Shown one piece after another: positions 1-64,000 of a stretch of 64,000 bases of DNA (position 1 is the first letter of the stretch; every line of letters starts with the position of its first letter). The stretch is taken from positions 124,001 to 188,000 of the forward strand of contig NZ_CP014223.1 of NCBI RefSeq assembly GCF_001561955.1, read 5' to 3'. The notes beneath the pieces were generated by a model. That model was not told where the DNA came from, made no database searches, and saw nothing but the letters and a program-made list of their open reading frames with translations. Source of the DNA: Anaerotignum propionicum DSM 1682. GTDB taxonomy: Bacteria; Bacillota; Clostridia; Lachnospirales; Anaerotignaceae. A program made the position numbers and the translations under genes.

Positions 1-918
1 AGCGTACAGATCATTTCAGGTGCCCAGCAGGGCATTGACGTAATTTCCAAGGCCATGATTCATTTCGGAGATGTGGTTTTTGTGGAAAGCCCCACCTTTT
101 ATGGTGCGGCGGGGGCATTTTTATCCAGAGGGGCAAAGCTGATTGAAATTCCCATGGAAAACGATGGTATGAAAATGTCGGTTTTAGAAGATTATTTGAA
201 GCTGTATCGCCCAAGGTTTATCTATATGATGGCGTATTTTCAAACGCCTACGGGAATTTCTTATTCTTTGGAAAAAAAGCGCCGCATTCTGGAATTGGCA
301 GAAAGATATGATACTTATATCATAGAAGAGGATGATTTCTACGACTTTTATTATAGCAAAGAAGCACCGGTGCCTTTAAAAGCATTGGATTATAAGAATA
401 GAGTGGTTTATATTAAAAGTTTTTCAAAAATATTAATGCCAGGCCTTCGTATGGGTCTTATGGTTTTGCCCAAAAAGATTCATCAAGGGGTTATGGAAGC
501 AAAATATACTACGGATATTTCAACCTCAGGCTTTATTCAAAAAGCCATGGAGCAATATTTTAAGGAAAATGGCTGGGAGGAGCATGCAAAGACTATGCGT
601 GGTTTCGGCGGGGAAAAATACCGTCACACCCTTTCTTTTGCCAAAAAATATTTGGCAGGCAGAGCCACCTTTTCTTTGCCAAATGGTGGTGTTAGCCTTT
701 GGATTCAATTACCTGAAGGAATAAGTGCTGAGGCCTTTTGCAGCCGTATGCTGGAGAAGAATGTGATTCTGACTCCAGGAAGCCAATTTGAAATCAGCGG
801 CAGAGACAGTGGTCATGTCCGTCTGAGCTTTTGCGGTTTGGAGGATGGGAAGATTGAAGTAGGGCTAAAACGTATGAGTGAAACCATTGATAATATGGCG
901 ATGAACAAAATGTTTTAG
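1..918 (+). CDS. PLP-dependent aminotransferase, MocR/PdxR-like type (5'-truncated by window edge)
   Basis: The frame is open from base 1, so about 305 codons of the C-terminal part of a fold-type I aminotransferase are visible. Near the start it reads SGAQQGIDVISKA, typical of the aminotransferase domain of MocR regulators and 2-aminoadipate-type transaminases. The PLP lysine sits in SFSKILMPGLRMG, and EEDDFYDFYY is the usual aspartate/tyrosine segment. An N-terminal GntR winged helix would be expected in a MocR protein but lies outside the window, so regulator versus plain transaminase cannot be decided. No clear terminator follows the stop. Confidence 0.8.
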   Translation, partial: SVQIISGAQQGIDVISKAMIHFGDVVFVESPTFYGAAGAFLSRGAKLIEIPMENDGMKMSVLEDYLKLYRPRFIYMMAYFQTPTGISYSLEKKRRILELAERYDTYIIEEDDFYDFYYSKEAPVPLKALDYKNRVVYIKSFSKILMPGLRMGLMVLPKKIHQGVMEAKYTTDISTSGFIQKAMEQYFKENGWEEHAKTMRGFGGEKYRHTLSFAKKYLAGRATFSLPNGGVSLWIQLPEGISAEAFCSRMLEKNVILTPGSQFEISGRDSGHVRLSFCGLEDGKIEVGLKRMSETIDNMAMNKMF

Positions 919-1072
919 AAATAGGGATACTTTTGATTGAAGTTTGTTTTGGAAAGACCATGTAACTTGTCATGTATTGTCGAAAGGAAACCCATGCAAT
1001 AACCATCCCTTTGTGGTAGATTGTTTAATGTAGTGAGGTCCAAACAAGGGTTATGGGAGGTTTGAAAACCAA

Positions 1073-1288
1073 ATGAATAAAAGCAATATCGTTACAGCGG
1101 AGTTTATCGTTATTTTTATTTCTGTGTATTGTTTTTTTAGACCTGATATTTTATGTTCCTTTGGATATGGTCTGTCGGTGGATGGTACTGTAATTGCAAG
1201 AACTTTCTGCCTGCTTTTTGCTTTATATAGATTCGTAAAACTAATATACTTTTTAAATTCGGGGGACAAGAATGGGTCTATAGAATAA
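1073..1288 (+). CDS. Possible small membrane protein (71 aa)
   Basis: A 71-residue frame with two hydrophobic stretches (about residues 8-24 and 42-60) and a polar tail. A GGGAGG lies about 15 bases upstream of the ATG, farther than ideal. I recognise no family. It stands alone between the aminotransferase gene and the alaS leader, and the bases from 1289 to the alaS promoter show nothing else. It may be a chance frame. Confidence 0.3.
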   Translation: MNKSNIVTAEFIVIFISVYCFFRPDILCSFGYGLSVDGTVIARTFCLLFALYRFVKLIYFLNSGDKNGSIE

Positions 1289-1436
1289 AAAAGTTATAAT
1301 GTTTTTGGTGCAGTTTCGTTAGAACGGTAGAGAGACATATATATAGAATGCACCTCTTTTAGAATACATATTTTTCAATGTTTCGAAAATATTAAGCACT
1401 ATGCATGTATTTTCCATGATGAAATATGCCTTTCTC

Positions 1437-1465
1437 TTGACAAACGAAAAGGGACTTACTATAAT
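1437..1465 (+). promoter_or_regulatory. Sigma-A promoter of alaS
   Basis: TTGACA (1437-1442) and TATAAT (1460-1465), both perfect consensus boxes, are separated by 17 bases. Transcription should start near 1472, giving a leader of about 300 nt before alaS, which fits the T-box. Confidence 0.85.
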
Positions 1466-1471
1466 CTTCTT

Positions 1472-1735
1472 AACTGAATGAATTGAAAAAAGCCATAAAA
1501 AGAAGGAGTATTTAGCGGCAGGCCTTTACAGAGAGAAAACCATTGGTGGAAGGTTTTCGGGAGCCCGTTGAAGAAGCAGTCTTTTTGGATATTCACAGCT
1601 CTGCGGCGGAATTTGAAGTATGCTGCGGCGCAGGCCGGCGTTAACGGCATGAAAGCGACGGCGTTTTGCCGTAAGCAGGGTGGTACCACGGTTTAATCGT
1701 CCCTGATCCTTAGTGATCGGGGGCTTATTTTTTTC
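1472..1735 (+). ncRNA. T-box riboswitch (tRNA-Ala sensing) upstream of alaS
   Basis: The conserved T-box AGGGTGGTACCACGG is at 1677-1691. Its TGGT can pair with an uncharged ACCA end, and the last T fits the A73 discriminator of tRNA-Ala. Just downstream is an intrinsic terminator (CCCTGATC at 1701-1708 pairing with GATCGGGG at 1715-1722, then T7). Upstream GC-rich helices at about 1500-1665 form the Stem I region. Uncharged tRNA-Ala should stabilise the antiterminator and allow alaS transcription. I could not place the specifier codon with certainty. Confidence 0.9.
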
Positions 1736-1774
1736 CAAAAAACAAATGAGATGAAATGATTAGGAGGAAATACA

Positions 1775-4417
1775 ATGAAATACATGGGTGTAAATGAAGT
1801 AAGAGAGGCTTTCCTTTCCTTTTTTGAAAGTAAAGAACATTTGCGTTTGCAAAGCTTTCCCCTGGTACCCCACAATGACAAGAGCTTACTGCTGATTAAT
1901 TCAGGTATGGCGCCAATGAAGGCGTATTTTACTGGTCAGGAAATTCCCCCCAGCAAAAGGGTAACCACTTGTCAGAAGTGTATCCGTACAGGTGACATTG
2001 AAAATGTTGGTAAAACAGCACGCCATGGCACTTTTTTTGAAATGCTGGGTGATTTTTCATTTGGTGATTACTTTAAAAATGAAATCATACCTTGGTCTTG
2101 GGAGTTTGTGACAGAGGTTTTGGGCATTCCTGAGGATAAGCTGTATGTTACAATTTATGAAGAGGATGATGAATCCGGTGATATTTGGCATAATGCCGTT
2201 GGTGTGCCTCGTGATAGAATTAAAAAGCTGGGCAAAGCTGATAACTTCTGGGAACACGGTACAGGCCCCTGTGGCCCTTGTACAGAGATTTATTATGACA
2301 GAGGGGAAAAGTACGGCTGTGACAGTCCGGACTGCGGTGTAGGCTGTGATTGTGACCGCTATATGGAGTTCTGGAACTTAGTACTCACTCAGTTTAATGC
2401 TGAAGTAGATGGAACCTATACAGAACTTGCTCAGAAAAACGTGGATACAGGTATGGGCTTGGAGCGTATGGCTACTATTTTGCAGGGCGTGGATTCTATT
2501 TTTGACGTGGATACAGTGAAATCAATTCGTGATGCAATTTGCCAAAAAGCCAATGTGGAATATGGTAAAATTGCTAAAACCGACGTTTCTGTTCGTGTTA
2601 TAACAGATCATATCCGTTCCGTTACCATGATGACCGCTGATGGCGTTTTGCCCTCCAATGAGGGTCGGGGCTATGTGCTTCGCCGTTTGCTTCGCCGTGC
2701 GGCACGCCATGGAAAACTACTGGGGATTGAAGGAGAATTCTTGGCAGAGCTCTCTAAATCTGTCATTGCTTGCAGTGGTGATGCTTATCCCGAATTGGTG
2801 GACAAGCAGGAATATATTTATAAAATTCTTTCCATCGAGGAAAACAGCTTCTATAAAACCATTGACAACGGCATGGCAATCCTAAAGTCTGACATGGAAG
2901 AGATGAAGGAAGCTGGTCAGACAACAATGAGTGGTGACAAAGCCTTCCGTTTATATGATACCTATGGATTCCCCATTGATTTGACAAAGGAAATCTTAGA
3001 GGAAGCAGGCATGAATGTGGATGAAGAAGCTTTTGCTGCTGAAATGAAACAGCAAAAAGAAAGAGCGAGAGCGGCAAGAGGAAAATCCACTTATATGGGA
3101 GCGGCAGAAACCGTTTATCATGAACTTCCCGTTGAATTAGAGACAAGCTTTGCAGGCTATGATGTGAAGGAAATTTCTGATGCAAAAATCGTTGCATTGA
3201 TTGCAAATAATGAGGTGGCAGGTGTGGCACAAAAGGGTGACAGTGTTTCTGTTTTCTTGAATAATACACCTTGTTATGCAGAAAGCGGAGGTCAGGTGGG
3301 TGACCATGGAACAATCAAAACAGCAAAGGGCATTGTAACGGTAACCGATTGTATTAAGGTTATCGGTGGTAAAATTGCTCATGTAGGTCAGATAACTGAG
3401 GGTACAATTTCTGTTGACGAAAAGGCAGTTGTAACAGTGGATTGGGAAAGACGTATGGCAACGGCAAGAAACCATAGTACAACCCACTTACTGCAAAAAG
3501 CACTGAGAACCGTTTTGGGCACCCACGTGGAACAGGCTGGTTCTTATGTAAGTCCTGAACGTTTGCGTTTTGACTTCACCCATTTTACAGCCTTGACTGA
3601 TGAGGAATTAAAGGCTGTTGAAAAAATGGTGAATGATTCTATTTTTGCAAGCTATGTAATTGAGACAGCTGAAATGAGTATTGAGGAAGCAAGAAACAAA
3701 GGGGCAATGGCTTTATTTGGAGAAAAATACGGCGATGTTGTGCGTGTAGTTGATATGGGTGGCTATAGCGTAGAGCTTTGCGGCGGTGCCCACTTGACAA
3801 ACACTGCTCAGGCTGGTTCCTTTAAAATCCTTTCTGAAAATGGTGTTGCTGCTGGTGTGCGCCGTATTGAGGCGGTGACAGGCAGTGAGGCTTTGAAGCA
3901 TTATCAAGCGCAGGAAGACGAATTGAAGGAAATTTCCCGTTTGGTAAAAGCAACCCCTGATAAGCTGGTTGCCCGTGTGGAACAATTGATGGCTGAGCAG
4001 AAAGAGATGGCGAAGGAATTGGAGAAACTGAAAGCCAAAATGGCAGGCGGTGCTGTTGAAGAAATTTTAAATGCAAAAACGGAAATCAAAGGTGTTGCAG
4101 TTTTGGCGGCGGAAGTAAAGGACTTGGATGCCAACGGTATGCGTACATTAGGTGACCAGTTGAAGAATAAACTGGGCAGTGGCATTGTTGTTTTGGCAGG
4201 CGGCGCAGAAGGTAAGGTAAACCTCTTGGTAATGGCAACAGATGATGCTGTTGCAAAGGGTGCCCATGCAGGTAATATTGTTAAGGCAGCAGCGGCAGCT
4301 TGCGGTGGCGGCGGCGGTGGTCGTCCTAATATGGCCCAGGCTGGAGGTAAGGATGCTTCCAAAATTGGTGAGGCATTGGAAGTTGCAAAAGAAACCATTG
4401 CACAGCAAATAAAGTGA
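1775..4417 (+). CDS. alaS: Alanyl-tRNA synthetase
   Basis: This 880-residue protein has the usual full length of AlaRS and attaches alanine to tRNA-Ala in the cytoplasm. The class II catalytic core occupies roughly the first 240 residues, including the Cys cluster CGPC..CGVGCDCDR. The editing domain shows HSTTHLL and the metal motif CGGAH. The C-Ala domain ends in a run of six glycines followed by RPNMAQAGG. AGGAGG lies just upstream of the ATG, and the next ATG, three codons in, is a weaker alternative. The gene is monocistronic, controlled by the T-box and closed by a strong terminator. Confidence 0.98.
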   Translation: MKYMGVNEVREAFLSFFESKEHLRLQSFPLVPHNDKSLLLINSGMAPMKAYFTGQEIPPSKRVTTCQKCIRTGDIENVGKTARHGTFFEMLGDFSFGDYFKNEIIPWSWEFVTEVLGIPEDKLYVTIYEEDDESGDIWHNAVGVPRDRIKKLGKADNFWEHGTGPCGPCTEIYYDRGEKYGCDSPDCGVGCDCDRYMEFWNLVLTQFNAEVDGTYTELAQKNVDTGMGLERMATILQGVDSIFDVDTVKSIRDAICQKANVEYGKIAKTDVSVRVITDHIRSVTMMTADGVLPSNEGRGYVLRRLLRRAARHGKLLGIEGEFLAELSKSVIACSGDAYPELVDKQEYIYKILSIEENSFYKTIDNGMAILKSDMEEMKEAGQTTMSGDKAFRLYDTYGFPIDLTKEILEEAGMNVDEEAFAAEMKQQKERARAARGKSTYMGAAETVYHELPVELETSFAGYDVKEISDAKIVALIANNEVAGVAQKGDSVSVFLNNTPCYAESGGQVGDHGTIKTAKGIVTVTDCIKVIGGKIAHVGQITEGTISVDEKAVVTVDWERRMATARNHSTTHLLQKALRTVLGTHVEQAGSYVSPERLRFDFTHFTALTDEELKAVEKMVNDSIFASYVIETAEMSIEEARNKGAMALFGEKYGDVVRVVDMGGYSVELCGGAHLTNTAQAGSFKILSENGVAAGVRRIEAVTGSEALKHYQAQEDELKEISRLVKATPDKLVARVEQLMAEQKEMAKELEKLKAKMAGGAVEEILNAKTEIKGVAVLAAEVKDLDANGMRTLGDQLKNKLGSGIVVLAGGAEGKVNLLVMATDDAVAKGAHAGNIVKAAAAACGGGGGGRPNMAQAGGKDASKIGEALEVAKETIAQQIK

Positions 4418-4423
4418 TTTTTC

Positions 4424-4450
4424 GGGTGTCGGCAAAGCCGACACCCTTTT
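4424..4450 (+). terminator. Rho-independent terminator of alaS
   Basis: A perfect 10-bp stem (GGGTGTCGGC at 4424-4433 with GCCGACACCC at 4437-4446), an AAA loop and a following TTTT lie six bases after the alaS stop. Confidence 0.92.
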
Positions 4451-4692
4451 CTATACCCTTTTTTAAAAATTTAACGTACTAAGGATGGCAAAAAACCAAC
4501 ATTTCAGTCAAATATATAGCACCTATTTAAATGACTTGTAAATTTGGATTACACTTCTGAGATATGCTTCTTTGGGGTATACTGTAAAGGGAAATGTTAT
4601 TTTCATGTTTCTGTATTGGAGACATTTATTTGTTCTATGAATGATTATGCGTAGCAGGTCTGTGATATTTTCGGAAAAGAAAAAAGAACCAC
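4451..4692. other. AT-rich spacer, no gene seen
   Basis: The 240 bases between the alaS terminator and the next promoter have no coding frame with a ribosome site and no clear repeat. Confidence 0.6.
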
Positions 4693-4721
4693 TTGACTTG
4701 AGGAGGGAAATACGTTAAAAT
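4693..4721 (+). promoter_or_regulatory. Sigma-A promoter before a short terminated leader
   Basis: TTGACT (4693-4698) and TAAAAT (4716-4721) with 17-base spacing. The predicted start near 4728 is only about 50 bases before a terminator-like hairpin, so the promoter would make a very short RNA unless polymerase reads through into the FAD-protein gene. Confidence 0.6.
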
Positions 4722-4727
4722 AAGACG

Positions 4728-4780
4728 TAAGTAAAGCGAAACTTTTCTTACACAAGTATAGAGGAGTTTCGCTCTTTTTC
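4728..4780 (+). ncRNA. Short leader RNA ending in a terminator/attenuator hairpin
   Basis: GCGAAACT (4736-4743) pairs with AGTTTCGC (4765-4772), followed by a T tract at 4774-4779. A promoter lies just upstream and the next gene starts about 80 bases downstream. It could be an attenuator or a small RNA. No known riboswitch core was recognised. Confidence 0.45.
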
Positions 4781-4860
4781 TGCGCGCGAAGAATAATTAT
4801 GCAAAAAACAGTTATATTTTGAATAAGGCATTTTTGAATGCCACATTAGGAGGTGCTTCT

Positions 4861-6243
4861 ATGAGTTTAAAAAAGCATTATGATGTAGCAATTATTGGCG
4901 GTGGTATCGGCGGGATTATGACAGCATATCGTTTGGTTGAGAGCAATCCCCAAATGAAGGTCTTAATTATGGAAAAAGGTCATGCCATTCGGCAGCGCCA
5001 TTGCCCTATTGTGACAGGAAAGGTAGAGAAATGTATCAAATGCTCCTCTTGTGCCATTATGGAGGGCATGGCTGGCGCTGGCGCATTTTCCGATGGAAAA
5101 TATGTTATTTCTACGGAATATGGTGGCTGGCTGACTGAGTTTTTAGAGCCCCAAACGGTCATCCATTACATTGAGCAGGCGGATGAGGTCTTGGTAAAAT
5201 TCGGTGCAACCACAGACCGTTTTATGCCCAATGATGATTTGAAACGCCTTTGCTTACAGCACGATCTGCATATGAGTCAGGCACAGTTGAAGCATTTGGG
5301 AACAGACAGCAACTTTGATACCATGCGGAAGCTGATTGAATATTTAGAAGATAAGGTAGATATTGCTGTTGATACAGAGGCTACTGATGTGAATAAAGAT
5401 ACCAAGGAGATTCATTTGATACACAAAGGGGAGAAAGATGTGATAACGGCGGATAAAATTATATTTGCCGTAGGCCGTGTTGGCAGTCGCTTTTTCTCTG
5501 ACTGGTGCGAGAAGAATAATATTCCCTTGAAAAATAATCAGGTAGATATTGGTGTGAGAGTTGAGTTACCAGCAATGGTTTGGGATCACTTCAGCAAAAA
5601 AATCTACGAACCTAAAATATGGTATCGTTCCAAGCAATACGGTGATACCACCAGAATGTTCTGCTTTAACGAAAGAGGTCATGTGGTAACGGAGAATACA
5701 GGGGGTGTGCTGACAGTAAACGGTCATTCCTACCGTGATCAGGCGAGAAAGACGGAAAACTCCAACTTTGCCCTGCTTTCTACCATCCGTTTTACGGAGC
5801 CATTTAAAAAGCCCATTGAATATGCAAGATATGTGGCAAGCTTGGCAAATCTTATTTGTGGGGGCGGCGTCATGGTACAACGCTTGGGGGATTTGGAAAT
5901 CGGCAGACGTTCTGATGAAAGCCGCATCAGAAAGTCCACCACAAGACCAACACTTCATGCAGTAGCTGGGGATTTAAGCCTTTGTATGCCTAAGCGTCAG
6001 TTGGATAATATAATTGAGACCCTACATGCATTGGATAAAATTGCCCCGGGCACAGCGAACTACGATACCTTGCTTTATGGGATAGAATGTAAGTATTATT
6101 CAGCAAGACCAAAATGTACTGAGTTCCAATTGGACGACTGTCCCGGGCTGTATGCCATCGGCGATGGTGCAGGCTTTACCCGCTCTCTATCACAGGCGGC
6201 GGCAAATGGAATGTATGTGGCAGATAAGATTTTAGGAAAATAA
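4861..6243 (+). CDS. NAD(P)/FAD-dependent oxidoreductase, COG2509-like
   Basis: A 460-residue protein beginning with a Rossmann FAD motif (YDVAIIGGGIGG). A cysteine-rich stretch, CPIVTGKVEKCIKCSSC, occupies about residues 47-63. The C-terminal ATGD-like segment (LYAIGDGAGFTRSLSQAA) is typical of FAD-dependent dehydrogenases of COG2509. The physiological substrate of this family is not established. I chose the ATG at 4861 because AGGAGG ends ten bases before it; an upstream ATG in the same frame at 4819 has no such site. It is preceded by a terminated leader and followed by a large hairpin. Confidence 0.85.
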   Translation: MSLKKHYDVAIIGGGIGGIMTAYRLVESNPQMKVLIMEKGHAIRQRHCPIVTGKVEKCIKCSSCAIMEGMAGAGAFSDGKYVISTEYGGWLTEFLEPQTVIHYIEQADEVLVKFGATTDRFMPNDDLKRLCLQHDLHMSQAQLKHLGTDSNFDTMRKLIEYLEDKVDIAVDTEATDVNKDTKEIHLIHKGEKDVITADKIIFAVGRVGSRFFSDWCEKNNIPLKNNQVDIGVRVELPAMVWDHFSKKIYEPKIWYRSKQYGDTTRMFCFNERGHVVTENTGGVLTVNGHSYRDQARKTENSNFALLSTIRFTEPFKKPIEYARYVASLANLICGGGVMVQRLGDLEIGRRSDESRIRKSTTRPTLHAVAGDLSLCMPKRQLDNIIETLHALDKIAPGTANYDTLLYGIECKYYSARPKCTEFQLDDCPGLYAIGDGAGFTRSLSQAAANGMYVADKILGK

Positions 6244-6258
6244 TAAATCGAGATAACA

Positions 6259-6302
6259 AAAAAGAGAGGGGAGGGCACAAATTGTGACCTTCCCTCTCTG
6301 AC
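6259..6302. terminator. Long hairpin after the FAD-protein gene
   Basis: A stem of about 16 bp (AGAGAGGGGAGGGCACA pairing with GTGACCTTCCCTCTCT) around an AATT loop, with a run of A on the left and no T run on the right. It closely resembles the hairpin at 6559-6600. Confidence 0.65.
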
Positions 6303-6558
6303 ATAGAACAAATAGATGCATTTTTACACTAAAAAGGATTTTGTAACCCCCTATTTTTTCTCGGATCGGCGAAGCCAACATGGGGATTACCATTCATTTG
6401 CTTTCGTCTTCACGTTCATAAACTGTTGCCATAAGCCATATGTATAAGAAGGTAGTTCATGTGAAGAAAGTTAAGAGATCTTTTCCATGGAAAAAAGAAA
6501 TAATTTTTTATCGTTTTCGGAGTTCTTCCGTTTTAATAAATAAGTTTTGGATAGTCTA

Positions 6559-6602
6559 AAAGAGGGAAGGACACAAATGTATCCTTCCCTCTCTTTTTTC
6601 AG
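6559..6602. terminator. Terminator hairpin, likely bidirectional (brnQ side)
   Basis: AGAGGGAAGGACAC pairs with GTATCCTTCCCTCTCT around an AAAT loop, followed by T6. It lies 35 bases past the end of the leftward brnQ gene. Its arms are near-copies of those at 6259-6302. The bases between the two hairpins (6303-6558) hold no recognisable gene. Confidence 0.75.
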
Positions 6603-6637
6603 TGTAATCTATTTCTATTTAAAATCTTTGCAAAGCT

Positions 6638-7942
6638 TTAGGCAAAATCAGATCTTTCTTTTGCCTTTTCAGACATAGGAATGAATTTACCAATAAGACC
6701 ACCAATAATGGCAGGAACAACCCATCCACACTGAAATCCAGCCAGAGGAAGGTTTTTAACAAATAAGAAGGGTAAGCCAAAACCACATAATACATCAGCA
6801 GCACTAACCAATAAAGCTAATACAGCGGCACCGATATAGATGTTATTGTTTTTGATGTTCTTGCCAAAGAAAGTCAAGATAATCATAACAAGAACAACAG
6901 GGTACAGCAATGTTAAAATTGGAGCTGCAATGCTGATAATGGTAGAGATACCAAAATTAGATACAAAATAGCTGAAACCAACGGTAATAATAACTACCAT
7001 TTTGTAAGAAACTTTACCATTTGTTAATTCTTCAAAGAAGGATGCACAAGAGGAAACCAAGCCGATTGATGTGGTCAAACAAGCAAAGAATACGATAATA
7101 CCAAGCATCAATACGCCATAGCTGCCAACCAGCTTTTGTGTAATTGCAACAACCAAGCCTGTTTGGTTCAAGTCTTCAAAACCGCCGCCGGAGGTGGTAG
7201 CACCCAAGTAAGCCAAGCCGCCGTAAATAATCATTAATGCACCGGCTGCAAAAACACTGGATTGAATTACAACCTTCATGGTCGATTTTGTATCGGTATA
7301 GCCCTTGTCCTTCGCAGCAGAGATGATAATGATAATAAATACCACAGATGCCAAAACGTCCATTGTCTGATATCCTGCAAGAATACCTTCTTTAACGGTA
7401 TTAAAGCCGGTTGTATCTACAATTGGACCAATTGGGTTAACAATACCCATTACAATCAGCGCCAACAGAGAAAGAACCAAGATTGGTGTTAAATATTTAC
7501 CGATAACGTCAATTACGCTAGAAGGACGGATGGTAAACATAAGGGTCAGGCCAAAAAAGATTGCGCCAAATACCCAAGAGTTAATGGATGGGAAAATAGG
7601 CATAACACCCATTTCGAAGGTTGTAGCAGCAGTACGAGGGATTGCAAGGAAGGGCCCAATGCATAATACAATCAAAGAATTAATAATGACTGAGGGTACT
7701 CTGCCCAATTTCCCTGTAATACCGTTCATAGAAACATCGCCTGTTTTAATCATAGCTAAGATTGCTACCAATGCCAAGCCAACATCGGCAATAAAGAAAC
7801 AAATAAATCCTGTAAACCATTCACTACCTGCATTAATGCCTAAGTAAGGCGGAAAAATCAGGTTGCCTGCACCGAAGAACATTGCAAATAATGCCAAACC
7901 AATTATCGCAACGTCGGCCATGCTGTTTTTCTTTCCGTTCAT
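6638..7942 (-). CDS. brnQ: Branched-chain amino acid:cation symporter (LIVCS family)
   Basis: A 434-residue integral membrane protein with about 12 hydrophobic segments. The N-terminal signature FAMFFGAGNLIFPPYLG is characteristic of BrnQ/LIVCS carriers, which import leucine, isoleucine and valine with Na+ or H+. The start is supported by AAGGAGG about seven bases upstream. The gene is monocistronic on the minus strand, ending near the 6559-6602 hairpin. No T-box or leucine leader was seen upstream. Confidence 0.95.
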   Translation of the reverse strand: MNGKKNSMADVAIIGLALFAMFFGAGNLIFPPYLGINAGSEWFTGFICFFIADVGLALVAILAMIKTGDVSMNGITGKLGRVPSVIINSLIVLCIGPFLAIPRTAATTFEMGVMPIFPSINSWVFGAIFFGLTLMFTIRPSSVIDVIGKYLTPILVLSLLALIVMGIVNPIGPIVDTTGFNTVKEGILAGYQTMDVLASVVFIIIIISAAKDKGYTDTKSTMKVVIQSSVFAAGALMIIYGGLAYLGATTSGGGFEDLNQTGLVVAITQKLVGSYGVLMLGIIVFFACLTTSIGLVSSCASFFEELTNGKVSYKMVVIITVGFSYFVSNFGISTIISIAAPILTLLYPVVLVMIILTFFGKNIKNNNIYIGAAVLALLVSAADVLCGFGLPFLFVKNLPLAGFQCGWVVPAIIGGLIGKFIPMSEKAKERSDFA

Positions 7943-8642
7943 AGATAATACCTCCTTGTATTACTTACTCTCAACTTTTCTCTCTGATGTGCAATCGGCT
8001 GTTTATGGAATTGCGACATGCTCACTATTATCTAATAAAATCTCAAAAATATCAACCCGATGAAAAATATTTAAGTGAAACAATTTATGGTAAAAACATA
8101 ATCTTAATAAAAAAATAGTTGAAAAAATAAGAAAAATGGATAAAATATAACTTAAACTAATAAAAAATCAAGAATTTTATTATTTTTACGAAATGTACAA
8201 TGTGCAAGTATAATTTTCTGGTAAAATATATTTCATTCAAATTTTTTTGTGATATTAGCTAATTTTGAAAAATATTTTTAATCTGAACTATAGATTTTTC
8301 TATGTTTTAGATAAAAATGAGAACAAAAGTGTTTGGAAATGATGGACAATAAATTTTTTGGAAGTAGGAATAATTGCAGAAATTTTCCACTGTAAGTGGA
8401 AAATTCAATGTTTCTAGAATCAAATGATTGAATATAGGGTGTTCTTTTTTCAAAACAAACGTCAGAAAACAGGAATTGTCTTTGTGTTAAGGACGATTCC
8501 GTGTTTAATGGGTATTTTTAAAAAAACAACTACAAACTGCAAAGGAGTTTCATCAAAATTGAAGAATACTATCAGCATTACAGACTTAAATTTGCGCAAA
8601 ATATACTTTCATAGAATATAGCAACAATAATAGGAGGGAATT
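7943..8642. other. 700-bp AT-rich divergent intergenic region
   Basis: This region separates brnQ (leftward) from the XRE regulator gene (rightward). It is extremely AT-rich with homopolymer runs and short imperfect inverted repeats such as TTTTCCACTGTAAGTGGAAAA near 8385. No coding frame with a ribosome site is convincing. It probably holds both promoters. Confidence 0.5.
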
Positions 8643-9362
8643 ATGAAAGAAGTCAGTATCCATGTGGGTAAACGGATCAGGCTTTACAGAAAGCTCAAGA
8701 AATTAACAATTGAGGTCTTTGCAGAAATGATTCACAAAAGCAAAGCAACGGTTTCTAAATATGAGAATGGGGAAATTTCTATTGATATTGAAACGCTGTT
8801 TTCTATCGCAGATGCCTTAAATATTTCTGTAAATCAGCTTGTTGATTATGAAAATGTCACAACTTCTGAAGAGACTGATGGGGATGCCTTGGTCAAGCGG
8901 AAAACGGGGAAAACAAAATATTACTTGTATTTTTATGATGGCAGAAGAGGACGCATTGTCAAAAATATAATAGAAGTGCAAGGCGCAGGGGAAAATGGAA
9001 TTTATAAAGCAAATTTTTATGCAGATGTAGAGGATTACAGCAATTATTACAACTGCAAATTCCTTTATCATGGTACCATGCGTAAATTTGATGCATTTAC
9101 CAATTTTAATTTTGAAAATCAGAATAACAAGGTAGAACAAGTTTTTATGTATGCCATCAATTCTTTCACCCATGATCGCCGATTGGTAGGGATGTTTTCG
9201 GGGCTTTCCACCCAGCCGATTTTGCCGGTGGCATTTAAATTTTTACTATCCCTTGATGTGATGGTAGAAAATGAGGAAATGAGAGAACAATTGGTTATGA
9301 CGAAGGAAGATTTGAAACAAATAAAGAAAATGAATATGTTTGTCATTAATCAGGAATTGTAA
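8643..9362 (+). CDS. XRE-family helix-turn-helix regulator with a ~170-residue C-terminal domain
   Basis: A 239-residue protein. Residues about 8-66 form a Cro/C1 HTH (GKRIRLYRKLKKLTIEVFAE, then ATVSKYENGEISI). The C-terminal 170 residues are of unknown function and probably sense a ligand or protein partner; they contain KYYLYFYDGRRGR. AGGAGGG precedes the ATG by about seven bases. It is a single-gene unit with its own terminator. The proximity to brnQ suggests, but does not show, a regulatory link. Confidence 0.85.
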   Translation: MKEVSIHVGKRIRLYRKLKKLTIEVFAEMIHKSKATVSKYENGEISIDIETLFSIADALNISVNQLVDYENVTTSEETDGDALVKRKTGKTKYYLYFYDGRRGRIVKNIIEVQGAGENGIYKANFYADVEDYSNYYNCKFLYHGTMRKFDAFTNFNFENQNNKVEQVFMYAINSFTHDRRLVGMFSGLSTQPILPVAFKFLLSLDVMVENEEMREQLVMTKEDLKQIKKMNMFVINQEL

Positions 9363-9364
9363 AA

Positions 9365-9410
9365 AAACCGATTGCTATGCATAAAGAATGCTCAGCAATC
9401 GGTTTTTTGT
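9365..9410 (+). terminator. Terminator of the XRE regulator gene
   Basis: CCGATTGCT (9367-9375) pairs with AGCAATCGG (9393-9401), followed by T6, three bases after the stop codon. Confidence 0.9.
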
Positions 9411-9534
9411 TTTGCTTATACAGAAAAAAATTCTGTGAAGCAGTTTTTGAAAATCCATTGGATTTTCGACTTTTTTTGGTGCTAATGCTCTAGAAAGAAG
9501 TTTTTTGAAGCAGTAATTTAGGGTTTTGATTGCC

Positions 9535-9972
9535 TCAAAATTTATCCATTAAAGCAATTGACATCAAAAGCCCGGCAATTTTAGCTGCTTGAGGATTTAA
9601 ATTTTCCCCTGTTGCATCTGTACTTCCGTCAGCACTTCTAGCCGCAAGGAGGCCGCCTTCTTGGGTTAAGCTGGTAACGCTTTGATTTACCCCCTGCAAG
9701 GAATTAATAAAAAGCAAAGAACGACAGATATCACGGATTTGCCCACGCCCACCTTCATCCAGAAAGGGTGCAATTGCTCTTAGAAGGGTAACTTCTTTTG
9801 GTGGATGTTCCACAGTAAATGATTTTTGGTCGCCGGCAGCTAACTGGATTTTCTGAATGTAGTTTTTCTCAATTGCTTCTCGTAAGGATGTAGACATCGC
9901 CAGAAAGTCTTTTTCCAGACCATCTGTTTGCTGAAGTGTTTTTGTCAATTCGTAAATCAAATTTCGTTCCAT
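9535..9972 (-). CDS. Uncharacterised protein translationally coupled to the split subtilase gene
   Basis: A 145-residue soluble protein, mostly helical, of no family I know. Its ATG overlaps the subtilase stop codon (TAATG), so it was built to be translated with the protease. It contains LLRAIAPFLDEGGRGQI followed by a helix, which matches LLRAVKPYLAPQDKMQI in the protein at 19213-19680, so the two are probably distant paralogues. In the present arrangement its natural promoter is more than 8 kb away, behind the inserted segment. Confidence 0.7.
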   Translation of the reverse strand: MERNLIYELTKTLQQTDGLEKDFLAMSTSLREAIEKNYIQKIQLAAGDQKSFTVEHPPKEVTLLRAIAPFLDEGGRGQIRDICRSLLFINSLQGVNQSVTSLTQEGGLLAARSADGSTDATGENLNPQAAKIAGLLMSIALMDKF

Positions 9973-10694
9973 TAAATAAAAACCACCTTTCCTGTTTGGT
10001 TCAGACAGGTACTTTGATCCAACAGTCCCCCATTTTCGGCTGCTATTTTCATTAGGGCCGCTTTAATTTCGTTGGGTCTGACATAAGGGAATCGTTCTAA
10101 CAGCAAAGAAGCTGCTCCGCTTACCAAGGGGGTGGCCATAGAGGCACCACTCATACTGATATAATTGGGATAAATAATATTTTCCCGGCTGCGGTTGGGC
10201 ATGCTGAACTTATAATCGGGGGAGAGAACAGAAACAATGTTTTCTCCGGGGGCCCAGATATCCGGCAGATTGGATGACTCCTTGGTAAAAAGGGAAAAAG
10301 GCTTATGTCGCGTAAAATAATCACGATCTTCCCAGGTCCCCACGGTAATTACCATGGGGCTGATGGGTGGCGGAGGCTGATAGCCTCTGCGTCCATCAGG
10401 ATTGCCTGCCGCGGCCACTACAACAATTCCTCTACGCCAGAGAACTTCAACGCTCTCCTTCAAAGGCTGATTCACCTTCCTGTCGTTGGAACCGATGGAT
10501 AAATTTACTACTCTTATATTATATTTTGCAGCATTGTCCATTATCCATCTTAATGCGGCAACAGCATGGGAGGAACTGCCTTGGCCGTTGCTGTCAAGAA
10601 TTTTTAGGGAAATAATATAAGCCTCAGGTGCAATTCCCCTGTAGCGGCCGTTGGAAAGGGTACCACTGCCACAGGCGATACCCGTGACATGGGT
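9972..10694 (-). pseudogene. Subtilisin-like serine protease, C-terminal fragment
   Basis: This fragment begins exactly at the catalytic-His motif (THVTGIACGSG). It continues through the oxyanion Asn region (VVVAAAGNPDG) and the catalytic Ser motif (MSGASMATPLVSGAASLLL), so two of three catalytic elements are here. The Asp and His part (LDTGI; NGHGTHVT) lies in the same orientation at 18871-19089. Joining the two at the shared ACATGGGT (as read on the plus strand) restores GHGTHVTGIACG with no frame change, giving a protease of about 312 residues. As it stands the fragment could start only at a GTG at 10697 and would lack Asp and the first part of the His motif. Confidence 0.92.
10687..10694. 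other. Left junction (attL-like) of the intervening element
   Basis: ACATGGGT, also at 18878-18885. One step further left both edges have CGT, separated by one mismatch, so 11 of 12 bases agree. It encodes the THV part of the catalytic His motif on the minus strand. Confidence 0.8.
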
Positions 10695-10774
10695 CACGTA
10701 TCTTTTCTGTTGCTTTTATATCTTAGTTGGGATAAAATAAAGGAGAAAAGAAATTTAAAATTGGGGGGACTTTT

Positions 10775-11044
10775 GTGAAAATATCTGAAAAGGGACAGAC
10801 GTTATTGGCAAATTATAAAAGATTTCAAAAAATTTATATCTTATTATTAGCCGTTGCCGCCATGAGTTTTGTTTTTTTGCATAATTATTTTTTCGCAGTT
10901 GCGTTGGCAGTGTTTACGTTTGTTTTGGAAACCAAGTATTATAAGTGTCCCCATTGTAAAAAGTCACTCAATAGCAGAAAGAAGATTGCCGAAGATAGCT
11001 GCTGTCCAAACTGTAACAAGTATATATTTAAAGATTTGGATTAA
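10775..11044 (+). CDS. Small membrane protein with C-terminal zinc ribbon
   Basis: 89 residues starting at GTG, preceded by GGGGGGA. One or two transmembrane segments (about residues 19-52) are followed by a CPHC...CPNC zinc-ribbon tail. Function unknown. It is the first gene inside the intervening element and is closed by its own terminator. Confidence 0.65.
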   Translation: MKISEKGQTLLANYKRFQKIYILLLAVAAMSFVFLHNYFFAVALAVFTFVLETKYYKCPHCKKSLNSRKKIAEDSCCPNCNKYIFKDLD

Positions 11045-11087
11045 AGAGTTGAAAAATAATAAATATTTCGCTATAAGAAAATTTCTT

Positions 11088-11114
11088 CCCGCAGCATTTT
11101 GCTGCGGGTGTTTT
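11088..11114 (+). terminator. Terminator after the zinc-ribbon protein gene
   Basis: CCCGCAGC (11088-11095) pairs with GCTGCGGG (11101-11108), followed by TGTTTT. The remaining ~300 bases to the recombinase gene show no gene. Confidence 0.88.
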
Positions 11115-11418
11115 ATTATTTGCTACAAGCTATTAACAGATGGCACTTACCTGTCTTTAGGGGTTATATAGACCTATTTGTAAATATAAAATCTTTTTTT
11201 CGCATAGTTTCCAATGATTAAGAATGAAACGGCAGGGTTTTATTCGTAATAATGTTTGCCTGATTCCCTTGCCCATTGCCAGAGGCATATCCATAGTTTT
11301 AAAAAGAGTAACTGTTACCTTAAGTTGCGTTTACTCCAGTTAAATTCTATATTTTTTGGGATATGTGAATACCCATAGGGTATATATTGATAGTAAGAAA
11401 GATTGAGGGGGCGGAGTG

Positions 11419-12333
11419 ATGCCCAAGGCAGCCTTATATTGCCGTCTCTCCGTAGAGGATGGAACGGGGGAAGAAAGCGAAAGCATAAGAAACCAACGGA
11501 TACTGCTCATTGCTTATGCCCAAAAAAATGGCTGGGAAATTTACGATGTTTATGAGGACGAGGATTATTCAGGCTTACGGGAGGATCGCCCAGCCTTTTG
11601 CCGCTTGATTCAGGATGCGAAGAATAAGAAGTTTGAGATAATCCTCTGTAAAACCCAATCACGCTTTACCCGCAGTGCGGCTACGGCGGAGATCTATTTG
11701 CATGAACGCTTTCCCTTGTGGGGTATCCGTTTTGTTACGGTAGTGGATGGAGTTGATACATCAAAAAAAGAGAATAAAAAGGCTAGGCAAATTAACAGCT
11801 TAGTAAATGAATGGTATTGTGAGGAGCTTTCAGAAAATATTCGCTCTGTACTTAGAAGAAAAATGGAATTGGGGCAGTTTCTGGGTAATTATGCACCCTA
11901 TGGTTATGAAAAGGATGCTTCCGACCGCCATCATTTGGTTGTTTTGGAGGCGGAAGCCAATGTGGTGCGATATATAGCAAAGTTGTATTTGTCTGGGTTA
12001 TCCTGCAAAAAAATAGCGGATCAGTTGACCCTTGAAAATATCCCCACTCCCTCTCAGGGAAAGCAAAAAAGGGGTCAGGATTTAGGTAGAGAAGCTTGTA
12101 ATCAATGGGGGGCTGGCACAGTAAGAAAAATATTAAAAAACCCTGTTTATCTGGGACATATGGTGCAGGGGAGAGAACAAAAAATTAGTTATAAATCCAA
12201 AAAAACCATGGAGCTTCCCAAGGAAAGCTGGATTATTGTGAAAAATACTCATGAACCGATTATAAGCGAGAAGGTTTTTGTAAAAGTTCAGAAAAAATTG
12301 TTGAAAAATAGACGAGGAAAACAAAGCGTTTGA
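11419..12333 (+). CDS. Serine recombinase, C-terminally short
   Basis: A resolvase N-terminal domain (YCRLSVEDG with the catalytic Ser, then SIRNQRILLIAYA, DEDYSGLREDRPAF, and TQSRFTRSA) is followed by a 'recombinase' domain (GYAPYGYEKD-like NYAPYGYEKD, AGTVRKILKNPVYLGHMVQG). At about 304 residues it is well below the 450-550 usual for large serine integrases. It stops where the zinc-ribbon and coiled-coil region should begin, only about 55 bases before the TPP riboswitch. ATG 11419 is preceded by GGGGGCGG; a GTG one codon earlier is possible. It may be inactive, or active only in part. Confidence 0.85.
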   Translation: MPKAALYCRLSVEDGTGEESESIRNQRILLIAYAQKNGWEIYDVYEDEDYSGLREDRPAFCRLIQDAKNKKFEIILCKTQSRFTRSAATAEIYLHERFPLWGIRFVTVVDGVDTSKKENKKARQINSLVNEWYCEELSENIRSVLRRKMELGQFLGNYAPYGYEKDASDRHHLVVLEAEANVVRYIAKLYLSGLSCKKIADQLTLENIPTPSQGKQKRGQDLGREACNQWGAGTVRKILKNPVYLGHMVQGREQKISYKSKKTMELPKESWIIVKNTHEPIISEKVFVKVQKKLLKNRRGKQSV

Positions 12334-12387
12334 CAACGGGATACCCCTGTGATATTCTAAAAAATAGGAAGCAATTCCGTTATTTGA

Positions 12388-12475
12388 AAATGGGAGCTTG
12401 TAGGCAGGCTGAGAGGAAGTACCGATACTTCGACCGTAAACCTGATTTGGATAATGCCAACGTAGGGACATACTT
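12388..12475 (+). ncRNA. TPP riboswitch (THI element)
   Basis: It contains the conserved segments GGGAGC, GGCTGAGAGG, GACCG, AACCTGATTTGGATAATGCC and CGTAGGGA in the correct order. It precedes thiM-thiE, and an intrinsic terminator follows at 12486-12513, so TPP binding should switch transcription off. Confidence 0.96.
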
Positions 12476-12485
12476 CGTTTATGAA

Positions 12486-12513
12486 GACACTCCCGTGGGG
12501 AGTGTCTTTTTTT
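12486..12513 (+). terminator. Riboswitch-controlled terminator
   Basis: GACACTCCC pairs with GGGAGTGTC, followed by T7, directly after the TPP aptamer. From here to thiM (12514-12744) no gene is visible. Confidence 0.92.
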
Positions 12514-12744
12514 AACGGACATATGGGTGTGAATAAATTGAATTTAAGTACATAGGGAAAACAGAGGTTTTATAAAACCAAGAGGTATTGAGATGCCCTG
12601 TTTTCTTGGTATGACAAAGCCTATTTTGGGAATTTTCTACGGAAAAAATATCTTTCCCAGCACTGTCCGTTATCAATAAAACCATAATCAATTTTACGAA
12701 GGGTTCCACTGGAAAATCCGATGAATTTTTTAGGAGGAATAGCG

Positions 12745-13575
12745 ATGGAGAAGAATTTAATTCAGAATGTAAGGGAAACTATGCCACTTGTGCATAATAT
12801 CACCAACTACGTTACAGTAAATGACGTAGCTAATATTTTATTGGCTTGTGGTGGTTCTCCTATTATGGCAGATGACGCAGGGGAAGCGGCAGAAATTACA
12901 AGTATTTGCGGAGGCCTAAATATCAATATTGGTACGTTAAATGCCCGTACCATTGAATCAATGCTTTTAGCAGGGAAAAGAGCCAATGAGCTGGGACATG
13001 TTACTGTTTTGGACCCTGTAGGTGCCGGTGCATCGAAATTACGTACGGATACGGCAATCCGTCTTTTGGAAGAGGTGCGGTTTTCTGTAATACGAGGGAA
13101 TGTTTCGGAGCTGAAGGCTCTTTGGAGTAAAGAAGGCACAACTAAAGGAGTAGATGCGGACATTGCTGATCGTGTAACAGAGGAGAATTTGGATGAGATG
13201 GTTCAGTTTGCCAAACTGCTCAGTGGGAAAACAGGTGCAGTGATTGCAATGACTGGGGCAATTGATATTGTTGCTGATGGCGAAAAGGCATATGCAATTC
13301 GTAACGGGAATCCTTTGATGTCCAAAATAACGGGGACTGGTTGTATGCTCAGCGGTGTAGTAGCAGCGTACTGTGTGGCAAATTCCAATCATTTATTGGA
13401 TGCTGCAGCAGCAGCGGTAGTGGCAATGGGGCTTTGCGGTGAAATCGCATTGAAAAGATTAAAGGAATCAAAATTAAATGGTACCTCATCCTATCGCACC
13501 TATATTATTGATGCAATGAGTAATCTGACTGATGAGATTTTAGAGGAGGGAATGAAAATTGAAGTTAGATCGTGA
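12745..13575 (+). CDS. thiM: Hydroxyethylthiazole kinase
   Basis: A 276-residue ribokinase-fold enzyme that phosphorylates 4-methyl-5-(2-hydroxyethyl)thiazole in thiamine salvage. Visible motifs are PLVHNITNYVTVNDVAN, PVGAGASKLRT and the anion-hole/catalytic segment ITGTGCMLSG. I chose ATG 12745 because AGGAGG (12732-12737) sits seven bases before it; an ATG at 12721 has no site. It overlaps thiE by 17 bases and is controlled by the TPP riboswitch. Confidence 0.96.
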   Translation: MEKNLIQNVRETMPLVHNITNYVTVNDVANILLACGGSPIMADDAGEAAEITSICGGLNINIGTLNARTIESMLLAGKRANELGHVTVLDPVGAGASKLRTDTAIRLLEEVRFSVIRGNVSELKALWSKEGTTKGVDADIADRVTEENLDEMVQFAKLLSGKTGAVIAMTGAIDIVADGEKAYAIRNGNPLMSKITGTGCMLSGVVAAYCVANSNHLLDAAAAAVVAMGLCGEIALKRLKESKLNGTSSYRTYIIDAMSNLTDEILEEGMKIEVRS

Positions 13576-14200
13576 AAGCTTGTTATTATATGCAGTAACT
13601 GACCGCGCTTGGTTACATGGAAGAAAGCTTGCAGAGGATGTGGAGAAAGCTTTGCTGGGCGGTGCTACCTTTGTGCAACTTAGGGAAAAAGACGCTTCTT
13701 TTGAGGAGTTTCTGGAGCAGGCTCAGGAAGTGAAAAAAGTTTGTAAAAAATATAACGTTCCTTTCGTGATTAATGATAATATTGAGGTGGCTTTAGCCGT
13801 TAATGCTGATGGTATCCATGTGGGGCAGAGTGATATGGAGGCTGGCAGTGTTCGTGAAAAGTTGGGAAAGGATAAAATCATCGGTGTATCCACCCGTACT
13901 GTGGAGGAAGCTCTTCTTGCCCAAGAGAGAGGTGCTGACTATTTGGGCGTTGGGGCTATGTTTCAGACCTCTACCAAATTGGATGCTGCGGATGTAACCT
14001 TTGAGGAGCTAAAGGCGATTTGCGCGGCGGTGGAGATACCCGTTGTTGCCATTGGCGGAATCAGCAATCATAATGTGGCGGAGCTTGGGGGAACGGGCAT
14101 TGACGGTGTTGCTGTGGTTTCAGCAATATTTGCGGCAGAGGATATTCGAAAAGCCACATCAGAAATGAAACAGAATTTGGAAAGTGTTGTAAAAGCATAA
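13559..14200 (+). CDS. thiE: Thiamine-phosphate synthase
   Basis: A 213-residue TIM-barrel enzyme joining HMP-PP and thiazole phosphate to thiamine monophosphate. Motifs include LREKDASFEEF, INDNIEVALAVNADGIHVGQSD, YLGVGAMFQTSTK and VAIGGISNHN. It begins with TTG eight bases after GGAGGG, inside the end of thiM, so the two are translationally coupled. With thiM it forms a salvage pair. No thiD or thiamine transporter accompanies them here. Confidence 0.95.
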   Translation: MKLDRESLLLYAVTDRAWLHGRKLAEDVEKALLGGATFVQLREKDASFEEFLEQAQEVKKVCKKYNVPFVINDNIEVALAVNADGIHVGQSDMEAGSVREKLGKDKIIGVSTRTVEEALLAQERGADYLGVGAMFQTSTKLDAADVTFEELKAICAAVEIPVVAIGGISNHNVAELGGTGIDGVAVVSAIFAAEDIRKATSEMKQNLESVVKA

Positions 14201-14353
14201 GAAGATGATTTATCGTGACCAAAATTCTGAAAAAGAAACTGTGGTAAAAGAGTGACCTTTTAGTCTAAGAAAAAGGAACGCGGTGAGGCAGACAAAGTTG
14301 TAACAATGCTTGGTTAATAGTATGTTATGAAATTAACATATATATAATGAAGA

Positions 14354-14399
14354 AAGGTCGCACATAAGAGACATCTTATTGTACGGCCTTTTGTTTTTT
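14354..14399. terminator. Hairpin between thiE and the GntR gene
   Basis: AAGGTCG...CGGCCTT form the outer stem and ATAAGAG...CTTAT the inner stem, followed by TTGTTTTTT. It lies between convergent genes and probably ends both. Confidence 0.75.
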
Positions 14400-14424
14400 A
14401 CAGCAGAAGATTTAATACAAATTT

Positions 14425-15138
14425 TTATTCATTTGCTAAAACCATTTGATTAACCTTAAAAATTAGCTGTAAAGCACGTCTGGAATTTTCGATGTGGGTT
14501 TTCACTGCACGATTTAACCCATCCAAATCTGCAGCAAAGGCCGCTTTCAATATCTCCTCATGCTCAGCAACGCATTCGCAGTCCCGATAATGGGGCTGAT
14601 TCAGGTATGTACCCGTTGCGTAGGTAAAGGGCTGTAAGTTGATGAAAACATCAACGGCCTTTTGATTTCCCGACGCAGTTAGAAATAGCGTGTGAAATTC
14701 TAGATCCATAGAAAAATATCTTTCCGGATGAAGAGAGGATTCACTAGCCTGAACAAATTTTTTTTGTGCTTCAAGGTTATCAACCAGCTGCTGACGCAGA
14801 CTATCATTATAGTTCAAGGTTGAAATAATATCCTTGGTAAAAAAGGTATCCATCATCAAGCGCATATCAAATATGTCATTTAGCTCATGAGGGGTTAGCG
14901 CACGCACGCTCATACCTTTATTGGGTATGTTGATTACCATTTTCTCATCGGCCAAACGTTGCAGTGCCTGCTTCACAGGTGTGTCACTCACGTTATACTT
15001 TCTCGCCAATTCTTTAATATTCAATTTTTCCCCGGGTGAATACCCTTTTTTTGTGATGCTGTTTTTTAGATCTTGGTAAATTTGATTTGCCAATGTGCTT
15101 TTTTTGCTTTCTAATGTTTGTGCGTTCTTCTCCTCCAC
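14425..15138 (-). CDS. GntR-family regulator, FCD (FadR) subfamily
   Basis: 237 residues. An N-terminal winged helix (LANQIYQDLKNSITKKGYSPGEKLNIKELARKYNVSDTPVKQAL) is followed by an all-helical FCD ligand domain (about residues 85-225). FCD regulators usually repress catabolic or uptake genes until an organic-acid ligand binds. It is divergent from the TRAP operon, so that operon is the likely target. Several inverted repeats lie in the shared control region. Confidence 0.9.
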   Translation of the reverse strand: MEEKNAQTLESKKSTLANQIYQDLKNSITKKGYSPGEKLNIKELARKYNVSDTPVKQALQRLADEKMVINIPNKGMSVRALTPHELNDIFDMRLMMDTFFTKDIISTLNYNDSLRQQLVDNLEAQKKFVQASESSLHPERYFSMDLEFHTLFLTASGNQKAVDVFINLQPFTYATGTYLNQPHYRDCECVAEHEEILKAAFAADLDGLNRAVKTHIENSRRALQLIFKVNQMVLANE

Positions 15139-15492
15139 AATCGTTCCCCGTCCTCACGTTCATGATTAAGTTACTTCATTTTCATCTTTTCCCCATAAAA
15201 GAGTATACATCAGAAACGAAAAAAAATCTACTTTTTCTCCCGAAAACATGAAAAAATAAGGGTTTTTTTAAAATCGCCAAAAAAAACCAAAAAATAAGAC
15301 ATTTATTTTTAAAAATACAACATTTATTAGTTATTATAAATTTATTAGATGACAAAATAAGACCTTGATTTTTGTGCAATAATATTAGATTAGAGTATAA
15401 ATATGGTATAAAGATTAAAATTTCAGTAAAATATCATGAAAATACGATTTGAAATTACCGTTTTAGAGACTTTTATTCGTCTTTATTACGGA
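15139..15492. other. AT-rich control region between the GntR gene and the TRAP operon
   Basis: About 350 bases of very AT-rich DNA with poly-A/poly-T runs. It must hold the leftward GntR promoter. No coding frame is convincing. Confidence 0.5.
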
Positions 15493-15521
15493 TTGACTAC
15501 AAAAAAATGAATATTTATAAT
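15493..15521 (+). promoter_or_regulatory. Sigma-A promoter of the TRAP operon
   Basis: TTGACT (15493-15498) and TATAAT (15516-15521) with 17-base spacing. A hairpin follows in the leader (AAGATGATTA near 15528 with TAATCATCTT near 15564) and may serve as operator or attenuator. Confidence 0.8.
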
Positions 15522-15690
15522 AGAAAAAGATGATTAATTGTTTTAAAAAGAAGTTTTTTTGTGAAGTAATCATCTTGTATCCTCGGCCGGGACTACATAG
15601 TAAGTACAACAAAAGATGATTCCAAAAACGCTTTTTTTTGTTTTTGGGGAGAGAAAACCGGAAACTGTTCAATATTTAGGAGGGAAATCT

Positions 15691-16828
15691 ATGTTGAAAA
15701 GAGGGATAGCTGCTGCATTGGCAACAGTTATGGCGCTAGGACTCACTGCATGTGGGGAAAAGCCTCAGGATACAAAAACAGGTGACTCTAAAACTCCTGC
15801 AACGCCCACGGGTTTTGTGGAAGCAAAGGTTGAGCCTGATAATTTTGATTCAGGCGTAGAACTGAAGCCTGATTGCTATCGTTTTATTTATGCGTTAGGT
15901 AATGCACCTGCAACAATCGACGCAGCTAAGTATTTTAAAATGCGTCTTGAGCAGGAAAGCGACGGTGCATTAAGTTGTGATATTTATACTGACAACGTTT
16001 TAGGCAGCGAGCGTGAATTATTGGAAGGCTGTCAATTTGGGAATTATGATATCGTATTGGCTACAAATGCAACAGTAGCATCTTTTAGTAATGATATTTT
16101 CTGTTTAGATATTCCCTGGTTATATGATAATAAGCAACAAGTTTATGAAGTGCTTGACGGCGTTTTAGGGGATACCCTTGCTGCAGGTCTTGAAGATAAA
16201 GGATTTAAGCTTTTACAGTTCCAGGAAAACTCCTTCCGTACCTTAACAACCTCTGATAGAAAGGTTGAAAAGGTTTCCGACCTGAAAGGGTTGAAAATCC
16301 GTATTATGGAGAACGAATTACAGTTGGCGCAGTGGAAGAGCTATGGAGCAAACCCTACACCTATGGCATTTACAGAATTGTTTACTGCCTTACAGCAGCA
16401 CACAGTAGATGGTCAGGATAATTGGTGCGGAGTTAACATGGCAGACAAAGTTCTGTGAAGTACAAAAATTCTATACATACACAAAGCATATTTACTCCCC
16501 TTATCTGATTCTGATGAGTAAGGAAAAATTTGAAAAGCTGAACCCGGAACAACAGGAAATCGTATTGAAGGTTTCTGATGAAGCTGTAAAATATGAACGT
16601 GAAAGATGTTCCCAATACGAAGCGGCTGCTCTGGAAAACATCAAAAACTACCCCGGTATGACCTTTACAGAGTTAACACCGGAAGCAGTGGAAGAGTTTA
16701 AGGCTGCATGCGTTGGCGTTAAAGATTTGGCTTACAAAAAAGTTACTAATCCGGAAGTCGTAGACTTACTGTATAGCGAGGTAGAAAAGGCGAAAGCAAA
16801 ATATCCCGCTGAAGGGTCAGCTTCGTAA
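15691..16828 (+). pseudogene. TRAP transporter solute-binding protein DctP, broken by a frameshift
   Basis: It starts as a lipoprotein (MLKRGIAAALATVMALGLTAC, lipobox LTAC) and runs as a typical DctP through VDGQDNW before stopping at 16458. The C-terminal part (KFCEVQKFYTYTKHIYSPY...) continues in the next frame to 16828. Removing one G near 16450 would give ADKFCEVQK and restore one protein of about 378 residues. This is either a recent loss-of-function mutation or a sequencing error. The intact protein would capture a carboxylate outside the membrane for the DctQM permease. Confidence 0.88.
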
Positions 16829-16848
16829 TTAAGAGGGGAGGCAAGAAA

Positions 16849-17337
16849 ATGAAATTCTTTAATGATCATTTGGAAGAATTTTTTATTATTCCTTTGATGT
16901 TTTTAATGAGTATCATCATTGGTATTCAGGTTGTTATGCGTTATGTATTCCAGAATTCCTTGGTTTGGTCAGAGGAATTGTCCAGATATATGTTTATTTG
17001 GTTAATTTATTTTGCAGTAAGCTATACTGCTCGTCGTGAAAAGCACATTCGTATTGATGCGGCGATTAATTTATACCCAAAGAAACTGAGACCTTATATC
17101 GAAATTTTAAGTGAACTGATTGTTTTGGGCTTCTCTGTATTTATTGCAGTGACAGCGATTACAGTATTCCATAAAATCACATGGAGCGGTCAGCTCTCTC
17201 CTGCTATGCGTATTCCTATGCAGTATGTGTATGCGGCACCTTTGGTTGGTTTTGTTTTAACTGCTATTCGCCAAGTTCAATGTATTTTAAGAAGAATAAA
17301 AGCGATTAAGAATCATGAGGAGGTGGCGGAAGCATGA
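16849..17337 (+). CDS. TRAP transporter small permease subunit (DctQ)
   Basis: 162 residues with four transmembrane helices and the DctQ signature WSEELSRYMFIWLIYFAVSYTARREKHIRID split over helices 2-3. It bridges the binding protein and the large permease. The ATG follows GAGGGGAGG; the gene overlaps dctM by four bases (ATGA). Confidence 0.93.
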   Translation: MKFFNDHLEEFFIIPLMFLMSIIIGIQVVMRYVFQNSLVWSEELSRYMFIWLIYFAVSYTARREKHIRIDAAINLYPKKLRPYIEILSELIVLGFSVFIAVTAITVFHKITWSGQLSPAMRIPMQYVYAAPLVGFVLTAIRQVQCILRRIKAIKNHEEVAEA

Positions 17338-18623
17338 CAAGTGGTATTGCTCTTGTTGTTTTTGGTGCACTGATTGTATCCTTGGTTTTGACCGTTCCCA
17401 TCGGCTTTTCATTGGGTATTGCATCATTATCATATATTTTATACACAAAACAGCTGACATTTGGATTTATTACACAGAACCTTGTAACTGGTGCAGACTC
17501 TTTCCCCATTATGGCGATTCCGTTTTTCGTTTTTGCCGGTGAATTAATGGGAGGTGGCGGTATCTCCCGCAGACTGTTGAATGTAGCTAACGTTTATTTT
17601 GGTCGTATCCAAGGTGGTTTGGCTATCGTAACGGTAGTTGTATGTATGTTCTTTGCGGCGATTTCCGGTTCCGGTCCTGCAACCGTTGCGGCGGTAGGCG
17701 GTATGGTTGTTCCTACCATGATACAAAAAGGATATGACAAAAAGTTTGTATTAGCTCTGATTGCTGCGGCAGGTTCTATCGGTGTTATTATTCCTCCCAG
17801 TATCCCTATGGTTGTTTACAGCGTTACCACAAACAGCTCTGTAAGTAAGTTGTTTATGGCAGGCTTTATTCCCGGTATTATTATTGGTATTGTTTTGATT
17901 GGTTATTCCTATTACTATGCTAGAAAAATGGGATACAAGGGTGATACTGAGCCATTTTCTGTGAAAAGAGCAGTGAAAGAAACCTGGGATGCGAAATGGG
18001 CTCTCCTTTCTCCTGTAATTATTTTGGGTGGTATTTACGGTGGTATCTTTACACCAACAGAAGCAGCAGCTGTTTCTGTAATCTACAGCTTGGTTATCGG
18101 CTGTCTGGTTTATAAAGAAATGAATTTTAAGCAGTTATTGAATGTTACAAAAAATGCTTGTGAAACAACAGCAACCATTTTGATCGTTATCGGTTGTGCT
18201 GCAGGTTTCTCCAAGGTTCTTACTTTGGGACGTATTCCTACAACAGTAGCAACCTTCTTAACATCTTTGACAGATAGCAAGATTATTATTCTCTTGTTAA
18301 TCAACGTATTGTTGTTGATTGTTGGTTGTTTTATGGAGACCTTATGTGCGATTATGATTTTGGCTCCTATTCTGTTCCCTGTGGTAACAGCAATGGGTGT
18401 TGACGTAACACACTTTGGTATTATTATGGTAGTTAACTTGGCAATCGGCTTCATCACACCTCCTTTGGGCGTAAACTTGTTCGTCGCCTCCCGTGTTGGT
18501 GAAACTACGTTGGATAATGTTATAAAGGGTATTATACCTTTCTTGGTTTTGATGATTGTCACATTGTTGTTAATTACTTATGTGCCAGCAATCTCCCTGT
18601 TCTTGCCTAGCATATTATCTTAA
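17334..18623 (+). CDS. TRAP transporter large permease subunit (DctM)
   Basis: 429 residues, about 12 membrane segments, with the DctM motif AAISGSGPATVAAVG and IIPPSIPMVVYSV. It is the channel subunit that drives solute uptake with Na+ or H+. It is the last gene of the operon and of the intervening element. The substrate cannot be told from sequence; C4-dicarboxylates or sugar acids are usual for this class. Confidence 0.95.
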   Translation: MTSGIALVVFGALIVSLVLTVPIGFSLGIASLSYILYTKQLTFGFITQNLVTGADSFPIMAIPFFVFAGELMGGGGISRRLLNVANVYFGRIQGGLAIVTVVVCMFFAAISGSGPATVAAVGGMVVPTMIQKGYDKKFVLALIAAAGSIGVIIPPSIPMVVYSVTTNSSVSKLFMAGFIPGIIIGIVLIGYSYYYARKMGYKGDTEPFSVKRAVKETWDAKWALLSPVIILGGIYGGIFTPTEAAAVSVIYSLVIGCLVYKEMNFKQLLNVTKNACETTATILIVIGCAAGFSKVLTLGRIPTTVATFLTSLTDSKIIILLLINVLLLIVGCFMETLCAIMILAPILFPVVTAMGVDVTHFGIIMVVNLAIGFITPPLGVNLFVASRVGETTLDNVIKGIIPFLVLMIVTLLLITYVPAISLFLPSILS

Positions 18624-18796
18624 GGCATAGAAAGCCCGAAAGGAAGTTATGGGTTATGGTTTTTGTAAATAAGGCAAAGGATCGCTTGCTTGACTGCGCG
18701 GTTATCTTATTTGCTGCAATTTGTATGTTCTACTATTATTAATTTACGGTGTCCCCTATCTTATGATAGTTGAGACTCATATTGAACTCCGGAAAA

Positions 18797-18832
18797 GCCC
18801 TCTTTCTGAAAAGGAAGAGGGCTCTTCGTTTT
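18797..18832 (+). terminator. Terminator of the TRAP operon
   Basis: GCCCTCTT (18797-18804) pairs with AAGAGGGC (18815-18822), then TTCGTTTT. It lies about 45 bases inside the right edge of the intervening element. The 170 bases between dctM and the hairpin hold no credible gene. Confidence 0.85.
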
Positions 18833-18870
18833 CCCAAAACACATTTTTTATGCCAGATTCACATTTTCAA

Positions 18871-19089
18871 TCACGTCACATGGGTGCCGTGACCGTTATC
18901 ATCATAGGGCTCTTTCTTTCCGTTTACAAAATCCCGGAAAGCGGCAATTCTATTAAGCGGTGAAATAAAATCCGCAACGGGAGAGATGCCTGTATCCAGG
19001 AAAGCAATACCGATTCCCTTTCCTGTGAAAAGGGTTTCAGGAGAGGTTTTGGCTTCGCCTCTTTGGGACGAATAATTTGGAAAAGACAT
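18871..19089 (-). pseudogene. Subtilisin-like serine protease, N-terminal fragment
   Basis: 72 codons from an ATG with AGGAGA nine bases upstream. It contains the catalytic Asp in IGIAFLDTGIS and ends ...DDNGHGTHVT followed at once by TGA. The stop is created by the element junction. The continuation (GIACGSG...) is at 9972-10694. There is no signal peptide, so the restored enzyme would be cytoplasmic, or exported by another route. Confidence 0.92.
18878..18885. other. Right junction (attR-like) of the intervening element
   Basis: Second copy of ACATGGGT, in direct orientation to 10687-10694. Sequence to its right is the start of the subtilase gene, and sequence to its left is the end of the element. 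Confidence 0.8.
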
Positions 19090-19212
19090 GGAAAAACATC
19101 TCCTTTCTTTCTCTATTAAAATATGTGAAAATGAGTTTTTGGGAATAGGCAAAGGTATTTTTTCTTTCTGTTCATCATATCTTTTTAAAAGGCTTGTTGG
19201 GGGAGGTGTGAA

Positions 19213-19680
19213 ATGGAGGATAAATTGAACGGCGATCAGATGAAGCTTTTGAGCACAATGATGGGCGCGGAAGGAAGCGATGCCTTTCATATGATGGAAA
19301 AAGTAGAGCGGCTGCGTCGCCTTTTTGGGAGTGCGGAGGAGCAAAAGCCTCAGGACATTCAAGTGAAAGAAGCTTCTGTACAGGAGTCACCCTTTGGCAC
19401 GACACAAGGAGAAAACATTTTATTTTCTGCCATTCCATTTTTGGATATGGAATTTCAAAAAAATATTTTTGTAATAGCACGTTTTATGGAAATAAGGCGG
19501 GTGCTGGAGGGGACAAAGCTGGAGACAAGAGAAAAACAGGAGGATCCTGTTTACCGCAGGCATAATTTACTGCGGGCAGTAAAACCTTATTTGGCACCAC
19601 AAGATAAAATGCAAATAGATACTATGCTCAAAATCATGGAAATTAGAAATATTATGGATCACAAGGAGGGGCAATCGTGA
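19213..19680 (+). CDS. Uncharacterised helical protein next to the subtilase locus
   Basis: 155 residues, no family recognised. The N-terminal half carries KLLSTMMGAEGSDAF and a charged helix. The C-terminal part LLRAVKPYLAPQDKMQI resembles LLRAIAPFLDEGGRGQI in the protein at 9535-9972. It is divergent from the protease gene, with 120 bases between, and shares a four-base overlap with the next gene. GGGAGG precedes the ATG. Confidence 0.75.
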   Translation: MEDKLNGDQMKLLSTMMGAEGSDAFHMMEKVERLRRLFGSAEEQKPQDIQVKEASVQESPFGTTQGENILFSAIPFLDMEFQKNIFVIARFMEIRRVLEGTKLETREKQEDPVYRRHNLLRAVKPYLAPQDKMQIDTMLKIMEIRNIMDHKEGQS

Positions 19681-19937
19681 GCAAAGAATGGGATATCCCA
19701 GAGGTACAGGCATTAGGGGAAGAAAGACTGAAATTGATACGGGAAGCGGCAGAAAAAAGCCGTGGAAAAACAGGAATGGAACGACTTGATGTATTGTTGG
19801 AGTTTGGCGAGCGGCTGGCAGAGGGCGGAAAATTGCCTGAGGATCAGCAAAAGGCTCTTTTGGCGGCAGTGAGTGCCACTTTGCCAAAAGAGGAGCAGGA
19901 ACGTATGATTCAAGTAATGTCCATGCTGGGCTATTAA
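19677..19937 (+). CDS. Small acidic/helical uncharacterised protein
   Basis: 86 residues starting at GTG within the end of the upstream gene, with GGAGGGG just before. It is fully helical in character (EERLKLIREAAEKSRGK, LPEDQQKALLAAVSATLPKEEQ). It is almost certainly co-translated with its neighbour. Function unknown, but it belongs to the same protease-linked locus. Confidence 0.7.
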   Translation: MSKEWDIPEVQALGEERLKLIREAAEKSRGKTGMERLDVLLEFGERLAEGGKLPEDQQKALLAAVSATLPKEEQERMIQVMSMLGY

Positions 19938-20302
19938 TTTCTATAGAAAGAGCTCTAAATTTTTACTTAAGCTTCTTGGCGGTGTTTGCATTTGGCAGAT
20001 ACCGCTTTTTTTTGTGCTGTTATTAAAAGGAAAATGTTTCTTGGAAGAATAGGGGATATTTAATTGTAAAAACCATTTAGAAAACAGTTCGTAAGAAGGC
20101 GAGGTGTGAAAAAGGTGGAGTGGGATATAACATTGCCCGATACTTTAGATATAAATTGTTTTAATGAAGGGATTTATGTATGAATTATTACTAAAGTTTG
20201 CTGAAAGTAAAAAAGCCCTTGCTGTGATATCTGCAAGAGCTTTGCAAAACAGCGGGCTTTTTTGATGCTACAAACAGGCAAGGCAAATGTGTAAATTGGG
20301 CA
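19938..20302. other. Intergenic region with one structured terminator
   Basis: 365 bases between convergent genes. Apart from the hairpin at 20210-20263, only a 25-codon GTG frame at 20106 was noted, and I do not support it as a gene. Confidence 0.5.
20210..20263. terminator. Branched terminator hairpin
   Basis: AAAAAGCCC (20210-20218) pairs with GGGCTTTTTT (20254-20263), with inner GCTGT/ACAGC and TGCAA/TTTGCA stems. A and T tracts flank both sides, so it can end transcription of both convergent units. Confidence 0.8.
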
Positions 20303-20698
20303 TTAATTCATTCCGAATAAAAATAGTATCACCAATAAAAAGATCAGTTGATTTCCGTTGCAACAGGAATTGTTGCAGGAATTTGCACATGTGAGTACGT
20401 TCTCTGTCACAATATTGTCGCAGCGGGGATTTTCGCATACCTTATTTAAGGGCTGGGGCTGACAGTTTTTTACTTGAGGTTTTTCCATACAAACGGGTTT
20501 TTCCTCGCAAACGGGTTGCTTTTTACAGATGGGTTTCTCCTCACAAATAGGCTGTTCTCTGCAAACAGGGTGCTCTTTACAATTTGGGTATGCTGTGGGT
20601 ATATTACCCCAGTCTGATACAGGTGTGGGACGTCGATGAATGGGGCGTCCGCAAGTACGGGAAGAAAAAGGATATGGTAAATTTGGATTATGATACAT
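20303..20698 (-). CDS. Cysteine-rich repeat protein with hydrophobic tail, spore-coat-like
   Basis: 131 residues. From about residue 40 it has six tandem hexapeptide-like units of the form C-x-E/K-x-P, e.g. CREQPICEEKPICKKQP. A second Cys cluster (CANSCNNSCC) follows, and then an unbroken hydrophobic end, QLIFLLVILFLFGMN. Such tails occur in small sporulation/coat proteins of the YjcZ kind. The ATG at 20698 has GGAGG nine bases upstream; the longer upstream frame lacks a site. Role in a coat or exosporium is an inference. Confidence 0.7.
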   Translation of the reverse strand: MYHNPNLPYPFSSRTCGRPIHRRPTPVSDWGNIPTAYPNCKEHPVCREQPICEEKPICKKQPVCEEKPVCMEKPQVKNCQPQPLNKVCENPRCDNIVTENVLTCANSCNNSCCNGNQLIFLLVILFLFGMN

Positions 20699-20824
20699 GG
20701 AATTACCTCCGTAATGTCGTTTTATTAAATATATGAGCAAATGGGCAATATTTTTCTTCTTTTTTTTCACCCACGAACTTTTTTATGATATAGTAAGAAG
20801 GAAGGTAAGGAGTGGAATGACGGT

Positions 20825-21613
20825 ATGAGAGAGCATCGGGAACGAAACTTCCGTATTTTAGAATTCAGAGAAAATAAATTTGATATTATCGGAGATGTCC
20901 ATGGTTGTTATGATGAGCTGATGGAGCTTGTAGCAAAATTGGGATATGAAAAAAAAGGACAAGCCTATCTTCACCCAAAGGGCAGAAGAATGATTTCTGT
21001 GGGTGATGTGGCAGATAAAGGGCCTAAGAATATAGCTGCATTGGAATTTTGGATGGATCAGGTGGCTTTCGCAGGTGCTTTCTGGGTTCATGGAAACCAT
21101 TGCAATAAGCTTTACCGTTATTTTTTAGGGAATAAGGTTCGTCTCTCCCATGGCTTAGAAAATACTGTAGAGGAGTTTGAAAAACTATCCAAGGAAGAAA
21201 GAATTGCTTTTCGCAATCGGTTTATGTGTTGTTATGAAAGCCAATGCTACTATTTGCTGTTGGACAAGCGCAGGCTGGCAGTTGTCCATGGAGGGTTGCG
21301 GGAAGAGTCTATGGGGCGCTTTTCCAACAAAATTCGGGCAGTGTGCTTATATGGGGAAACAACAGGAGTATTTGAAGACAACGGCAAGCCCGTACGTTTG
21401 GATTGGGCGGCAGATTATCACGGCAAGACATTTGTGGTTTATGGCCATACTGTTGCGGAAGGCCCTCGCATTGTGCATAATACAGTAGGTATCGATCAAG
21501 GCTGTGTTTACGGTGGTTATTTGACAGCACTGCGTTATCCTGAACTGGAATTTGTGCAGGTACGAGGGAGAAAATACGCCGAATACGGTGGTAGTGGCAA
21601 GGTGCCCGATTAA
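20825..21613 (+). CDS. prpE: PrpE-like PPP-family metallophosphatase
   Basis: 262 residues with the metal motifs GDVHGCYDEL, GDVADKGP and GNHCNKLYRYFLGNKV. The last is a hallmark of Bacillus PrpE, an Ap4A hydrolase/phosphatase linked to spore germination. Later histidine motifs VVHGG and VYGHT complete the two-metal site. The gene stands alone, with a probable terminator at 21699-21729. The name follows B. subtilis; the substrate here is unproven. Confidence 0.85.
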   Translation: MREHRERNFRILEFRENKFDIIGDVHGCYDELMELVAKLGYEKKGQAYLHPKGRRMISVGDVADKGPKNIAALEFWMDQVAFAGAFWVHGNHCNKLYRYFLGNKVRLSHGLENTVEEFEKLSKEERIAFRNRFMCCYESQCYYLLLDKRRLAVVHGGLREESMGRFSNKIRAVCLYGETTGVFEDNGKPVRLDWAADYHGKTFVVYGHTVAEGPRIVHNTVGIDQGCVYGGYLTALRYPELEFVQVRGRKYAEYGGSGKVPD

Positions 21614-21698
21614 GATCTGTAACACATATGAAATAGAAAGAAAATTGGAAAGATAAGGTTCAATCATCATATTTTCCTAAAACTTAGAATATAAATGA

Positions 21699-21729
21699 GA
21701 GTCATCCTAAAAAAGGGTGGCTCATTTCT
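21699..21729 (+). terminator. Probable terminator of prpE
   Basis: GAGTCATCCT (21699-21708) pairs, with G-T pairs, to AGGGTGGCTC (21714-21723), followed by ATTTCTTT. Confidence 0.6.
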
Positions 21730-21893
21730 TTGCGTAGAGATGTACTGTGTCTCTTGAATGTTTCATAAAATGCCTTAAATGGCTGATTTCATAATCTTTC
21801 CTGAGCATAAAAGAGGATTTTTGCAGAGAATCTCGTATTTTTCTAGTATAAGAAGAGAATAAGATAAAAGGACGAACCAAAGGGAGGGATAGC

Positions 21894-22907
21894 ATGGAGC
21901 TGAGACTTTTGCAAGAGGCAAGAGAGGAAAGGCTGCTTGGAACATATGCGAAGAAAAGTGTTGATACCAAGGGAAGAGAGCGGTTTGAGGAAAAATGCGA
22001 CATTCGCACAGATTTTCAAAGGGACAGAGATCGAATTATACACTGCAAATCCTTTCGGCGCATGAAGCACAAAACCCAAGTTTTTATCTCCCCGGAGGGT
22101 GACCATTACCGCACTCGGCTAACCCACACCTTAGAAGTTGCCCAAATCGCCAGAAGTCTTGCAAGGGCTTTGTGCCTCAATGAGGACTTGACGGAGGCAA
22201 TCGCTTTGGGGCACGATTTAGGGCATACCCCCTTTGGGCATGCCGGTGAACGGAAGCTTTCCAAGCTTTGTGAAGCCCACGGTGGTTTTTCTCATAATGA
22301 ACAGAGTTTGAGAGTAGTGGAGCGATTGGAGAAAAATGGTGCCGGTCTGAATTTAACTTGGGAAGTGCGGGATGGCATTTTAAACCACCGCACCAGTGGG
22401 GCACCTTCTACCATGGAAGGGATGGTGGTGCAGCTTTCGGATAAGATTGCTTATACCAATCATGATATTGATGACGCTGTGCGGGCAGGAATGCTCTTGC
22501 CTGAGGATATTCCAGAGGAGATTGTGGCACTGATTGGTACCACCTCCAGCAGTCGCATCAATGCTATGATTCGGGACACCATTATGAATAGCGCGGGAAA
22601 CGGTGAAATTCATATGAGCAAGCAAATGCGTGAAACCTTGACGAACTTAAGGGAATTTATGTTTCGTAGGGTTTATATGAGTCGGGTTGCCATTGACGAG
22701 CATGAAAAGGCTGAGAAAATCATTGGAGATTTATATGAATATTATATCGCCCATCCTGAAGTGATGGAAGGGGAGTTTTTACAGCTGTTGCAAGAGGGTG
22801 AGCCTGTTTGGCAGGTGACTTGTGACTATATCGCCTGCATGACTGATCGCTTCGCAGTTGCAAAATACTCTCAGTTATTTATTCCCAAGGAGTGGAGCAA
22901 ACTTTGA
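21894..22907 (+). CDS. dgt: dGTP triphosphohydrolase-like HD-domain protein
   Basis: 337 residues. The HD site is visible as RLTHTLEVAQIAR, then LGHDLGHTPFGHAGE, and Asp in LSDKIAYTNHDIDD. The N-terminal RDRDRIIHCKSFRRMKHKTQVF is typical of Dgt/dNTPase proteins, which hydrolyse dNTPs to deoxynucleosides. It heads a dgt-dnaG-rpoD cluster, an arrangement common in Clostridia. AGGGAGGG precedes the ATG. Confidence 0.93.
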   Translation: MELRLLQEAREERLLGTYAKKSVDTKGRERFEEKCDIRTDFQRDRDRIIHCKSFRRMKHKTQVFISPEGDHYRTRLTHTLEVAQIARSLARALCLNEDLTEAIALGHDLGHTPFGHAGERKLSKLCEAHGGFSHNEQSLRVVERLEKNGAGLNLTWEVRDGILNHRTSGAPSTMEGMVVQLSDKIAYTNHDIDDAVRAGMLLPEDIPEEIVALIGTTSSSRINAMIRDTIMNSAGNGEIHMSKQMRETLTNLREFMFRRVYMSRVAIDEHEKAEKIIGDLYEYYIAHPEVMEGEFLQLLQEGEPVWQVTCDYIACMTDRFAVAKYSQLFIPKEWSKL

Positions 22908-23255
22908 ACAATGTTTCTATAGCACCTGTTTTCATGAAATGGTATAACATAATTTGTTTGAAAGAAAATGGCATTCCTGACCATGGAACAGAGGATTTCC
23001 ATTCCAAGGAAGAAAATCCCACTAATATCGCCTTTCTATGCCTATTAAGTTCAGTTTCTTTGATTGATGGATGTAATTTTATAAAATGATGTCATTTTTT
23101 CATAAATTTTTGGGCATATATACAAAATAAAGGTTAGCGAAAGGAATTTTGAAGCTTCTGTCGAATTATTATATTCGAGAAGGAAGTGCAGGCAAAGGTT
23201 CACTTCCTTTTGGACTGTTTATAGAAAAGCGAAGGGAAAAAGGAAGGTGTTGGTT
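22908..23255. other. Spacer between dgt and dnaG, no gene seen
   Basis: About 350 bases. It includes a short inverted repeat near 23180-23215 (GAAGTG...CACTTC) that may be a leader structure. No coding frame with a ribosome site is convincing. Confidence 0.5.
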
Positions 23256-25034
23256 GTGCGCTATCCCCGTGAAATCGTGGAAGAGGTTCGTTTGCAAAAC
23301 GATATCGTTGAGGTGATTTCTCAATATGTTCCTTTGAAGAAAAAAGGCGGTACTTATTTCGGACTTTGCCCGTTTCACAATGAAAAAACTCCATCCTTTT
23401 CCGTCAACAGCGAAAAACAATTTTATTATTGCTTTGGGTGCGGTGCCGCAGGGAATGTTTTCGGTTTTGTTATGGAGATGGAAAACTGCGATTTTCCCGA
23501 AGCTTTAAAAAAGCTGGCAGACCGTATGCATATTGCGTTACCGGAGCCGGAAAAGAGCGGACAAGCTCTGGCGACGGAGCAGTTGAAGGCAAGGCTGTTT
23601 GAAATCCATAGTGTGGCGGGGCGGTTTTATCACGAGGTTTTGCAAAGTGATGAAGGCACTATTGCCCGCAGCTATATGGAAGGAAGAAAGCTTCAACCCA
23701 ATATCAGCCGCAAATTTGGCTTAGGCTATGCGCCAGAACGAAGAGGTGCCTTAATGGAGCATTTGAAGGAAAAGGGATACTCCATTCAGGATATGCTGCA
23801 AAGCGGTTTGGTTATCGAAAATAAAGAGAAAAATGGATATCATGATCGTTTTCGTGGTCGGTTGATGTTTCCTATTTTTGATCCCCAAGGCAGAGTAGTT
23901 GGCTTTGGGGGACGCATCATTGGGAAAGGGGAACCAAAATACTTAAATTCTCCGGAAACAATTCTGTTTAGCAAAAGCAGAAATCTATACGGCTTGAATT
24001 TTGCCAGAGCCGCCCGCAAAAAGGAATTGATTTTGGTTGAGGGATATATGGATATGATTTCCCTTTACCAAGCTGGGTTTCACAATGTGGTGGCAGCACT
24101 GGGAACGGCGTTTAATCAGGAGCATGCACGTGCACTGAAAAAATTCGCCGAGGATATCATACTTTTGTATGATAGTGATGAAGCGGGTACCAATGCCGCC
24201 CTCAGAGCCATACCTGTTTTAACAGCAAACGGCTTTCGAGTGCGGGTGACTCAAGTTCCTGATGGGAAGGATCCCGATGATTTTATTAAGCAAAACGGAG
24301 CTGTTGAATTTTCAAAACTCCTGGTAAACGCTGTCCACTATATTTCTTTCGAAATCGCCTGTATTCAAAAGAAATATAACCTGAACAACCCGGAGCATCG
24401 TGTGCGCTTTGCCACAGAGGCGGCAGACATCCTCTCCAAGCTGGATAATGCCATTGAGCGCAATGTATATGCCGGTGAGGTAAGCCGTATGACAGGTGTG
24501 GAAGAAGGAGCAATCCGCAGTGAAATTGATAAGCGTGTGCAAAAAGAGGACATGGCTTTTCAAAATGAGGCCGAAAAAAGACGGCAAATGAATCAAAAGG
24601 CAAGTGATGTGATACACCATAGGGAAAAGGGACTTATGGAAGCCCAAAGAAGTATCTTGTATTATTGTGCATCGGAGCAGAAGATTTACGAAAAGTTAGT
24701 AAGTGTTTTAGAAAAAGAGGATTTTACCGAAGAAATCTATTATCGGGTTTTTCAGGCCATTGGCCAATTATGGCGGGATGTAGGAAATGTGTTTCCCGCA
24801 GAGCTGGTAAGTTTTTTTGAAAACGGAGCCGAGCAAAAGCCTGTAACGGAAATTTTCGCAATCCAACTTCCCGCCCAAAGTAAGGAAGATTTACAAAAGG
24901 CGATGAATGAAGCGGTAAAACTACTGAAACGGACGAAAATCGACAAATTGACGGCTGCCGCCGCTACGGTGGAAGAGATACAAAGGCTGGTGGAAGCCAA
25001 AAGAATGCTGGATTCCCTGTATATTACCATTTAA
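23256..25034 (+). CDS. dnaG: DNA primase
   Basis: About 592 residues, normal length. The N-terminal zinc domain has CPFHNEKTPSF...YYCFGCG. The TOPRIM catalytic core shows LILVEGYMDMISLYQAGF and ILLYDSDEAGTNA with the metal acidic residues. The C-terminal part is the DnaB-binding domain. It makes RNA primers at the replication fork. The GTG at 23256 is best placed, eight bases after AAGGAAGG; GTG 23247 directly abuts that site. It lies 39 bases before rpoD. Confidence 0.97.
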   Translation: MRYPREIVEEVRLQNDIVEVISQYVPLKKKGGTYFGLCPFHNEKTPSFSVNSEKQFYYCFGCGAAGNVFGFVMEMENCDFPEALKKLADRMHIALPEPEKSGQALATEQLKARLFEIHSVAGRFYHEVLQSDEGTIARSYMEGRKLQPNISRKFGLGYAPERRGALMEHLKEKGYSIQDMLQSGLVIENKEKNGYHDRFRGRLMFPIFDPQGRVVGFGGRIIGKGEPKYLNSPETILFSKSRNLYGLNFARAARKKELILVEGYMDMISLYQAGFHNVVAALGTAFNQEHARALKKFAEDIILLYDSDEAGTNAALRAIPVLTANGFRVRVTQVPDGKDPDDFIKQNGAVEFSKLLVNAVHYISFEIACIQKKYNLNNPEHRVRFATEAADILSKLDNAIERNVYAGEVSRMTGVEEGAIRSEIDKRVQKEDMAFQNEAEKRRQMNQKASDVIHHREKGLMEAQRSILYYCASEQKIYEKLVSVLEKEDFTEEIYYRVFQAIGQLWRDVGNVFPAELVSFFENGAEQKPVTEIFAIQLPAQSKEDLQKAMNEAVKLLKRTKIDKLTAAAATVEEIQRLVEAKRMLDSLYITI

Positions 25035-25073
25035 GATGGTTAGACTATAAGAGCAGAGAAAGGAAGGATTGCG

Positions 25074-26147
25074 TTGAAATCCGTCGAAGAAACTACGTTG
25101 TTGACCCGTTTAGAGGAATTGGTTCAGCATGGAAAAAAGAAAAAAGGTGTTTTAGAATATAAAGAGATCATGGATCATTTGGCGGATTTGGACCTTGACC
25201 CCGACCGAATTGAACGCATTTATGAGTATCTGGAATCTCAAGGAATTGACGTTTTGGGTAACATGGATGCGGAAGAGGAGATTGAAAAGGATCTGGATCT
25301 GACATTGCCCGAAGGTATCAATATTGATGACCCGGTGCGTATGTATTTGAAGGAAATCGGCAAGGTTCCCCTGTTAAGCGCAGATGAAGAAGTTGATTTG
25401 GCACAGCGCATGGAGGATGGCGATGAGGAAGCAAAGAAAAAGCTTGCCGAGGCCAACCTTCGTCTGGTTGTAAGTATTGCAAAGCGCTATGTGGGTAGAG
25501 GCATGCTGTTTTTGGATTTGATTCAGGAGGGCAATTTGGGGCTCATTAAGGCAGTTGAAAAATTCGACTATCATAAGGGCTATAAATTCAGTACCTATGC
25601 CACCTGGTGGATCAGACAGGCAATTACCCGTGCCATTGCGGATCAGGCAAGAACCATCCGTATTCCCGTGCACATGGTAGAGACAATCAATAAATTGATT
25701 CGTATCTCCAGACAGCTTTTGCAGGAATTGGGGCGTGAACCAACTGCAGAAGAACTGGCAGCGGAAATGCAGATGTCCGAAGATAAGGTAAGGGAAATCA
25801 TGAAGATTGCCCAAGAGCCTGTTTCCTTGGAAACTCCTATCGGCGAGGAAGAGGATAGCCATTTGGGAGATTTTATCCCTGATGACGATATTCCTGCACC
25901 TGCGGAAGCGGCGGCCTTCACATTGTTGAAGGAACAGCTTATTGAGGTGCTGGATACCCTGACAGATAGAGAAGAGAAGGTATTGCGCCTTCGTTTTGGT
26001 CTGGATGATGGAAGAGCAAGAACCCTGGAAGAGGTTGGAAAGGAATTTAACGTTACCCGTGAACGTATTCGCCAGATTGAGGCTAAGGCCTTGAGAAAGC
26101 TTCGCCATCCCAGCCGTAGTAAAAAATTAAAGGACTACTTGGAATAA
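25074..26147 (+). CDS. rpoD: Primary sigma factor (sigma-70/sigma-A)
   Basis: 357 residues from a TTG with GAAAGGAAGG upstream. Region 1.1 is short. Region 1.2 ([17 protein letters not shown]), region 2 ([37 protein letters not shown]), region 3 and region 4.2 ([20 protein letters not shown]) are all present. It directs RNA polymerase to the TTGACA/TATAAT promoters noted in this window. It is the third gene of the dgt-dnaG-rpoD cluster and has a strong terminator. Confidence 0.98.
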
Positions 26148-26156
26148 TTAAATGTT

Positions 26157-26196
26157 AAAACGGGCGAATTTCTGTAATTTCGCCCGTTATTTTTTT
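26157..26196 (+). terminator. Terminator of the dnaG-rpoD unit
   Basis: CGGGCGAA (26161-26168) pairs with TTCGCCCG (26179-26186), flanked by AAAA and T7. Confidence 0.92.
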
Positions 26197-26533
26197 AAGA
26201 AAAGGATGGAAGAAAGAAGCTTTATTCTGTGTGGGTGTGAGGAGTGACTTACCATCTGCATTGCACGCAATTACTTCATCTTTCATAAATTTCAATTGTC
26301 AGACTTCTAAAATTTTTTGTCGTTGTTGATAGGTAGTATGTAAATCAGACTGGTACAAAGATGTACATGTAATATTTCTGATTAGATTTAATTCTAAAAA
26401 GTCTATAAATGATAAATAAATTTTGGTGAGACTGTTTTATAATTGAGAAAAACACTGATTTTTAGCTTATACTGTAAAAACGTAGTAAATCTGAAAATAT
26501 TGGAATAAACTTTGACATAGAAAGGAATGAAAT
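26197..26533. other. AT-rich spacer before trmK
   Basis: About 340 bases with no coding frame supported by a ribosome site. It presumably contains the promoter of the trmK operon. Confidence 0.5.
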
Positions 26534-27226
26534 ATGGATATTTCAAAAAGACTGCAAGGGGTTGCGGCCTTGGTTTCCTATCCAGTTGTTGCGGATATTG
26601 GAACGGATCATGGTTATGTGCCCATTTATCTACATAAAATAGGAAAGCTGAAAAAGGCATATGCTTGTGATGTGCGAAGAGGTCCGTTGGAAAAAGCCCG
26701 GGAGAATATATTTTTGCATCAAGCCCAAGGGGTGATTGAGACCCGATTGGGAAGCGGGCTAACCACATTACAGCCGGGTGAGGCAGATACCGCAATCATT
26801 GCAGGTATGGGTGGTATGCTAATGATACGCATATTAGAGGATAGCCCTGAGGTAGTAAAATCCCTAAAGGAACTGATTCTGGCACCACAGCACGACGTGG
26901 ATCAGGTGCGCCGCCATTTGCATAGCATTGGTTTTTCCATTGAAGCTGAGATGATGATAAAAGAAGACGGCAAATATTATACCATTATCCGCTGTATTCC
27001 TGGAGCAGAAAAATATCAGCGAGAGATTGACTATTTATATGGTAAAAGGTTATTATTGGAAAAAGAACCATTACTAAAAGAGTTGTTAATTGCTGAGGAG
27101 GGAAAGTATCTTTTGTTGGAGGAGAAACTTCAAAAAAGTGATACGCAAAGTGCCAAGGAGCGCCTGACTCAGTTGAAAGAAGGACTTGGGTTTGTAAGGG
27201 AGGCTTTGGCATGTTGGCAACAGTGA
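26534..27226 (+). CDS. trmK: tRNA (adenine22-N1)-methyltransferase
   Basis: 230 residues, class I SAM methyltransferase. The SAM-binding motif is VVADIGTDHGYVPIYL and the family motif is AIIAGMGGMLMIRIL. It methylates A22 in the D-arm region of tRNA. AAAGGAATG precedes the ATG. It overlaps the following Nif3-family gene by 16 bases, the standard trmK-nif3 pairing of Firmicutes. Confidence 0.93.
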   Translation: MDISKRLQGVAALVSYPVVADIGTDHGYVPIYLHKIGKLKKAYACDVRRGPLEKARENIFLHQAQGVIETRLGSGLTTLQPGEADTAIIAGMGGMLMIRILEDSPEVVKSLKELILAPQHDVDQVRRHLHSIGFSIEAEMMIKEDGKYYTIIRCIPGAEKYQREIDYLYGKRLLLEKEPLLKELLIAEEGKYLLLEEKLQKSDTQSAKERLTQLKEGLGFVREALACWQQ

Positions 27227-28335
27227 AGGATATTGTTACATTTTTGGAGGGCATTGCACCACCAAATTTAGCTGAAAGTTGGGATAATACCGGCCTTGCC
27301 GTTGGGGATAACGAGCATCCAGTGAAAAAGGTTTTGGTTGCGTTAGATGTAATAGACTCTGTGATAGATGAGGCCGTAGAAATTGGAGCGGATTTGATAC
27401 TGACCCATCATCCTATGCTGCTTTTCCGAAAAATAGACAGGATCATAAAAAACGATGCCTTGGGCAAACGGATTTATAAGTTAATTGAAAATGAGATTGC
27501 GGCACTTTCTGCCCATACAAATTTGGATGTGACAAAGGGAGGTACAAATGATGTTCTTGCGGAAATCATTGGCCTTACCAATGTGGAAATTTTGAAGGGA
27601 ACATATACAGAGGAACTACGAAAGATTGTTGTTTATGTACCCCAAAGTCACTTGGAAGTTGTGCGGGAAGCAATGTGTAATGCTGGAGGTGGGCATATTG
27701 GTGGGTATTCCCATTGCACCTTCCAAACCCAAGGAGAAGGAACCTTTTTACCCTTAGCGGGAGCTTCACCTTATATTGGTAAAGAAGGGGCTTTAGAGAA
27801 AACAGCAGAGTGCCGATTGGAAACCATTGCACTGTTAAATAAGGTGGATGGAATTATAGAAGCCTTGAAGGCAGTACACCCCTATGAGGAAGTGGCTTAT
27901 GACATATATCCCGTGGAGCAAAAGGGTAAAAAAGAAGGGATTGGCCGCATCGGCGACTTAGAAAAGCCAATGCTTTTTTCTGAATTTGCAAAACGATTAA
28001 AGGATAAGCTGAATATAGATGATATCCTTCGCCTTGTGGGGGATCCTAACCAAGAAATAAGGCGAATAGGCCTTTGTACAGGCAGTGGTGTAGAATTTAT
28101 GGCGGCGGCAAAGAAACAGGGTGCTGACTTGTATTTAACTGGAGATTTGAAATTTCACGAAGCCCAAAAAGCCTTGGAAATGGGTCTTTGTGTAGGAGAT
28201 ATTACCCATTATGCCAGTGAAGTAATTATCGTACCTATTTTACAAAAAGCATTACAGCAGGAAGCAAAAGAAAAAGGATGGACACTAGAGGTGGTATGCT
28301 CTAAGGTGAATGGGCAGACTTTTTGGTCAATTTGA
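27211..28335 (+). CDS. Nif3-like dinuclear metal-binding protein (GTP cyclohydrolase I type 2 family)
   Basis: 374 residues, with the longer architecture that has a PII/CutA-like domain inserted in the middle (about residues 130-230). Metal ligands are seen in ILTHHPMLLF, SAHTNLD and, C-terminally, GDITHYASEVIIV. The biochemical role of the family is poorly settled, though it is almost always next to trmK, as here. Confidence 0.9.
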   Translation: MLATVKDIVTFLEGIAPPNLAESWDNTGLAVGDNEHPVKKVLVALDVIDSVIDEAVEIGADLILTHHPMLLFRKIDRIIKNDALGKRIYKLIENEIAALSAHTNLDVTKGGTNDVLAEIIGLTNVEILKGTYTEELRKIVVYVPQSHLEVVREAMCNAGGGHIGGYSHCTFQTQGEGTFLPLAGASPYIGKEGALEKTAECRLETIALLNKVDGIIEALKAVHPYEEVAYDIYPVEQKGKKEGIGRIGDLEKPMLFSEFAKRLKDKLNIDDILRLVGDPNQEIRRIGLCTGSGVEFMAAAKKQGADLYLTGDLKFHEAQKALEMGLCVGDITHYASEVIIVPILQKALQQEAKEKGWTLEVVCSKVNGQTFWSI

Positions 28336-28355
28336 TGATATAGGAGGAGATGTTT

Positions 28356-30017
28356 TTGGAGCAGTTACAGATTAATGTTATGGGTAAGAGCACTATGGTT
28401 GAGGAAGGAATTACTTATGGAGCGTTAGCAAAAGACTTTCAGGATTTTTGTATAGGCAATATTATGGTAGCGAAGCAAGGAAACCGCCTTCGGGAACTAC
28501 GCAGTGCCATTCATGAAAGTGAGCCTATTTCATTTTTTGATATATCAGATGAAGAGGGAAAACGAATATATCATAGAGGTGTATCATTTTTGTTGGCAAA
28601 AGCCGTTTGGGACTTGTATGGAAAAGATGCCGCTTTGATTATTGAGCATTCCTTAAGAGGAAATTTATATTGCGAAATTGTCAGTGAAAATTTAACCATT
28701 GACAATGTTTTATTAAAACGCCTGAAAGAAAAAATGGACGAATATGTAAAGGCCAACTTGCCCATTGTGAAGCATACCTTCGGTAAACATAAGGCCATAG
28801 GCATTATGAAAGAGCAATGTATGCAGGATAAGGTTGAGCTTCTGCGTTTTCGTCGTGCATCAAATGTGAATCTGTATGAAATGGACGGTTTTTACGATTA
28901 TTTTTATGGTTATATGCCATTTTCAACAGGGGTATTGGGGGTATTTGAGCTGATACTTCATGAAAGTGGATTTATGATTTGTATGCCCAGCACCCTAAAT
29001 CCTGATTGCATCCCTCCATTTGTAAACCCTGAAAAAATCAGTGCTGTCTTTATGGAGCAAATGAAATGGTGCAAGTTAATGGGCGTTGCCAATGTGGCGG
29101 ATTTGAACAATATACTAGTAAGGGGAGAATTCGGTGAATTAATCAGAATTAATGAAGCGCTCCATGAAAAGAAAATTGCACAAATTGCAGATCAGATTTT
29201 TCATCGTATTGATCAGGTAAAGATGGTTTTAATTGCGGGACCTTCTTCTTCCGGTAAAACCTCTTTTGCAAATCGATTGTGCATTCAGCTTCGTGCGTTA
29301 GGGGTTCGCCCTCACAAAATATCTCTGGATGATTATTTTGTGAATAGAGACTTTACACCTGTGGATGAGCAAGGAAATAAAGATTTTGAGAGTATTTATG
29401 CTTTGGATTTAAAGCAATTAAATGAGGATTTAAAAAATATTATTGTGGGCGATCGGGTTGAAATGCCTTCCTTTAACTTTTTAACGGGAATGAGAGAGTA
29501 TAAAGGGAATTATATTCAGCTGGATCAAGATGAAATTTTAGTAATTGAAGGCATTCACGGATTGAATGATATGCTGACCTCAGAAATTCCTAAAGAAAAT
29601 AAGTTTAAAATATTTATTAATGCAATCACCCAGTTAAATATTGACGACCATAACAGGATTTCCACTTCTGACAGTCGTTTGATTCGTCGTATGGTTCGAG
29701 ATAATCAGTTTAGAGGCAGAGATGCGGCGGCCACCATTGAGTCTTGGAATATGGTGAAAAAAGGTGAGGAAGAAAATATTTTTCCTTATCAAGAAAATGC
29801 CGATGCAATTTTCAATTCAGCTACGATTTATGAGTTGAGCGTATTAAAGCAATATGCAGAGCCTTTATTGTTTGCAGTAGATGCTTCAAAGCCTGAATAT
29901 ATTACTGCCAAACGTTTAATTAAGTTTTTAGGGTACTTCCTTGCAGCACCTGGTCTTGAAATTCCCAATAATTCGTTGATTAAGGAATTTGTTGGAGGCA
30001 GCTGTTTCAAGGTTTGA
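28356..30017 (+). CDS. Nucleoside kinase: uridine-kinase-like domain with ThrRS-like N-terminus
   Basis: About 553 residues. The first ~270 resemble the TGS/SAD part of threonyl-tRNA synthetase. The C-terminal part is a phosphoribulokinase/uridine kinase with Walker A AGPSSSGKTSFANRL and ISLDDYFVNRDFTPVDEQGNKDFE. TTG 28356 is eight bases after AGGAGG; an ATG at 28350 is too close. It likely phosphorylates a pyrimidine nucleoside. Its stop overlaps the -35 box of rnpB. Confidence 0.88.
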   Translation: MEQLQINVMGKSTMVEEGITYGALAKDFQDFCIGNIMVAKQGNRLRELRSAIHESEPISFFDISDEEGKRIYHRGVSFLLAKAVWDLYGKDAALIIEHSLRGNLYCEIVSENLTIDNVLLKRLKEKMDEYVKANLPIVKHTFGKHKAIGIMKEQCMQDKVELLRFRRASNVNLYEMDGFYDYFYGYMPFSTGVLGVFELILHESGFMICMPSTLNPDCIPPFVNPEKISAVFMEQMKWCKLMGVANVADLNNILVRGEFGELIRINEALHEKKIAQIADQIFHRIDQVKMVLIAGPSSSGKTSFANRLCIQLRALGVRPHKISLDDYFVNRDFTPVDEQGNKDFESIYALDLKQLNEDLKNIIVGDRVEMPSFNFLTGMREYKGNYIQLDQDEILVIEGIHGLNDMLTSEIPKENKFKIFINAITQLNIDDHNRISTSDSRLIRRMVRDNQFRGRDAAATIESWNMVKKGEEENIFPYQENADAIFNSATIYELSVLKQYAEPLLFAVDASKPEYITAKRLIKFLGYFLAAPGLEIPNNSLIKEFVGGSCFKV

Positions 30018-30042
30018 CAATAGAAACGGGATGTCGTATAAT
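30014..30042 (+). promoter_or_regulatory. Promoter of rnpB
   Basis: TTGACA (30014-30019) and TATAAT (30037-30042), perfect boxes with 17-base spacing. This puts the start near 30049, exactly at the RNase P RNA 5' end. Confidence 0.92.
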
Positions 30043-30048
30043 GATATC

Positions 30049-30385
30049 CGTGAGTAAGCTGGATGGTCGCGCCCCATAAAGGTGAGGAAAGTCCGGGCTT
30101 CATAGAGCAGGGTGCCGGTTAACGACCGGTGGAGGCGACTCTAAGGATAGTGCAACAGAAATAAACCGCCTGTATATGCAGGTAAGGATGGAAAGGTGGG
30201 GTAAGAGCCCACCGCTTCTCTGGTAACAGGGGAGGCTCTGTAAACCCCACCTGAAGCAAGACGAAATGAAACGTGAGGACTGCTCGTCCTGTTTCAATCA
30301 TGTCGCATGATGCTGTTGGCAACAACAGACCAAGATAGATGACTGTCCACGACAGAACCCGGCTTACATGGCTTGCTCACGATAT
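30049..30385 (+). ncRNA. rnpB: RNase P RNA
   Basis: It contains the conserved GAGGAAAGTCCGGGCTTC near the 5' end and AGATAGATGACTGTCCACGACAGAACCCGGCTTA near the 3' end (written here as landmarks at 30090-30107 and 30334-30365). The terminal P1 helix pairs GTGAGTAAGC (30050-30059) with GCTTGCTCAC (30371-30380). Length of about 335 nt is normal. The last ~30 bases lie in the direct repeat that bounds the island, so this 3' end was probably supplied by the inserted element. Confidence 0.95.
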
Positions 30386-30475
30386 TTTAAGTATTCACCC
30401 TCTGAAATCATTGATTTTAGAGGGTTTTTTACGTTTTTCGATAAAACATAAAAAGTACTTATTGTATCGTTTTTA
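30356..30475 (+). repeat. attL-type direct repeat: rnpB 3' end plus terminator
   Basis: Aligns over about 120 bases with 50203-50318 in the same orientation. Identical blocks are TGGCTTGCTCACGATA (30369-30384), CTGAAATCATTGATTTTAG, GTTTTTCGATAAAA and TTATTGTATCGTTTTT. Sequences diverge completely beyond the repeat. Confidence 0.88.
30398..30430 (+). terminator. Terminator of rnpB (island copy)
   Basis: CCCTCTGAAATCA pairs with TGATTTTAGAGGG, followed by T6. A variant of the same hairpin lies at 50246-50276. Confidence 0.92.
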
Positions 30476-30822
30476 CAAGATATAATGCCGGGTTCCTAAT
30501 TTGAAATACTCATTTATTTGCCGTATTAGATTTTCTTCATTATACTTAGGATTAGATGAAATGGCAATATAAAATTTATACGAAAATATTTGCGCACGGG
30601 TAAGAAAACATATTTTTAAATAGAACAGATCAATCTTTATAAGATAAGTCAGTTTTATAGGTGGGTAAATCATTTGATATATTAAGTATTTATAGTTTTA
30701 AAAGTATCTACATCATAAATACATTTTATTGAAAAATTTGGAAAAGGTATTTTATTTTGCGGTGAACTGTGATATAAGTTAGTATATATGATTGACAAAA
30801 TTCAACAATTATGGAGGAAATT
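30476..30822. other. Left island margin, no supported gene
   Basis: About 350 very AT-rich bases between the left repeat and the RADAR pair. A 66-codon leftward frame (30473-30673) has no ribosome site and I do not support it. The promoter of the RADAR genes should be here. Confidence 0.45.
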
Positions 30823-33690
30823 ATGGGTGGGCAGACTAAAATAGGGGCAAGAAGTTTAAGTGATAATGAAATTAAGTTAATTCTTCCAACATACGGTAAA
30901 ATAGAAGACCAGATAATAGAAATAAGAAACTCTTCAGCAGATGCTGATACTGATATGCAAAAGACCAATAATATAGGAATAATGGGGAAAAGAGGTGCAG
31001 GTAAAACATCTGTTTTAAAAACAATAGCTAAAAATTTAAAGAAAGAAAAAAATATTGAAGAAAATGGGGATATTGTGTTAGATCTGATTATTCCTGAAAA
31101 CATGTCAGAGGCAAGTACGCTTATGGCTACAATACTTGGGTTATTTAAAAGTAATGTTGACGAAATAGTCAGAAAAGAAGATAAAAGAACTAATGGATGT
31201 GGAGTGAATAAAGAAAATGATTTGAAAAGGGCCTATGATGAAGCGATAAAACAATATGCATATATACAAAAAGATTATAGAGATATTTTGATACAAGAGT
31301 TTAGCAGTGAGCCCGAGTATCTTAAAAAAACTACACAGGTGTTCAACTCAGATATTGAATTTATTAAAAAGCTTAATACCGTTATTGGTTTGCTGATTAA
31401 AAAACGCAAAAACGAAGTTAAGGGGAATCCTTTAATAGTAGTATTTATTGACGATATTGACTTGAGTACAAGACGGTGCAGTGATGTGGTAAAGACACTG
31501 CTATCTTATTTATCAAGTCCATACATATTAACGTTTATTTCAGGAGATTTGGATACCTTTGAAGAGGCATTAACATTGGAATTTTTAAGACAAGAGGGTT
31601 TTATTACTTCAGATGCAATGAGGCAAGAGTTTTTGAATGAAAAAAATGGGTGCTTGCTAGATAGAAAGAAAATTCAGGCGTATGAATATCTAAAGAAAGT
31701 GGTACCTCCTGTGTATCGTCACAATATCAAATTATGGTCGCTTGAACAAAGGGGAAAGTTTAATATATCTATAGATGGTAAAAATGAAGGTTCCTCTCTT
31801 CGTGAGTTATTAAAGAAAGCTCTAGATAGATGTGAGAATCATAATACAGATGGGAAGTCTCGCTTGTTTGATGTTGTTATGTACCCTGATATTGTTAATG
31901 AAGAGAAGGTTAATAAAACTTTAATGCCGTTATACTCATATCATCTTTTTGATAATACTTCAAGAGGACTAAATAATGTTTATAATGTATTATTACAAAT
32001 TGATGAAGATCAAGAACTTGATTTTTCTACAAGGAAAATTTTAATTGAAACAATAGTTTCCTCCAACCCTATTTATAATAAAAATAGAGTTGAATTGTTT
32101 GAAAATGTTATTTTATTTGGAAATACCCAAGCGGGTACGACTATAAGATGGGATAACCTAATACAATTAATATATTCTAACAAAGAGAACCAAATAATAA
32201 AATCACCGGTAGAAAGATTCTCACTATTTCTGTTAGTTTATTTCTCTGCAAATCTTTTAGAATTAGAATATAATAACAACTTTTCATTCGAATTTGCTAA
32301 GATTTCTACAATAAATACTTTGATAAAGAATCCTATTATCTCAGAAAATTTATTAATGATAGATGAACCCTTCGATTTAATGAAGGAGTATCTAGATTAT
32401 TGGGGATATATGCAAGAGGGTGAAACACACATTAATAGAGTTGATAATAAGGGGAAGCAGAAAAAGAGTACCGTTATAAATTACTCGTTTGACTTGATCA
32501 TAAATTTTTTAATCAAAAGCAACTTTGAATTCTCCTTAAATTTCTACCAGATATTGAGTCAGCGTTCTTTCGATTTTTTAGAGCTTGCAGATTATGATTA
32601 CAAAAATAAGAAGAATAGGTTAACCACAAATGTCACTTCAGCTATACGAAATAAAAATATACTTTCGGTCTACCAAGCGTTTTGTAGTTATAGTGATATT
32701 AATATCGATAAAAATAATATTGCTAAATATGATATTTCTAAATATATTGTTGGTTTATATGATGGATTTGGACTTGAATTTGCTTATCTACAAAACAATA
32801 TATACAGGGATAAAGCATTATTTACTATAGATGAGTTATTATCTGAACACATATATTCTTTGGGTGATGTAAAATATCGCTTGCTTCTTAATACTATAAA
32901 GCAAGAGATTATTAAGTTCTTTACTGGACAAGGTTTTAATAGAGAATTTAATAGTTCTGAATTTTTAAATTACTTAGACCCGTCTGAGGAAAAGAGAGCA
33001 TCTATAATTAAATCCATAGATTCTAAAAATTTATGGGATCATACAATGGCGGATAGTATTAAAGCTTACATAAATAAAAATATTAGCGTAAATATGATTA
33101 GAATTTGTAATTCTTTAGATAATGAAGAACCAAAATCATTTGTGGATATAACAAACTTTTTCAGTAATTCATGGCAGGATTTCAAGAAAATATATACTGG
33201 TGCAACATATACAAAAGCAATTAATACAAAGTTCAACATTAATCATATATTAAATAAAGTAAATAAGACTGTTGAGGGTAAATCAGAATTGGACTATTAC
33301 AATTTTACTTATTATAATGCCCCAAAGCATGGCATTGGTTTATTAGAAATTATTTCTAATTTAGCACATAATAATAGAGTTAGATATGGACAAGCAGAAG
33401 CTCAGCAAATGTTTAAAGATTTATTATACAACTCAACAATTATAATTGACGAAAAAAATAAAGAAAAAATCGAAGAAAAGAACAAACTGATTTTGAATAT
33501 CTATTATTTATGTATGTGGAAATATAATAAAAATATCAGTGTTAATGCAGAAATGCTCGTTAACTTTGTTAAAGAAATTGAACAATGCCAATTGGAAGTG
33601 AACGATGTTATGAAAAAAGATTTTCTTAACAACGTTACGGTTTTTGGAGACAAAATTAATATGGATGAGTTTATCGAACTATTTAAATAA
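30823..33690 (+). CDS. rdrA: RdrA-like P-loop ATPase of a RADAR anti-phage system
   Basis: 955 residues. Walker A is GIMGKRGAGKTS (about residues 52-63) and Walker B is LIVVFIDDIDLSTRRC (about 205-220), followed by a sensor-like ILTFISGD. The long C-terminal part is helical and AT-coded. RADAR RdrA proteins are ATPases of about 900 residues encoded directly before a divergent adenosine deaminase, the same order, size and spacing as here (17 bases to the next gene). RdrA and RdrB form a large complex that deaminates adenosine nucleotides during infection. I chose ATG 30823 because GGAGG is at 30813-30817; an ATG at 30811 overlaps that site. Confidence 0.85.
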   Translation: MGGQTKIGARSLSDNEIKLILPTYGKIEDQIIEIRNSSADADTDMQKTNNIGIMGKRGAGKTSVLKTIAKNLKKEKNIEENGDIVLDLIIPENMSEASTLMATILGLFKSNVDEIVRKEDKRTNGCGVNKENDLKRAYDEAIKQYAYIQKDYRDILIQEFSSEPEYLKKTTQVFNSDIEFIKKLNTVIGLLIKKRKNEVKGNPLIVVFIDDIDLSTRRCSDVVKTLLSYLSSPYILTFISGDLDTFEEALTLEFLRQEGFITSDAMRQEFLNEKNGCLLDRKKIQAYEYLKKVVPPVYRHNIKLWSLEQRGKFNISIDGKNEGSSLRELLKKALDRCENHNTDGKSRLFDVVMYPDIVNEEKVNKTLMPLYSYHLFDNTSRGLNNVYNVLLQIDEDQELDFSTRKILIETIVSSNPIYNKNRVELFENVILFGNTQAGTTIRWDNLIQLIYSNKENQIIKSPVERFSLFLLVYFSANLLELEYNNNFSFEFAKISTINTLIKNPIISENLLMIDEPFDLMKEYLDYWGYMQEGETHINRVDNKGKQKKSTVINYSFDLIINFLIKSNFEFSLNFYQILSQRSFDFLELADYDYKNKKNRLTTNVTSAIRNKNILSVYQAFCSYSDINIDKNNIAKYDISKYIVGLYDGFGLEFAYLQNNIYRDKALFTIDELLSEHIYSLGDVKYRLLLNTIKQEIIKFFTGQGFNREFNSSEFLNYLDPSEEKRASIIKSIDSKNLWDHTMADSIKAYINKNISVNMIRICNSLDNEEPKSFVDITNFFSNSWQDFKKIYTGATYTKAINTKFNINHILNKVNKTVEGKSELDYYNFTYYNAPKHGIGLLEIISNLAHNNRVRYGQAEAQQMFKDLLYNSTIIIDEKNKEKIEEKNKLILNIYYLCMWKYNKNISVNAEMLVNFVKEIEQCQLEVNDVMKKDFLNNVTVFGDKINMDEFIELFK

Positions 33691-33707
33691 GCTTTTAAGG
33701 AGAATTT

Positions 33708-36377
33708 ATGATAAACAATGCTATTAACAGATTTTTAGGTATTCTATGTTATCCATTGATTTCATTGAAATTCCAAGAAAGTAACATGTTGGATAAATAT
33801 TTTAATGAAATAGAAAATCGAAAAAAGATTAAAAGAACAATTCAAGATGAGTTGATTTCATATTTACAGTTGCGTTATCCAATATACTCATATGATGAAG
33901 TATTCCTTTACTTAGAAAAGTGTTATCTTTATAAAATTTATGAAAATATTCAATTCCAAGGAAGTTTTGGATGCTGTATGAGTAAAGTTTCTGATTTAGC
34001 TAAAGCGCTTATTTCACAAAGAGACGGCAAACTTGTGTTTAAATACTGGGAAAATGAAAATGATTCGGATTTTCTGGGGGGATTTTCAGGTAACAACAAA
34101 ATTCTTTTGTTTCATAGCTTAAATCGACATATTTCAATGGATTTGGTTGCAATAAAGTATCTAATAGACAATGGCGTAAAAGATGAAAGCCATCTACATA
34201 ATTTCTATGGAAGAGTAGCTGTTTCCGATATGCAGTTGGACACAGTGTTGCAAAAAGGAATTGCTGAGAATCATTTACATAGTGGGGCATCTCGCTCATT
34301 TTTAAGTGTATGGGAAGGTTTAATGAGTCCTTTTAATAAAAAGTCAATTGGAGAGTTTGAAAAATTGGCGAGTTTATTAAATGATAAAAAGTATGTTTTT
34401 TATGTATTGTGTTGTGGAGTTTTAAGAGTCATCATGGCTAACATAATAGCTCATAAAATAAAGAGTATTGAGGATCTAAATCCAGTTTTTTTGGAATTTT
34501 GCAAGTGCAATTTAGAAAAAATATATCAATTCCAAAAAGAAGATATATATGGGTTCTTTATTGACATATGGGATAGAATTTATTACGAGGGATTATTGGA
34601 TGAAGATGATAGCAGTACAAATATTATTTATAGAATTTTTAATGTTAATGAAAACATCAGCACTTCTGGAGAAAATGTATTCCTTTTTAATGTATTGTCC
34701 GGCACTGACAACCCATCTTGCGGTATTGAAGAAGGTGCTCTATCCTATTTAAAGCTTGCGTTTTTAAAGTATATTTGCATAAAAAACACTATATTTCAGA
34801 AGTTGGTTCAAAGGAAATCCATAAAGGGTTTGGACTACTTCCAGCTTCAATTTTATTCTAAAAATTCAAAAGCTGGTTTAATAAGGAATAATAAATTCTG
34901 GGAAACGGCAATGAGAGAACAATTTCAAAATAATAATCTTTCTAAGGTTGAGTTCAGACGGAGTATCCCAGATAGGGAAAGAGACTTTAGGAAAGATATT
35001 GTTGAATTTTTAAAAAGCTATCGGAAAATACTTAGGGAAGACTACTGCCTTATGGAAAAGGAATTCTTTATAACTAATTCCAATCAACCAGAGGTAAGAT
35101 ATAAATATATACCTATAAAAAAATTTCCCCAAGTAGGCCTTGTATATCATCTTTTGAAACGGGAAGATGATACATTTCCAGAAAAATGCTATTACTTAGG
35201 TGAAGGCGATTCAGAGAAAAATTATTTAACATTTGGTAAACGTAAAGAAGAATATCAAAATCTAATAAATATATTAAAAGATGCAAGGAATTCTCATAGT
35301 GAGTTAAGCAGATATATAGTTGGTTTAGACGCAGCGAGTTTAGAAAACTCTACACCTGTGTGGGTATTTACAAGCATTTATGAAAATGCTAGAGACAGTA
35401 GTAATGAGCCTTTGTGTATAGGAGGTGGTATGAACAATAATTTTCAAAGCTTGGGATTTACATTTCATGCCGGAGAAGATTTTAGACATATCCTCTCAGG
35501 ATTGAGGAGAATAGACGAGGCAGTGAGGCATTTGAAATTTCATGCCGGTGACCGTATAGGACATGCAATAGCACTTGGAATTGAGTGTGAAAATTGGGTT
35601 AGAGAGAATAAATATGTTGTAATGCCAAGAATTGAGGCCTTGGAAAATTATATTTGGGCATATGATATTTTAAGTACAGTTTATAGTGATTTTAATACCT
35701 CAATTATTGCATATCTCGAAAACAAGATATATACTCTTTCGAAACAAATATATGGGAATACCGAAGGATTAACGACATCTGTGCTGGTAGACGGGTATAA
35801 AAAAATGTTCTCAAAAAATGATCATTTTGTATGTATTGATTCAAAGTACAATAAATCTTGTGAGCACATAATGGCAGAGAAGCCGATTATATGGAATAGT
35901 GAAAAGTTGTTTATAGCAAGACACTGCAAGAAATTCGTCATAGAGATGAATAAGCCAATTAATTTTGAAGTGACAGAGCAAGATGTGGCTATAGCAAAGC
36001 ACTTGCAAAACGTGATTAGAAAAAATATCAGTAAGATTGGAATTGTTGTTGAAATTAATCCAACTTCAAATATAACCCTTTCTAATATTGATAATTTGAC
36101 AGAGAATCATATTTATAATATAAACCGGTTTTCTTATGATGCTTCAAATATAATTGCATGTGTTAATGCTGATGACCCATCTATATTTAATACCGATGTA
36201 TCCAATGAATTGGCATACGTTTATTATGGAATGATTGAAAAAGACGTGAGTAAAGAAGATGCGTTAAAGTGGATTGAAAAACTAAGAAAGAATGGGATTG
36301 ATTCATCATTTATAAGACGTACCGAGTCTGATGAGAGTATACTTTTGAAACTTGATGAATTAATTGAATCAATATAA
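33708..36377 (+). CDS. rdrB: RdrB-like adenosine deaminase of a RADAR anti-phage system
   Basis: 889 residues. The metal-dependent deaminase core is spread along the chain: HLH at 189-191, FHAGED at 586-591, HAGDRIGHA at 612-620 and NADDP at about 820-824, all matching the zinc ligands and catalytic Glu/His/Asp of adenosine deaminases. Ordinary deaminases have 330-500 residues, and the large insert between HLH and HAGE is the RdrB hallmark. The enzyme would convert adenosine nucleotides (ATP or RNA adenosines) to inosine forms. AAGGAGAA precedes the ATG. No RdrC (Csx27) or SLATT partner is adjacent. Confidence 0.88.
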   Translation: MINNAINRFLGILCYPLISLKFQESNMLDKYFNEIENRKKIKRTIQDELISYLQLRYPIYSYDEVFLYLEKCYLYKIYENIQFQGSFGCCMSKVSDLAKALISQRDGKLVFKYWENENDSDFLGGFSGNNKILLFHSLNRHISMDLVAIKYLIDNGVKDESHLHNFYGRVAVSDMQLDTVLQKGIAENHLHSGASRSFLSVWEGLMSPFNKKSIGEFEKLASLLNDKKYVFYVLCCGVLRVIMANIIAHKIKSIEDLNPVFLEFCKCNLEKIYQFQKEDIYGFFIDIWDRIYYEGLLDEDDSSTNIIYRIFNVNENISTSGENVFLFNVLSGTDNPSCGIEEGALSYLKLAFLKYICIKNTIFQKLVQRKSIKGLDYFQLQFYSKNSKAGLIRNNKFWETAMREQFQNNNLSKVEFRRSIPDRERDFRKDIVEFLKSYRKILREDYCLMEKEFFITNSNQPEVRYKYIPIKKFPQVGLVYHLLKREDDTFPEKCYYLGEGDSEKNYLTFGKRKEEYQNLINILKDARNSHSELSRYIVGLDAASLENSTPVWVFTSIYENARDSSNEPLCIGGGMNNNFQSLGFTFHAGEDFRHILSGLRRIDEAVRHLKFHAGDRIGHAIALGIECENWVRENKYVVMPRIEALENYIWAYDILSTVYSDFNTSIIAYLENKIYTLSKQIYGNTEGLTTSVLVDGYKKMFSKNDHFVCIDSKYNKSCEHIMAEKPIIWNSEKLFIARHCKKFVIEMNKPINFEVTEQDVAIAKHLQNVIRKNISKIGIVVEINPTSNITLSNIDNLTENHIYNINRFSYDASNIIACVNADDPSIFNTDVSNELAYVYYGMIEKDVSKEDALKWIEKLRKNGIDSSFIRRTESDESILLKLDELIESI

Positions 36378-36398
36378 TAGATAAAGAAATTATATTCT

Positions 36399-36444
36399 AA
36401 AAAAGCGTACAAAACACATTCAGTGTTAAATACGCTTTTTTTAT
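36399..36444. terminator. Bidirectional terminator after rdrB
   Basis: AAAAAAGCGTA (36399-36409) pairs with TACGCTTTTTT (36431-36441), with an inner AACAC/GTGTT stem. Confidence 0.88.
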
Positions 36445-36496
36445 AACAGTGTTCTGTTACGATAAATTATTTTGAAGGAGATGATAAAAGAAAAAA

Positions 36497-36535
36497 CCTA
36501 AGATTATATGGTTAACATATAATCATTAGGCTTTT
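36497..36535. terminator. Terminator between the RADAR side and the integrase gene
   Basis: CCTAAGATTATATG (36497-36510) pairs with CATATAATCATTAGG, flanked by A6 and T5, so it can serve both strands. Confidence 0.85.
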
Positions 36536-36540
36536 TGAGA

Positions 36541-37476
36541 CTAAGCAACGAATTTAAGACAATCTCTTAAATCATCGATTTGAAAGTGTATGTAGGGTGC
36601 CAGCTCATTTATGCTGGAGTGTCCTGTGAATTTAATGATTTTTTCTGGTTCGTTTTTTCTGGATAGCATGTCCATTACAAATGTATGTCGAAAAATATGA
36701 GAGGAAACTTTGTTTTGATCAATATTTATATATTTAAGCACACGCTTTATCATATTATTGAATGCGCTTTTTGACAGGGGGTCTCCCTTATTACTTAAAA
36801 ATATTTTATCTGCTGTATGTGGGCAGGAAGTATGATAACTGGAAAGAGCGTTGCAAAGCTCTGGGGTAATTGGTATTGAATAAGCCTTACTCCCTTTTAC
36901 ATTTCTAACCACCATTGTTTTTTCAATAAAATCAAAGTCCTCAAAGCGTGCTTCTCTTACGCTGGAACCTCGTATTCCTGTTGTCAGCATTAACAATACT
37001 ATGCAATAATCTCTTAATTTGTCAATGTGGTTGCTTTCTATAATTTTTTCAAGAAGCAAAGTACATTCTTGTTGGGATAAATACTTAATTTTGTTTTGTA
37101 TTTCACCGTTTATGTTGGAATAACCATTTTTTTTGGTTCTATTTATAACTAACTTTTGGGCTAAATTCTCTATTTTGAAGTGGGACTCTAAAAATTTATA
37201 GAGAACAATTACACTGTCTAGTTTTCTATCTTTTGTTTTTGCACAGATTTGTTGTTTGGATACCTTATTTACTAGATAAATTTTATAACTTTCTAAAATT
37301 CTTAAATCAATGTCCTCAATATAAACTTTGCTAGGATAATTGTTTTTTAAAAACTCTATAAACTGGGATATATCTGTAATATAGGCTTTCATCGTCGCTT
37401 GTGAATTTTCTCTGGCATAAAGGTAAATTTCAAATTGCTTCAACATTTTAATAAGTGTTAATTTTTCTTTATTCAT
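36541..37476 (-). CDS. Tyrosine recombinase (phage-integrase family), internal
   Basis: 311 residues. An N-terminal SAM-like domain (ANSQATMKAYITDISQFIEFL-type segment) precedes the catalytic domain with Arg in TTGIRGSSVREARF, HIFRHTFVMDML, GHSS and Tyr in APYIHF. AGGAGG-like GGAGGTT sits before the ATG. It follows the Rep gene by 69 bases in the same orientation, so the two are probably co-transcribed. It is the second recombinase gene of the island and may belong to a module that moved on its own. Confidence 0.88.
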   Translation of the reverse strand: MNKEKLTLIKMLKQFEIYLYARENSQATMKAYITDISQFIEFLKNNYPSKVYIEDIDLRILESYKIYLVNKVSKQQICAKTKDRKLDSVIVLYKFLESHFKIENLAQKLVINRTKKNGYSNINGEIQNKIKYLSQQECTLLLEKIIESNHIDKLRDYCIVLLMLTTGIRGSSVREARFEDFDFIEKTMVVRNVKGSKAYSIPITPELCNALSSYHTSCPHTADKIFLSNKGDPLSKSAFNNMIKRVLKYINIDQNKVSSHIFRHTFVMDMLSRKNEPEKIIKFTGHSSINELAPYIHFQIDDLRDCLKFVA

Positions 37477-37545
37477 ATATAAAACCTCCGAATTTTTCTT
37501 TTATTATGAGTGATGGCATTCATTTGGATCACTGTATAGAAAGAC

Positions 37546-38511
37546 TTATACACCGGAACAAGTATATTTTAACAGAGCAGGAAGTGTATCAATATAAATT
37601 CCTTGCTCGGTTATAAATTCATTTCTTAACTGGATTGGATTTATATCCAGATTGTTTAATGCTTTTATGTATCTTGCAAAAGTATTTACGGCATAAGATT
37701 CCTTTGCATCATTAATACTGGTTTGTTCAATACATTCTAAGAATTCTTTTAATTTTTTCTTTTTGTCTGCTCTATAAGTGCTGAGGTCTATTATTTTAGC
37801 GGAATTCTCTTTTGTTCTATAGCTCCCATTAAAAATAACAGGCAGAACAGAATGATTAAAATAAGCTTTATTCATTTCTTCGGAGAGGTAATTATCTAAA
37901 ACATCAGCCAGACCAGTATTGCACTTGTGATTGGAAATATAACGCCTTTTTAATTGAACTTCAATTCTGAGCACATCTTGTTCATAGGTTTTGGGGGATC
38001 TATGCTTATCATGGAGTTCTTTATTTTTATCATAGATTATTATTTTTCTACTTTTGTTTGCAAATTCAACTGAAGTTTTATAAAATGTGCTTTTGGTAAA
38101 GTAACCCCATTTCTGGTACGATTTTTTAATTAGATCTATATATGCTTGTCTAATCGTGTTATCAGGAATTATAAGATCTCTCTTGAAATCTATTCTCTGC
38201 AAAATTAACCTCGGATTATCTGCTAGAGAGAAGTTATTAGCGAAGTCCGATAATTTATTATATATAACCTCGAGATCTGCGTTTGTTGCTGTACCTTTAT
38301 TCAGCAACTCCTGTAGGTTAATGTGTATTATAATGTACCAGTTTTCATGGTCTACTGTCTCATAGGGATATTGCCGTCTGAAATAAATAGTGGCTTTAAG
38401 GCCGGTTTCTTTAAATAAAATATCAGTATGTTTAAATTCCTCCTCTCTTTTTTCAATATAAATTATGTCCTGTGGTGCCAGGGTGTACTTTAACTGCAAT
38501 GTGTGTACCAT
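37546..38511 (-). CDS. Rolling-circle replication initiator, phage/plasmid gene II/X-like
   Basis: 321 residues. Features typical of the II/X (Phage_CRI) Rep group are a conserved beta strand around His63 (WYIIIHINLQELL), LQRIDFKRDLI (103-113), IIIYDKNKEL (157-165) and LRIEVQLKRR (181-190). I assign it from these motifs, not from an alignment. Its upstream region, including the first ~50 codons, is tandemly duplicated. With the adjacent tyrosine recombinase it suggests an integrative element that replicates after excision. Confidence 0.65.
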   Translation of the reverse strand: MVHTLQLKYTLAPQDIIYIEKREEEFKHTDILFKETGLKATIYFRRQYPYETVDHENWYIIIHINLQELLNKGTATNADLEVIYNKLSDFANNFSLADNPRLILQRIDFKRDLIIPDNTIRQAYIDLIKKSYQKWGYFTKSTFYKTSVEFANKSRKIIIYDKNKELHDKHRSPKTYEQDVLRIEVQLKRRYISNHKCNTGLADVLDNYLSEEMNKAYFNHSVLPVIFNGSYRTKENSAKIIDLSTYRADKKKKLKEFLECIEQTSINDAKESYAVNTFARYIKALNNLDINPIQLRNEFITEQGIYIDTLPALLKYTCSGV

Positions 38512-38730
38512 GATTTATCTTCCTTTCTTTAAGTAATTGATACCAACTTACTAATATTTATTTATTTTTTAGAAGACGCATATTTTGGTGATTATATGCG
38601 TTTAAAAGACCTGCTACTACGGGTCGGGTATAGGATTGCATAAATTTCTGGAAAAGTAAAGAGCTCAAGGAGGGGGTAGAACACCTTGTATGGAAAAGGG
38701 TGTTCGAGCAACGGATAAATATGCTTTAGT
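38354..38730. repeat. Tandem duplication, copy 1 (377 bp): Rep 5' end and leader
   Basis: This unit and 38731-39107 are direct, abutting copies with only a handful of base differences. The unit holds the first ~53 codons of Rep, its ribosome site and about 220 bases upstream. It has two hairpins: ACGCATAT...ATATGCGT (near 38576-38601) and GAACACC...GGGTGTTC (near 38679-38706). These look like elements of a double-strand origin. Confidence 0.93.
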
Positions 38731-38888
38731 ACTGTCTCATAGGGATATTGCCGTCTGAAATAAATAGTGGCTTTAAGGCCGGTTTCTTTAAATAAAATAT
38801 CAGTATGTTTAAATTCCCCCATTCTTTTTTCAATATAAATTATGTCCTGTGGTGCTAGGTTGTACTTTAACTGCAATGTGTGTACCAT
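38592..38888 (-). pseudogene. Truncated duplicate of the Rep gene 5' end
   Basis: It starts as MVHTLQLKYNLAPQDIIYIEKR, nearly identical to Rep, for about 53 codons. It then runs across the duplication junction into non-Rep sequence for about 45 codons. It has the same upstream ribosome site as Rep and could be translated to a 98-residue fusion, but is best read as a by-product of the tandem duplication. Confidence 0.8.
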
Positions 38889-39107
38889 GATTTATCTTCC
38901 TTTCTTTAAGTAATTGATATTAACTTACTAATATTTATTTATTTTTTAGAAGACGCATATTTTGATGATTATATGCGTTTAAAAGACCTGCTACTACGGG
39001 TCGGGTATAGGATTGCATAGATTTCTGGAAAAGTAAAGAGCTCAAGGAGGGGGTAGAACACCTTGTATGGAAAAGGGTGTTCGAGCAACGGATAAATATG
39101 CTTTAGA
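38731..39107. repeat. Tandem duplication, copy 2 (377 bp)
   Basis: Second copy of the unit at 38354-38730, including both hairpins and the start of Rep. It makes up most of the otherwise non-coding stretch before the XRE gene. Confidence 0.93.
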
Positions 39108-39121
39108 AGTGTTTATTGCAT

Positions 39122-39147
39122 AAAAAAAAGCCCATTTTTGGGCTTTA
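39122..39147 (-). terminator. Terminator of the island XRE gene
   Basis: On the minus strand, AAAGCCC, a short A-rich loop and GGGCT are followed by T8, six bases past the XRE stop. It isolates XRE transcription from rep. Confidence 0.85.
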
Positions 39148-39152
39148 GAGCT

Positions 39153-39476
39153 TCAAAGACGATCTTGAAGTTTTTTCAATTCTCTTATTTGTTGCAACAA
39201 GTAATCTTGTAAGGGGGGGATTAATGCGTCATAAATTTCTAATAATTCAATTGTACTAGAAGCGAATTTAGGCAGAAACATTTTACCAGTTCCGGTTGTG
39301 AGCCATTCTTCGTTCACATTATAAACTTTGCAAATCAATTTAATATAGGCTTCTTTTATTTGCCTTTCTCCCGTCTCAAAACTTGCGTAAGTCGTCTGAT
39401 TCAGTCCTAGCGCTTGGCAAAAAACTCTTTGGCTGAGGCCTAATTCTTTTCTTAATTCTTTCAGTCTCTCTTTCAT
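39153..39476 (-). CDS. XRE-family repressor of the island
   Basis: 107 residues. An N-terminal Cro/C1 HTH (LKELRKELGLSQRVFCQALGLNQTTYASFETGERQI) is followed by a short helical tail likely used for dimerisation. It is divergent from a 49-residue gene, and three TTAACTCAA-like sites lie in the shared region, so autoregulation and a lysogeny-type switch are likely. Confidence 0.85.
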   Translation of the reverse strand: MKERLKELRKELGLSQRVFCQALGLNQTTYASFETGERQIKEAYIKLICKVYNVNEEWLTTGTGKMFLPKFASSTIELLEIYDALIPPLQDYLLQQIRELKKLQDRL

Positions 39477-39507
39477 TCAACCACCTCTAGGTAAATGTAT
39501 CATAAAT

Positions 39508-39587
39508 TTGAACTCATTGCAATCAGAGTGAAAAATTGTTGACACAATTAACTCAATGGGATAATATTATAATAAATATTAACTCAA
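39508..39587. promoter_or_regulatory. Divergent promoter and probable XRE operators
   Basis: Rightward promoter TTGACA (39539-39544) and TAATAT (39562-39567), spacing 17. TTAACTCAA occurs at 39548-39556, between the boxes, and at 39579-39587, 31 bases on. A related TTGAACTCA is at 39508-39516. Repressor bound there would block the rightward promoter. Confidence 0.7.
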
Positions 39588-39608
39588 AGAGATTTGGAGG
39601 CGAGAAAA

Positions 39609-39758
39609 ATGCGTAGAGATATCAATAGAATTGAGGAAGGGAGACGAGAAATCAAAATTGCTTATGAAACTTTGTCTGAGCCATTGCAACTACATATTTT
39701 AAGTATTGCACACTTACTTTTAACAACGCAAAAACTTGTATTGGAATCGAAAGAATAA
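39609..39758 (+). CDS. Small helical protein opposite the XRE repressor
   Basis: 49 residues, with GGAGG eight bases before the ATG and a strong promoter upstream. The sequence is a charged helix followed by a hydrophobic one (RINRIEEG-like start, then LQLHILSIAHLLLTTQKLVL). No family recognised. By position it resembles a Cro-side or excision-control gene. Confidence 0.65.
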   Translation: MRRDINRIEEGRREIKIAYETLSEPLQLHILSIAHLLLTTQKLVLESKE

Positions 39759-39955
39759 AAGAGCCTCATTGGAATGAATTTAAAATTTGAATGGCTTTTA
39801 GGATTGCTAAACTTTCTATAACAAAAAGCGTAAATTATTATCCCTAAATTTTACGAATTATCCCAGATGGAAGATTTATTGTTGTATGCTGACTTTTTGC
39901 AAAGTTAGTTACTAAACTAAAGCGGTGTCAAACCATATGAGAAAGAGGAGAATTT

Positions 39956-40921
39956 ATGAAGAAATCATTTAGACTATTGACAACAGTTGCACTATTAACT
40001 TGCGCAATGTGCTTTAATGTGTACGCCCAAACAATCGTGACCCAGGATAGTTATATGGGTGAAAAATTGACAGACTTTAAGATTGAAGTAACGGAATTGG
40101 CCTCGAAATCTACTGAAGTAATCAATTATGATGGCGAAACCTATTCTACGGTTGTTTATACTGTGCCCCAAGGTGCCAGACTAACCTTCCAAATTGATAA
40201 ATTGGATTATCCTCCTATGTTGACAATGGCCAGTTACAAGGGTGAGGATTGGAAGATGGTAGAAAGAGGGGTCATTCTTTCAGACGGGACTTACTATACA
40301 GCTGGAAGAGATCCGGGAGAATTGGAACCAAACACACAAGTTTTCTATGATTTAAAGGATGCAAGTTATGGATATGTTCTTGGGCCTATATCACCTTATA
40401 AATACAATTCGGACATGCCAGAGAGTGGGGGCGAAACTGTTCTTTGCTTCATAAAAATTGCGGGAAATAAAAATATGACCCCAGTTAAGGTTGAGGAAAA
40501 GAAAGCTTCTGTTACTTCAGTAAATTTAAATGTAGCAGGAAAAAATATACCAACTGAGGCCTACAATATAGACGGAAGCAGTTATTTTATGTTAAGGGAT
40601 GTAGCCATGGCATTAAAGGGAACCCAGTATGAGTTTAGTGTTCAATATGATAAGGATGCAGATAAAATCATTACCACTACTGGGGGAAGCAAGTATCAAG
40701 CAACAGGAAGCGAACTGAAAATTGGCAATAAACAAAATAATGCTACTGCAAAAACAACGACTTCTAATTATTCTCATGATTTTGTAAAACAAAGTGCAAA
40801 TGTAACTGGCTATAACATTGCTGGTAATAATTATTACAAACTAAGAGATCTTGGGGAAATAATGGGATTTGACATTGAATGGAATAGCGGAACAAAAACA
40901 ATAAGCATAAATCTTAACTAA
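39956..40921 (+). CDS. Secreted protein with copper-amine-oxidase-N-like (SLAP-type) domains
   Basis: 321 residues with a clear signal peptide (MKKSFRLLTTVALLTCAMCFNVYAQ). The C-terminal half holds two copies of the stalk-like domain seen in PF07833 proteins: YNIDGSSYFMLRDVAMALKGT and YNIAGNNYYKLRDLGEIMGFDIEW. The N-terminal ~150 residues are of unknown fold. Such domains often serve as cell-wall-associated modules in Clostridia. AGAGGAG precedes the ATG. It is first of a four-gene rightward surface-protein group. Confidence 0.75.
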   Translation: MKKSFRLLTTVALLTCAMCFNVYAQTIVTQDSYMGEKLTDFKIEVTELASKSTEVINYDGETYSTVVYTVPQGARLTFQIDKLDYPPMLTMASYKGEDWKMVERGVILSDGTYYTAGRDPGELEPNTQVFYDLKDASYGYVLGPISPYKYNSDMPESGGETVLCFIKIAGNKNMTPVKVEEKKASVTSVNLNVAGKNIPTEAYNIDGSSYFMLRDVAMALKGTQYEFSVQYDKDADKIITTTGGSKYQATGSELKIGNKQNNATAKTTTSNYSHDFVKQSANVTGYNIAGNNYYKLRDLGEIMGFDIEWNSGTKTISINLN

Positions 40922-41008
40922 AGTTATAGTACTTGATACTTTAGTAGAAGTGAAGGGAAATTACAAAAAACAAAAATGGAGAAGTTATTATAGAAAAGGT
41001 GAGGCAGA

Positions 41009-42004
41009 ATGAAAAATCATAAAAATATAAAAATATCCTTAATGTGCATTTTAGTTTCAGTGACAATGCTAGGCAATGTGGTTCCGGCCATGGCAGAAAG
41101 CGGTGTGCCTTGTATAGATGCCGAATATAAAGACATTAATGTCATTTACGGAGGATGTAGTGTTGATTTGAGAGGTGCGAGGCCGGCCGTTATAGATGGA
41201 ACTGTGTATTTACCCCTTAGAGCCATATCGAATACGATGGGAATAGAAGTCACATGGGATAAGAAGACGAATTATGTATATTTGGGAGACGTTCCTGTCT
41301 ACGTAAAGATTGAAGATGATACTAAAGAAAACTCCGTTGAATATAGTGATGACGGTTTGTTTTTAGAGCCTTCTAATACAATTGCGTTTATTTATGATAA
41401 TATATTGAGCACCAAAAATATGGTGGTTAGAAAACCTAATATAGACTACATAACTTTCCAGTATTTTAATACACCAAAGGAACATGAAAATTTTATGAAT
41501 ATTGTAAAAGTCATGGAAAAGCAGGATGAAACAAAGAGGATGGATAGTATTTATAAACTGGCTGGACTTTATAAAGATATGGTCAAAAAAGTACCAAATG
41601 ATAAAGCTAATTTGCTAATAGGTGTTAATCAGTTTGTATACTATATGTCAGAAATTATTTATCAGATATCATTATTAAGCAATGAAAATCAGTATAAGAT
41701 AGCCGTAAAAATCAGTGAAGTAATCCATCAGGCTGGTATACATGCCTTAGCGGTGGAAAATCATCAAATTAATGGACAGGTCATTTATTTTGCCAGGTTT
41801 TACAATTTAAGATATTTAGATAAAACAGAGAGATTTCTAAAAATGTCTGTTTTCCATCACTTGTTTAACGGTCAGCAACAGAAATACAGAGGGAAAACTC
41901 TGGATGAGTATATTGCAATATGTAAACAGGAGCAGGCCGAGGGTGATGCACGTGTTAAGGCGGGTCATCAAAAGTGGTTGGAAGAGCAAAAACAAAAAAA
42001 GTAG
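41009..42004 (+). CDS. Secreted protein with one copper-amine-oxidase-N-like domain
   Basis: 331 residues. The signal peptide ends near MAES. It is followed by AVIDGTVYLPLRAISNTMGIEVTWDKKTNYVYLG, here cited in parts: VIDGTVYLPLRAIS then TMGIEVTWDKK, a typical PF07833 unit. The remaining ~230 residues are helical and unrecognised. The ATG follows AAGGTGAGG. A 17-bp stem terminator comes next. Confidence 0.75.
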   Translation: MKNHKNIKISLMCILVSVTMLGNVVPAMAESGVPCIDAEYKDINVIYGGCSVDLRGARPAVIDGTVYLPLRAISNTMGIEVTWDKKTNYVYLGDVPVYVKIEDDTKENSVEYSDDGLFLEPSNTIAFIYDNILSTKNMVVRKPNIDYITFQYFNTPKEHENFMNIVKVMEKQDETKRMDSIYKLAGLYKDMVKKVPNDKANLLIGVNQFVYYMSEIIYQISLLSNENQYKIAVKISEVIHQAGIHALAVENHQINGQVIYFARFYNLRYLDKTERFLKMSVFHHLFNGQQQKYRGKTLDEYIAICKQEQAEGDARVKAGHQKWLEEQKQKK

Positions 42005-42034
42005 AAGAATAATTTAAATCAATTTACAAAACAT

Positions 42035-42085
42035 GAAACTTGAATTTAGTAAGAACTTAATACATACTAAATTCAAGTTTCTTAT
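42035..42085. terminator. Long-stem terminator
   Basis: GAAACTTGAATTTAGTA (42035-42051) pairs perfectly with TACTAAATTCAAGTTTC (42065-42081), then TTATT. Confidence 0.8.
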
Positions 42086-42114
42086 TAAGTGATAGATTTA
42101 TTTGGAGGGGACTC

Positions 42115-43023
42115 ATGGAAGTTAATACAAATACGGTAGAAGAAAAGCATTATGTTAAAGGCATTCTATCAATTAAAAATCTAGGTGTATTTATTTATAT
42201 AATGGTTAATTTTATTCTGTTTTTAGGGGTTGCAGATTTATTTTTTTCTGAACAAAAGGCATATTTTAATTTAAGCGTAGTCATTTATTTTTCGGTCATG
42301 GCCTTAAGCCTTCTTAGGCTTGGAGATATGGTCACAAGGATATTATATAAAGCGGAGAAAGCAGATAAAAGAAGTGTAGTCTACGTTTATTTTGAGGATA
42401 TAATATTTAGAGCAAGCGACAAAAATTTTGCACAAACAGATTATAATATTGAATTATATTTTTCTGATAAGATAGATACATATGTAAAAGCTGTTTCCAG
42501 AAAAACAATTATTTTAAACAGAGACTTTTTAAAGCTTGAGGATTTTCAACAACAAGCTTTATTGGCAAAAGAACTAGGTATTATTATAGAAAAAGGTATC
42601 TATTTGGAGATGGTAATGAAAGTATCAAATTTTGTTTATTTCCTGTTGTTTTTGATTTATAAATGTTATTATTTAATAATTACAGCCCTTTGTATGATGG
42701 CGATTAGTGTTGTAGGAGGCTCAAGAAATAATTCGGATAATAGCTTTTTGGCTTCTTTTGGTTTAGCTACTCTAATAACTTTATTTTTCGAGAAATTAAA
42801 ATCTTTTGGTGTTTTTATGAAAAATTTACTCATTAGATCATATTTAAGAGATAGAGAATTTAAGACCGATATATTTGCTGTCAAAATTGGCCTTAAAAAT
42901 GAAATTATTGATCTTTTGCGTTCTTATAATTATACGGGCGAAAAAACAAGCATGTTTCGTATTCTGCCGTCAATATATGAAAGGGAGGAGAATTTAAAGA
43001 AGTTTATTGCAGGAGAATTTTGA
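42115..43023 (+). CDS. M48/HtpX-like membrane protein lacking the catalytic HExxH
   Basis: 302 residues with two N-terminal and two central hydrophobic hairpins, as in HtpX-type proteases. Where M48 enzymes have AHELGH, this protein reads AKELGI (residues 151-156), so both zinc-binding histidines are missing. The downstream metal-ligand region is retained in outline as DREFKTDIFAVKIG (about 246-259). It is probably a pseudo-protease with a binding or structural role. The assignment rests on pattern and topology. GGAGGGG precedes the ATG. Confidence 0.55.
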   Translation: MEVNTNTVEEKHYVKGILSIKNLGVFIYIMVNFILFLGVADLFFSEQKAYFNLSVVIYFSVMALSLLRLGDMVTRILYKAEKADKRSVVYVYFEDIIFRASDKNFAQTDYNIELYFSDKIDTYVKAVSRKTIILNRDFLKLEDFQQQALLAKELGIIIEKGIYLEMVMKVSNFVYFLLFLIYKCYYLIITALCMMAISVVGGSRNNSDNSFLASFGLATLITLFFEKLKSFGVFMKNLLIRSYLRDREFKTDIFAVKIGLKNEIIDLLRSYNYTGEKTSMFRILPSIYEREENLKKFIAGEF

Positions 43024-43102
43024 CTTTTAGATTTAATGCTATAATAACAGTGTAGTATTGGAGGCTTTTGATTTTGAGTTAGTTATAGAAAGGGGAGTAG
43101 AA

Positions 43103-44740
43103 ATGAGATTCAATGTGAGAAAAAATTTACACATGATTCTTTTAAGTATTTTGGTATCATCGTTATTTTCTGTATGTACTTTTGGAGCAATTCCAAGCCC
43201 ATACTGGAAAGTGCAACAGCCATTTATTACTGCAAGAGATTCAGGAAATAACGCCGATATTATAAAGTATGGGAAGGAAATTGTAGCTATTTTTAAGGAC
43301 AAGCCTATGGATAAGAATAAGGCAGAGATATTATACACTACATACGAAGCCATGTATAAGTCTTATGAAAATACTGCGGATTATGGAAATGCTATTGAAA
43401 TTTTAAAGGCGCAAATTCCCTATGGGGAATACTTGGGCTATGCAGATGGGGTTAAGCTTGCCAAGGAGAGAATTAATAAAATCAACCCCATGACACAGGT
43501 ATACGCTGTAACCCAAAACACAGCATCTATTCCGTTTTATGGGATGAAGAATGAACCGAAGTCCGGTACATATTTCGGCAGAGTTTATTCCAGTGGTGGT
43601 GTTGCAACTATGGAAAATGAAACGGCGGTTTCTTTCTATTTTGAATGTTTACAAGATAACTTAGAAGACTTTGATTATATGCTTCGACCTTATGCAGACG
43701 GCACTAGGCTGATACATATTGCCATGAATATGCCAGGGGAAAACGATTCCTTAAAGCTTATAATGCAACCTACTTCAGATGCGTACTTAAAAGAAACCAT
43801 GGAGTATTTAAAGTCTTTAGATGCACCGGTATTGCTTAGAATTGGGGGGGAGATGAACGTATGGCAAAACCTTGGGGACTCAAGTCTATATAAACAGGCA
43901 TACATTAAGATAGCTAATATTGCAAGACAGACAGCGCCCAATGTTGCATTGGTTTTCTCTCCCAATGATGTGTCAAATTGGAATGTGGATATTGCTGACT
44001 ATTACCCAGGGGATAACTATGTAGATTGGGTAGGTGTTTCTCTATATACAAATAAATATAGAAATCCCCAAAATCCCTTAGTTGGTAAGGATTTTGAGGA
44101 GATGTATTATGGAAATGGGGCATACGCGAATCCCCTGACAAGGCTTAAAAATATTGTTGACAGATATGGGAGCAAGAAACCTATTATTATCACGGAGTGT
44201 GGTATTGGCTACGGAATCAACGGGAAATCCCTTGACTTAAATTCTTTTGCAAAAGAGCGAATCCAAATGCTGTATACTTATGCCAATATGCTGTATCCCC
44301 AAGTAAAAGGCATTATTTATTTTGACGTGGATTTAGGAAGTAGCAATAAATATTTATATTCATTAAGCAATAACAAGCAAATGATGAACCAGTATCAGGC
44401 ATCCGTTGAAAATAACGAGAGTTTTATTCTACAAATGGGGGTCTCGCCAAAGGCCTACGTTAAGGCTGGAAGCTATCAAGACAATCTACCTGTTATTGAG
44501 CTGGCAACATATTGTATCTTACCTAGAGATGTTCCTGTGACAGTGGAATATTCCCTGGATGGTAAAAAGGTTACTTCCGAAGGAAAAATACCTTATACCT
44601 GCAATTTAGATGCAAGTGCAGTGTCCACGGGAATCCATGAATTGAAGGTCGTGATAAAAGCGACCAACGGCTATAATAAGATAAAAGCCTATACGTTAAC
44701 AAAGCATGAAAATAATTTGGTAAATATTAAAGAAAAATAG
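43103..44740 (+). CDS. Secreted GH26-like glycoside hydrolase
   Basis: 545 residues. A signal peptide (ILLSILVSSLFSVCTFG) is followed by a ~120-residue helical region and then a TIM-barrel. RIGGEMN (acid/base Glu250) and IITECGIG (nucleophile Glu365) match the GH26/clan A pattern, with WVGVSLYTN between. A C-terminal Ig-like domain (VPVTVEYSLDGKKV) ends the protein. It would cleave beta-mannan or a related surface polysaccharide. ATG 43103 follows AAAGGGGAG; an upstream TTG/GTG extension is less likely. Confidence 0.75.
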   Translation: MRFNVRKNLHMILLSILVSSLFSVCTFGAIPSPYWKVQQPFITARDSGNNADIIKYGKEIVAIFKDKPMDKNKAEILYTTYEAMYKSYENTADYGNAIEILKAQIPYGEYLGYADGVKLAKERINKINPMTQVYAVTQNTASIPFYGMKNEPKSGTYFGRVYSSGGVATMENETAVSFYFECLQDNLEDFDYMLRPYADGTRLIHIAMNMPGENDSLKLIMQPTSDAYLKETMEYLKSLDAPVLLRIGGEMNVWQNLGDSSLYKQAYIKIANIARQTAPNVALVFSPNDVSNWNVDIADYYPGDNYVDWVGVSLYTNKYRNPQNPLVGKDFEEMYYGNGAYANPLTRLKNIVDRYGSKKPIIITECGIGYGINGKSLDLNSFAKERIQMLYTYANMLYPQVKGIIYFDVDLGSSNKYLYSLSNNKQMMNQYQASVENNESFILQMGVSPKAYVKAGSYQDNLPVIELATYCILPRDVPVTVEYSLDGKKVTSEGKIPYTCNLDASAVSTGIHELKVVIKATNGYNKIKAYTLTKHENNLVNIKEK

Positions 44741-45529
44741 GAGTTTTAGTTATATTTGGTTTTTTATTTGCATATTATAGTATGTAATAATAAACAACAA
44801 AAACAACAAAAACGTGGAGACTAAGGCAGTCACAAAAATGTTTTCTTAAATGGAAGGTTAAGCAGTTTTATTTTTTTTCCTGCGACGGAGCTGGAAATTT
44901 AAGTGTTTATTGCTACACATCCCCTTTATGTAATGTAAATCCTTTTAAAACAACCCCATCTAATGTGAATTAGATGGGGTTGTTTTTTTGAAGGTAAATA
45001 TAATAAAACGGTAATTATATTTACCCATAGCTGGTATTAATTTGGATAAACCAAAACAAGAAATGTGAGAAGTGTTATGAACATAACGAACCTTTAAAAC
45101 ACTAATGGAAGAAATGCGTTTTGTTTCTTTAGGTGTAGGCTAAGTAACTATTTTTATACCAAAGTCAAAGGTTTTAAAAACACTTTCCATTAGATATTGG
45201 ATATTAATAAACCATTCTATACCTTTTAAAATTTCAAGAACAAGTAATTTACCCAAATTAGTGGGCGGGCAAGTTATTGGTAACAATTGAAATTAAATAT
45301 AAATAAAGCTTTTTTATTGGATATTTATTTATTATTAGCAGTAATTGCAAAAAAATAGCGGAATATCAATTAAATACATAAAAAGCCTGATTTAAAGAAA
45401 AAAATAATATTATATGCTATTTTAAAACATGTTATTTGACGTTTTTGAAAAAAAAGTTCAAAAAAACTAAATAACATATTGACGAATGGCTGATGGTATA
45501 GTAATATATTCGAAAAGGAGATGAAATTT
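44741..45529. other. 790-bp AT-rich spacer with one terminator
   Basis: No coding frame is supported. The only clear element is the hairpin at 44951-44989. The rest is AT-rich and may be remnant sequence between two cargo modules. Confidence 0.5.
44951..44989 (+). terminator. Strong terminator after the glycosidase gene
   Basis: CAACCCCATCTA (44951-44962) pairs with TAGATGGGGTTG (44971-44982), followed by T7. Confidence 0.92.
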
Positions 45530-46824
45530 ATGGAAAAGACTATTCTTAAATCAATATATGTATCTAATTTCGGTCCTTTTGCAGATATGGTTGAGTTTAC
45601 GCTTGAGGCTGAGAAAGGAAAAAAAGAATATATAGATAATTTAATTTTTAAAGAAGATAAAATTATGTTTTTAATAAAGTGTCTTATATTTATGGTGCAA
45701 ATGGTGCGGGAAAATCGTATTTTTGTAAAATTATAAGACAAATTCAGTCTATTATTTTGTTATCTCCCATTTTGGCATCAGGAAATACTCAACTAATTGA
45801 TTCGCTTCCGTTAAAAGAACTTTCTTCCGAGATTCCTACGTTTAGATTTTCAAAAGCTTATGAGGATTCTCCCACTTTATTTGGAATTAGTTTAATGCAC
45901 AAAAGTGTCTCTTATACTTATGAATTTTCTATTAAAAATGGGATTATTATATCAGAGCGATTGCAAAAAAAATTCAGAAGAACGGAGACAATATTAGAAA
46001 GAGTAAGCCCCTCTTATTTGGATATATCTTTAAAGTCAGAACTGTCTTCTTTTTTGCCCAATATTAGCGTTGTTAAAGAAGATGTATTATGTCTATCTAT
46101 GGCTGCATTTTTGAATAATAGCTTAGCAAATGAACTAGTATCAGCTATAAGGGAAATAAAGGTTTTAAATATGGCTACCATAAAAGCTGGATTTAATATT
46201 TCCGAAGAAGCATTTTCTAGAGACCGTATTGTTAAATATTTAAAGGTCCTTCAAAAAGCGGATCCAACTATGGACGACTTGGAAGTATCATTTAAAGACA
46301 AGAAGGTTGAACGACAAAAATTTAGTCAGGATGATTTTGAAAATAGGGAAGTTATTAGAGAAACAGCAAAGCTTTCGATAGAATCTTCACATAAGATTTT
46401 TTTAAATGGGGAAGTTGTCGACTATGTCAAAATGCCTTTTCTTCAAACAGAATCAAGTGGTACGATAAAATTATTTATTATCCTCCCACATTTATTCGAA
46501 ATTTTAGAAACTGGGGGAACCTTAGTTTTAGATGAGATAGAGAATGGATTGCACCCTATTTTAGTAAAAGAACTAATATCTTTATTTAATAACCAGAAAA
46601 CTAATCCTAATAATTCACAATTAATTTGTACATCTCATGATTTAACACTTATTGAAGACGGTGTTAGGCGAGACCAAGTATGGATTATATGTAAAAATGA
46701 TATGGGAGTAAGCTCAATTAAAAGGGTAAGCAAATTACTTTCGATGAGAGGAAAGGTAAATCTTAAACAAAAATATATTGAAGGAGCATTTGGTAAAATA
46801 CCCCAAAATTTTTTTAAGCAGTAA
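45530..46824 (+). pseudogene. OLD/AbiL-like AAA ATPase gene with a frameshift just before Walker A
   Basis: The first 45 codons from ATG 45530 (AAAAGGAG nine bases upstream) encode the ABC-like start LKSIYVSNFGPFADMVEF. The frame then shifts at an A-tract near 45656-45662. In the next frame it continues YVFNKVSYIYGANGAGKS (Walker A), ESSGTIKLFIILPHL (signature), GGTLVLDEIENGLHP (Walker B) and TSHDL (H-loop). Adding one A to the tract joins both parts into one ~430-residue protein of the COG1106 type, often found in abortive-infection systems. Could be a real null mutation, a slippage site or a sequencing error. Confidence 0.82.
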
Positions 46825-47051
46825 ACAGAAGAATAAAAGAAAACACCGAACGGCAATTCGGTGTGGTGAATTGACAAAAGCACTAGCGTATAGTACTATG
46901 TCCTCAAATCCTTAACATTTTACTATAAATTTATGTTATTTGCAATATGAAATTTGTCAATAGAAAGGTAAAAAAACGCTTTTATTCTCCTTTTATTTTT
47001 ATATAGCTAATTAACCGTAGTCTAATAATCTAACTTAAAAGGAGTTTTTAA

Positions 47052-47954
47052 ATGAAAAATTTTGTTTCACAAGAAATATTAAAATGTAGTAACAGAGCGC
47101 ATAGATATTTTGATTTTGTTGATGTAGATTTGGCCAGAGATAATAAACTTTTTATTGATCCTTGTCTAATTGCATGTTCAAAATCAAATTGGGCTAAAGA
47201 TGTAGCTAAAACTATTGATTCTTTCTTTAAGGAATTTTATATGGCCTATAGAAATGGTGATAGTGAAATGAAGTTAAGAATTTTAGGTCACGCCGGTGAA
47301 GAAAATGCAACTAGATTAGGTTATGGTAGGGGAGACAATGGACGAGGCAATACAGCTGAAGGGTTACTGAAAGATTTCAAACCATTGGAACACCTGGTTA
47401 TAAGTATAAGGACTATTGAAGAACCACAGGATTTACCGGTATTTATACCAGGTTTTGCTGAAGATGGATTGTCTGATTTATTAACAAATGTTATACATAA
47501 AGAGTTAAATGACTTTACATTGGATCAATTAAGTAAGTACGGAATTTCCCCTAATTCAAAAAGTTCATTTTTTACTTGGGATATCAATTTAAATAATTGG
47601 AGGGAAATAACAACCGATTGCTTCAAATTCAAAGGAGATAAAGTTTTATTGGTTCCTAAAGATATTGTTAGAAAAAACTATCTTTTTTCAACTTCCCAAT
47701 TTTTTAAAAGAATAATACTCGAGGAACATAAACATGAGTTTAAGGATTCGCAAGGAAAAAGTATTTCTAAAAGAGACATTGAAAAAATGTTAAAGACAGA
47801 TGATGAGCACTGGATGTATGAGAAGGTGATTGAGCACTCAAAAAGAAGTCCGCTGTCCCTTGCCGAATATCATAAGAGTTTACCAGTATACTATTTTGAA
47901 AGTGGAAATGAAATGAGTGATACTGAACTTGATGAGTTTATATACAAAAGATAG
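47052..47954 (+). CDS. Unassigned 300-residue island protein
   Basis: I do not recognise a family. It is soluble, with VDVDLARDNKLFIDPCLI near the N-terminus, then GRGDNGRGNTAEGL and PVFIPGFAEDGLSDLLTNVI. The DVDL...LFIDP pattern with the following acidic residues could be part of an enzymatic site. Ribosome site AAAAGGAG sits before the ATG. It comes 230 bases after the broken ATPase gene and has its own terminator near 47970-48012, so it could be an independent single-gene cargo or the ATPase's former partner. Confidence 0.75.
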   Translation: MKNFVSQEILKCSNRAHRYFDFVDVDLARDNKLFIDPCLIACSKSNWAKDVAKTIDSFFKEFYMAYRNGDSEMKLRILGHAGEENATRLGYGRGDNGRGNTAEGLLKDFKPLEHLVISIRTIEEPQDLPVFIPGFAEDGLSDLLTNVIHKELNDFTLDQLSKYGISPNSKSSFFTWDINLNNWREITTDCFKFKGDKVLLVPKDIVRKNYLFSTSQFFKRIILEEHKHEFKDSQGKSISKRDIEKMLKTDDEHWMYEKVIEHSKRSPLSLAEYHKSLPVYYFESGNEMSDTELDEFIYKR

Positions 47955-47971
47955 ATAAGTTAATAAAAAAA

Positions 47972-48012
47972 TGGAGAACTGCTCAGATTAATATCTGAGT
48001 GGTTTTTTAAAA
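47972..48012 (+). terminator. Terminator of the unassigned gene
   Basis: AACTGCTCAGAT pairs with ATCTGAGTGGTT, followed by a T run. Confidence 0.8.
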
Positions 48013-48115
48013 GAAATACGGAAGATCATAAATATTTACGATATATTGTTGATTTCCAAGTATTTAAATTCCTTGTTCTACTATAATACTTTGGATTTTT
48101 GTACACATAGAAAGG

Positions 48116-48658
48116 ATGAATGAATTGAACTGTCTAAGCGACTTGTTTACTATACAAGCTATGGATTATATTAATAACTTACTTGCAGTTTGGGGATTAA
48201 TTTCTATAATTATTTGCGTAATTGGCTTTTTTAATAATACTTTTGAAGAATCTAGTCACATCATTATTAAAGACAACCCTAGCGAAGAAGACATTAACAA
48301 ACTTACATACTATACCGAGTATAATCAAGAGGCTCCTGAAGAAGATAGAACTTTGCTAATGTCTGTAAGTCAATCTGCGAAAAATATTAGAATATATAAC
48401 TTTAATATAGATAAGGGGAAGTGGAACAGAGCATCTTCGCTTATTTGTAAGAACTTATCACCAAACCAAGGCATTATATTTAACATTAATAGACCGGAAG
48501 GACTGCCTATGTACAAGATTAAATGGTCTATAGATTATGGAGCTACATCAGAATACATTTTTTCATACAATGGTTTCTCGGGAGTTCATAGCAAAGAATA
48601 TTGTACTTATTATTATAGTGGTTATTCAAAGATAAGAAAGATATTAAATATAAAATAA
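48116..48658 (+). CDS. Uncharacterised single-pass membrane protein
   Basis: 180 residues with one clear membrane helix (LLAVWGLISIIICVIGFF, about 22-39). A ~140-residue, mostly beta domain follows and contains IRIYNFNIDKGKWNRASSL. No family recognised. AAAGG precedes the ATG. It is the last rightward gene of the island. Confidence 0.6.
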   Translation: MNELNCLSDLFTIQAMDYINNLLAVWGLISIIICVIGFFNNTFEESSHIIIKDNPSEEDINKLTYYTEYNQEAPEEDRTLLMSVSQSAKNIRIYNFNIDKGKWNRASSLICKNLSPNQGIIFNINRPEGLPMYKIKWSIDYGATSEYIFSYNGFSGVHSKEYCTYYYSGYSKIRKILNIK

Positions 48659-48835
48659 CACCATCTTTAGGGTATGATATACATAGGTTTCGTATAGAAA
48701 ATCTACTCTTCCAATGACATTAAAAGATTAGTTCTATGCTATTAAAAATATGCCGATTTTTTATTTGGCAAGAATCTATCAAGGACAATTTAACTTAATT
48801 GGGTTATTATATACGTACAATAAATATTGAAATCA

Positions 48836-48901
48836 AGAGTGCTAGTCCTTGGAATGGGTTATCTAAGATAATTCCACCAGAGATGATGCACTCTTTTATT
48901 A
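48836..48901. terminator. Nested hairpin with T tract
   Basis: The outer stem AAGAGTGC...GCACTCTT encloses TGGAA...TTCCA and TTATC...GATAA, followed by TTATTATATT. It is either a terminator or a small structured RNA. The rest of 48659-48946 shows no gene. Confidence 0.5.
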
Positions 48902-48946
48902 TATTCAATAAATATTAAATTGGCTGAGTAATTCAGTATGACTCAT

Positions 48947-49081
48947 TTATTGAGGACGTCCGAAAGTAGAGTACTCATCTCTAATTATTTTAACTGCTTC
49001 ATTAACGGTTATTTGATTACTTATTTTCAAGTTCTCTACTTCAAGAGATCCTTTGACGCTTTCTAAAATCCTGTTTGACAT
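48947..49081 (-). CDS. 44-residue protein downstream of the integrase gene
   Basis: The frame encodes MSNRILESVKGSLEVEN..., then ISNQITVNEAVKIIRDEYSTF, and ends GRPQ. AGGGGTGA lies seven bases before the ATG, a good ribosome site. It is 60 bases downstream of the integrase gene on the same strand. It could be an excision-control or antitoxin-type peptide; nothing firmer can be said. Confidence 0.5.
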   Translation of the reverse strand: MSNRILESVKGSLEVENLKISNQITVNEAVKIIRDEYSTFGRPQ

Positions 49082-49141
49082 ATTAATCACCCCTATGGAA
49101 ATATTATACACAATTTTTAACAAAAATTATAGATCGAGTCT

Positions 49142-50044
49142 CTATTTTAAATCGGGGAATTTTTCAACATTTGATTTTAATGTGTTTATTGAAGTATGCG
49201 TGTAAATTTTCGTTGAATTTAAGTCACTATGCCCAAGCAAGGCTTGTATTGTTAATACATCAACTCCACTCTGATGTAGATGGGTAGCGAAGCTGTGTCT
49301 GAGCTTATGTAAGGTATATCCTTTATTCCCCAGACCGGATTTTTTTATATACCGTTGGAATAACGTTTGAACGGCAGAAACAGACATCCTGCCCCCTGCA
49401 TCTGATATTATAAGAGGCGCATTTGGTAGGGGGTTAGTATCTAGGTAATGTGCAACCAAATCCACCCCTAAATCGTTTATGATAGGCACAATTCTTTGTT
49501 TCTTACCTTTCCCGTTTATCAAGATGGTGTTTTCCTGAAAATTCACATCGCACCAATTAAGCTGGAGCACCTCTGACCTTCTCGCACCGGTATAAACAAA
49601 AAGTTCTAATAATAACTTATCTCTCATTCTGTGCTCAGGAAAACGAGCAAATTTCCCCGGAGCTTTAAGAAGAATTTTCAAGTCGGCTTTCGAAAAATAA
49701 ATTGGCAATTTTTCTACCCGTTTGGGGGCGTGAATTGGAGCCATAGGGTTGGCTTGAATATACTCCATTTCATATAGATAATTAAAAAAAGAACTCAATG
49801 AATGTATTTTTCTTCTGACGGAGTTAGATTCATAACTTTTGGTGATTTTTAAATAGGTAATAAATAATCTAACATCCTTCGTTTGGCACTCTAAGATATT
49901 TTCACATCGTCCACTAATTTTTAAATACTCTATAAAGTGCTTAAAATCCGTTTGATAGCTTTGCAAAGTAAGTTTAGAGGCATTTTTTTCACTCAGCATA
50001 TAGTCTAAAAACTCTTCATGCAACTGGTTAGTTTGTATGTCCAT
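49142..50044 (-). CDS. XerC/D-like tyrosine recombinase, probable island integrase
   Basis: 300 residues, the standard XerC/D length. N-terminal domain LHEEFLDYMLSEKNASKLTL; catalytic Arg in YTGARRSEVLQLNW; LHKLRHSFATHLHQSG; LLGHSDLNSTKIYTH with the catalytic Tyr. GGAGGG precedes the ATG. It lies only 160 bases from the right rnpB repeat and reads into the island, the usual place for the integrase that made the insertion. Confidence 0.93.
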   Translation of the reverse strand: MDIQTNQLHEEFLDYMLSEKNASKLTLQSYQTDFKHFIEYLKISGRCENILECQTKDVRLFITYLKITKSYESNSVRRKIHSLSSFFNYLYEMEYIQANPMAPIHAPKRVEKLPIYFSKADLKILLKAPGKFARFPEHRMRDKLLLELFVYTGARRSEVLQLNWCDVNFQENTILINGKGKKQRIVPIINDLGVDLVAHYLDTNPLPNAPLIISDAGGRMSVSAVQTLFQRYIKKSGLGNKGYTLHKLRHSFATHLHQSGVDVLTIQALLGHSDLNSTKIYTHTSINTLKSNVEKFPDLK

Positions 50045-50091
50045 TGACAGCCCTCCTAAAAATGCGTATAATAGTTTCAGGGTTATGTACT

Positions 50092-50146
50092 GTTTTACTT
50101 ATAGTGCTGTTTTTTCAAAACAGCAGTGTCTATAACCAGTAAAAAC
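50092..50146. other. Large imperfect palindrome between integrase and attR
   Basis: TTTTACTTATAG...CTATAACCAGTAAAA arms flank a central GCTGTTTTTTCAAAACAGC. The site is directly upstream of the integrase start. It could be a recombinase accessory site or the operator of the integrase promoter. Confidence 0.5.
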
Positions 50147-50202
50147 CTCATTAAAACCCTGTAAATACAGCATTCTAAGAGCATTTCAATAAGGGTGGTC
50201 AT

Positions 50203-50318
50203 AACCCGGCTTATATGGCTTGCTCACGATACTTTAACAAGTTATCCCCTGAAATCATTGATTTTAGGGGGTTTTTATGTTTTTCGATAAAAAATAAAAA
50301 TTATTGTATCGTTTTTTA
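50203..50318 (+). repeat. attR-type direct repeat: second copy of rnpB 3' end plus terminator
   Basis: AACCCGGCTTATATGGCTTGCTCACGATA corresponds to the end of RNase P RNA (described in two parts: AACCCGGCTTATATGG and CTTGCTCACGATA). It is followed by terminator CCCCTGAAATCA/TGATTTTAGGGGG (about 50245-50272) and the tail TTATTGTATCGTTTTTT. No rnpB 5' part is present here, so it is a remnant of the original target. Confidence 0.88.
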
Positions 50319-51023
50319 TAAGGGTAATAAATTGAAGAAATTGATTAGGTATACTTAGTAAGGTGCTTTTTTCTCATCAGGAGATAATATGTTGTTTTGC
50401 TGACTGATTAATTGTTAACAAGTTATTTATCCATTATTGATTAATAAATTAAGGCTTTCAAAACAAACGTTTTTTATTTTGGTTGGAGAATGATATTTTT
50501 GCCTCTTTCTTAGTCTGTTTGGCTGCGATGGTTGTTACAATTTTTTGTATTTGAAAATGTGACTGGAAATGAAAGAGTATCGTTTGATTTTTTGTCGTTG
50601 GTGCTTTGCACTAAACAGATTATATTAACGAAAACCAATATTGATATAGAGAGTTTTTTTGAAGAAGCCACCGATTTTTCAAACAGTTAGTGAGAACTTT
50701 AAAGTTCTGCCATAAGAAATAGTTCTACATAAATGAAATATTGTTTTTTTGCGATATTAGGCTAATTTCTCTTAGTCTAAAGGTCTGTTTTTGCCTCAAT
50801 TTGAAGAATTCTAAAAGTCGGAGTTCATTTCAAAATCTTCATTTTTAACCTGTCAAAAAAATCAGTGTTTTCAGTGATTTAAATTGGTTAGAATAATATA
50901 AATGAATTATTTTAAGTATTTTAGGAACTTTTGAAAACAACTTGCCGTCTGAAGATATGTACCAGACAAAATAAAAACGAAAGTCATCAATTTTTGATAT
51001 TTATTTAAGGAGGAAAATGAATT
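50319..51023. other. 700-bp AT-rich region right of the island, no gene seen
   Basis: No frame with a ribosome site. This is the chromosomal side of the attachment site and contains the promoter region of the secreted-protein gene at 51024. Confidence 0.5.
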
Positions 51024-51980
51024 ATGAAAAAGAATGTAAAAAATGCATTAGCATTGAGTATGATATTAGCAGTAACAGGTGGTACAGTAGCCTTTGCAAA
51101 TACGGATACAGAGAGTAAAGTAACTGCTAAAACAGAAGTAACGTCAGTGTCGGAGCCAAAGATTATTATGGCAGAGCAGAAAGAAGTGCAGGGTTTTATT
51201 GTAAATGAAGGAAAGATTATTGAAATTAGTGACGCGGGAGAAGATGGAACACAGGTTGTGACAATTTCAAATGAGCAGGGTGGATTGAGATTTAGTGTTA
51301 ATGCCGGTAGTGTTATCGTTGATAGAGAAACAGGCAAAAGCATTTCGGCAAGCAATCTGACGAAAGGTATAGTAGTTTCTGTAATTTATCCGGAATTAAG
51401 CCCGATGGGTATGAGTATGCCTCCATACTTAGGCAGCGCAACAGTAATTGTAGCAAATGCTGACAAGGGTGAATATATGGTAGGACTCTTTGATGAGAAC
51501 TTCATTGATTCAAATAATGAGTTGAAGTTGAATATCAGTGATGACACAGTTTTGACAAACTCAGGTGTGAGTAAAATTGGCGTAACTACGGAAATGGTAA
51601 AAGGGCAGAATGCTTTGGTTTTTTATACTGTAACCACAAAAAGTATTCCGGCGCAGACAACACCTTCTTTCGTAATGGTACTTGAAAAAGATAGTGAAGA
51701 TGTTAAGGAGCCAACGGATTCAAATGTTGATGAAGAGACAGAAGAGACCGAAGAAGGAACAGTAGAGTGGATACCTTTGCGTGACACGGCAGAAGCAAAA
51801 GGCTTTACTGTAACATGGCAGGGAAGAGATAAAGCAATCTTAGTTGAAAAAGCAGATGGTTGTATCGAAATCACAATTGACGAGGCACTTTTTGCAGTGG
51901 ATGGCAAAGAAAGAGAAGCGGCAAGGGCTGCAGCTTTAGTAGATGGCGTAATGTACGTATCTTCAGAGGTTTTAAGCTAA
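51024..51980 (+). CDS. Secreted protein with C-terminal copper-amine-oxidase-N-like domain
   Basis: 318 residues. Signal peptide MKKNVKNALALSMILAVTGG...AFA; a beta-rich middle domain (about 55-220); a Glu-rich linker (DEETEETEEGTVEW); and a terminal PF07833-type unit (WIPLRDTAEAKGFTVTW, VDGVMYVSSEVL). AGGAGG precedes the ATG. It is outside the island but similar in design to the secreted cargo inside it. Confidence 0.75.
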   Translation: MKKNVKNALALSMILAVTGGTVAFANTDTESKVTAKTEVTSVSEPKIIMAEQKEVQGFIVNEGKIIEISDAGEDGTQVVTISNEQGGLRFSVNAGSVIVDRETGKSISASNLTKGIVVSVIYPELSPMGMSMPPYLGSATVIVANADKGEYMVGLFDENFIDSNNELKLNISDDTVLTNSGVSKIGVTTEMVKGQNALVFYTVTTKSIPAQTTPSFVMVLEKDSEDVKEPTDSNVDEETEETEEGTVEWIPLRDTAEAKGFTVTWQGRDKAILVEKADGCIEITIDEALFAVDGKEREAARAAALVDGVMYVSSEVLS

Positions 51981-52813
51981 TTATATAAATATCAACAGAA
52001 TAAAAGGCTCTGATCATATTATGATTAGGGTCTTTTATTTGTGATTACATAGTTGAGTTAAAGATTAGTATCCAATTAGCCTTTGTATTAAACGATGATC
52101 AAAATGGTTTTTGCCGAAAGTCCACATTGGACCGATTTAGTTGAAGATTTTCCAATCTTCTTTAAATGTAAATAAAATTGGTTTAATAACAGTTTGTAAC
52201 TTTTTGACTTTCTGGAACCATTAATTTTACAGCTTTTTACGAGCGACTTTGTAAGGCATTCTGCTTTTAGGCTTGCTCAAACAATGAAAGAGAGATACCC
52301 CTATATAAACCACTGTTATAAAGGGTTTTTATATGCTGAAAACTGAAGTTGTTACTGGCAAACTATAAATTTGTCCATGAAAACAAGGTATCTATAAAAC
52401 TAGAACTCTTCTGACTTTCAGATTAATTTTTATAGTTCTTTTCGCTGATTCGGAGCAATGTAGTAATAAATTACAGTATAGAGTCAGACATGAAAATAAT
52501 TTTTTTTTCCAGAGACTTTGCCGTTACCTCTAAAAATTATCTATATAGATTTTTTTAATAGCCACGGTAAATTTGGAGGATTTTTTTCTACATATACATG
52601 AAGGAAACTATCTTAAAAGGTTATCTCTCCATAAACAATTAGCTTTACTGAATACTAATTATTATGTTATTATAAATTCAATTTAAAATAAAACTTTCTA
52701 TCAAGACCACGCAAAAAATTATTTTACTAAAAACAAAAATTTTTGGCCATAAAGAAAGAACTAGGGTTCTTTCTGCATAAAAAAGAGCTTTGAGCAGAAA
52801 AGAGGCGTAAAAT
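51981..52813. other. 830-bp AT-rich region with one terminator
   Basis: AAAAGGCTCTGATCAT pairs with ATGATTAGGGTCTTTT at about 52003-52038 and ends the preceding gene. The rest, to 52813, has no supportable gene or clear repeat. Confidence 0.55.
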
Positions 52814-53026
52814 ATGAAGGAACATATGAAAATGATATTAGGGGTATATTTTATTATTGTTTCATTAGGGCTTTTTTTATGGATTCATTTTTTTTCCGGG
52901 GATATCTTAGTAAAGCATATAATTCCCGTTGCGCTGGGGTTGATTGTTTCATGGTTTATATTGATTTATGCCATTATGAAGCGGGATGAGAAACAGAGGA
53001 ATAGAAAGGAGGAGGATAAACAATGA
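52814..53026 (+). CDS. Small two-helix membrane protein
   Basis: 70 residues with two membrane helices (MILGVYFIIVSLGLFLWIHF; VALGLIVSWFILIYAI) and a basic tail (KRDEKQRNRKEEDKQ). It overlaps the carbonic anhydrase gene by four bases (ATGA), so it is translationally coupled. Function unknown. Confidence 0.7.
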   Translation: MKEHMKMILGVYFIIVSLGLFLWIHFFSGDILVKHIIPVALGLIVSWFILIYAIMKRDEKQRNRKEEDKQ

Positions 53027-53580
53027 ACGACCAAATGAGAAAAATATTAGAATATAATCGGGTGTTTGTTGAGAGCGAGTTATATTCAAAATATGCTACG
53101 TCTAAATATCCTGACCGAAAAATAGCTATTTTATCCTGCATGGATACCAGAATGACAGAGCTCTTGCCTGCTGCCTTGGGTCTAAAAAACGGCGATGTTA
53201 AAATGATTAAAAATGCCGGTGCGCAAATCAGTCATCCTTACGGAAGTGTAATTTTCAGCTTGCTTGTTGCCATATATGAATTGGGGGTTGACACAGTTTT
53301 GGTGATTGGCCATGATGATTGCGGCGGTCGCATTTTAGATGGTGCAAAGATTGTTGAGAAAATGAAGGCAAAGGGAATTACCCAAGAGTCGCTGGATGAG
53401 GCGGAGAGAAATCATCGCAACCCCGCTGAATGGCTGACTGGTTTTGGGGATGTTTGTCATGCGGTGGAAAAAACGGTAGAAATTATCAAGACCCATCCTT
53501 TGATTCATGAAGGCGTAGAAGTTTACGGCTTTGTGATGAATCCTGGAACGGGTGAAATGCGACAGGTGGAGCATGTGTAG
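53023..53580 (+). CDS. Beta-class carbonic anhydrase
   Basis: 185 residues. Zinc-site motifs are SCMDTRM (Cys and the Asp-Arg dyad) and GHDDCGG (His and Cys). It interconverts CO2 and bicarbonate. The short length fits the clostridial subgroup. GGAGG precedes the ATG. Its last codons overlap the start of the SRAP gene. Confidence 0.92.
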   Translation: MNDQMRKILEYNRVFVESELYSKYATSKYPDRKIAILSCMDTRMTELLPAALGLKNGDVKMIKNAGAQISHPYGSVIFSLLVAIYELGVDTVLVIGHDDCGGRILDGAKIVEKMKAKGITQESLDEAERNHRNPAEWLTGFGDVCHAVEKTVEIIKTHPLIHEGVEVYGFVMNPGTGEMRQVEHV

Positions 53581-54145
53581 GCTGTTTTTATGGAATCAAG
53601 AAGACGGCAGTAAGATAGTGCAAAAAATTATGGGGGAGATCCGGAGAAAATCGCCGGAGAAAATAATCCCCCAGATTGCTCGTCCCACCGATGAAATTCC
53701 TTATCTTCAGGCCTCAGAGTTTGGCAAAACCACAGCTTCCTTAGGTCATTGGGGGTTTCAGACTAATCAAGGCAAGCTGATCTATAATGCAAGGCAGGAA
53801 ACGGTTTTGTCAAAGGGGCTTTTTCAGTCCTGTTTTGGAAGAAATAGGTGTATCGTGCCTGCTCATAGCTTTTTTGAATGGGATCATGAGCATCATTGTT
53901 TTAGTTTTTCCCAGGCTGGCAAAGGCCTGCTTTATTTTGCCGCCTTATTTCGTAAACAGGGGGGGAGAACAGAAGTCGTGGTATTAACCACCCATAGCAG
54001 GGGAGAAATTGCAGAGGTGCACCATCGTATGCCCTTGATATTGAAGGAAGATGAGCTAAGAAACTGGCTTTATGATACCTCTGTCTCCGAACAATTACTG
54101 TCACATGGGGAGTTTTCCTTGAAAAAAGGAATGGTGGAAGATTAG
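53573..54145 (+). CDS. SRAP-domain (YedK/HMCES-like) protein
   Basis: 190 residues starting MCRLFLW. Cys2 is the residue that cross-links abasic sites in single-stranded DNA once Met1 is removed, so the start at 53573 is fixed by biology. YNARQETV (Asn), SFFEWD (Glu) and HHRMPLIL (His) complete the active site. It overlaps the carbonic anhydrase stop by eight bases. A longer start upstream would bury Cys2 and is rejected. Confidence 0.93.
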   Translation: MCRLFLWNQEDGSKIVQKIMGEIRRKSPEKIIPQIARPTDEIPYLQASEFGKTTASLGHWGFQTNQGKLIYNARQETVLSKGLFQSCFGRNRCIVPAHSFFEWDHEHHCFSFSQAGKGLLYFAALFRKQGGRTEVVVLTTHSRGEIAEVHHRMPLILKEDELRNWLYDTSVSEQLLSHGEFSLKKGMVED

Positions 54146-54442
54146 GGTCAAAAGAGTCTTCTACTAGAAATTTACAATTTTTATCGGTTCATTTTTATTG
54201 CTAAATATCTCTAAATAACCGCATTTTCGTCAAAAGACTTGAGAAATTCTTAAGTCTTTTTTATAAGGGTAGAAATTAAAGAAAAATGTGGTACAATTAT
54301 ATGGTAAAATCAGTAATTCTGATTAATTGATTGTGTAACGGTTAAGTCAGTCTTCTCGGAAATTTTAGAATCAGAAAGTTCATAGATATTTACGGATGAA
54401 TCCAAGTTATTTCTCACTTTATTCGTATAATCAGGAGGTCTT

Positions 54443-55126
54443 ATGAAAGTAACTTATTTTAATCATAGCGGTTTTTTAGTGGAAACGGAAAACAAAGTAT
54501 TGGTATTTGACTATTATTCTCAGGGGAAGCTTTTTGATTTTTTTGACCCCAAATCCTATAAGGGCAAGGACATTATTTTCTTTGTATCCCACAATCATAG
54601 TGACCATTTTGACACAAGGATACTTGATTGGACGGATGAGGCATCCTATGTCATCTCTCATGATGTAACACTGGACACTGCCTTTTGTGGGGAGGTTTTG
54701 TATGTGAAGCCCCACGAAACCTATCAATTCCATGGGCTTACCATTGAAACCTTATTATCCAATGATGAGGGTGTGGCCTTTGCTGTGCTGGAGGATGGAA
54801 AAGCAATTTACCACGGAGGAGATTTGAACTGGTGGCATTGGAATGGCGAGAGCCAGGAATTTAATAATGAAATTGCTAAAAGCTATCAAGATGAAATCTT
54901 ACGAATAAAAGGTAGAAAATTTCAGGTGGCATTTATTCCTGCGGATTTGCGACTACAGGATAAGTACTATTGGGCAACGGATTACTTTATGCAGGAGGTT
55001 GATGCAGACGCTGTATTTCCTATGCATTTTTGGGGAAAGTTTGAGGTTTGCCGAATGCTAAAAGAAAAACCTTATGGGGATAAAATAATACAAATCTCTA
55101 AAGAAAATGAGACATTTACAATTTAA
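54443..55126 (+). CDS. UlaG-like metallo-beta-lactamase-fold hydrolase
   Basis: 227 residues. The metal motif is SHNHSDHFD and later ligands are in YHGGDLNWWHW and PMHFWG. The short N-terminal MKVTYFNHSGFLVET is typical of UlaG-type/COG2220 proteins. The substrate is unknown. AGGAGG precedes the ATG. It is a single gene, with about 300 AT-rich bases upstream and no gene in them. Confidence 0.85.
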   Translation: MKVTYFNHSGFLVETENKVLVFDYYSQGKLFDFFDPKSYKGKDIIFFVSHNHSDHFDTRILDWTDEASYVISHDVTLDTAFCGEVLYVKPHETYQFHGLTIETLLSNDEGVAFAVLEDGKAIYHGGDLNWWHWNGESQEFNNEIAKSYQDEILRIKGRKFQVAFIPADLRLQDKYYWATDYFMQEVDADAVFPMHFWGKFEVCRMLKEKPYGDKIIQISKENETFTI

Positions 55127-55302
55127 ACATTAGGTCTAACTTCAAAGATCTTTAGCGTTTTCCTTGATATGAATATTTAAAATAAAAGGCATTGAAAAAG
55201 CCACTATAAGGAGAGCATAGGGTTGTTCTATAAAAAGTCTGACCAAGAATTGCAGGGATAGGGACAGTGTTGAAGTATCCCTTGAAATTAGGAGGACAGA
55301 GT

Positions 55303-56106
55303 ATGAAAGGAAAAAATTGGCGGGAATATGAGCCGCAGAGAATAAAGAAAAAGCGGCGCAGACGCCGAAAAGGCGGATTGCCCATAAAGCTAATCTTACT
55401 TATCTTCCTTTTTGCAGTGGGATATGCCGGATTCGAGATTTATTTTCACTTTAGCAAGCCTTATATTATTGGCCTTGATGCCGGTCATGGTGGTGTTGAT
55501 ACCGGAGCGGTGGGTATCATCGAAGAGGTTGCGCTGACAGAGAAAACCACTGCCAAGCTGGCAGAACTATTGGAGGCAGATGGGCGTTTCCGCGTGGTTC
55601 TTTCTCGAAAAGACGGCGAGGATAAAACTGTTACTGATAGAAACAAGCTTTTTCAAAGGGCAAAGCCGGATTTGGTTCTTTCTATTCATGCCAATTCAGG
55701 GGAAGATGCATCAGCCTATGGATTTGAATGTTATCCATCGCCTCCGGGAAAAAAGAACTATGAGAGAAGTCTGGCATTTGCCCAATACATAGCAATGGAA
55801 ATGAAAGTGGCAGGGGCAAGGCTTAGAGGGCCGGATGGCGTTCGGTTTGGATATTATGTACCTGACGAGACAGGAAATACTTCCAAGCTGCTGATTGATT
55901 CTACTGATACGCAGGTTTATGACTATGATACCTTTGGAATGCTAAAAAATATGACTTGTCCCGCAGTTTTGGTGGAGCAATGCTTTGTTACCAATGAGCA
56001 GGATGTAAAGGATTTTGGTACAGAAGAAGGTTGTGCAAAGGCTGCACAAGCCTATTATCAGGGAATCTGTCAATACTTGAGTACGTTGGAAAAAGGGAAA
56101 TCATAA
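55303..56106 (+). CDS. N-acetylmuramoyl-L-alanine amidase (Amidase_3), membrane-anchored
   Basis: 267 residues. A basic cytoplasmic start (KKRRRRRK) and one membrane helix (LILLIFLFAVGYAGFEIYF) are followed by the amidase domain: GLDAGHGGVDTGA (zinc His), LSIHANSGED (zinc His) and LVEQCFVTN (catalytic Glu). It cuts the peptide stem from peptidoglycan. ATG 55303 is preceded by GGAGG; an upstream start at 55267 lacks a site. A hairpin follows at 56108-56137. Confidence 0.9.
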   Translation: MKGKNWREYEPQRIKKKRRRRRKGGLPIKLILLIFLFAVGYAGFEIYFHFSKPYIIGLDAGHGGVDTGAVGIIEEVALTEKTTAKLAELLEADGRFRVVLSRKDGEDKTVTDRNKLFQRAKPDLVLSIHANSGEDASAYGFECYPSPPGKKNYERSLAFAQYIAMEMKVAGARLRGPDGVRFGYYVPDETGNTSKLLIDSTDTQVYDYDTFGMLKNMTCPAVLVEQCFVTNEQDVKDFGTEEGCAKAAQAYYQGICQYLSTLEKGKS

Positions 56107-56140
56107 AAGGAGTGCCGATTTATCGGCACTCCTTTTATGT
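56106..56140. terminator. Terminator between amidase and transporter genes
   Basis: AAAAGGAGTGCCGAT pairs with ATCGGCACTCCTTTT around a TT loop, so it can end both convergent genes. Confidence 0.9.
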
Positions 56141-56199
56141 CCTTTAAGAAAATGGCTTTAACCGTCCGTGTTCAGATGCGCTTGAGATCCATTAGCTCC

Positions 56200-57363
56200 T
56201 TATTCCACCTTCAATTTTTTTTCTTTTAGGCGATGATTGGTTGTTTCTCGAAGGAGTGTATAAAGAACGGAAACAATTGGTATAAATATAAGCATACCAA
56301 TGATTCCGAATAAGCTTCCGCCGATGGTTACTGCCGCAAGAACCCATATAGAGGGCAAACCGACAGAGCCTCCTACAACATTGGGATAAATCAGGTTGCC
56401 TTCAACCTGTTGCAGAATAAAAAACAGGATAACAAAGATAAGCGCTTGAGCAGGACTCACTGTTAAAATCAGAAATGTACCCAATAATAGCCCGATAAAA
56501 GCCCCGAAAATAGGGATTAAGGCTGTAAAAGCAATAAATACGCCGATCAATAATGCATAAGGCAGACGCATTATAGACATTGCCACGAAGAACATAGAGC
56601 CTAAAATAACCGCCTCAAGGCACTGACCGGCAAGGAAGCTTGCGAAAATTTTGTGAGTCAAAGCACAGATTTCAATTGTCTTTTGTGCATACTTCTGTGG
56701 TAAAAAGGCAAAAAGAAGCTTTCGGATTTGTCTGCCCAAAGTTTCCTTTTGCAGCAAGATATAGCAAGCGAAAACGAAACCAATGAAAAAGGAGGTAAAG
56801 GCACTTAGAATACCCTTGGCAACGACGAAGGTGGAGTCTAAGATGTTGCCAATGCCTGACTTGAAAAAGTCAGCTATGCCGGTGGCCAGTTTTTGCCAAT
56901 CAATCTCAATGGTTGACAGATAAGATAAGGCTTCGGGGTTTGCGGAAAAGAAATTTTCAAGTTTTGCTTCCAGGTTGGGAATTCTTTCCGGCAAGGAGCG
57001 TGCCAAATCCGTTGCGGTGGTTGCCAGCTGGGGCAAAACCAGAGCAGTCACAATAAACAACAGTGCCAGCACAAAAATGATAGCCAGAATCAGGCTGACG
57101 GGATGAGCCATTTTCTCCAAACGTTGTTTTTTCTTTCCTTTCGCCGACAGCAAGGGTTTGGTAAACAGCATTTTTTGAATCCGATCCATGGGGACGCTCA
57201 AAATGAAAGCAATGGCGCAACCCAAGAATAAGGGCAGTAGGATATGCAGAATAAAGCTGACAGAACCTATCACGATGTCAAAGCGGTAAAGGCCAATTAG
57301 AATTAGAATGGCAAAAACAATCAGACCTCTTATTTTACGAATATTGTTTTGGTTCAGTTCCAT
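56200..57363 (-). CDS. AI-2E-family (PF01594) membrane transporter
   Basis: 387 residues with seven to eight hydrophobic segments and the family features PLFLGCAIAFILSVPMDRI near the N-terminus and GNLIYPNVVGGSVGLPSIW toward the end. Members export small molecules or ions; the link to autoinducer-2 holds for only a few. AAAGAAGGTG precedes the ATG. It is a single leftward gene. Confidence 0.9.
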   Translation of the reverse strand: MELNQNNIRKIRGLIVFAILILIGLYRFDIVIGSVSFILHILLPLFLGCAIAFILSVPMDRIQKMLFTKPLLSAKGKKKQRLEKMAHPVSLILAIIFVLALLFIVTALVLPQLATTATDLARSLPERIPNLEAKLENFFSANPEALSYLSTIEIDWQKLATGIADFFKSGIGNILDSTFVVAKGILSAFTSFFIGFVFACYILLQKETLGRQIRKLLFAFLPQKYAQKTIEICALTHKIFASFLAGQCLEAVILGSMFFVAMSIMRLPYALLIGVFIAFTALIPIFGAFIGLLLGTFLILTVSPAQALIFVILFFILQQVEGNLIYPNVVGGSVGLPSIWVLAAVTIGGSLFGIIGMLIFIPIVSVLYTLLRETTNHRLKEKKLKVE

Positions 57364-57752
57364 TTAGGGAACACCTTCTTTCTGTTTTAGGGAATTGCAT
57401 ATCATCATTGTAAACTGTCAAGCAGGTGAAAAATTTTATGTGGGATAGCCGTAACCATGCATGTAAGGGCTGTTTAAGATACATTTTGATTTGAAATAGT
57501 ATAGCATGCGCAAACAAAAATAGCAATGAATTCCATTGTGTGTGGCGACTGACAAAAAAAGTTCGAAGATAGGAGTTCCCATTTTATTAGAAGGTGTAAC
57601 ATATAAAAACATAAGGTGCGAAAAAAGTAGTAAGGGGGATTTTTCGGAATCCTTGTGAGATAATAAGAAAAACAAAATCCCATATGTTGACCGTTTTGGT
57701 GGGTTGTAGTATCCTAAATAATAAAGTGAATTGTAATAAATGGGGGAAGTAT
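57364..57752. promoter_or_regulatory. Divergent control region of transporter and sensor kinase
   Basis: About 390 bases without a gene. TTGACC (57687-57692) and TATCCT (57710-57715), spacing 17, form a plausible promoter for the kinase gene. Confidence 0.5.
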
Positions 57753-59471
57753 ATGACATTGGATATTCTGAAAAATTTAATACTGAATTTGTCTATGTTG
57801 GTTATTATTGCCCAACTTTTGACAAAGACAACCTTCATCAAACAATTTATGTTTTCTTATAAAACAGATATCAAATCCAATGTTGCTTTGGCGGTAATTT
57901 TTGGATTGATTAGTGTGTTGTCTACCTACACGGGAACGGATGTAAATGGTGCCATTGTAAATACCCGCGTCATCGGAGTGATGTCTGGTGGAATTATCGG
58001 CGGTCCAATTGTTGGAATGGGAGCGGCAATCATCGGCGGATTGCATCGGTATTTTTTTGATGTGGGAGGCTTTACTTCTGTAGCATGTGCTATTTCCACT
58101 TTCACAGAGGGTGTTATTGGTGTTTTGGCATCAAAATACCTAAAGCGCAATGAATGGAAAAAAGTTGATATTTTTTTGATTTCCGCCTTAGCAGAAGTAT
58201 TACAGATGATAATTATTTTACTGGTGGCAAAACCTTATCCTGCGGCAGTGGAGACGGTACAAATCATTGCTGTTCCAATGATATTATTTAATTCCTTGGG
58301 CATGGTTATTTTCATTTCTGTTTTCAATTCCATTTTCATAGAGCAGGATAATGAGTCTGCCAAAAGAATTAAACTGGCTTTCGATATTTCGGAGCAGTGC
58401 CTGCCCTTTTTGCGAAAAGGGATGTATAACAAGGAAAATATGGATAAGGTCACCAAAATGATTCTGGAAAACTCCAAGGATGGCGGTGTGGTTATAACGG
58501 ATACGGAAAAAATTCTCAGCTATCAATGTGATGTTGCTGCATTGGGGGAAAGCGTGGGAGGGAGACACCTGCCACAAATTGCCCAATTGGTCATTGGCAA
58601 GGACCGAGTAATGGTTGCCGAAGGGGCAGACGAGGGAGATATTTTTTATGAGCATTTGAAGAATTTCACCATTGTGGGTGCGCCTTTGCATAGTAAAGGA
58701 TATGTAGTAGGGGCAATTTTGGTTTTTACAAAGAAATTTAAAATATCAATACAAACGGACAAGGATTTCGTTGATGGTTTGGCAAAGCTTTTTTCTACCC
58801 AATTGGAATTGGCTGAGGCGCAAAAACAACGAGAGTTGTTGCAAAAGGCAGAGTTTAGAGCGTTGCAATCTCAAATTAATCCCCATTTTTTGTTTAATGC
58901 TTTAAATACCATTACTGCATTTTGTCGTGAGAAGCCGGAAAAGGCAAGGGAATTATTAATTGTCCTAAGCACTTATTTCAGAAATACTTTAAATACGAAT
59001 CAATATATGATTGATATTTATGATGAATTTTCTCATGTAGACGCCTATTTGCAATTGGAAAAAGCAAGGTTTGAGGATAGATTGATACTAGACATTGATG
59101 TGCCCATGGATTTGCACTGTCGGGTGCCAAGTTTTATCTTACAGCCTATTGTGGAAAATGCTGTGAAGCATGGTGCGATGAAGAGAAGCGCTGGAAAGGT
59201 CTCCATTCAAGCACGGCAAACAGAGCAAATGGTAACAATTGCAGTTAAGGATTCCGGATATGGTATCCCCCAAGAAATTATTGATGCATTGCATAACGAT
59301 ACCTTGGATAGTTCAAAGGTTGGGCTTTCCAATGTGGATAAAAGACTGCGCAGCATCTATGGACAGGATTATGGCTTGGAAATTCAAGCTTCGTCAGAAG
59401 GGTCGGAAGTTACCATTAAAATCCCAATGGATAAGGGGGTGGAAGTAGATGAAAATAGCAATCGTGGATGA
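57753..59471 (+). CDS. LytS/BtsS-type sensor histidine kinase
   Basis: 572 residues. Five to six membrane helices (5TMR-LYT domain, about 1-180) are followed by a GAF-like domain (about 210-350), then a HisKA_7-type kinase with the phospho-His378 in LQSQINPHFLFNALNTI and an ATPase domain (VENAVKHG, DSGYGIP). LytS-type kinases sense membrane state or extracellular pyruvate. ATG 57753 follows GGGGGAAG. It overlaps the response regulator gene by 23 bases. Confidence 0.93.
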   Translation: MTLDILKNLILNLSMLVIIAQLLTKTTFIKQFMFSYKTDIKSNVALAVIFGLISVLSTYTGTDVNGAIVNTRVIGVMSGGIIGGPIVGMGAAIIGGLHRYFFDVGGFTSVACAISTFTEGVIGVLASKYLKRNEWKKVDIFLISALAEVLQMIIILLVAKPYPAAVETVQIIAVPMILFNSLGMVIFISVFNSIFIEQDNESAKRIKLAFDISEQCLPFLRKGMYNKENMDKVTKMILENSKDGGVVITDTEKILSYQCDVAALGESVGGRHLPQIAQLVIGKDRVMVAEGADEGDIFYEHLKNFTIVGAPLHSKGYVVGAILVFTKKFKISIQTDKDFVDGLAKLFSTQLELAEAQKQRELLQKAEFRALQSQINPHFLFNALNTITAFCREKPEKARELLIVLSTYFRNTLNTNQYMIDIYDEFSHVDAYLQLEKARFEDRLILDIDVPMDLHCRVPSFILQPIVENAVKHGAMKRSAGKVSIQARQTEQMVTIAVKDSGYGIPQEIIDALHNDTLDSSKVGLSNVDKRLRSIYGQDYGLEIQASSEGSEVTIKIPMDKGVEVDENSNRG

Positions 59472-60189
59472 CGAAAGGCCGTCCAGAAGTGAGCTTCGTC
59501 ATTTGATTTTAGACTGTCTGGGAGAAGGAGAAATTATGGAGGCCAGCTCCGGCGCTGAGGCTATGGAGTTATTTTTGAAAGAAGATTTCGACTTGATTTT
59601 TATGGACATTAATTTGGGTGATATGGATGGTACCACTTTGGCTGCCATGGCGAAAAAAGCCCAGCCTCAGGTTGAAATTGTGTTTGCCACTGCATATAAC
59701 AGTTATGCGGAGAAGGCCTTTGATATTGATGCATTGAACTATATTCTCAAGCCCTTTGATCCCAAGAGAATTGAGCAAACGATACAACGTTTTTTAAAAA
59801 AGCGAGGGCAAGAAAGCAGTGGAAAGGCACTTGCTAGGGAGGACGAAAAAAAACCTATTTCGAAGGTTTCCATCAACAGCGATAAAAAAATGATTTTATT
59901 GGATATCTCAGATATTGTCTATATCGAAACGGGTAAGCGGGCATGTATAGTTCACGCAAAAGGGAAGTCTTATACAGCATCTTGCTCCATGAATTCCTTT
60001 GAGGAACGGCTGAAGGAGAGCGGTTTTTTCCGTATTCATAAAAGCTATTTGATTAATTTGGAGTATGTTATTGAAATTTATCCATGGTTTAATAATACCA
60101 CTTGTGTGAAAATGCAGGGTTATGAAAAGGAAATTTTAACGGTAGGTAGAAACCAGATAAAGGAGTTGAAACAACTTTTTAGTATGTAA
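59449..60189 (+). CDS. LytTR-family response regulator
   Basis: 246 residues. The receiver domain has acceptor Asp53 in LIFMDINLGD and Lys in LNYILKPFD. The C-terminal LytTR DNA-binding domain (about 140-245) has YIETGKRACIVHAKGKSY, FFRIHKSYLINLEYV and VGRNQIKELKQLF. It overlaps the kinase gene. Its likely target is the CstA-type gene 770 bases downstream. Confidence 0.94.
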   Translation: MKIAIVDDERPSRSELRHLILDCLGEGEIMEASSGAEAMELFLKEDFDLIFMDINLGDMDGTTLAAMAKKAQPQVEIVFATAYNSYAEKAFDIDALNYILKPFDPKRIEQTIQRFLKKRGQESSGKALAREDEKKPISKVSINSDKKMILLDISDIVYIETGKRACIVHAKGKSYTASCSMNSFEERLKESGFFRIHKSYLINLEYVIEIYPWFNNTTCVKMQGYEKEILTVGRNQIKELKQLFSM

Positions 60190-60884
60190 CTGTGGAAAAG
60201 GCCGGAGCAGAACTTTAGGGGCTCGCTGTAATTTAACCTTTATTTTGAAATCATAAAAAGACATATATGGCATAGAAAAAAGAGCTTTCATTTAAAAAAG
60301 AAAGAAAGCTCTTTTTTTACTGGCGTGAAAAAGGTAAAATTGAATGCTGTGGCTTTCCATTGTTTGAGAAGAAATAAACAAAATAAGCGGGACTGATTGA
60401 AACAAACAGGATAGTTTTCTATTATTTCACCCACGGAAAAGGTGTAAGAAATTTTGAAAATACTGTATTTTTTATACTAGATTTTAAATAAACGTTAAAA
60501 TTACATTAAAATGAAATGCATTTTGCACAGCAAATTCTGCTTTTTATGCTTGAATATTAACCAGTGACAACAAAAAGCAGTACAAAAGCGTGAAAATGAG
60601 ATATTCTTTCCTTAGAATCATATTTCACAAGAAATGTGTGACAGGCTATAGACAAAGTTAAGATATTGCGGTGGTGTTGGGATTTGTAAGTATTCTCAAT
60701 AGATAAACTTTTTGAATTATTCAAATAATAAATTTTTATTGCTTGATTTTGATAATAAATCTTGAACGGAACAATAAAGATTTTAGCCGCTGTTTTTTGG
60801 ATGGTATTTCAGAAATCAACTTTATCAAGCTTAGGAACAGATTTTTTATGGGATATGCCATTTGTGCTGTCTGCGGAAAACGGA
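60190..60884. other. Intergenic region upstream of the CstA-type gene
   Basis: It holds a terminator for the two-component operon (AAAAAGAGCTTTC...GAAAGCTCTTTTTTT, about 60277-60316) and a long AT-rich leader. A 68-codon frame at 60762 is not supported. LytTR binding repeats would be expected here, but I could not identify a clear pair. Confidence 0.5.
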
Positions 60885-60900
60885 TGGCATAAGTACTGCT
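60885..60900 (+). promoter_or_regulatory. Possible sigma-54 (-24/-12) promoter
   Basis: TGGCATAAGTACTGCT agrees with TGGCAYRNNNNTTGCW at all but one fixed position, with the required ten bases between GG and GC. It lies 60 bases upstream of the CstA-type start. No enhancer-binding protein gene is in view, so this stays tentative. Confidence 0.3.
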
Positions 60901-60960
60901 CCCTATGGGCGGTAGAACTTATAAATTACATATTTCTAAAAATGAAAGGAAGGGATAGTT

Positions 60961-62394
60961 ATGATTAGTTTCTTCGTATGTCTTGCAATTCTTATCGTAG
61001 GTTATGTAGTATATGGTGCTTTCATTGAAAGAACCTTCAAGCCTGACGACAGAGAAACACCTGCTGTAGCTATGGCAGATGGAACAGACTACGTGGTAAT
61101 GGGCAATGGTAAGATTTTTTTAATTCAGCTGTTAAATATTGCGGGGTTAGGCCCTATTTATGGTGCAATTGCAGGTGCTTTGTGGGGTCCATCAGTATTT
61201 TTATGGATCACCTTCGGTACTATTTTTGCAGGCGGTGTGCATGATTATCTTTCAGGTATGATTTCCATGCGTCATAAAGGTACTAGCATTTCTGAAATTG
61301 TTGGCATTTATCTTGGACCTTTTATGAAAACCGTAATGCGTATTTTCTCTGTTGTATTGCTGGTGTTGGTTGGTACTGTTTTTGCAACAGGCCCCTCTGC
61401 TCTTTTGGCAATGCTGACTCCGGAAACATTTGATGCAAAATTCTGGTTGATTGTAGTAATTGCGTATTATTTCTTGGCTACTTTAGTACCTATTGATAAA
61501 TTGATTGGTAAAATATATCCTATCTTTGGTATTTGTTTGATTGTTATGGCTCTTGGCGTAGCCAGTGGAATTGTAATGCAAGGCTATACCATCCCTGAAA
61601 TTACATTTAGCAACCTTCATCCAAAGGGACAGGCAATTTGGCCCTTCATGTTTATTACCGTTGCTTGTGGTGCTATTTCTGGTTTCCATGCAACCCAGTC
61701 CCCTCTGATGGCACGTTGCATGAAGAGCGAAAAAGACGGCAGAAAAATTTTCTACGGCGCGATGGTTTGTGAAGGTGTCATTGCCCTGATTTGGGCAGCA
61801 GCAGGCGTTGCATTTTACCAAAGTACAGGCGGCTTGGCAGAGGCAATTACAAGACTTGGCGGACAGGGTGGTGTTGTTTATGAAATTTGTAATACCCTTC
61901 TTGGTCCCATTGGGGCAGTGATTGCAATGGTTGGCGTTATTGCTTGTCCTATTTCTTCCGGCGATACCGCTTTTAGAAGTGCTCGATTGGTTATTGCTGA
62001 CTGGTTTAAAATTGACCAGAAAAAAATCAAACCCAGACTTGGGGTTACCATTCCATTGTTAGTAATTGGTGCATTGCTTTCTCAGGTGGACATCACAATT
62101 ATCTGGAGATATTTCTCTTGGAGTAACCAAACTTTGGCTATGATTGCTCTTTGGGCAGCAGCGGCATATTTACGTAAGAATAAAATTTTGCCTTGGGTTG
62201 CAGTCATTCCCGCAACATTTATGTCAGCGGTAAGCTGTACCTATATTTTAATGGCACCGGAAGGATTTAAACTAAGCGCAGCTATCTCCTATCCTGCTGG
62301 TATTATTTTTGCAGCTCTTTGCTTCATTCTGTTTATGGTAAAAATCATGAATAAAAATTATACAGCAGAGCAAGATACTACTGCAAGCATTTGA
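60961..62394 (+). CDS. CstA-family transporter (carbon starvation protein A type)
   Basis: 477 residues with about 14 hydrophobic segments and CstA landmarks GPIYGAIAGALWGPSVFLW, GGVHDYLSGM and SGFHATQSPLMARCM. This short form (E. coli CstA and BtsT have about 700) is common in anaerobes. Family members import peptides or pyruvate. The LytS/LytTR pair next door parallels the BtsS/BtsR-BtsT pyruvate system of E. coli. AAGGAAGGG precedes the ATG. Confidence 0.92.
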   Translation: MISFFVCLAILIVGYVVYGAFIERTFKPDDRETPAVAMADGTDYVVMGNGKIFLIQLLNIAGLGPIYGAIAGALWGPSVFLWITFGTIFAGGVHDYLSGMISMRHKGTSISEIVGIYLGPFMKTVMRIFSVVLLVLVGTVFATGPSALLAMLTPETFDAKFWLIVVIAYYFLATLVPIDKLIGKIYPIFGICLIVMALGVASGIVMQGYTIPEITFSNLHPKGQAIWPFMFITVACGAISGFHATQSPLMARCMKSEKDGRKIFYGAMVCEGVIALIWAAAGVAFYQSTGGLAEAITRLGGQGGVVYEICNTLLGPIGAVIAMVGVIACPISSGDTAFRSARLVIADWFKIDQKKIKPRLGVTIPLLVIGALLSQVDITIIWRYFSWSNQTLAMIALWAAAAYLRKNKILPWVAVIPATFMSAVSCTYILMAPEGFKLSAAISYPAGIIFAALCFILFMVKIMNKNYTAEQDTTASI

Positions 62395-62476
62395 TTTACT
62401 TTAACGAAAGAGCCCTTAATAGGCTGCAATACATCCTAGGGGCATGAAACCATTTTACGAAGAATATACAAAGGAT

Positions 62477-62526
62477 AAAAAGGCTCCATTGCGTGCAAAA
62501 GTTTTGCATTGTAATGGGGCTTTTCA
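62477..62526 (+). terminator. Terminator of the CstA-type gene
   Basis: AAAAGGCTCCATTG and the inner GTGCAAAAG/TTTTGCAT arms pair with TAATGGGGCTTTT. It lies about 80 bases after the stop. The remaining 200 bases before gltX hold no gene or T-box. Confidence 0.8.
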
Positions 62527-62725
62527 ATTATTTGGATAACAACTGGATAACATGCGGATATGATTTAAAGAACGACGGACGGAAACCAAAAAACGAACGT
62601 TAGAAAATTTCAAAGAATGGCACCAAACCCTCTGGAAAAAGGGCTTTACAGCGGACAGGTTTGCGTATAAACTAGAATGAGTTATAAAAGCTTGCAGGAT
62701 TAATATGTGAAAGGAAGTATTAAAA

Positions 62726-64000
62726 ATGGAAATCAGAACAAGGTTTGCGCCCAGTCCTACGGGATATATGCATATTGGCAATTTGCGTACGGCGTTATAT
62801 GAATATTTGATTGCAAAGTCTCAAGGAGGAAAATTCATTCTGCGTATTGAAGATACAGACCAGGGACGTTTGGTGGAAGGCGCCACAGATATTATATATA
62901 ATACATTGAAAATGACAGGTTTACATCATGATGAAGGTCCTGATGTTGGCGGTGCATTTGGTCCTTATATACAGAGTGAACGTATGGGCATGTATATGGA
63001 TTATGCCAAGGAATTGGTGGAAAAGGGAGAGGCATATTATTGCTTCTGTACCAAGGAGCGTTTGGAGGCTTTGAAGGAAAACAATGGGGAAGGTGCGGCG
63101 TTTGCCAAGTATGACCGTCATTGTTTCCATTTGACCAAGGAAGAAGTGCAGGGGAAGCTGGATGCAGGCGAACCCTTTGTCATCCGTCAAAAAATGCCTG
63201 AAGAGGGGACAACTACCTTTCATGACATGGTATATGGCGAAATCACTGTGGAAAATAAAGAGTTGGACGACCAAATTCTGATGAAAGCAGATGGATTCCC
63301 TACCTATAACTTTGCAAACGTGGTGGATGACCATTTGATGAAAATTACCCATGTGGTAAGAGGCAGTGAGTATTTATCTTCCACACCGAAGTACAATCTG
63401 CTGTATCAAGCCTTTGGCTGGGATGCACCGGTTTATGTGCATTTGCCTGCTGTTATGAGGGATGCACACCATAAGCTTTCTAAGCGTCATGGGGATAAAT
63501 CCTTTGAGGACCTGGTGAGAGAGGGGTACTTGGTTGAGGCAATCGTAAATTACATTGCTTTGTTAGGCTGGAGCCCTTCTGATAATACTGAAATTTTCAC
63601 ATTGCAGGAGCTTGAGGAAAAATTTGATATTGCAGGCTTAAGCAAATCCCCCGCAATTTTTGATATCAAAAAGTTGACATGGATGAACAGCGAATATATG
63701 AAGGCTATGGAGTTTGAAAAATTCTATGCCCTGGCCGAGCCAAAGCTTAGGGAAGCTTTGGGGGAAACGCAGTTGGATGGCAAGAAAATAGCCGTACTTT
63801 TGCAAAAACGTTTGGAAACCTTGAACGATATTCCTGCTTTGGTGGCCTTTTTTAAGGAATTGCCTACCTATGGAACGGAGCTGTATACCCATAAGAAAAT
63901 GAAAACCGATGATGCCATTGCGCTAACCAGCTTGCAGGCTGCTATTCCTGTTTTGAAGGAGTTGACGGAGTGGAGTGAAACAACAATCCATGACAGATTG
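62726..64000 (+). CDS. gltX: Glutamyl-tRNA synthetase (3'-truncated by window edge)
   Basis: 425 codons visible. Class I motifs are [16 protein letters not shown] (HIGH-type) and HKLSKRHGD (KMSKS-type), with [10 protein letters not shown] between. It charges tRNA-Glu in the cytoplasm. The ATG at 62726 follows AAAGGAAG, and the frame runs open to the last base. The C-terminal anticodon-binding part is cut off. Confidence 0.97.

Follow-up and report, generated by a model that had tools for sequence, protein, structure and literature searches.

An island apparently inserted in the tail of the RNase P RNA gene of Anaerotignum propionicum

The rnpB locus and its second tail

The window analysed here, a stretch of 64,000 nucleotides from Anaerotignum propionicum DSM 1682, forms part of a single 3.12-Mb contig and contains the gene for RNase P RNA, rnpB, together with a second copy of its 3' end. 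RNase P RNA is an essential, tRNA-processing ribozyme that is normally encoded by one gene. The features from the left flank to the resumption of the native chromosome are as follows.

28350-30017, forward: uridine kinase-like gene (udk), chromosomal left flank (Pfam PRK)
30051-30383, forward: rnpB, class-A RNase P RNA (RF00010, 286.9 bits, E 9.7e-93, model positions 1-367)
30353-30474, forward: tail1, the rnpB 3' end (P1 3' strand) with an element-type terminator, presumed attL
30475-30591, no strand: left end of the element, common to the relative G002 (blastn match)
30811-33690, forward: RdrA-like ATPase, cargo (PADLOC RdrA 2.4e-9; NF041743 2.3e-15, far below cut-off)
33708-36377, forward: RdrB-like adenosine deaminase, cargo (PADLOC RdrB 1.5e-32)
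36541-37476, reverse: int2, tyrosine recombinase (PF00589 1.2e-27)
37546-38511, reverse: replication protein, G2P-like (PF05144 1e-5; phrog_702 1e-6)
38592-38888, reverse: second, partial copy of the replication gene at 37546-38511 (94% over 53 aa)
39153-39476, reverse: HTH regulator (HTH_3 5e-13)
45679-46824, forward: AAA ATPase, AbiLi/AriA-like, cargo (PADLOC AbiLi 2.6e-59; AAA_21)
47052-47954, forward: candidate defence protein, cargo (PADLOC PDC-M36A 3e-13)
49142-50044, reverse: int1, XerC/D-like tyrosine integrase adjoining tail2 (PF00589 1.2e-37)
50200-50316, forward: tail2, second copy of the rnpB 3' end with terminator, putative internal att (117 bp)
51024-51980, forward: protein with a copper amine oxidase N-domain, in the remnant element separating tail2 from the relic (PF07833 1.4e-9)
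52263-52289, forward: third, degenerate rnpB tail (native type), presumed to be the outermost attR
52856-53580, forward: resumed similarity to the native chromosome (blastn to G003)
53023-53580, forward: carbonic anhydrase gene (Pro_CA)

The match of rnpB to RF00010 is full-length, so that a complete, regenerated target RNA is predicted. When positions 30051-30500 were compared with the whole genome (E <= 0.001), solely rnpB and the tail2 copy (E 1e-33) were recovered. Tail1 and tail2 align with 86.1% identity over 122 columns (E 1e-37), at a spacing of 19.85 kb. The preliminary description had reported this duplication of tail and terminator near 50.2 kb, which is confirmed; its length of 120 bp becomes 117 bp over the 122 columns, and its distance of 19.8 kb is refined. 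A 26-nt core, CCGGCTTA[C/T]ATGGCTTGCTCACGATA, differs by one base between the two tails, and within 8 mismatches it was found at just these two sites in the window. Folding predicts a terminator-like hairpin in both tails, and the P1 3' strand of each pairs with the rnpB 5' end at 10 of 10 positions. The earlier proposal that the element side supplies this strand and the terminator is supported. The rnpB gene rebuilt with tail1 would presumably yield a functional RNA. ARAGORN detected no tRNA or tmRNA gene in the window, which places the target outside the Islander-class definition.

The integrase previously noticed next to the tail copy is int1, located 155 bp from tail2. Its sequence includes the pieces TGARRSE, HKLRH and GH...Y, which we take to be the tyrosine-recombinase motif. 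The second tyrosine recombinase, int2, and the third, degenerate tail had both been missed. At E <= 1e-30, int1 gave no match above 37% identity besides itself in 392 genomes of the order, and int2 matched itself alone in 196 genomes, so that no target specificity could be read from relatives. In G002, the relic of an int2 homologue (69% over 75 aa) lies about 275 bp past rnpB, and since it adjoins that gene int2 is favoured as the recombinase of the original insertion. The blastn match of G002 to the window stops at 30591 and jumps to 36482. Judging from gene content, both int1 and int2 would belong to the first element, together with a RADAR-like pair and further defence-like genes.

The right boundary and the locus in relatives

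Most of the loci compared from relatives have a uridine kinase-like gene 5' of rnpB. The locus is compact in the Anaerotignum relative G003, in the order udk, rnpB and carbonic anhydrase, and rnpB is followed by carbonic anhydrase in this genome and in the family members G013 and G027, which represent uninterrupted sites in other species. Three other relatives, G002, G004 and G007, have additional DNA at this locus, which differs in content among them; the distance between the same genes is 5.9, 2.9 and 3 kb respectively.

Tail2 (50203-50318) had been regarded as the original chromosomal tail at which the island ends, and a search of relatives for an uninterrupted tail of the same sequence had been suggested. 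This view of tail2 was not supported. Beyond the core, the tails of G003, G005 and G007 consist of different sequence, CATACAAATGAA or CATACAAATAAA, and those of G003 and G007 match the relic at 52263 instead. The relic agrees with the empty-site tail of G003 at 25 of 28 positions (E 0.002 in the 64-kb window); its score of 39 exceeded every value obtained when its 2.5-kb interval was shuffled 200 times. For G003 and G007, the significant match in the window is at 52263-52289 and not at tail2 (0 of 200 shuffles for each); the best score of the G005 tail in the interval is also at 52263, a non-significant value equalled by 3 of 200 shuffles. In a control, a longer stretch of 29 kb was shuffled; the 40 trials gave scores up to 36, close to the 37-39 of the relic. 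Two copies in relatives without the island had been named as evidence against insertion; G003 has one match, and none that is tail2-like.

The interval between tail2 and the carbonic anhydrase region also differs from the native arrangement. Nothing at the G003 locus corresponds to the sequence from 50.3 to 52.86 kb, including the gene at 51024, positions 52290-52856 gave no alignment to G003, and the gene at 51024-51980 found no match in 29 short or 8 longer relative loci. Tail2 resembles the rnpB-adjacent tail of G002, the one beside the int2-like relic. Given the native-type relic at 52263, tail2 is apparently the left end of an older element, and since the G003 and G007 tails match that relic while tail2 resembles the tail of G002, the island most likely reaches about 52.27 kb as two tandem elements.

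Tails of the tail1 type (type A) also stand next to rnpB in G002 and G004, with extra DNA after each. The search of G002 and G004 gave no native-type relic that would define the right ends of their insertions. On a genus tree built with FastTree alone, the tail types are interleaved, that is, discordant with the species tree, and G004 branches beside the outgroups.

Other elements at rnpB and alternative readings

Several distant integrases have rnpB tails beside them, among them that of a prophage bounded by a tail on either side. Further insertions starting at rnpB, which the preliminary description had proposed to look for, were indeed found. A 41.7-kb viral contig bears rnpB tails near either end (46 columns, 95.7%), forming a repeat of 46 nt beyond which the terminators differ; UBA8514 contigs have an identical 89-nt rnpB end in common; and in G549, 122 columns at 98.4% flank 2.56 kb with an M23 peptidase. 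In the phage contigs L154 and L172 (and L174), an rnpB tail with its terminator stands beside the integrase. Only about 30-40 nt of rnpB plus the terminator directly adjoin the integrase gene in such contigs, and this segment is presumed to be the attP. The integrase of L136 lies 30 bp from rnpB, accompanied by terminase and portal genes, and one of the rnpB-tail cases is probably an actinobacterial prophage. Surveys of about 300 genomes with exact tails revealed three duplicates that are real. Among 48 family loci, in which integrases were sought by profile and tblastn over all downstream bases, three of the five integrase sequences are at most 1 kb away from rnpB (binomial P 0.004). Single-protein queries of viral contigs, which reach close relatives only, returned no relative of int1, one weak match to the UBA8514 integrase and the self-match alone for that of L173. 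The anatomy of the window recurs in unrelated phages of other bacteria.

Several other candidates were set aside. The second tail of G070 is an exact 55-bp contig overlap, and the two tail copies of G677 seem to stem from overlapping contig ends; both are considered assembly effects. The ORFs of MT835850, labelled a phage, look like a fragment of a bacterial chromosome starting in rnpB. Nine near-identical viral contigs with rnpB (L132, L133, L139-L141, L143, L145-L147) were not counted as 3'-end insertions because the integrase, where detected (8 of 9), lies about 1.1 kb upstream of the gene. Also excluded were contigs with a full rnpB inside tRNA arrays (L134, L135, L138, L144, L151, L152), with an rnpB-like tail in a tRNA array and no Rfam RNase P match (L155), with the motif inside an ORF (L149) or with rnpB-like sequence upstream of the motif (L170, L171). 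For the E. coli rnpB region, the query matched dispersed repeats at a median of 36 places per genome and was thus uninformative. In L153, a full rnpB is located close to the contig end.

Three other explanations of the locus were weighed. A single element, with tail1 as attL, tail2 as the displaced host tail (attR) and chromosome to the right of 50.32 kb, would be the simplest two-repeat anatomy and would account for the integrase beside tail2; the type-A tails of G002 and G004 could be ancestral in the genus, and G004 falls beside the outgroups. This explanation is nonetheless unlikely, since the tails of G003, G005 and G007 differ, those of G003 and G007 matching significantly only at 52263, the 50.3-52.86 kb interval (with the gene at 51024) is missing from the G003 locus, and extra DNA follows the type-A tails of both G002 and G004.

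Homologous recombination between rnpB tails, through gene conversion or DNA uptake, with the recombinases using other sites, has very little probability. It would suit the similarity of about 40-90 bp past the gene in the window, G010 and G200, which exceeds a minimal core, but not the short rnpB segments directly beside phage integrases or the 46-nt repeat of the 41.7-kb viral contig with its differing terminators. Least credible of all is a segmental duplication or misassembly with recombinases nearby by coincidence. Unrelated repeats do accumulate in mobile regions, and the duplicates of G070 and G677 are, or resemble, contig-end overlaps; the window, however, lies within one contig, copies of this gene end also flank phage DNA in unrelated genomes, and the integrases of the family loci are concentrated near rnpB.

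The rnpB 3' end is thus very probably a tyrosine-recombinase attachment site that has received at least two insertions here, giving tandem elements X and Y. Its role as integration site, suggested in the preliminary description, is supported by the duplicated tail, the compact G003 locus and the same anatomy in other elements. The attP of an element would carry approximately the last 30 nt of rnpB, presumably the 3' strands of P4, P2 and P1, plus a terminator. Recombination would split the host rnpB near AACCCGGCTTA, rebuild the gene with the element's own tail and displace the old tail to the far end; the island accordingly appears to be inserted in the rnpB tail and to have brought a replacement. 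The predicted order is rnpB, element X (30.38-50.2 kb), tail2, the remnant of element Y, the native tail relic and carbonic anhydrase, with Y (50.2-52.27 kb) as the older element and tail2 as its left end. Both this order of insertion and the acting recombinase are inferred. As tail1 and tail2 are 14% divergent, X may be old and immobile. It is also fairly likely that the rnpB 3' end constitutes a third RNA-gene att class after tRNA and tmRNA, used by at least five independent integrase lineages, in which phages and islands repeatedly rewrite the tail and terminator of the host's only RNase P RNA; this reading covers Bacillota and a probable actinobacterium.

Significance and comparison with known systems

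If the rnpB 3' end is a standing att site, a class of mobile elements is overlooked wherever an island finder calls such sites intergenic, and phages and islands tie their own presence to an essential ribozyme. Typing based on rnpB would have to allow for element-derived tails, and the gene would offer integration vectors a conserved landing site. How RNA-gene targeting arose would also become testable, as an integrase family frequent at tRNA genes has a member at rnpB. Among the papers listed in searches of the open-licence PMC literature, none described rnpB as an att site. TIGER/Islander 2025 (PMC12424338) maps island ends precisely, whatever the target, with 33.8% of sites in tRNA/tmRNA genes, 43.4% in protein-coding genes and 22.8% intergenic; rnpB does not occur in its main text.

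The RADAR anti-phage system consists of a gene for the RdrA ATPase followed by one for the RdrB adenosine deaminase. The island pair has the same gene order, but unlike RADAR it falls far below the curated cut-offs (RdrA 56 of 600 bits; RdrB 169.5 of 800 bits, NF041744 1.3e-49), and is thus considered a divergent relative.

The integrase family of the UBA8514 prophage is often found at tRNA-Leu, -Gln, -Lys, -Ser and other tRNA genes, the integrase starting about 100-470 bp downstream of the RNA gene and usually on the same strand. Among relatives of this integrase, 44 of 80 loci have a tRNA gene no more than 500 bp upstream and 1 of 80 has rnpB there; Rfam searches of 20 of the 33 'other' loci found no new RNA-gene target adjoining the integrase. 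The prophage member differs from its family in being located at rnpB.

Islands in tRNA and tmRNA genes can accrete in tandem. The elements described here resemble those of the Islander class (PMC4383910) in having a tyrosine integrase, the 3' end of a structured RNA gene as target, a restored gene and a displaced fragment at the far end of the island. Unlike that class, the target is rnpB rather than a tRNA or tmRNA gene, and the part carried by the element includes an intrinsic terminator in addition to a helix strand.

The duplicated rnpB tail and its site in relatives

The window sits inside a single 3.12-Mb contig (C1 of the Anaerotignum propionicum DSM 1682 assembly, 124001-188000). The features on which the analysis centres are as follows.

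30051-30383, rnpB, a complete class-A RNase P RNA
30353-30474, first tail, the rnpB 3' end with its terminator
36541-37476 (-), int2, a tyrosine recombinase
49142-50044 (-), int1, a tyrosine integrase
50200-50316, second tail

The two tails are 86.1% identical across 122 columns. They have a common 26-nt core that differs at one position, and the hairpins after it are alike in sequence and shape. Both also carry the 3' strand of P1, GGCTTGCTCA, which pairs with the rnpB 5' end at all ten positions. Judging from its intact predicted structure, the chimeric RNase P RNA would be expected to work. Apart from rnpB and the second tail, a whole-genome search returned no match at E <= 0.001, and ARAGORN found no tRNA or tmRNA gene within the window. 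An ordinary T-box leader (1486-1707) and an ordinary TPP riboswitch (12380-12486) also lie in the window.

The genus relative G003 has the gene order udk, rnpB, carbonic anhydrase, SRAP, hydrolase and amidase, with 0.36 kb from rnpB to the carbonic anhydrase gene, and thus represents an empty site. The carbonic anhydrase gene also follows rnpB in the family members G013 and G027. These two genes are separated by 22.6 kb in the window, by approximately 5.9 kb in the relative G002, 2.9 kb in G004 and 3 kb in G007, with differing ORFs. The G002 locus is 100% identical to that of Anaerotignum sp. CSMAG_115 over 3933 bp. Downstream of its rnpB, the match to the window breaks off at 30591 and resumes at 36482-36766, the end of int2; what remains of the int2 homologue in G002 is a 94-aa ORF about 275 bp past rnpB. 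Either int1, which adjoins the second tail, or int2, whose homologue adjoins rnpB in G002, may be the acting recombinase. The gap in the match would make 30.6-36.4 kb of the window, with its RADAR-like pair, either a later insert between the left end of the element and int2, or a stretch lost in G002. The intact gene at the G007 locus (L035) is followed about 2.1 kb downstream by an internal rnpB fragment (17402-17519; rnpB positions 171-287, 79%) that lacks the 3' end.

In addition to int1 and int2, the island holds an HTH regulator, a G2P-like replication protein, an AbiLi/AriA-like ATPase, a PDC-M36A-like protein, a GH26-like protein and Cu-amine-oxidase-N proteins. The replication gene and its partial tandem duplicate, 94% identical over 53 aa, occupy 37546-38888. 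A RADAR-like ATPase/adenosine deaminase pair forms a two-gene operon at 30811-36377. Its scores (56 of 600 bits for RdrA, 169.5 of 800 bits for RdrB) are far under the curated cut-offs; the pair is therefore described as a divergent relative, possibly a divergent subtype, and is not called a RADAR system.

Tail types and a third copy

Beyond the core, the tails of the Anaerotignum genomes are of two types. Type A, with a common ATCATTGATTTTAG hairpin, occurs in A. propionicum, G002 and G004, and type B, CATACAAAT, occurs in G003, G005 and G007. A FastTree phylogeny was built from five flanking proteins for most genomes (one for G005, three for G006, four each for G013 and G027), with G006, G013 and G027 as outgroups. 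G004 branched first and G003 next, followed by A. propionicum and a group of G002 with G005 plus G007. The two types are interleaved on this tree; therefore, the tail has been exchanged and not passed on by inheritance alone.

A third tail was located at 52263-52289, where 25 of 28 nt agree with the G003 tail (E 0.002 for a search of the 64-kb window). It is the sole further match in the window of the G003 tail that runs past the core, and a weak hairpin and a T run come after it. Across the interval 50345-52855, the G003 tail gave a local score of 39 (shuffle maximum 27) and the G007 tail one of 37 (shuffle maximum 29), with 0 of 200 shuffles reaching the score in either case; the G005 tail gave 29, a score reached in 3 of 200 shuffles. 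Three control stretches (11-29 kb of the window) scored at most 25, but shuffling the 29-kb stretch 40 times gave scores of up to 36. Past the relic, similarity to G003 restarts only at 52856. No relic of this type was found in G002 or G004.

The simplest history of the island is two successive insertions at rnpB, of an element Y (now a remnant at 50.2-52.27 kb) and then of an element X (30.38-50.2 kb). A native rnpB with a type-B tail would have been the starting point. Element Y, entering first, would have supplied a type-A tail and left the native one at 52263, and element X, of the same kind, would have entered at rnpB later and displaced the Y tail to 50200.

Other rnpB tails in genomes and viral contigs

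The exact 17-mer ACAGAACCCGGCTTAYA was present in 95 of 392 genomes of the order and occurred twice in three of them (G010, G200 and G070). Similarly, ACAGAACYCGGCTTAYA was present in 209 of 398 genomes of a phylum sample, twice in G549 and G677; six genomes belong to both samples. The second G070 tail was ruled out as an assembly overlap and that of G677 was set aside as a probable one. Real exact duplicates thus number three among roughly 300 motif-bearing genomes, in an exact-motif survey that misses diverged duplicates such as that of the window itself. At the family level, rnpB was matched in 51 of 58 genomes. Downstream DNA of 50 was taken (up to 20 kb each) and two loci ending within 0.6 kb of rnpB were excluded, giving 48 loci and 633,763 bases. 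Profile and tblastn searches of these identified five integrase sequences, two of them from the window; three of the five lie less than 1 kb from rnpB (binomial P 0.004, on small numbers).

In G010, whose integrase is identical to that of Lachnospiraceae bacterium UBA8514, a tyrosine integrase starts 119 bp past rnpB, in a frame open from 20 bp, and is followed by an Amidase_2 gene and by a gene whose product falls in a PHROG of unknown function. On another G010 contig, C17, 89 nt of the rnpB end are unchanged and precede a related tail, with the rest of rnpB absent; the two contigs appear to be the ends of one prophage. In G012, an integrase resembling that of G010 (50%, E ~1e-6) is represented by its first 44 residues, 131 bp past rnpB. 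In G549, rnpB is followed by 2.56 kb containing an M23 peptidase gene and then by the rnpB end again (122 columns at 98.4%); no integrase was found between these copies. G200 contains an orphan rnpB tail and terminator (87.8% over 90 columns) on a 5.6-kb contig in which no integrase was found. A hairpin, CCTCC...GGAGG-TTTTT, directly followed by ATG/GTG-CAAAAAA, recurs after rnpB (L038, about 440-510; L035, L036 and L082). The CCTCC...GGAGG hairpin in G010 overlaps the likely ribosome site and integrase start, and the rnpB terminator may also influence integrase translation there.

One end of the 41.7-kb viral contig IMGVR_UViG_3300035388_000034 cuts through rnpB, whose remaining 3' part is closely followed by the gene for a 399-aa integrase; an rnpB tail without the gene itself lies about 2 kb from the opposite end. 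The repeat spans 46 columns at 95.7%, with differing terminators beyond. Two internal phage-contig stretches, L154 and L172, each have an rnpB tail of about 30-40 nt and a hairpin terminator adjoining an integrase gene. Genes of phage or lysis type lie on the other side, the layout expected of an attP. The L172 integrase ORF is short (197 aa) and its PF00589 match is weak (6e-4). L174 has an rnpB tail with baseplate genes to one side, and its 72% identity to L172 over 465 bp suggests that an integrase is present. In L136, for which composition alone suggests an actinobacterial origin, rnpB is complete and its 3' end is 30 bp from the end of an integrase gene; terminase and portal genes are present.

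Complete RNase P RNAs also occur within tRNA arrays of six viral contigs of 31-463 kb (L134, L135, L138, L144, L151 and L152). Nine near-identical viral contigs (L132, L133, L139-L141, L143 and L145-L147) have rnpB followed by tRNA where the sequence extends far enough, and the integrase, where detected, is about 1.1 kb upstream of rnpB. In the record of the Microcystis phage MaAM05 (MW495066), part of rnpB has a weak match (E 0.03), not annotated, at 115579-115668.

Origin of rnpB targeting

No report of rnpB as an attachment site was found in the part of the open-licence PMC literature covered. Site classes named in part of a 2025 TIGER/Islander note (PMC12424338) are tRNA/tmRNA, protein-coding and intergenic.

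Relatives of the G010 integrase (32-42% identical) are often located at tRNA genes, as called by ARAGORN in 9 of 17 scanned loci. Among the best 80 of 443 loci in a named collection, 44 have a tRNA gene at most 500 bp upstream, one, UBA8514 itself, is at rnpB, 33 have neither called there and two start too near a contig end. This distribution suggests a shift from a tRNA to an rnpB target inside this integrase family. The five integrases in the PHROG scan, which did not include L172, all belong to phrog_1. The integrases adjoining rnpB tails are only distantly related, their pairwise identity being 20-28% in every alignment of at least 100 aa, so rnpB targeting probably arose more than once. 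Measured back from the end of the rnpB gene, the repeat starts at about 30 nt in the window, at about 35 nt in L154 and L173, at 89 nt in G010 and at about 120 nt in G549. Different elements use differing positions in rnpB, and different positions within the gene are likewise used at tRNA targets.
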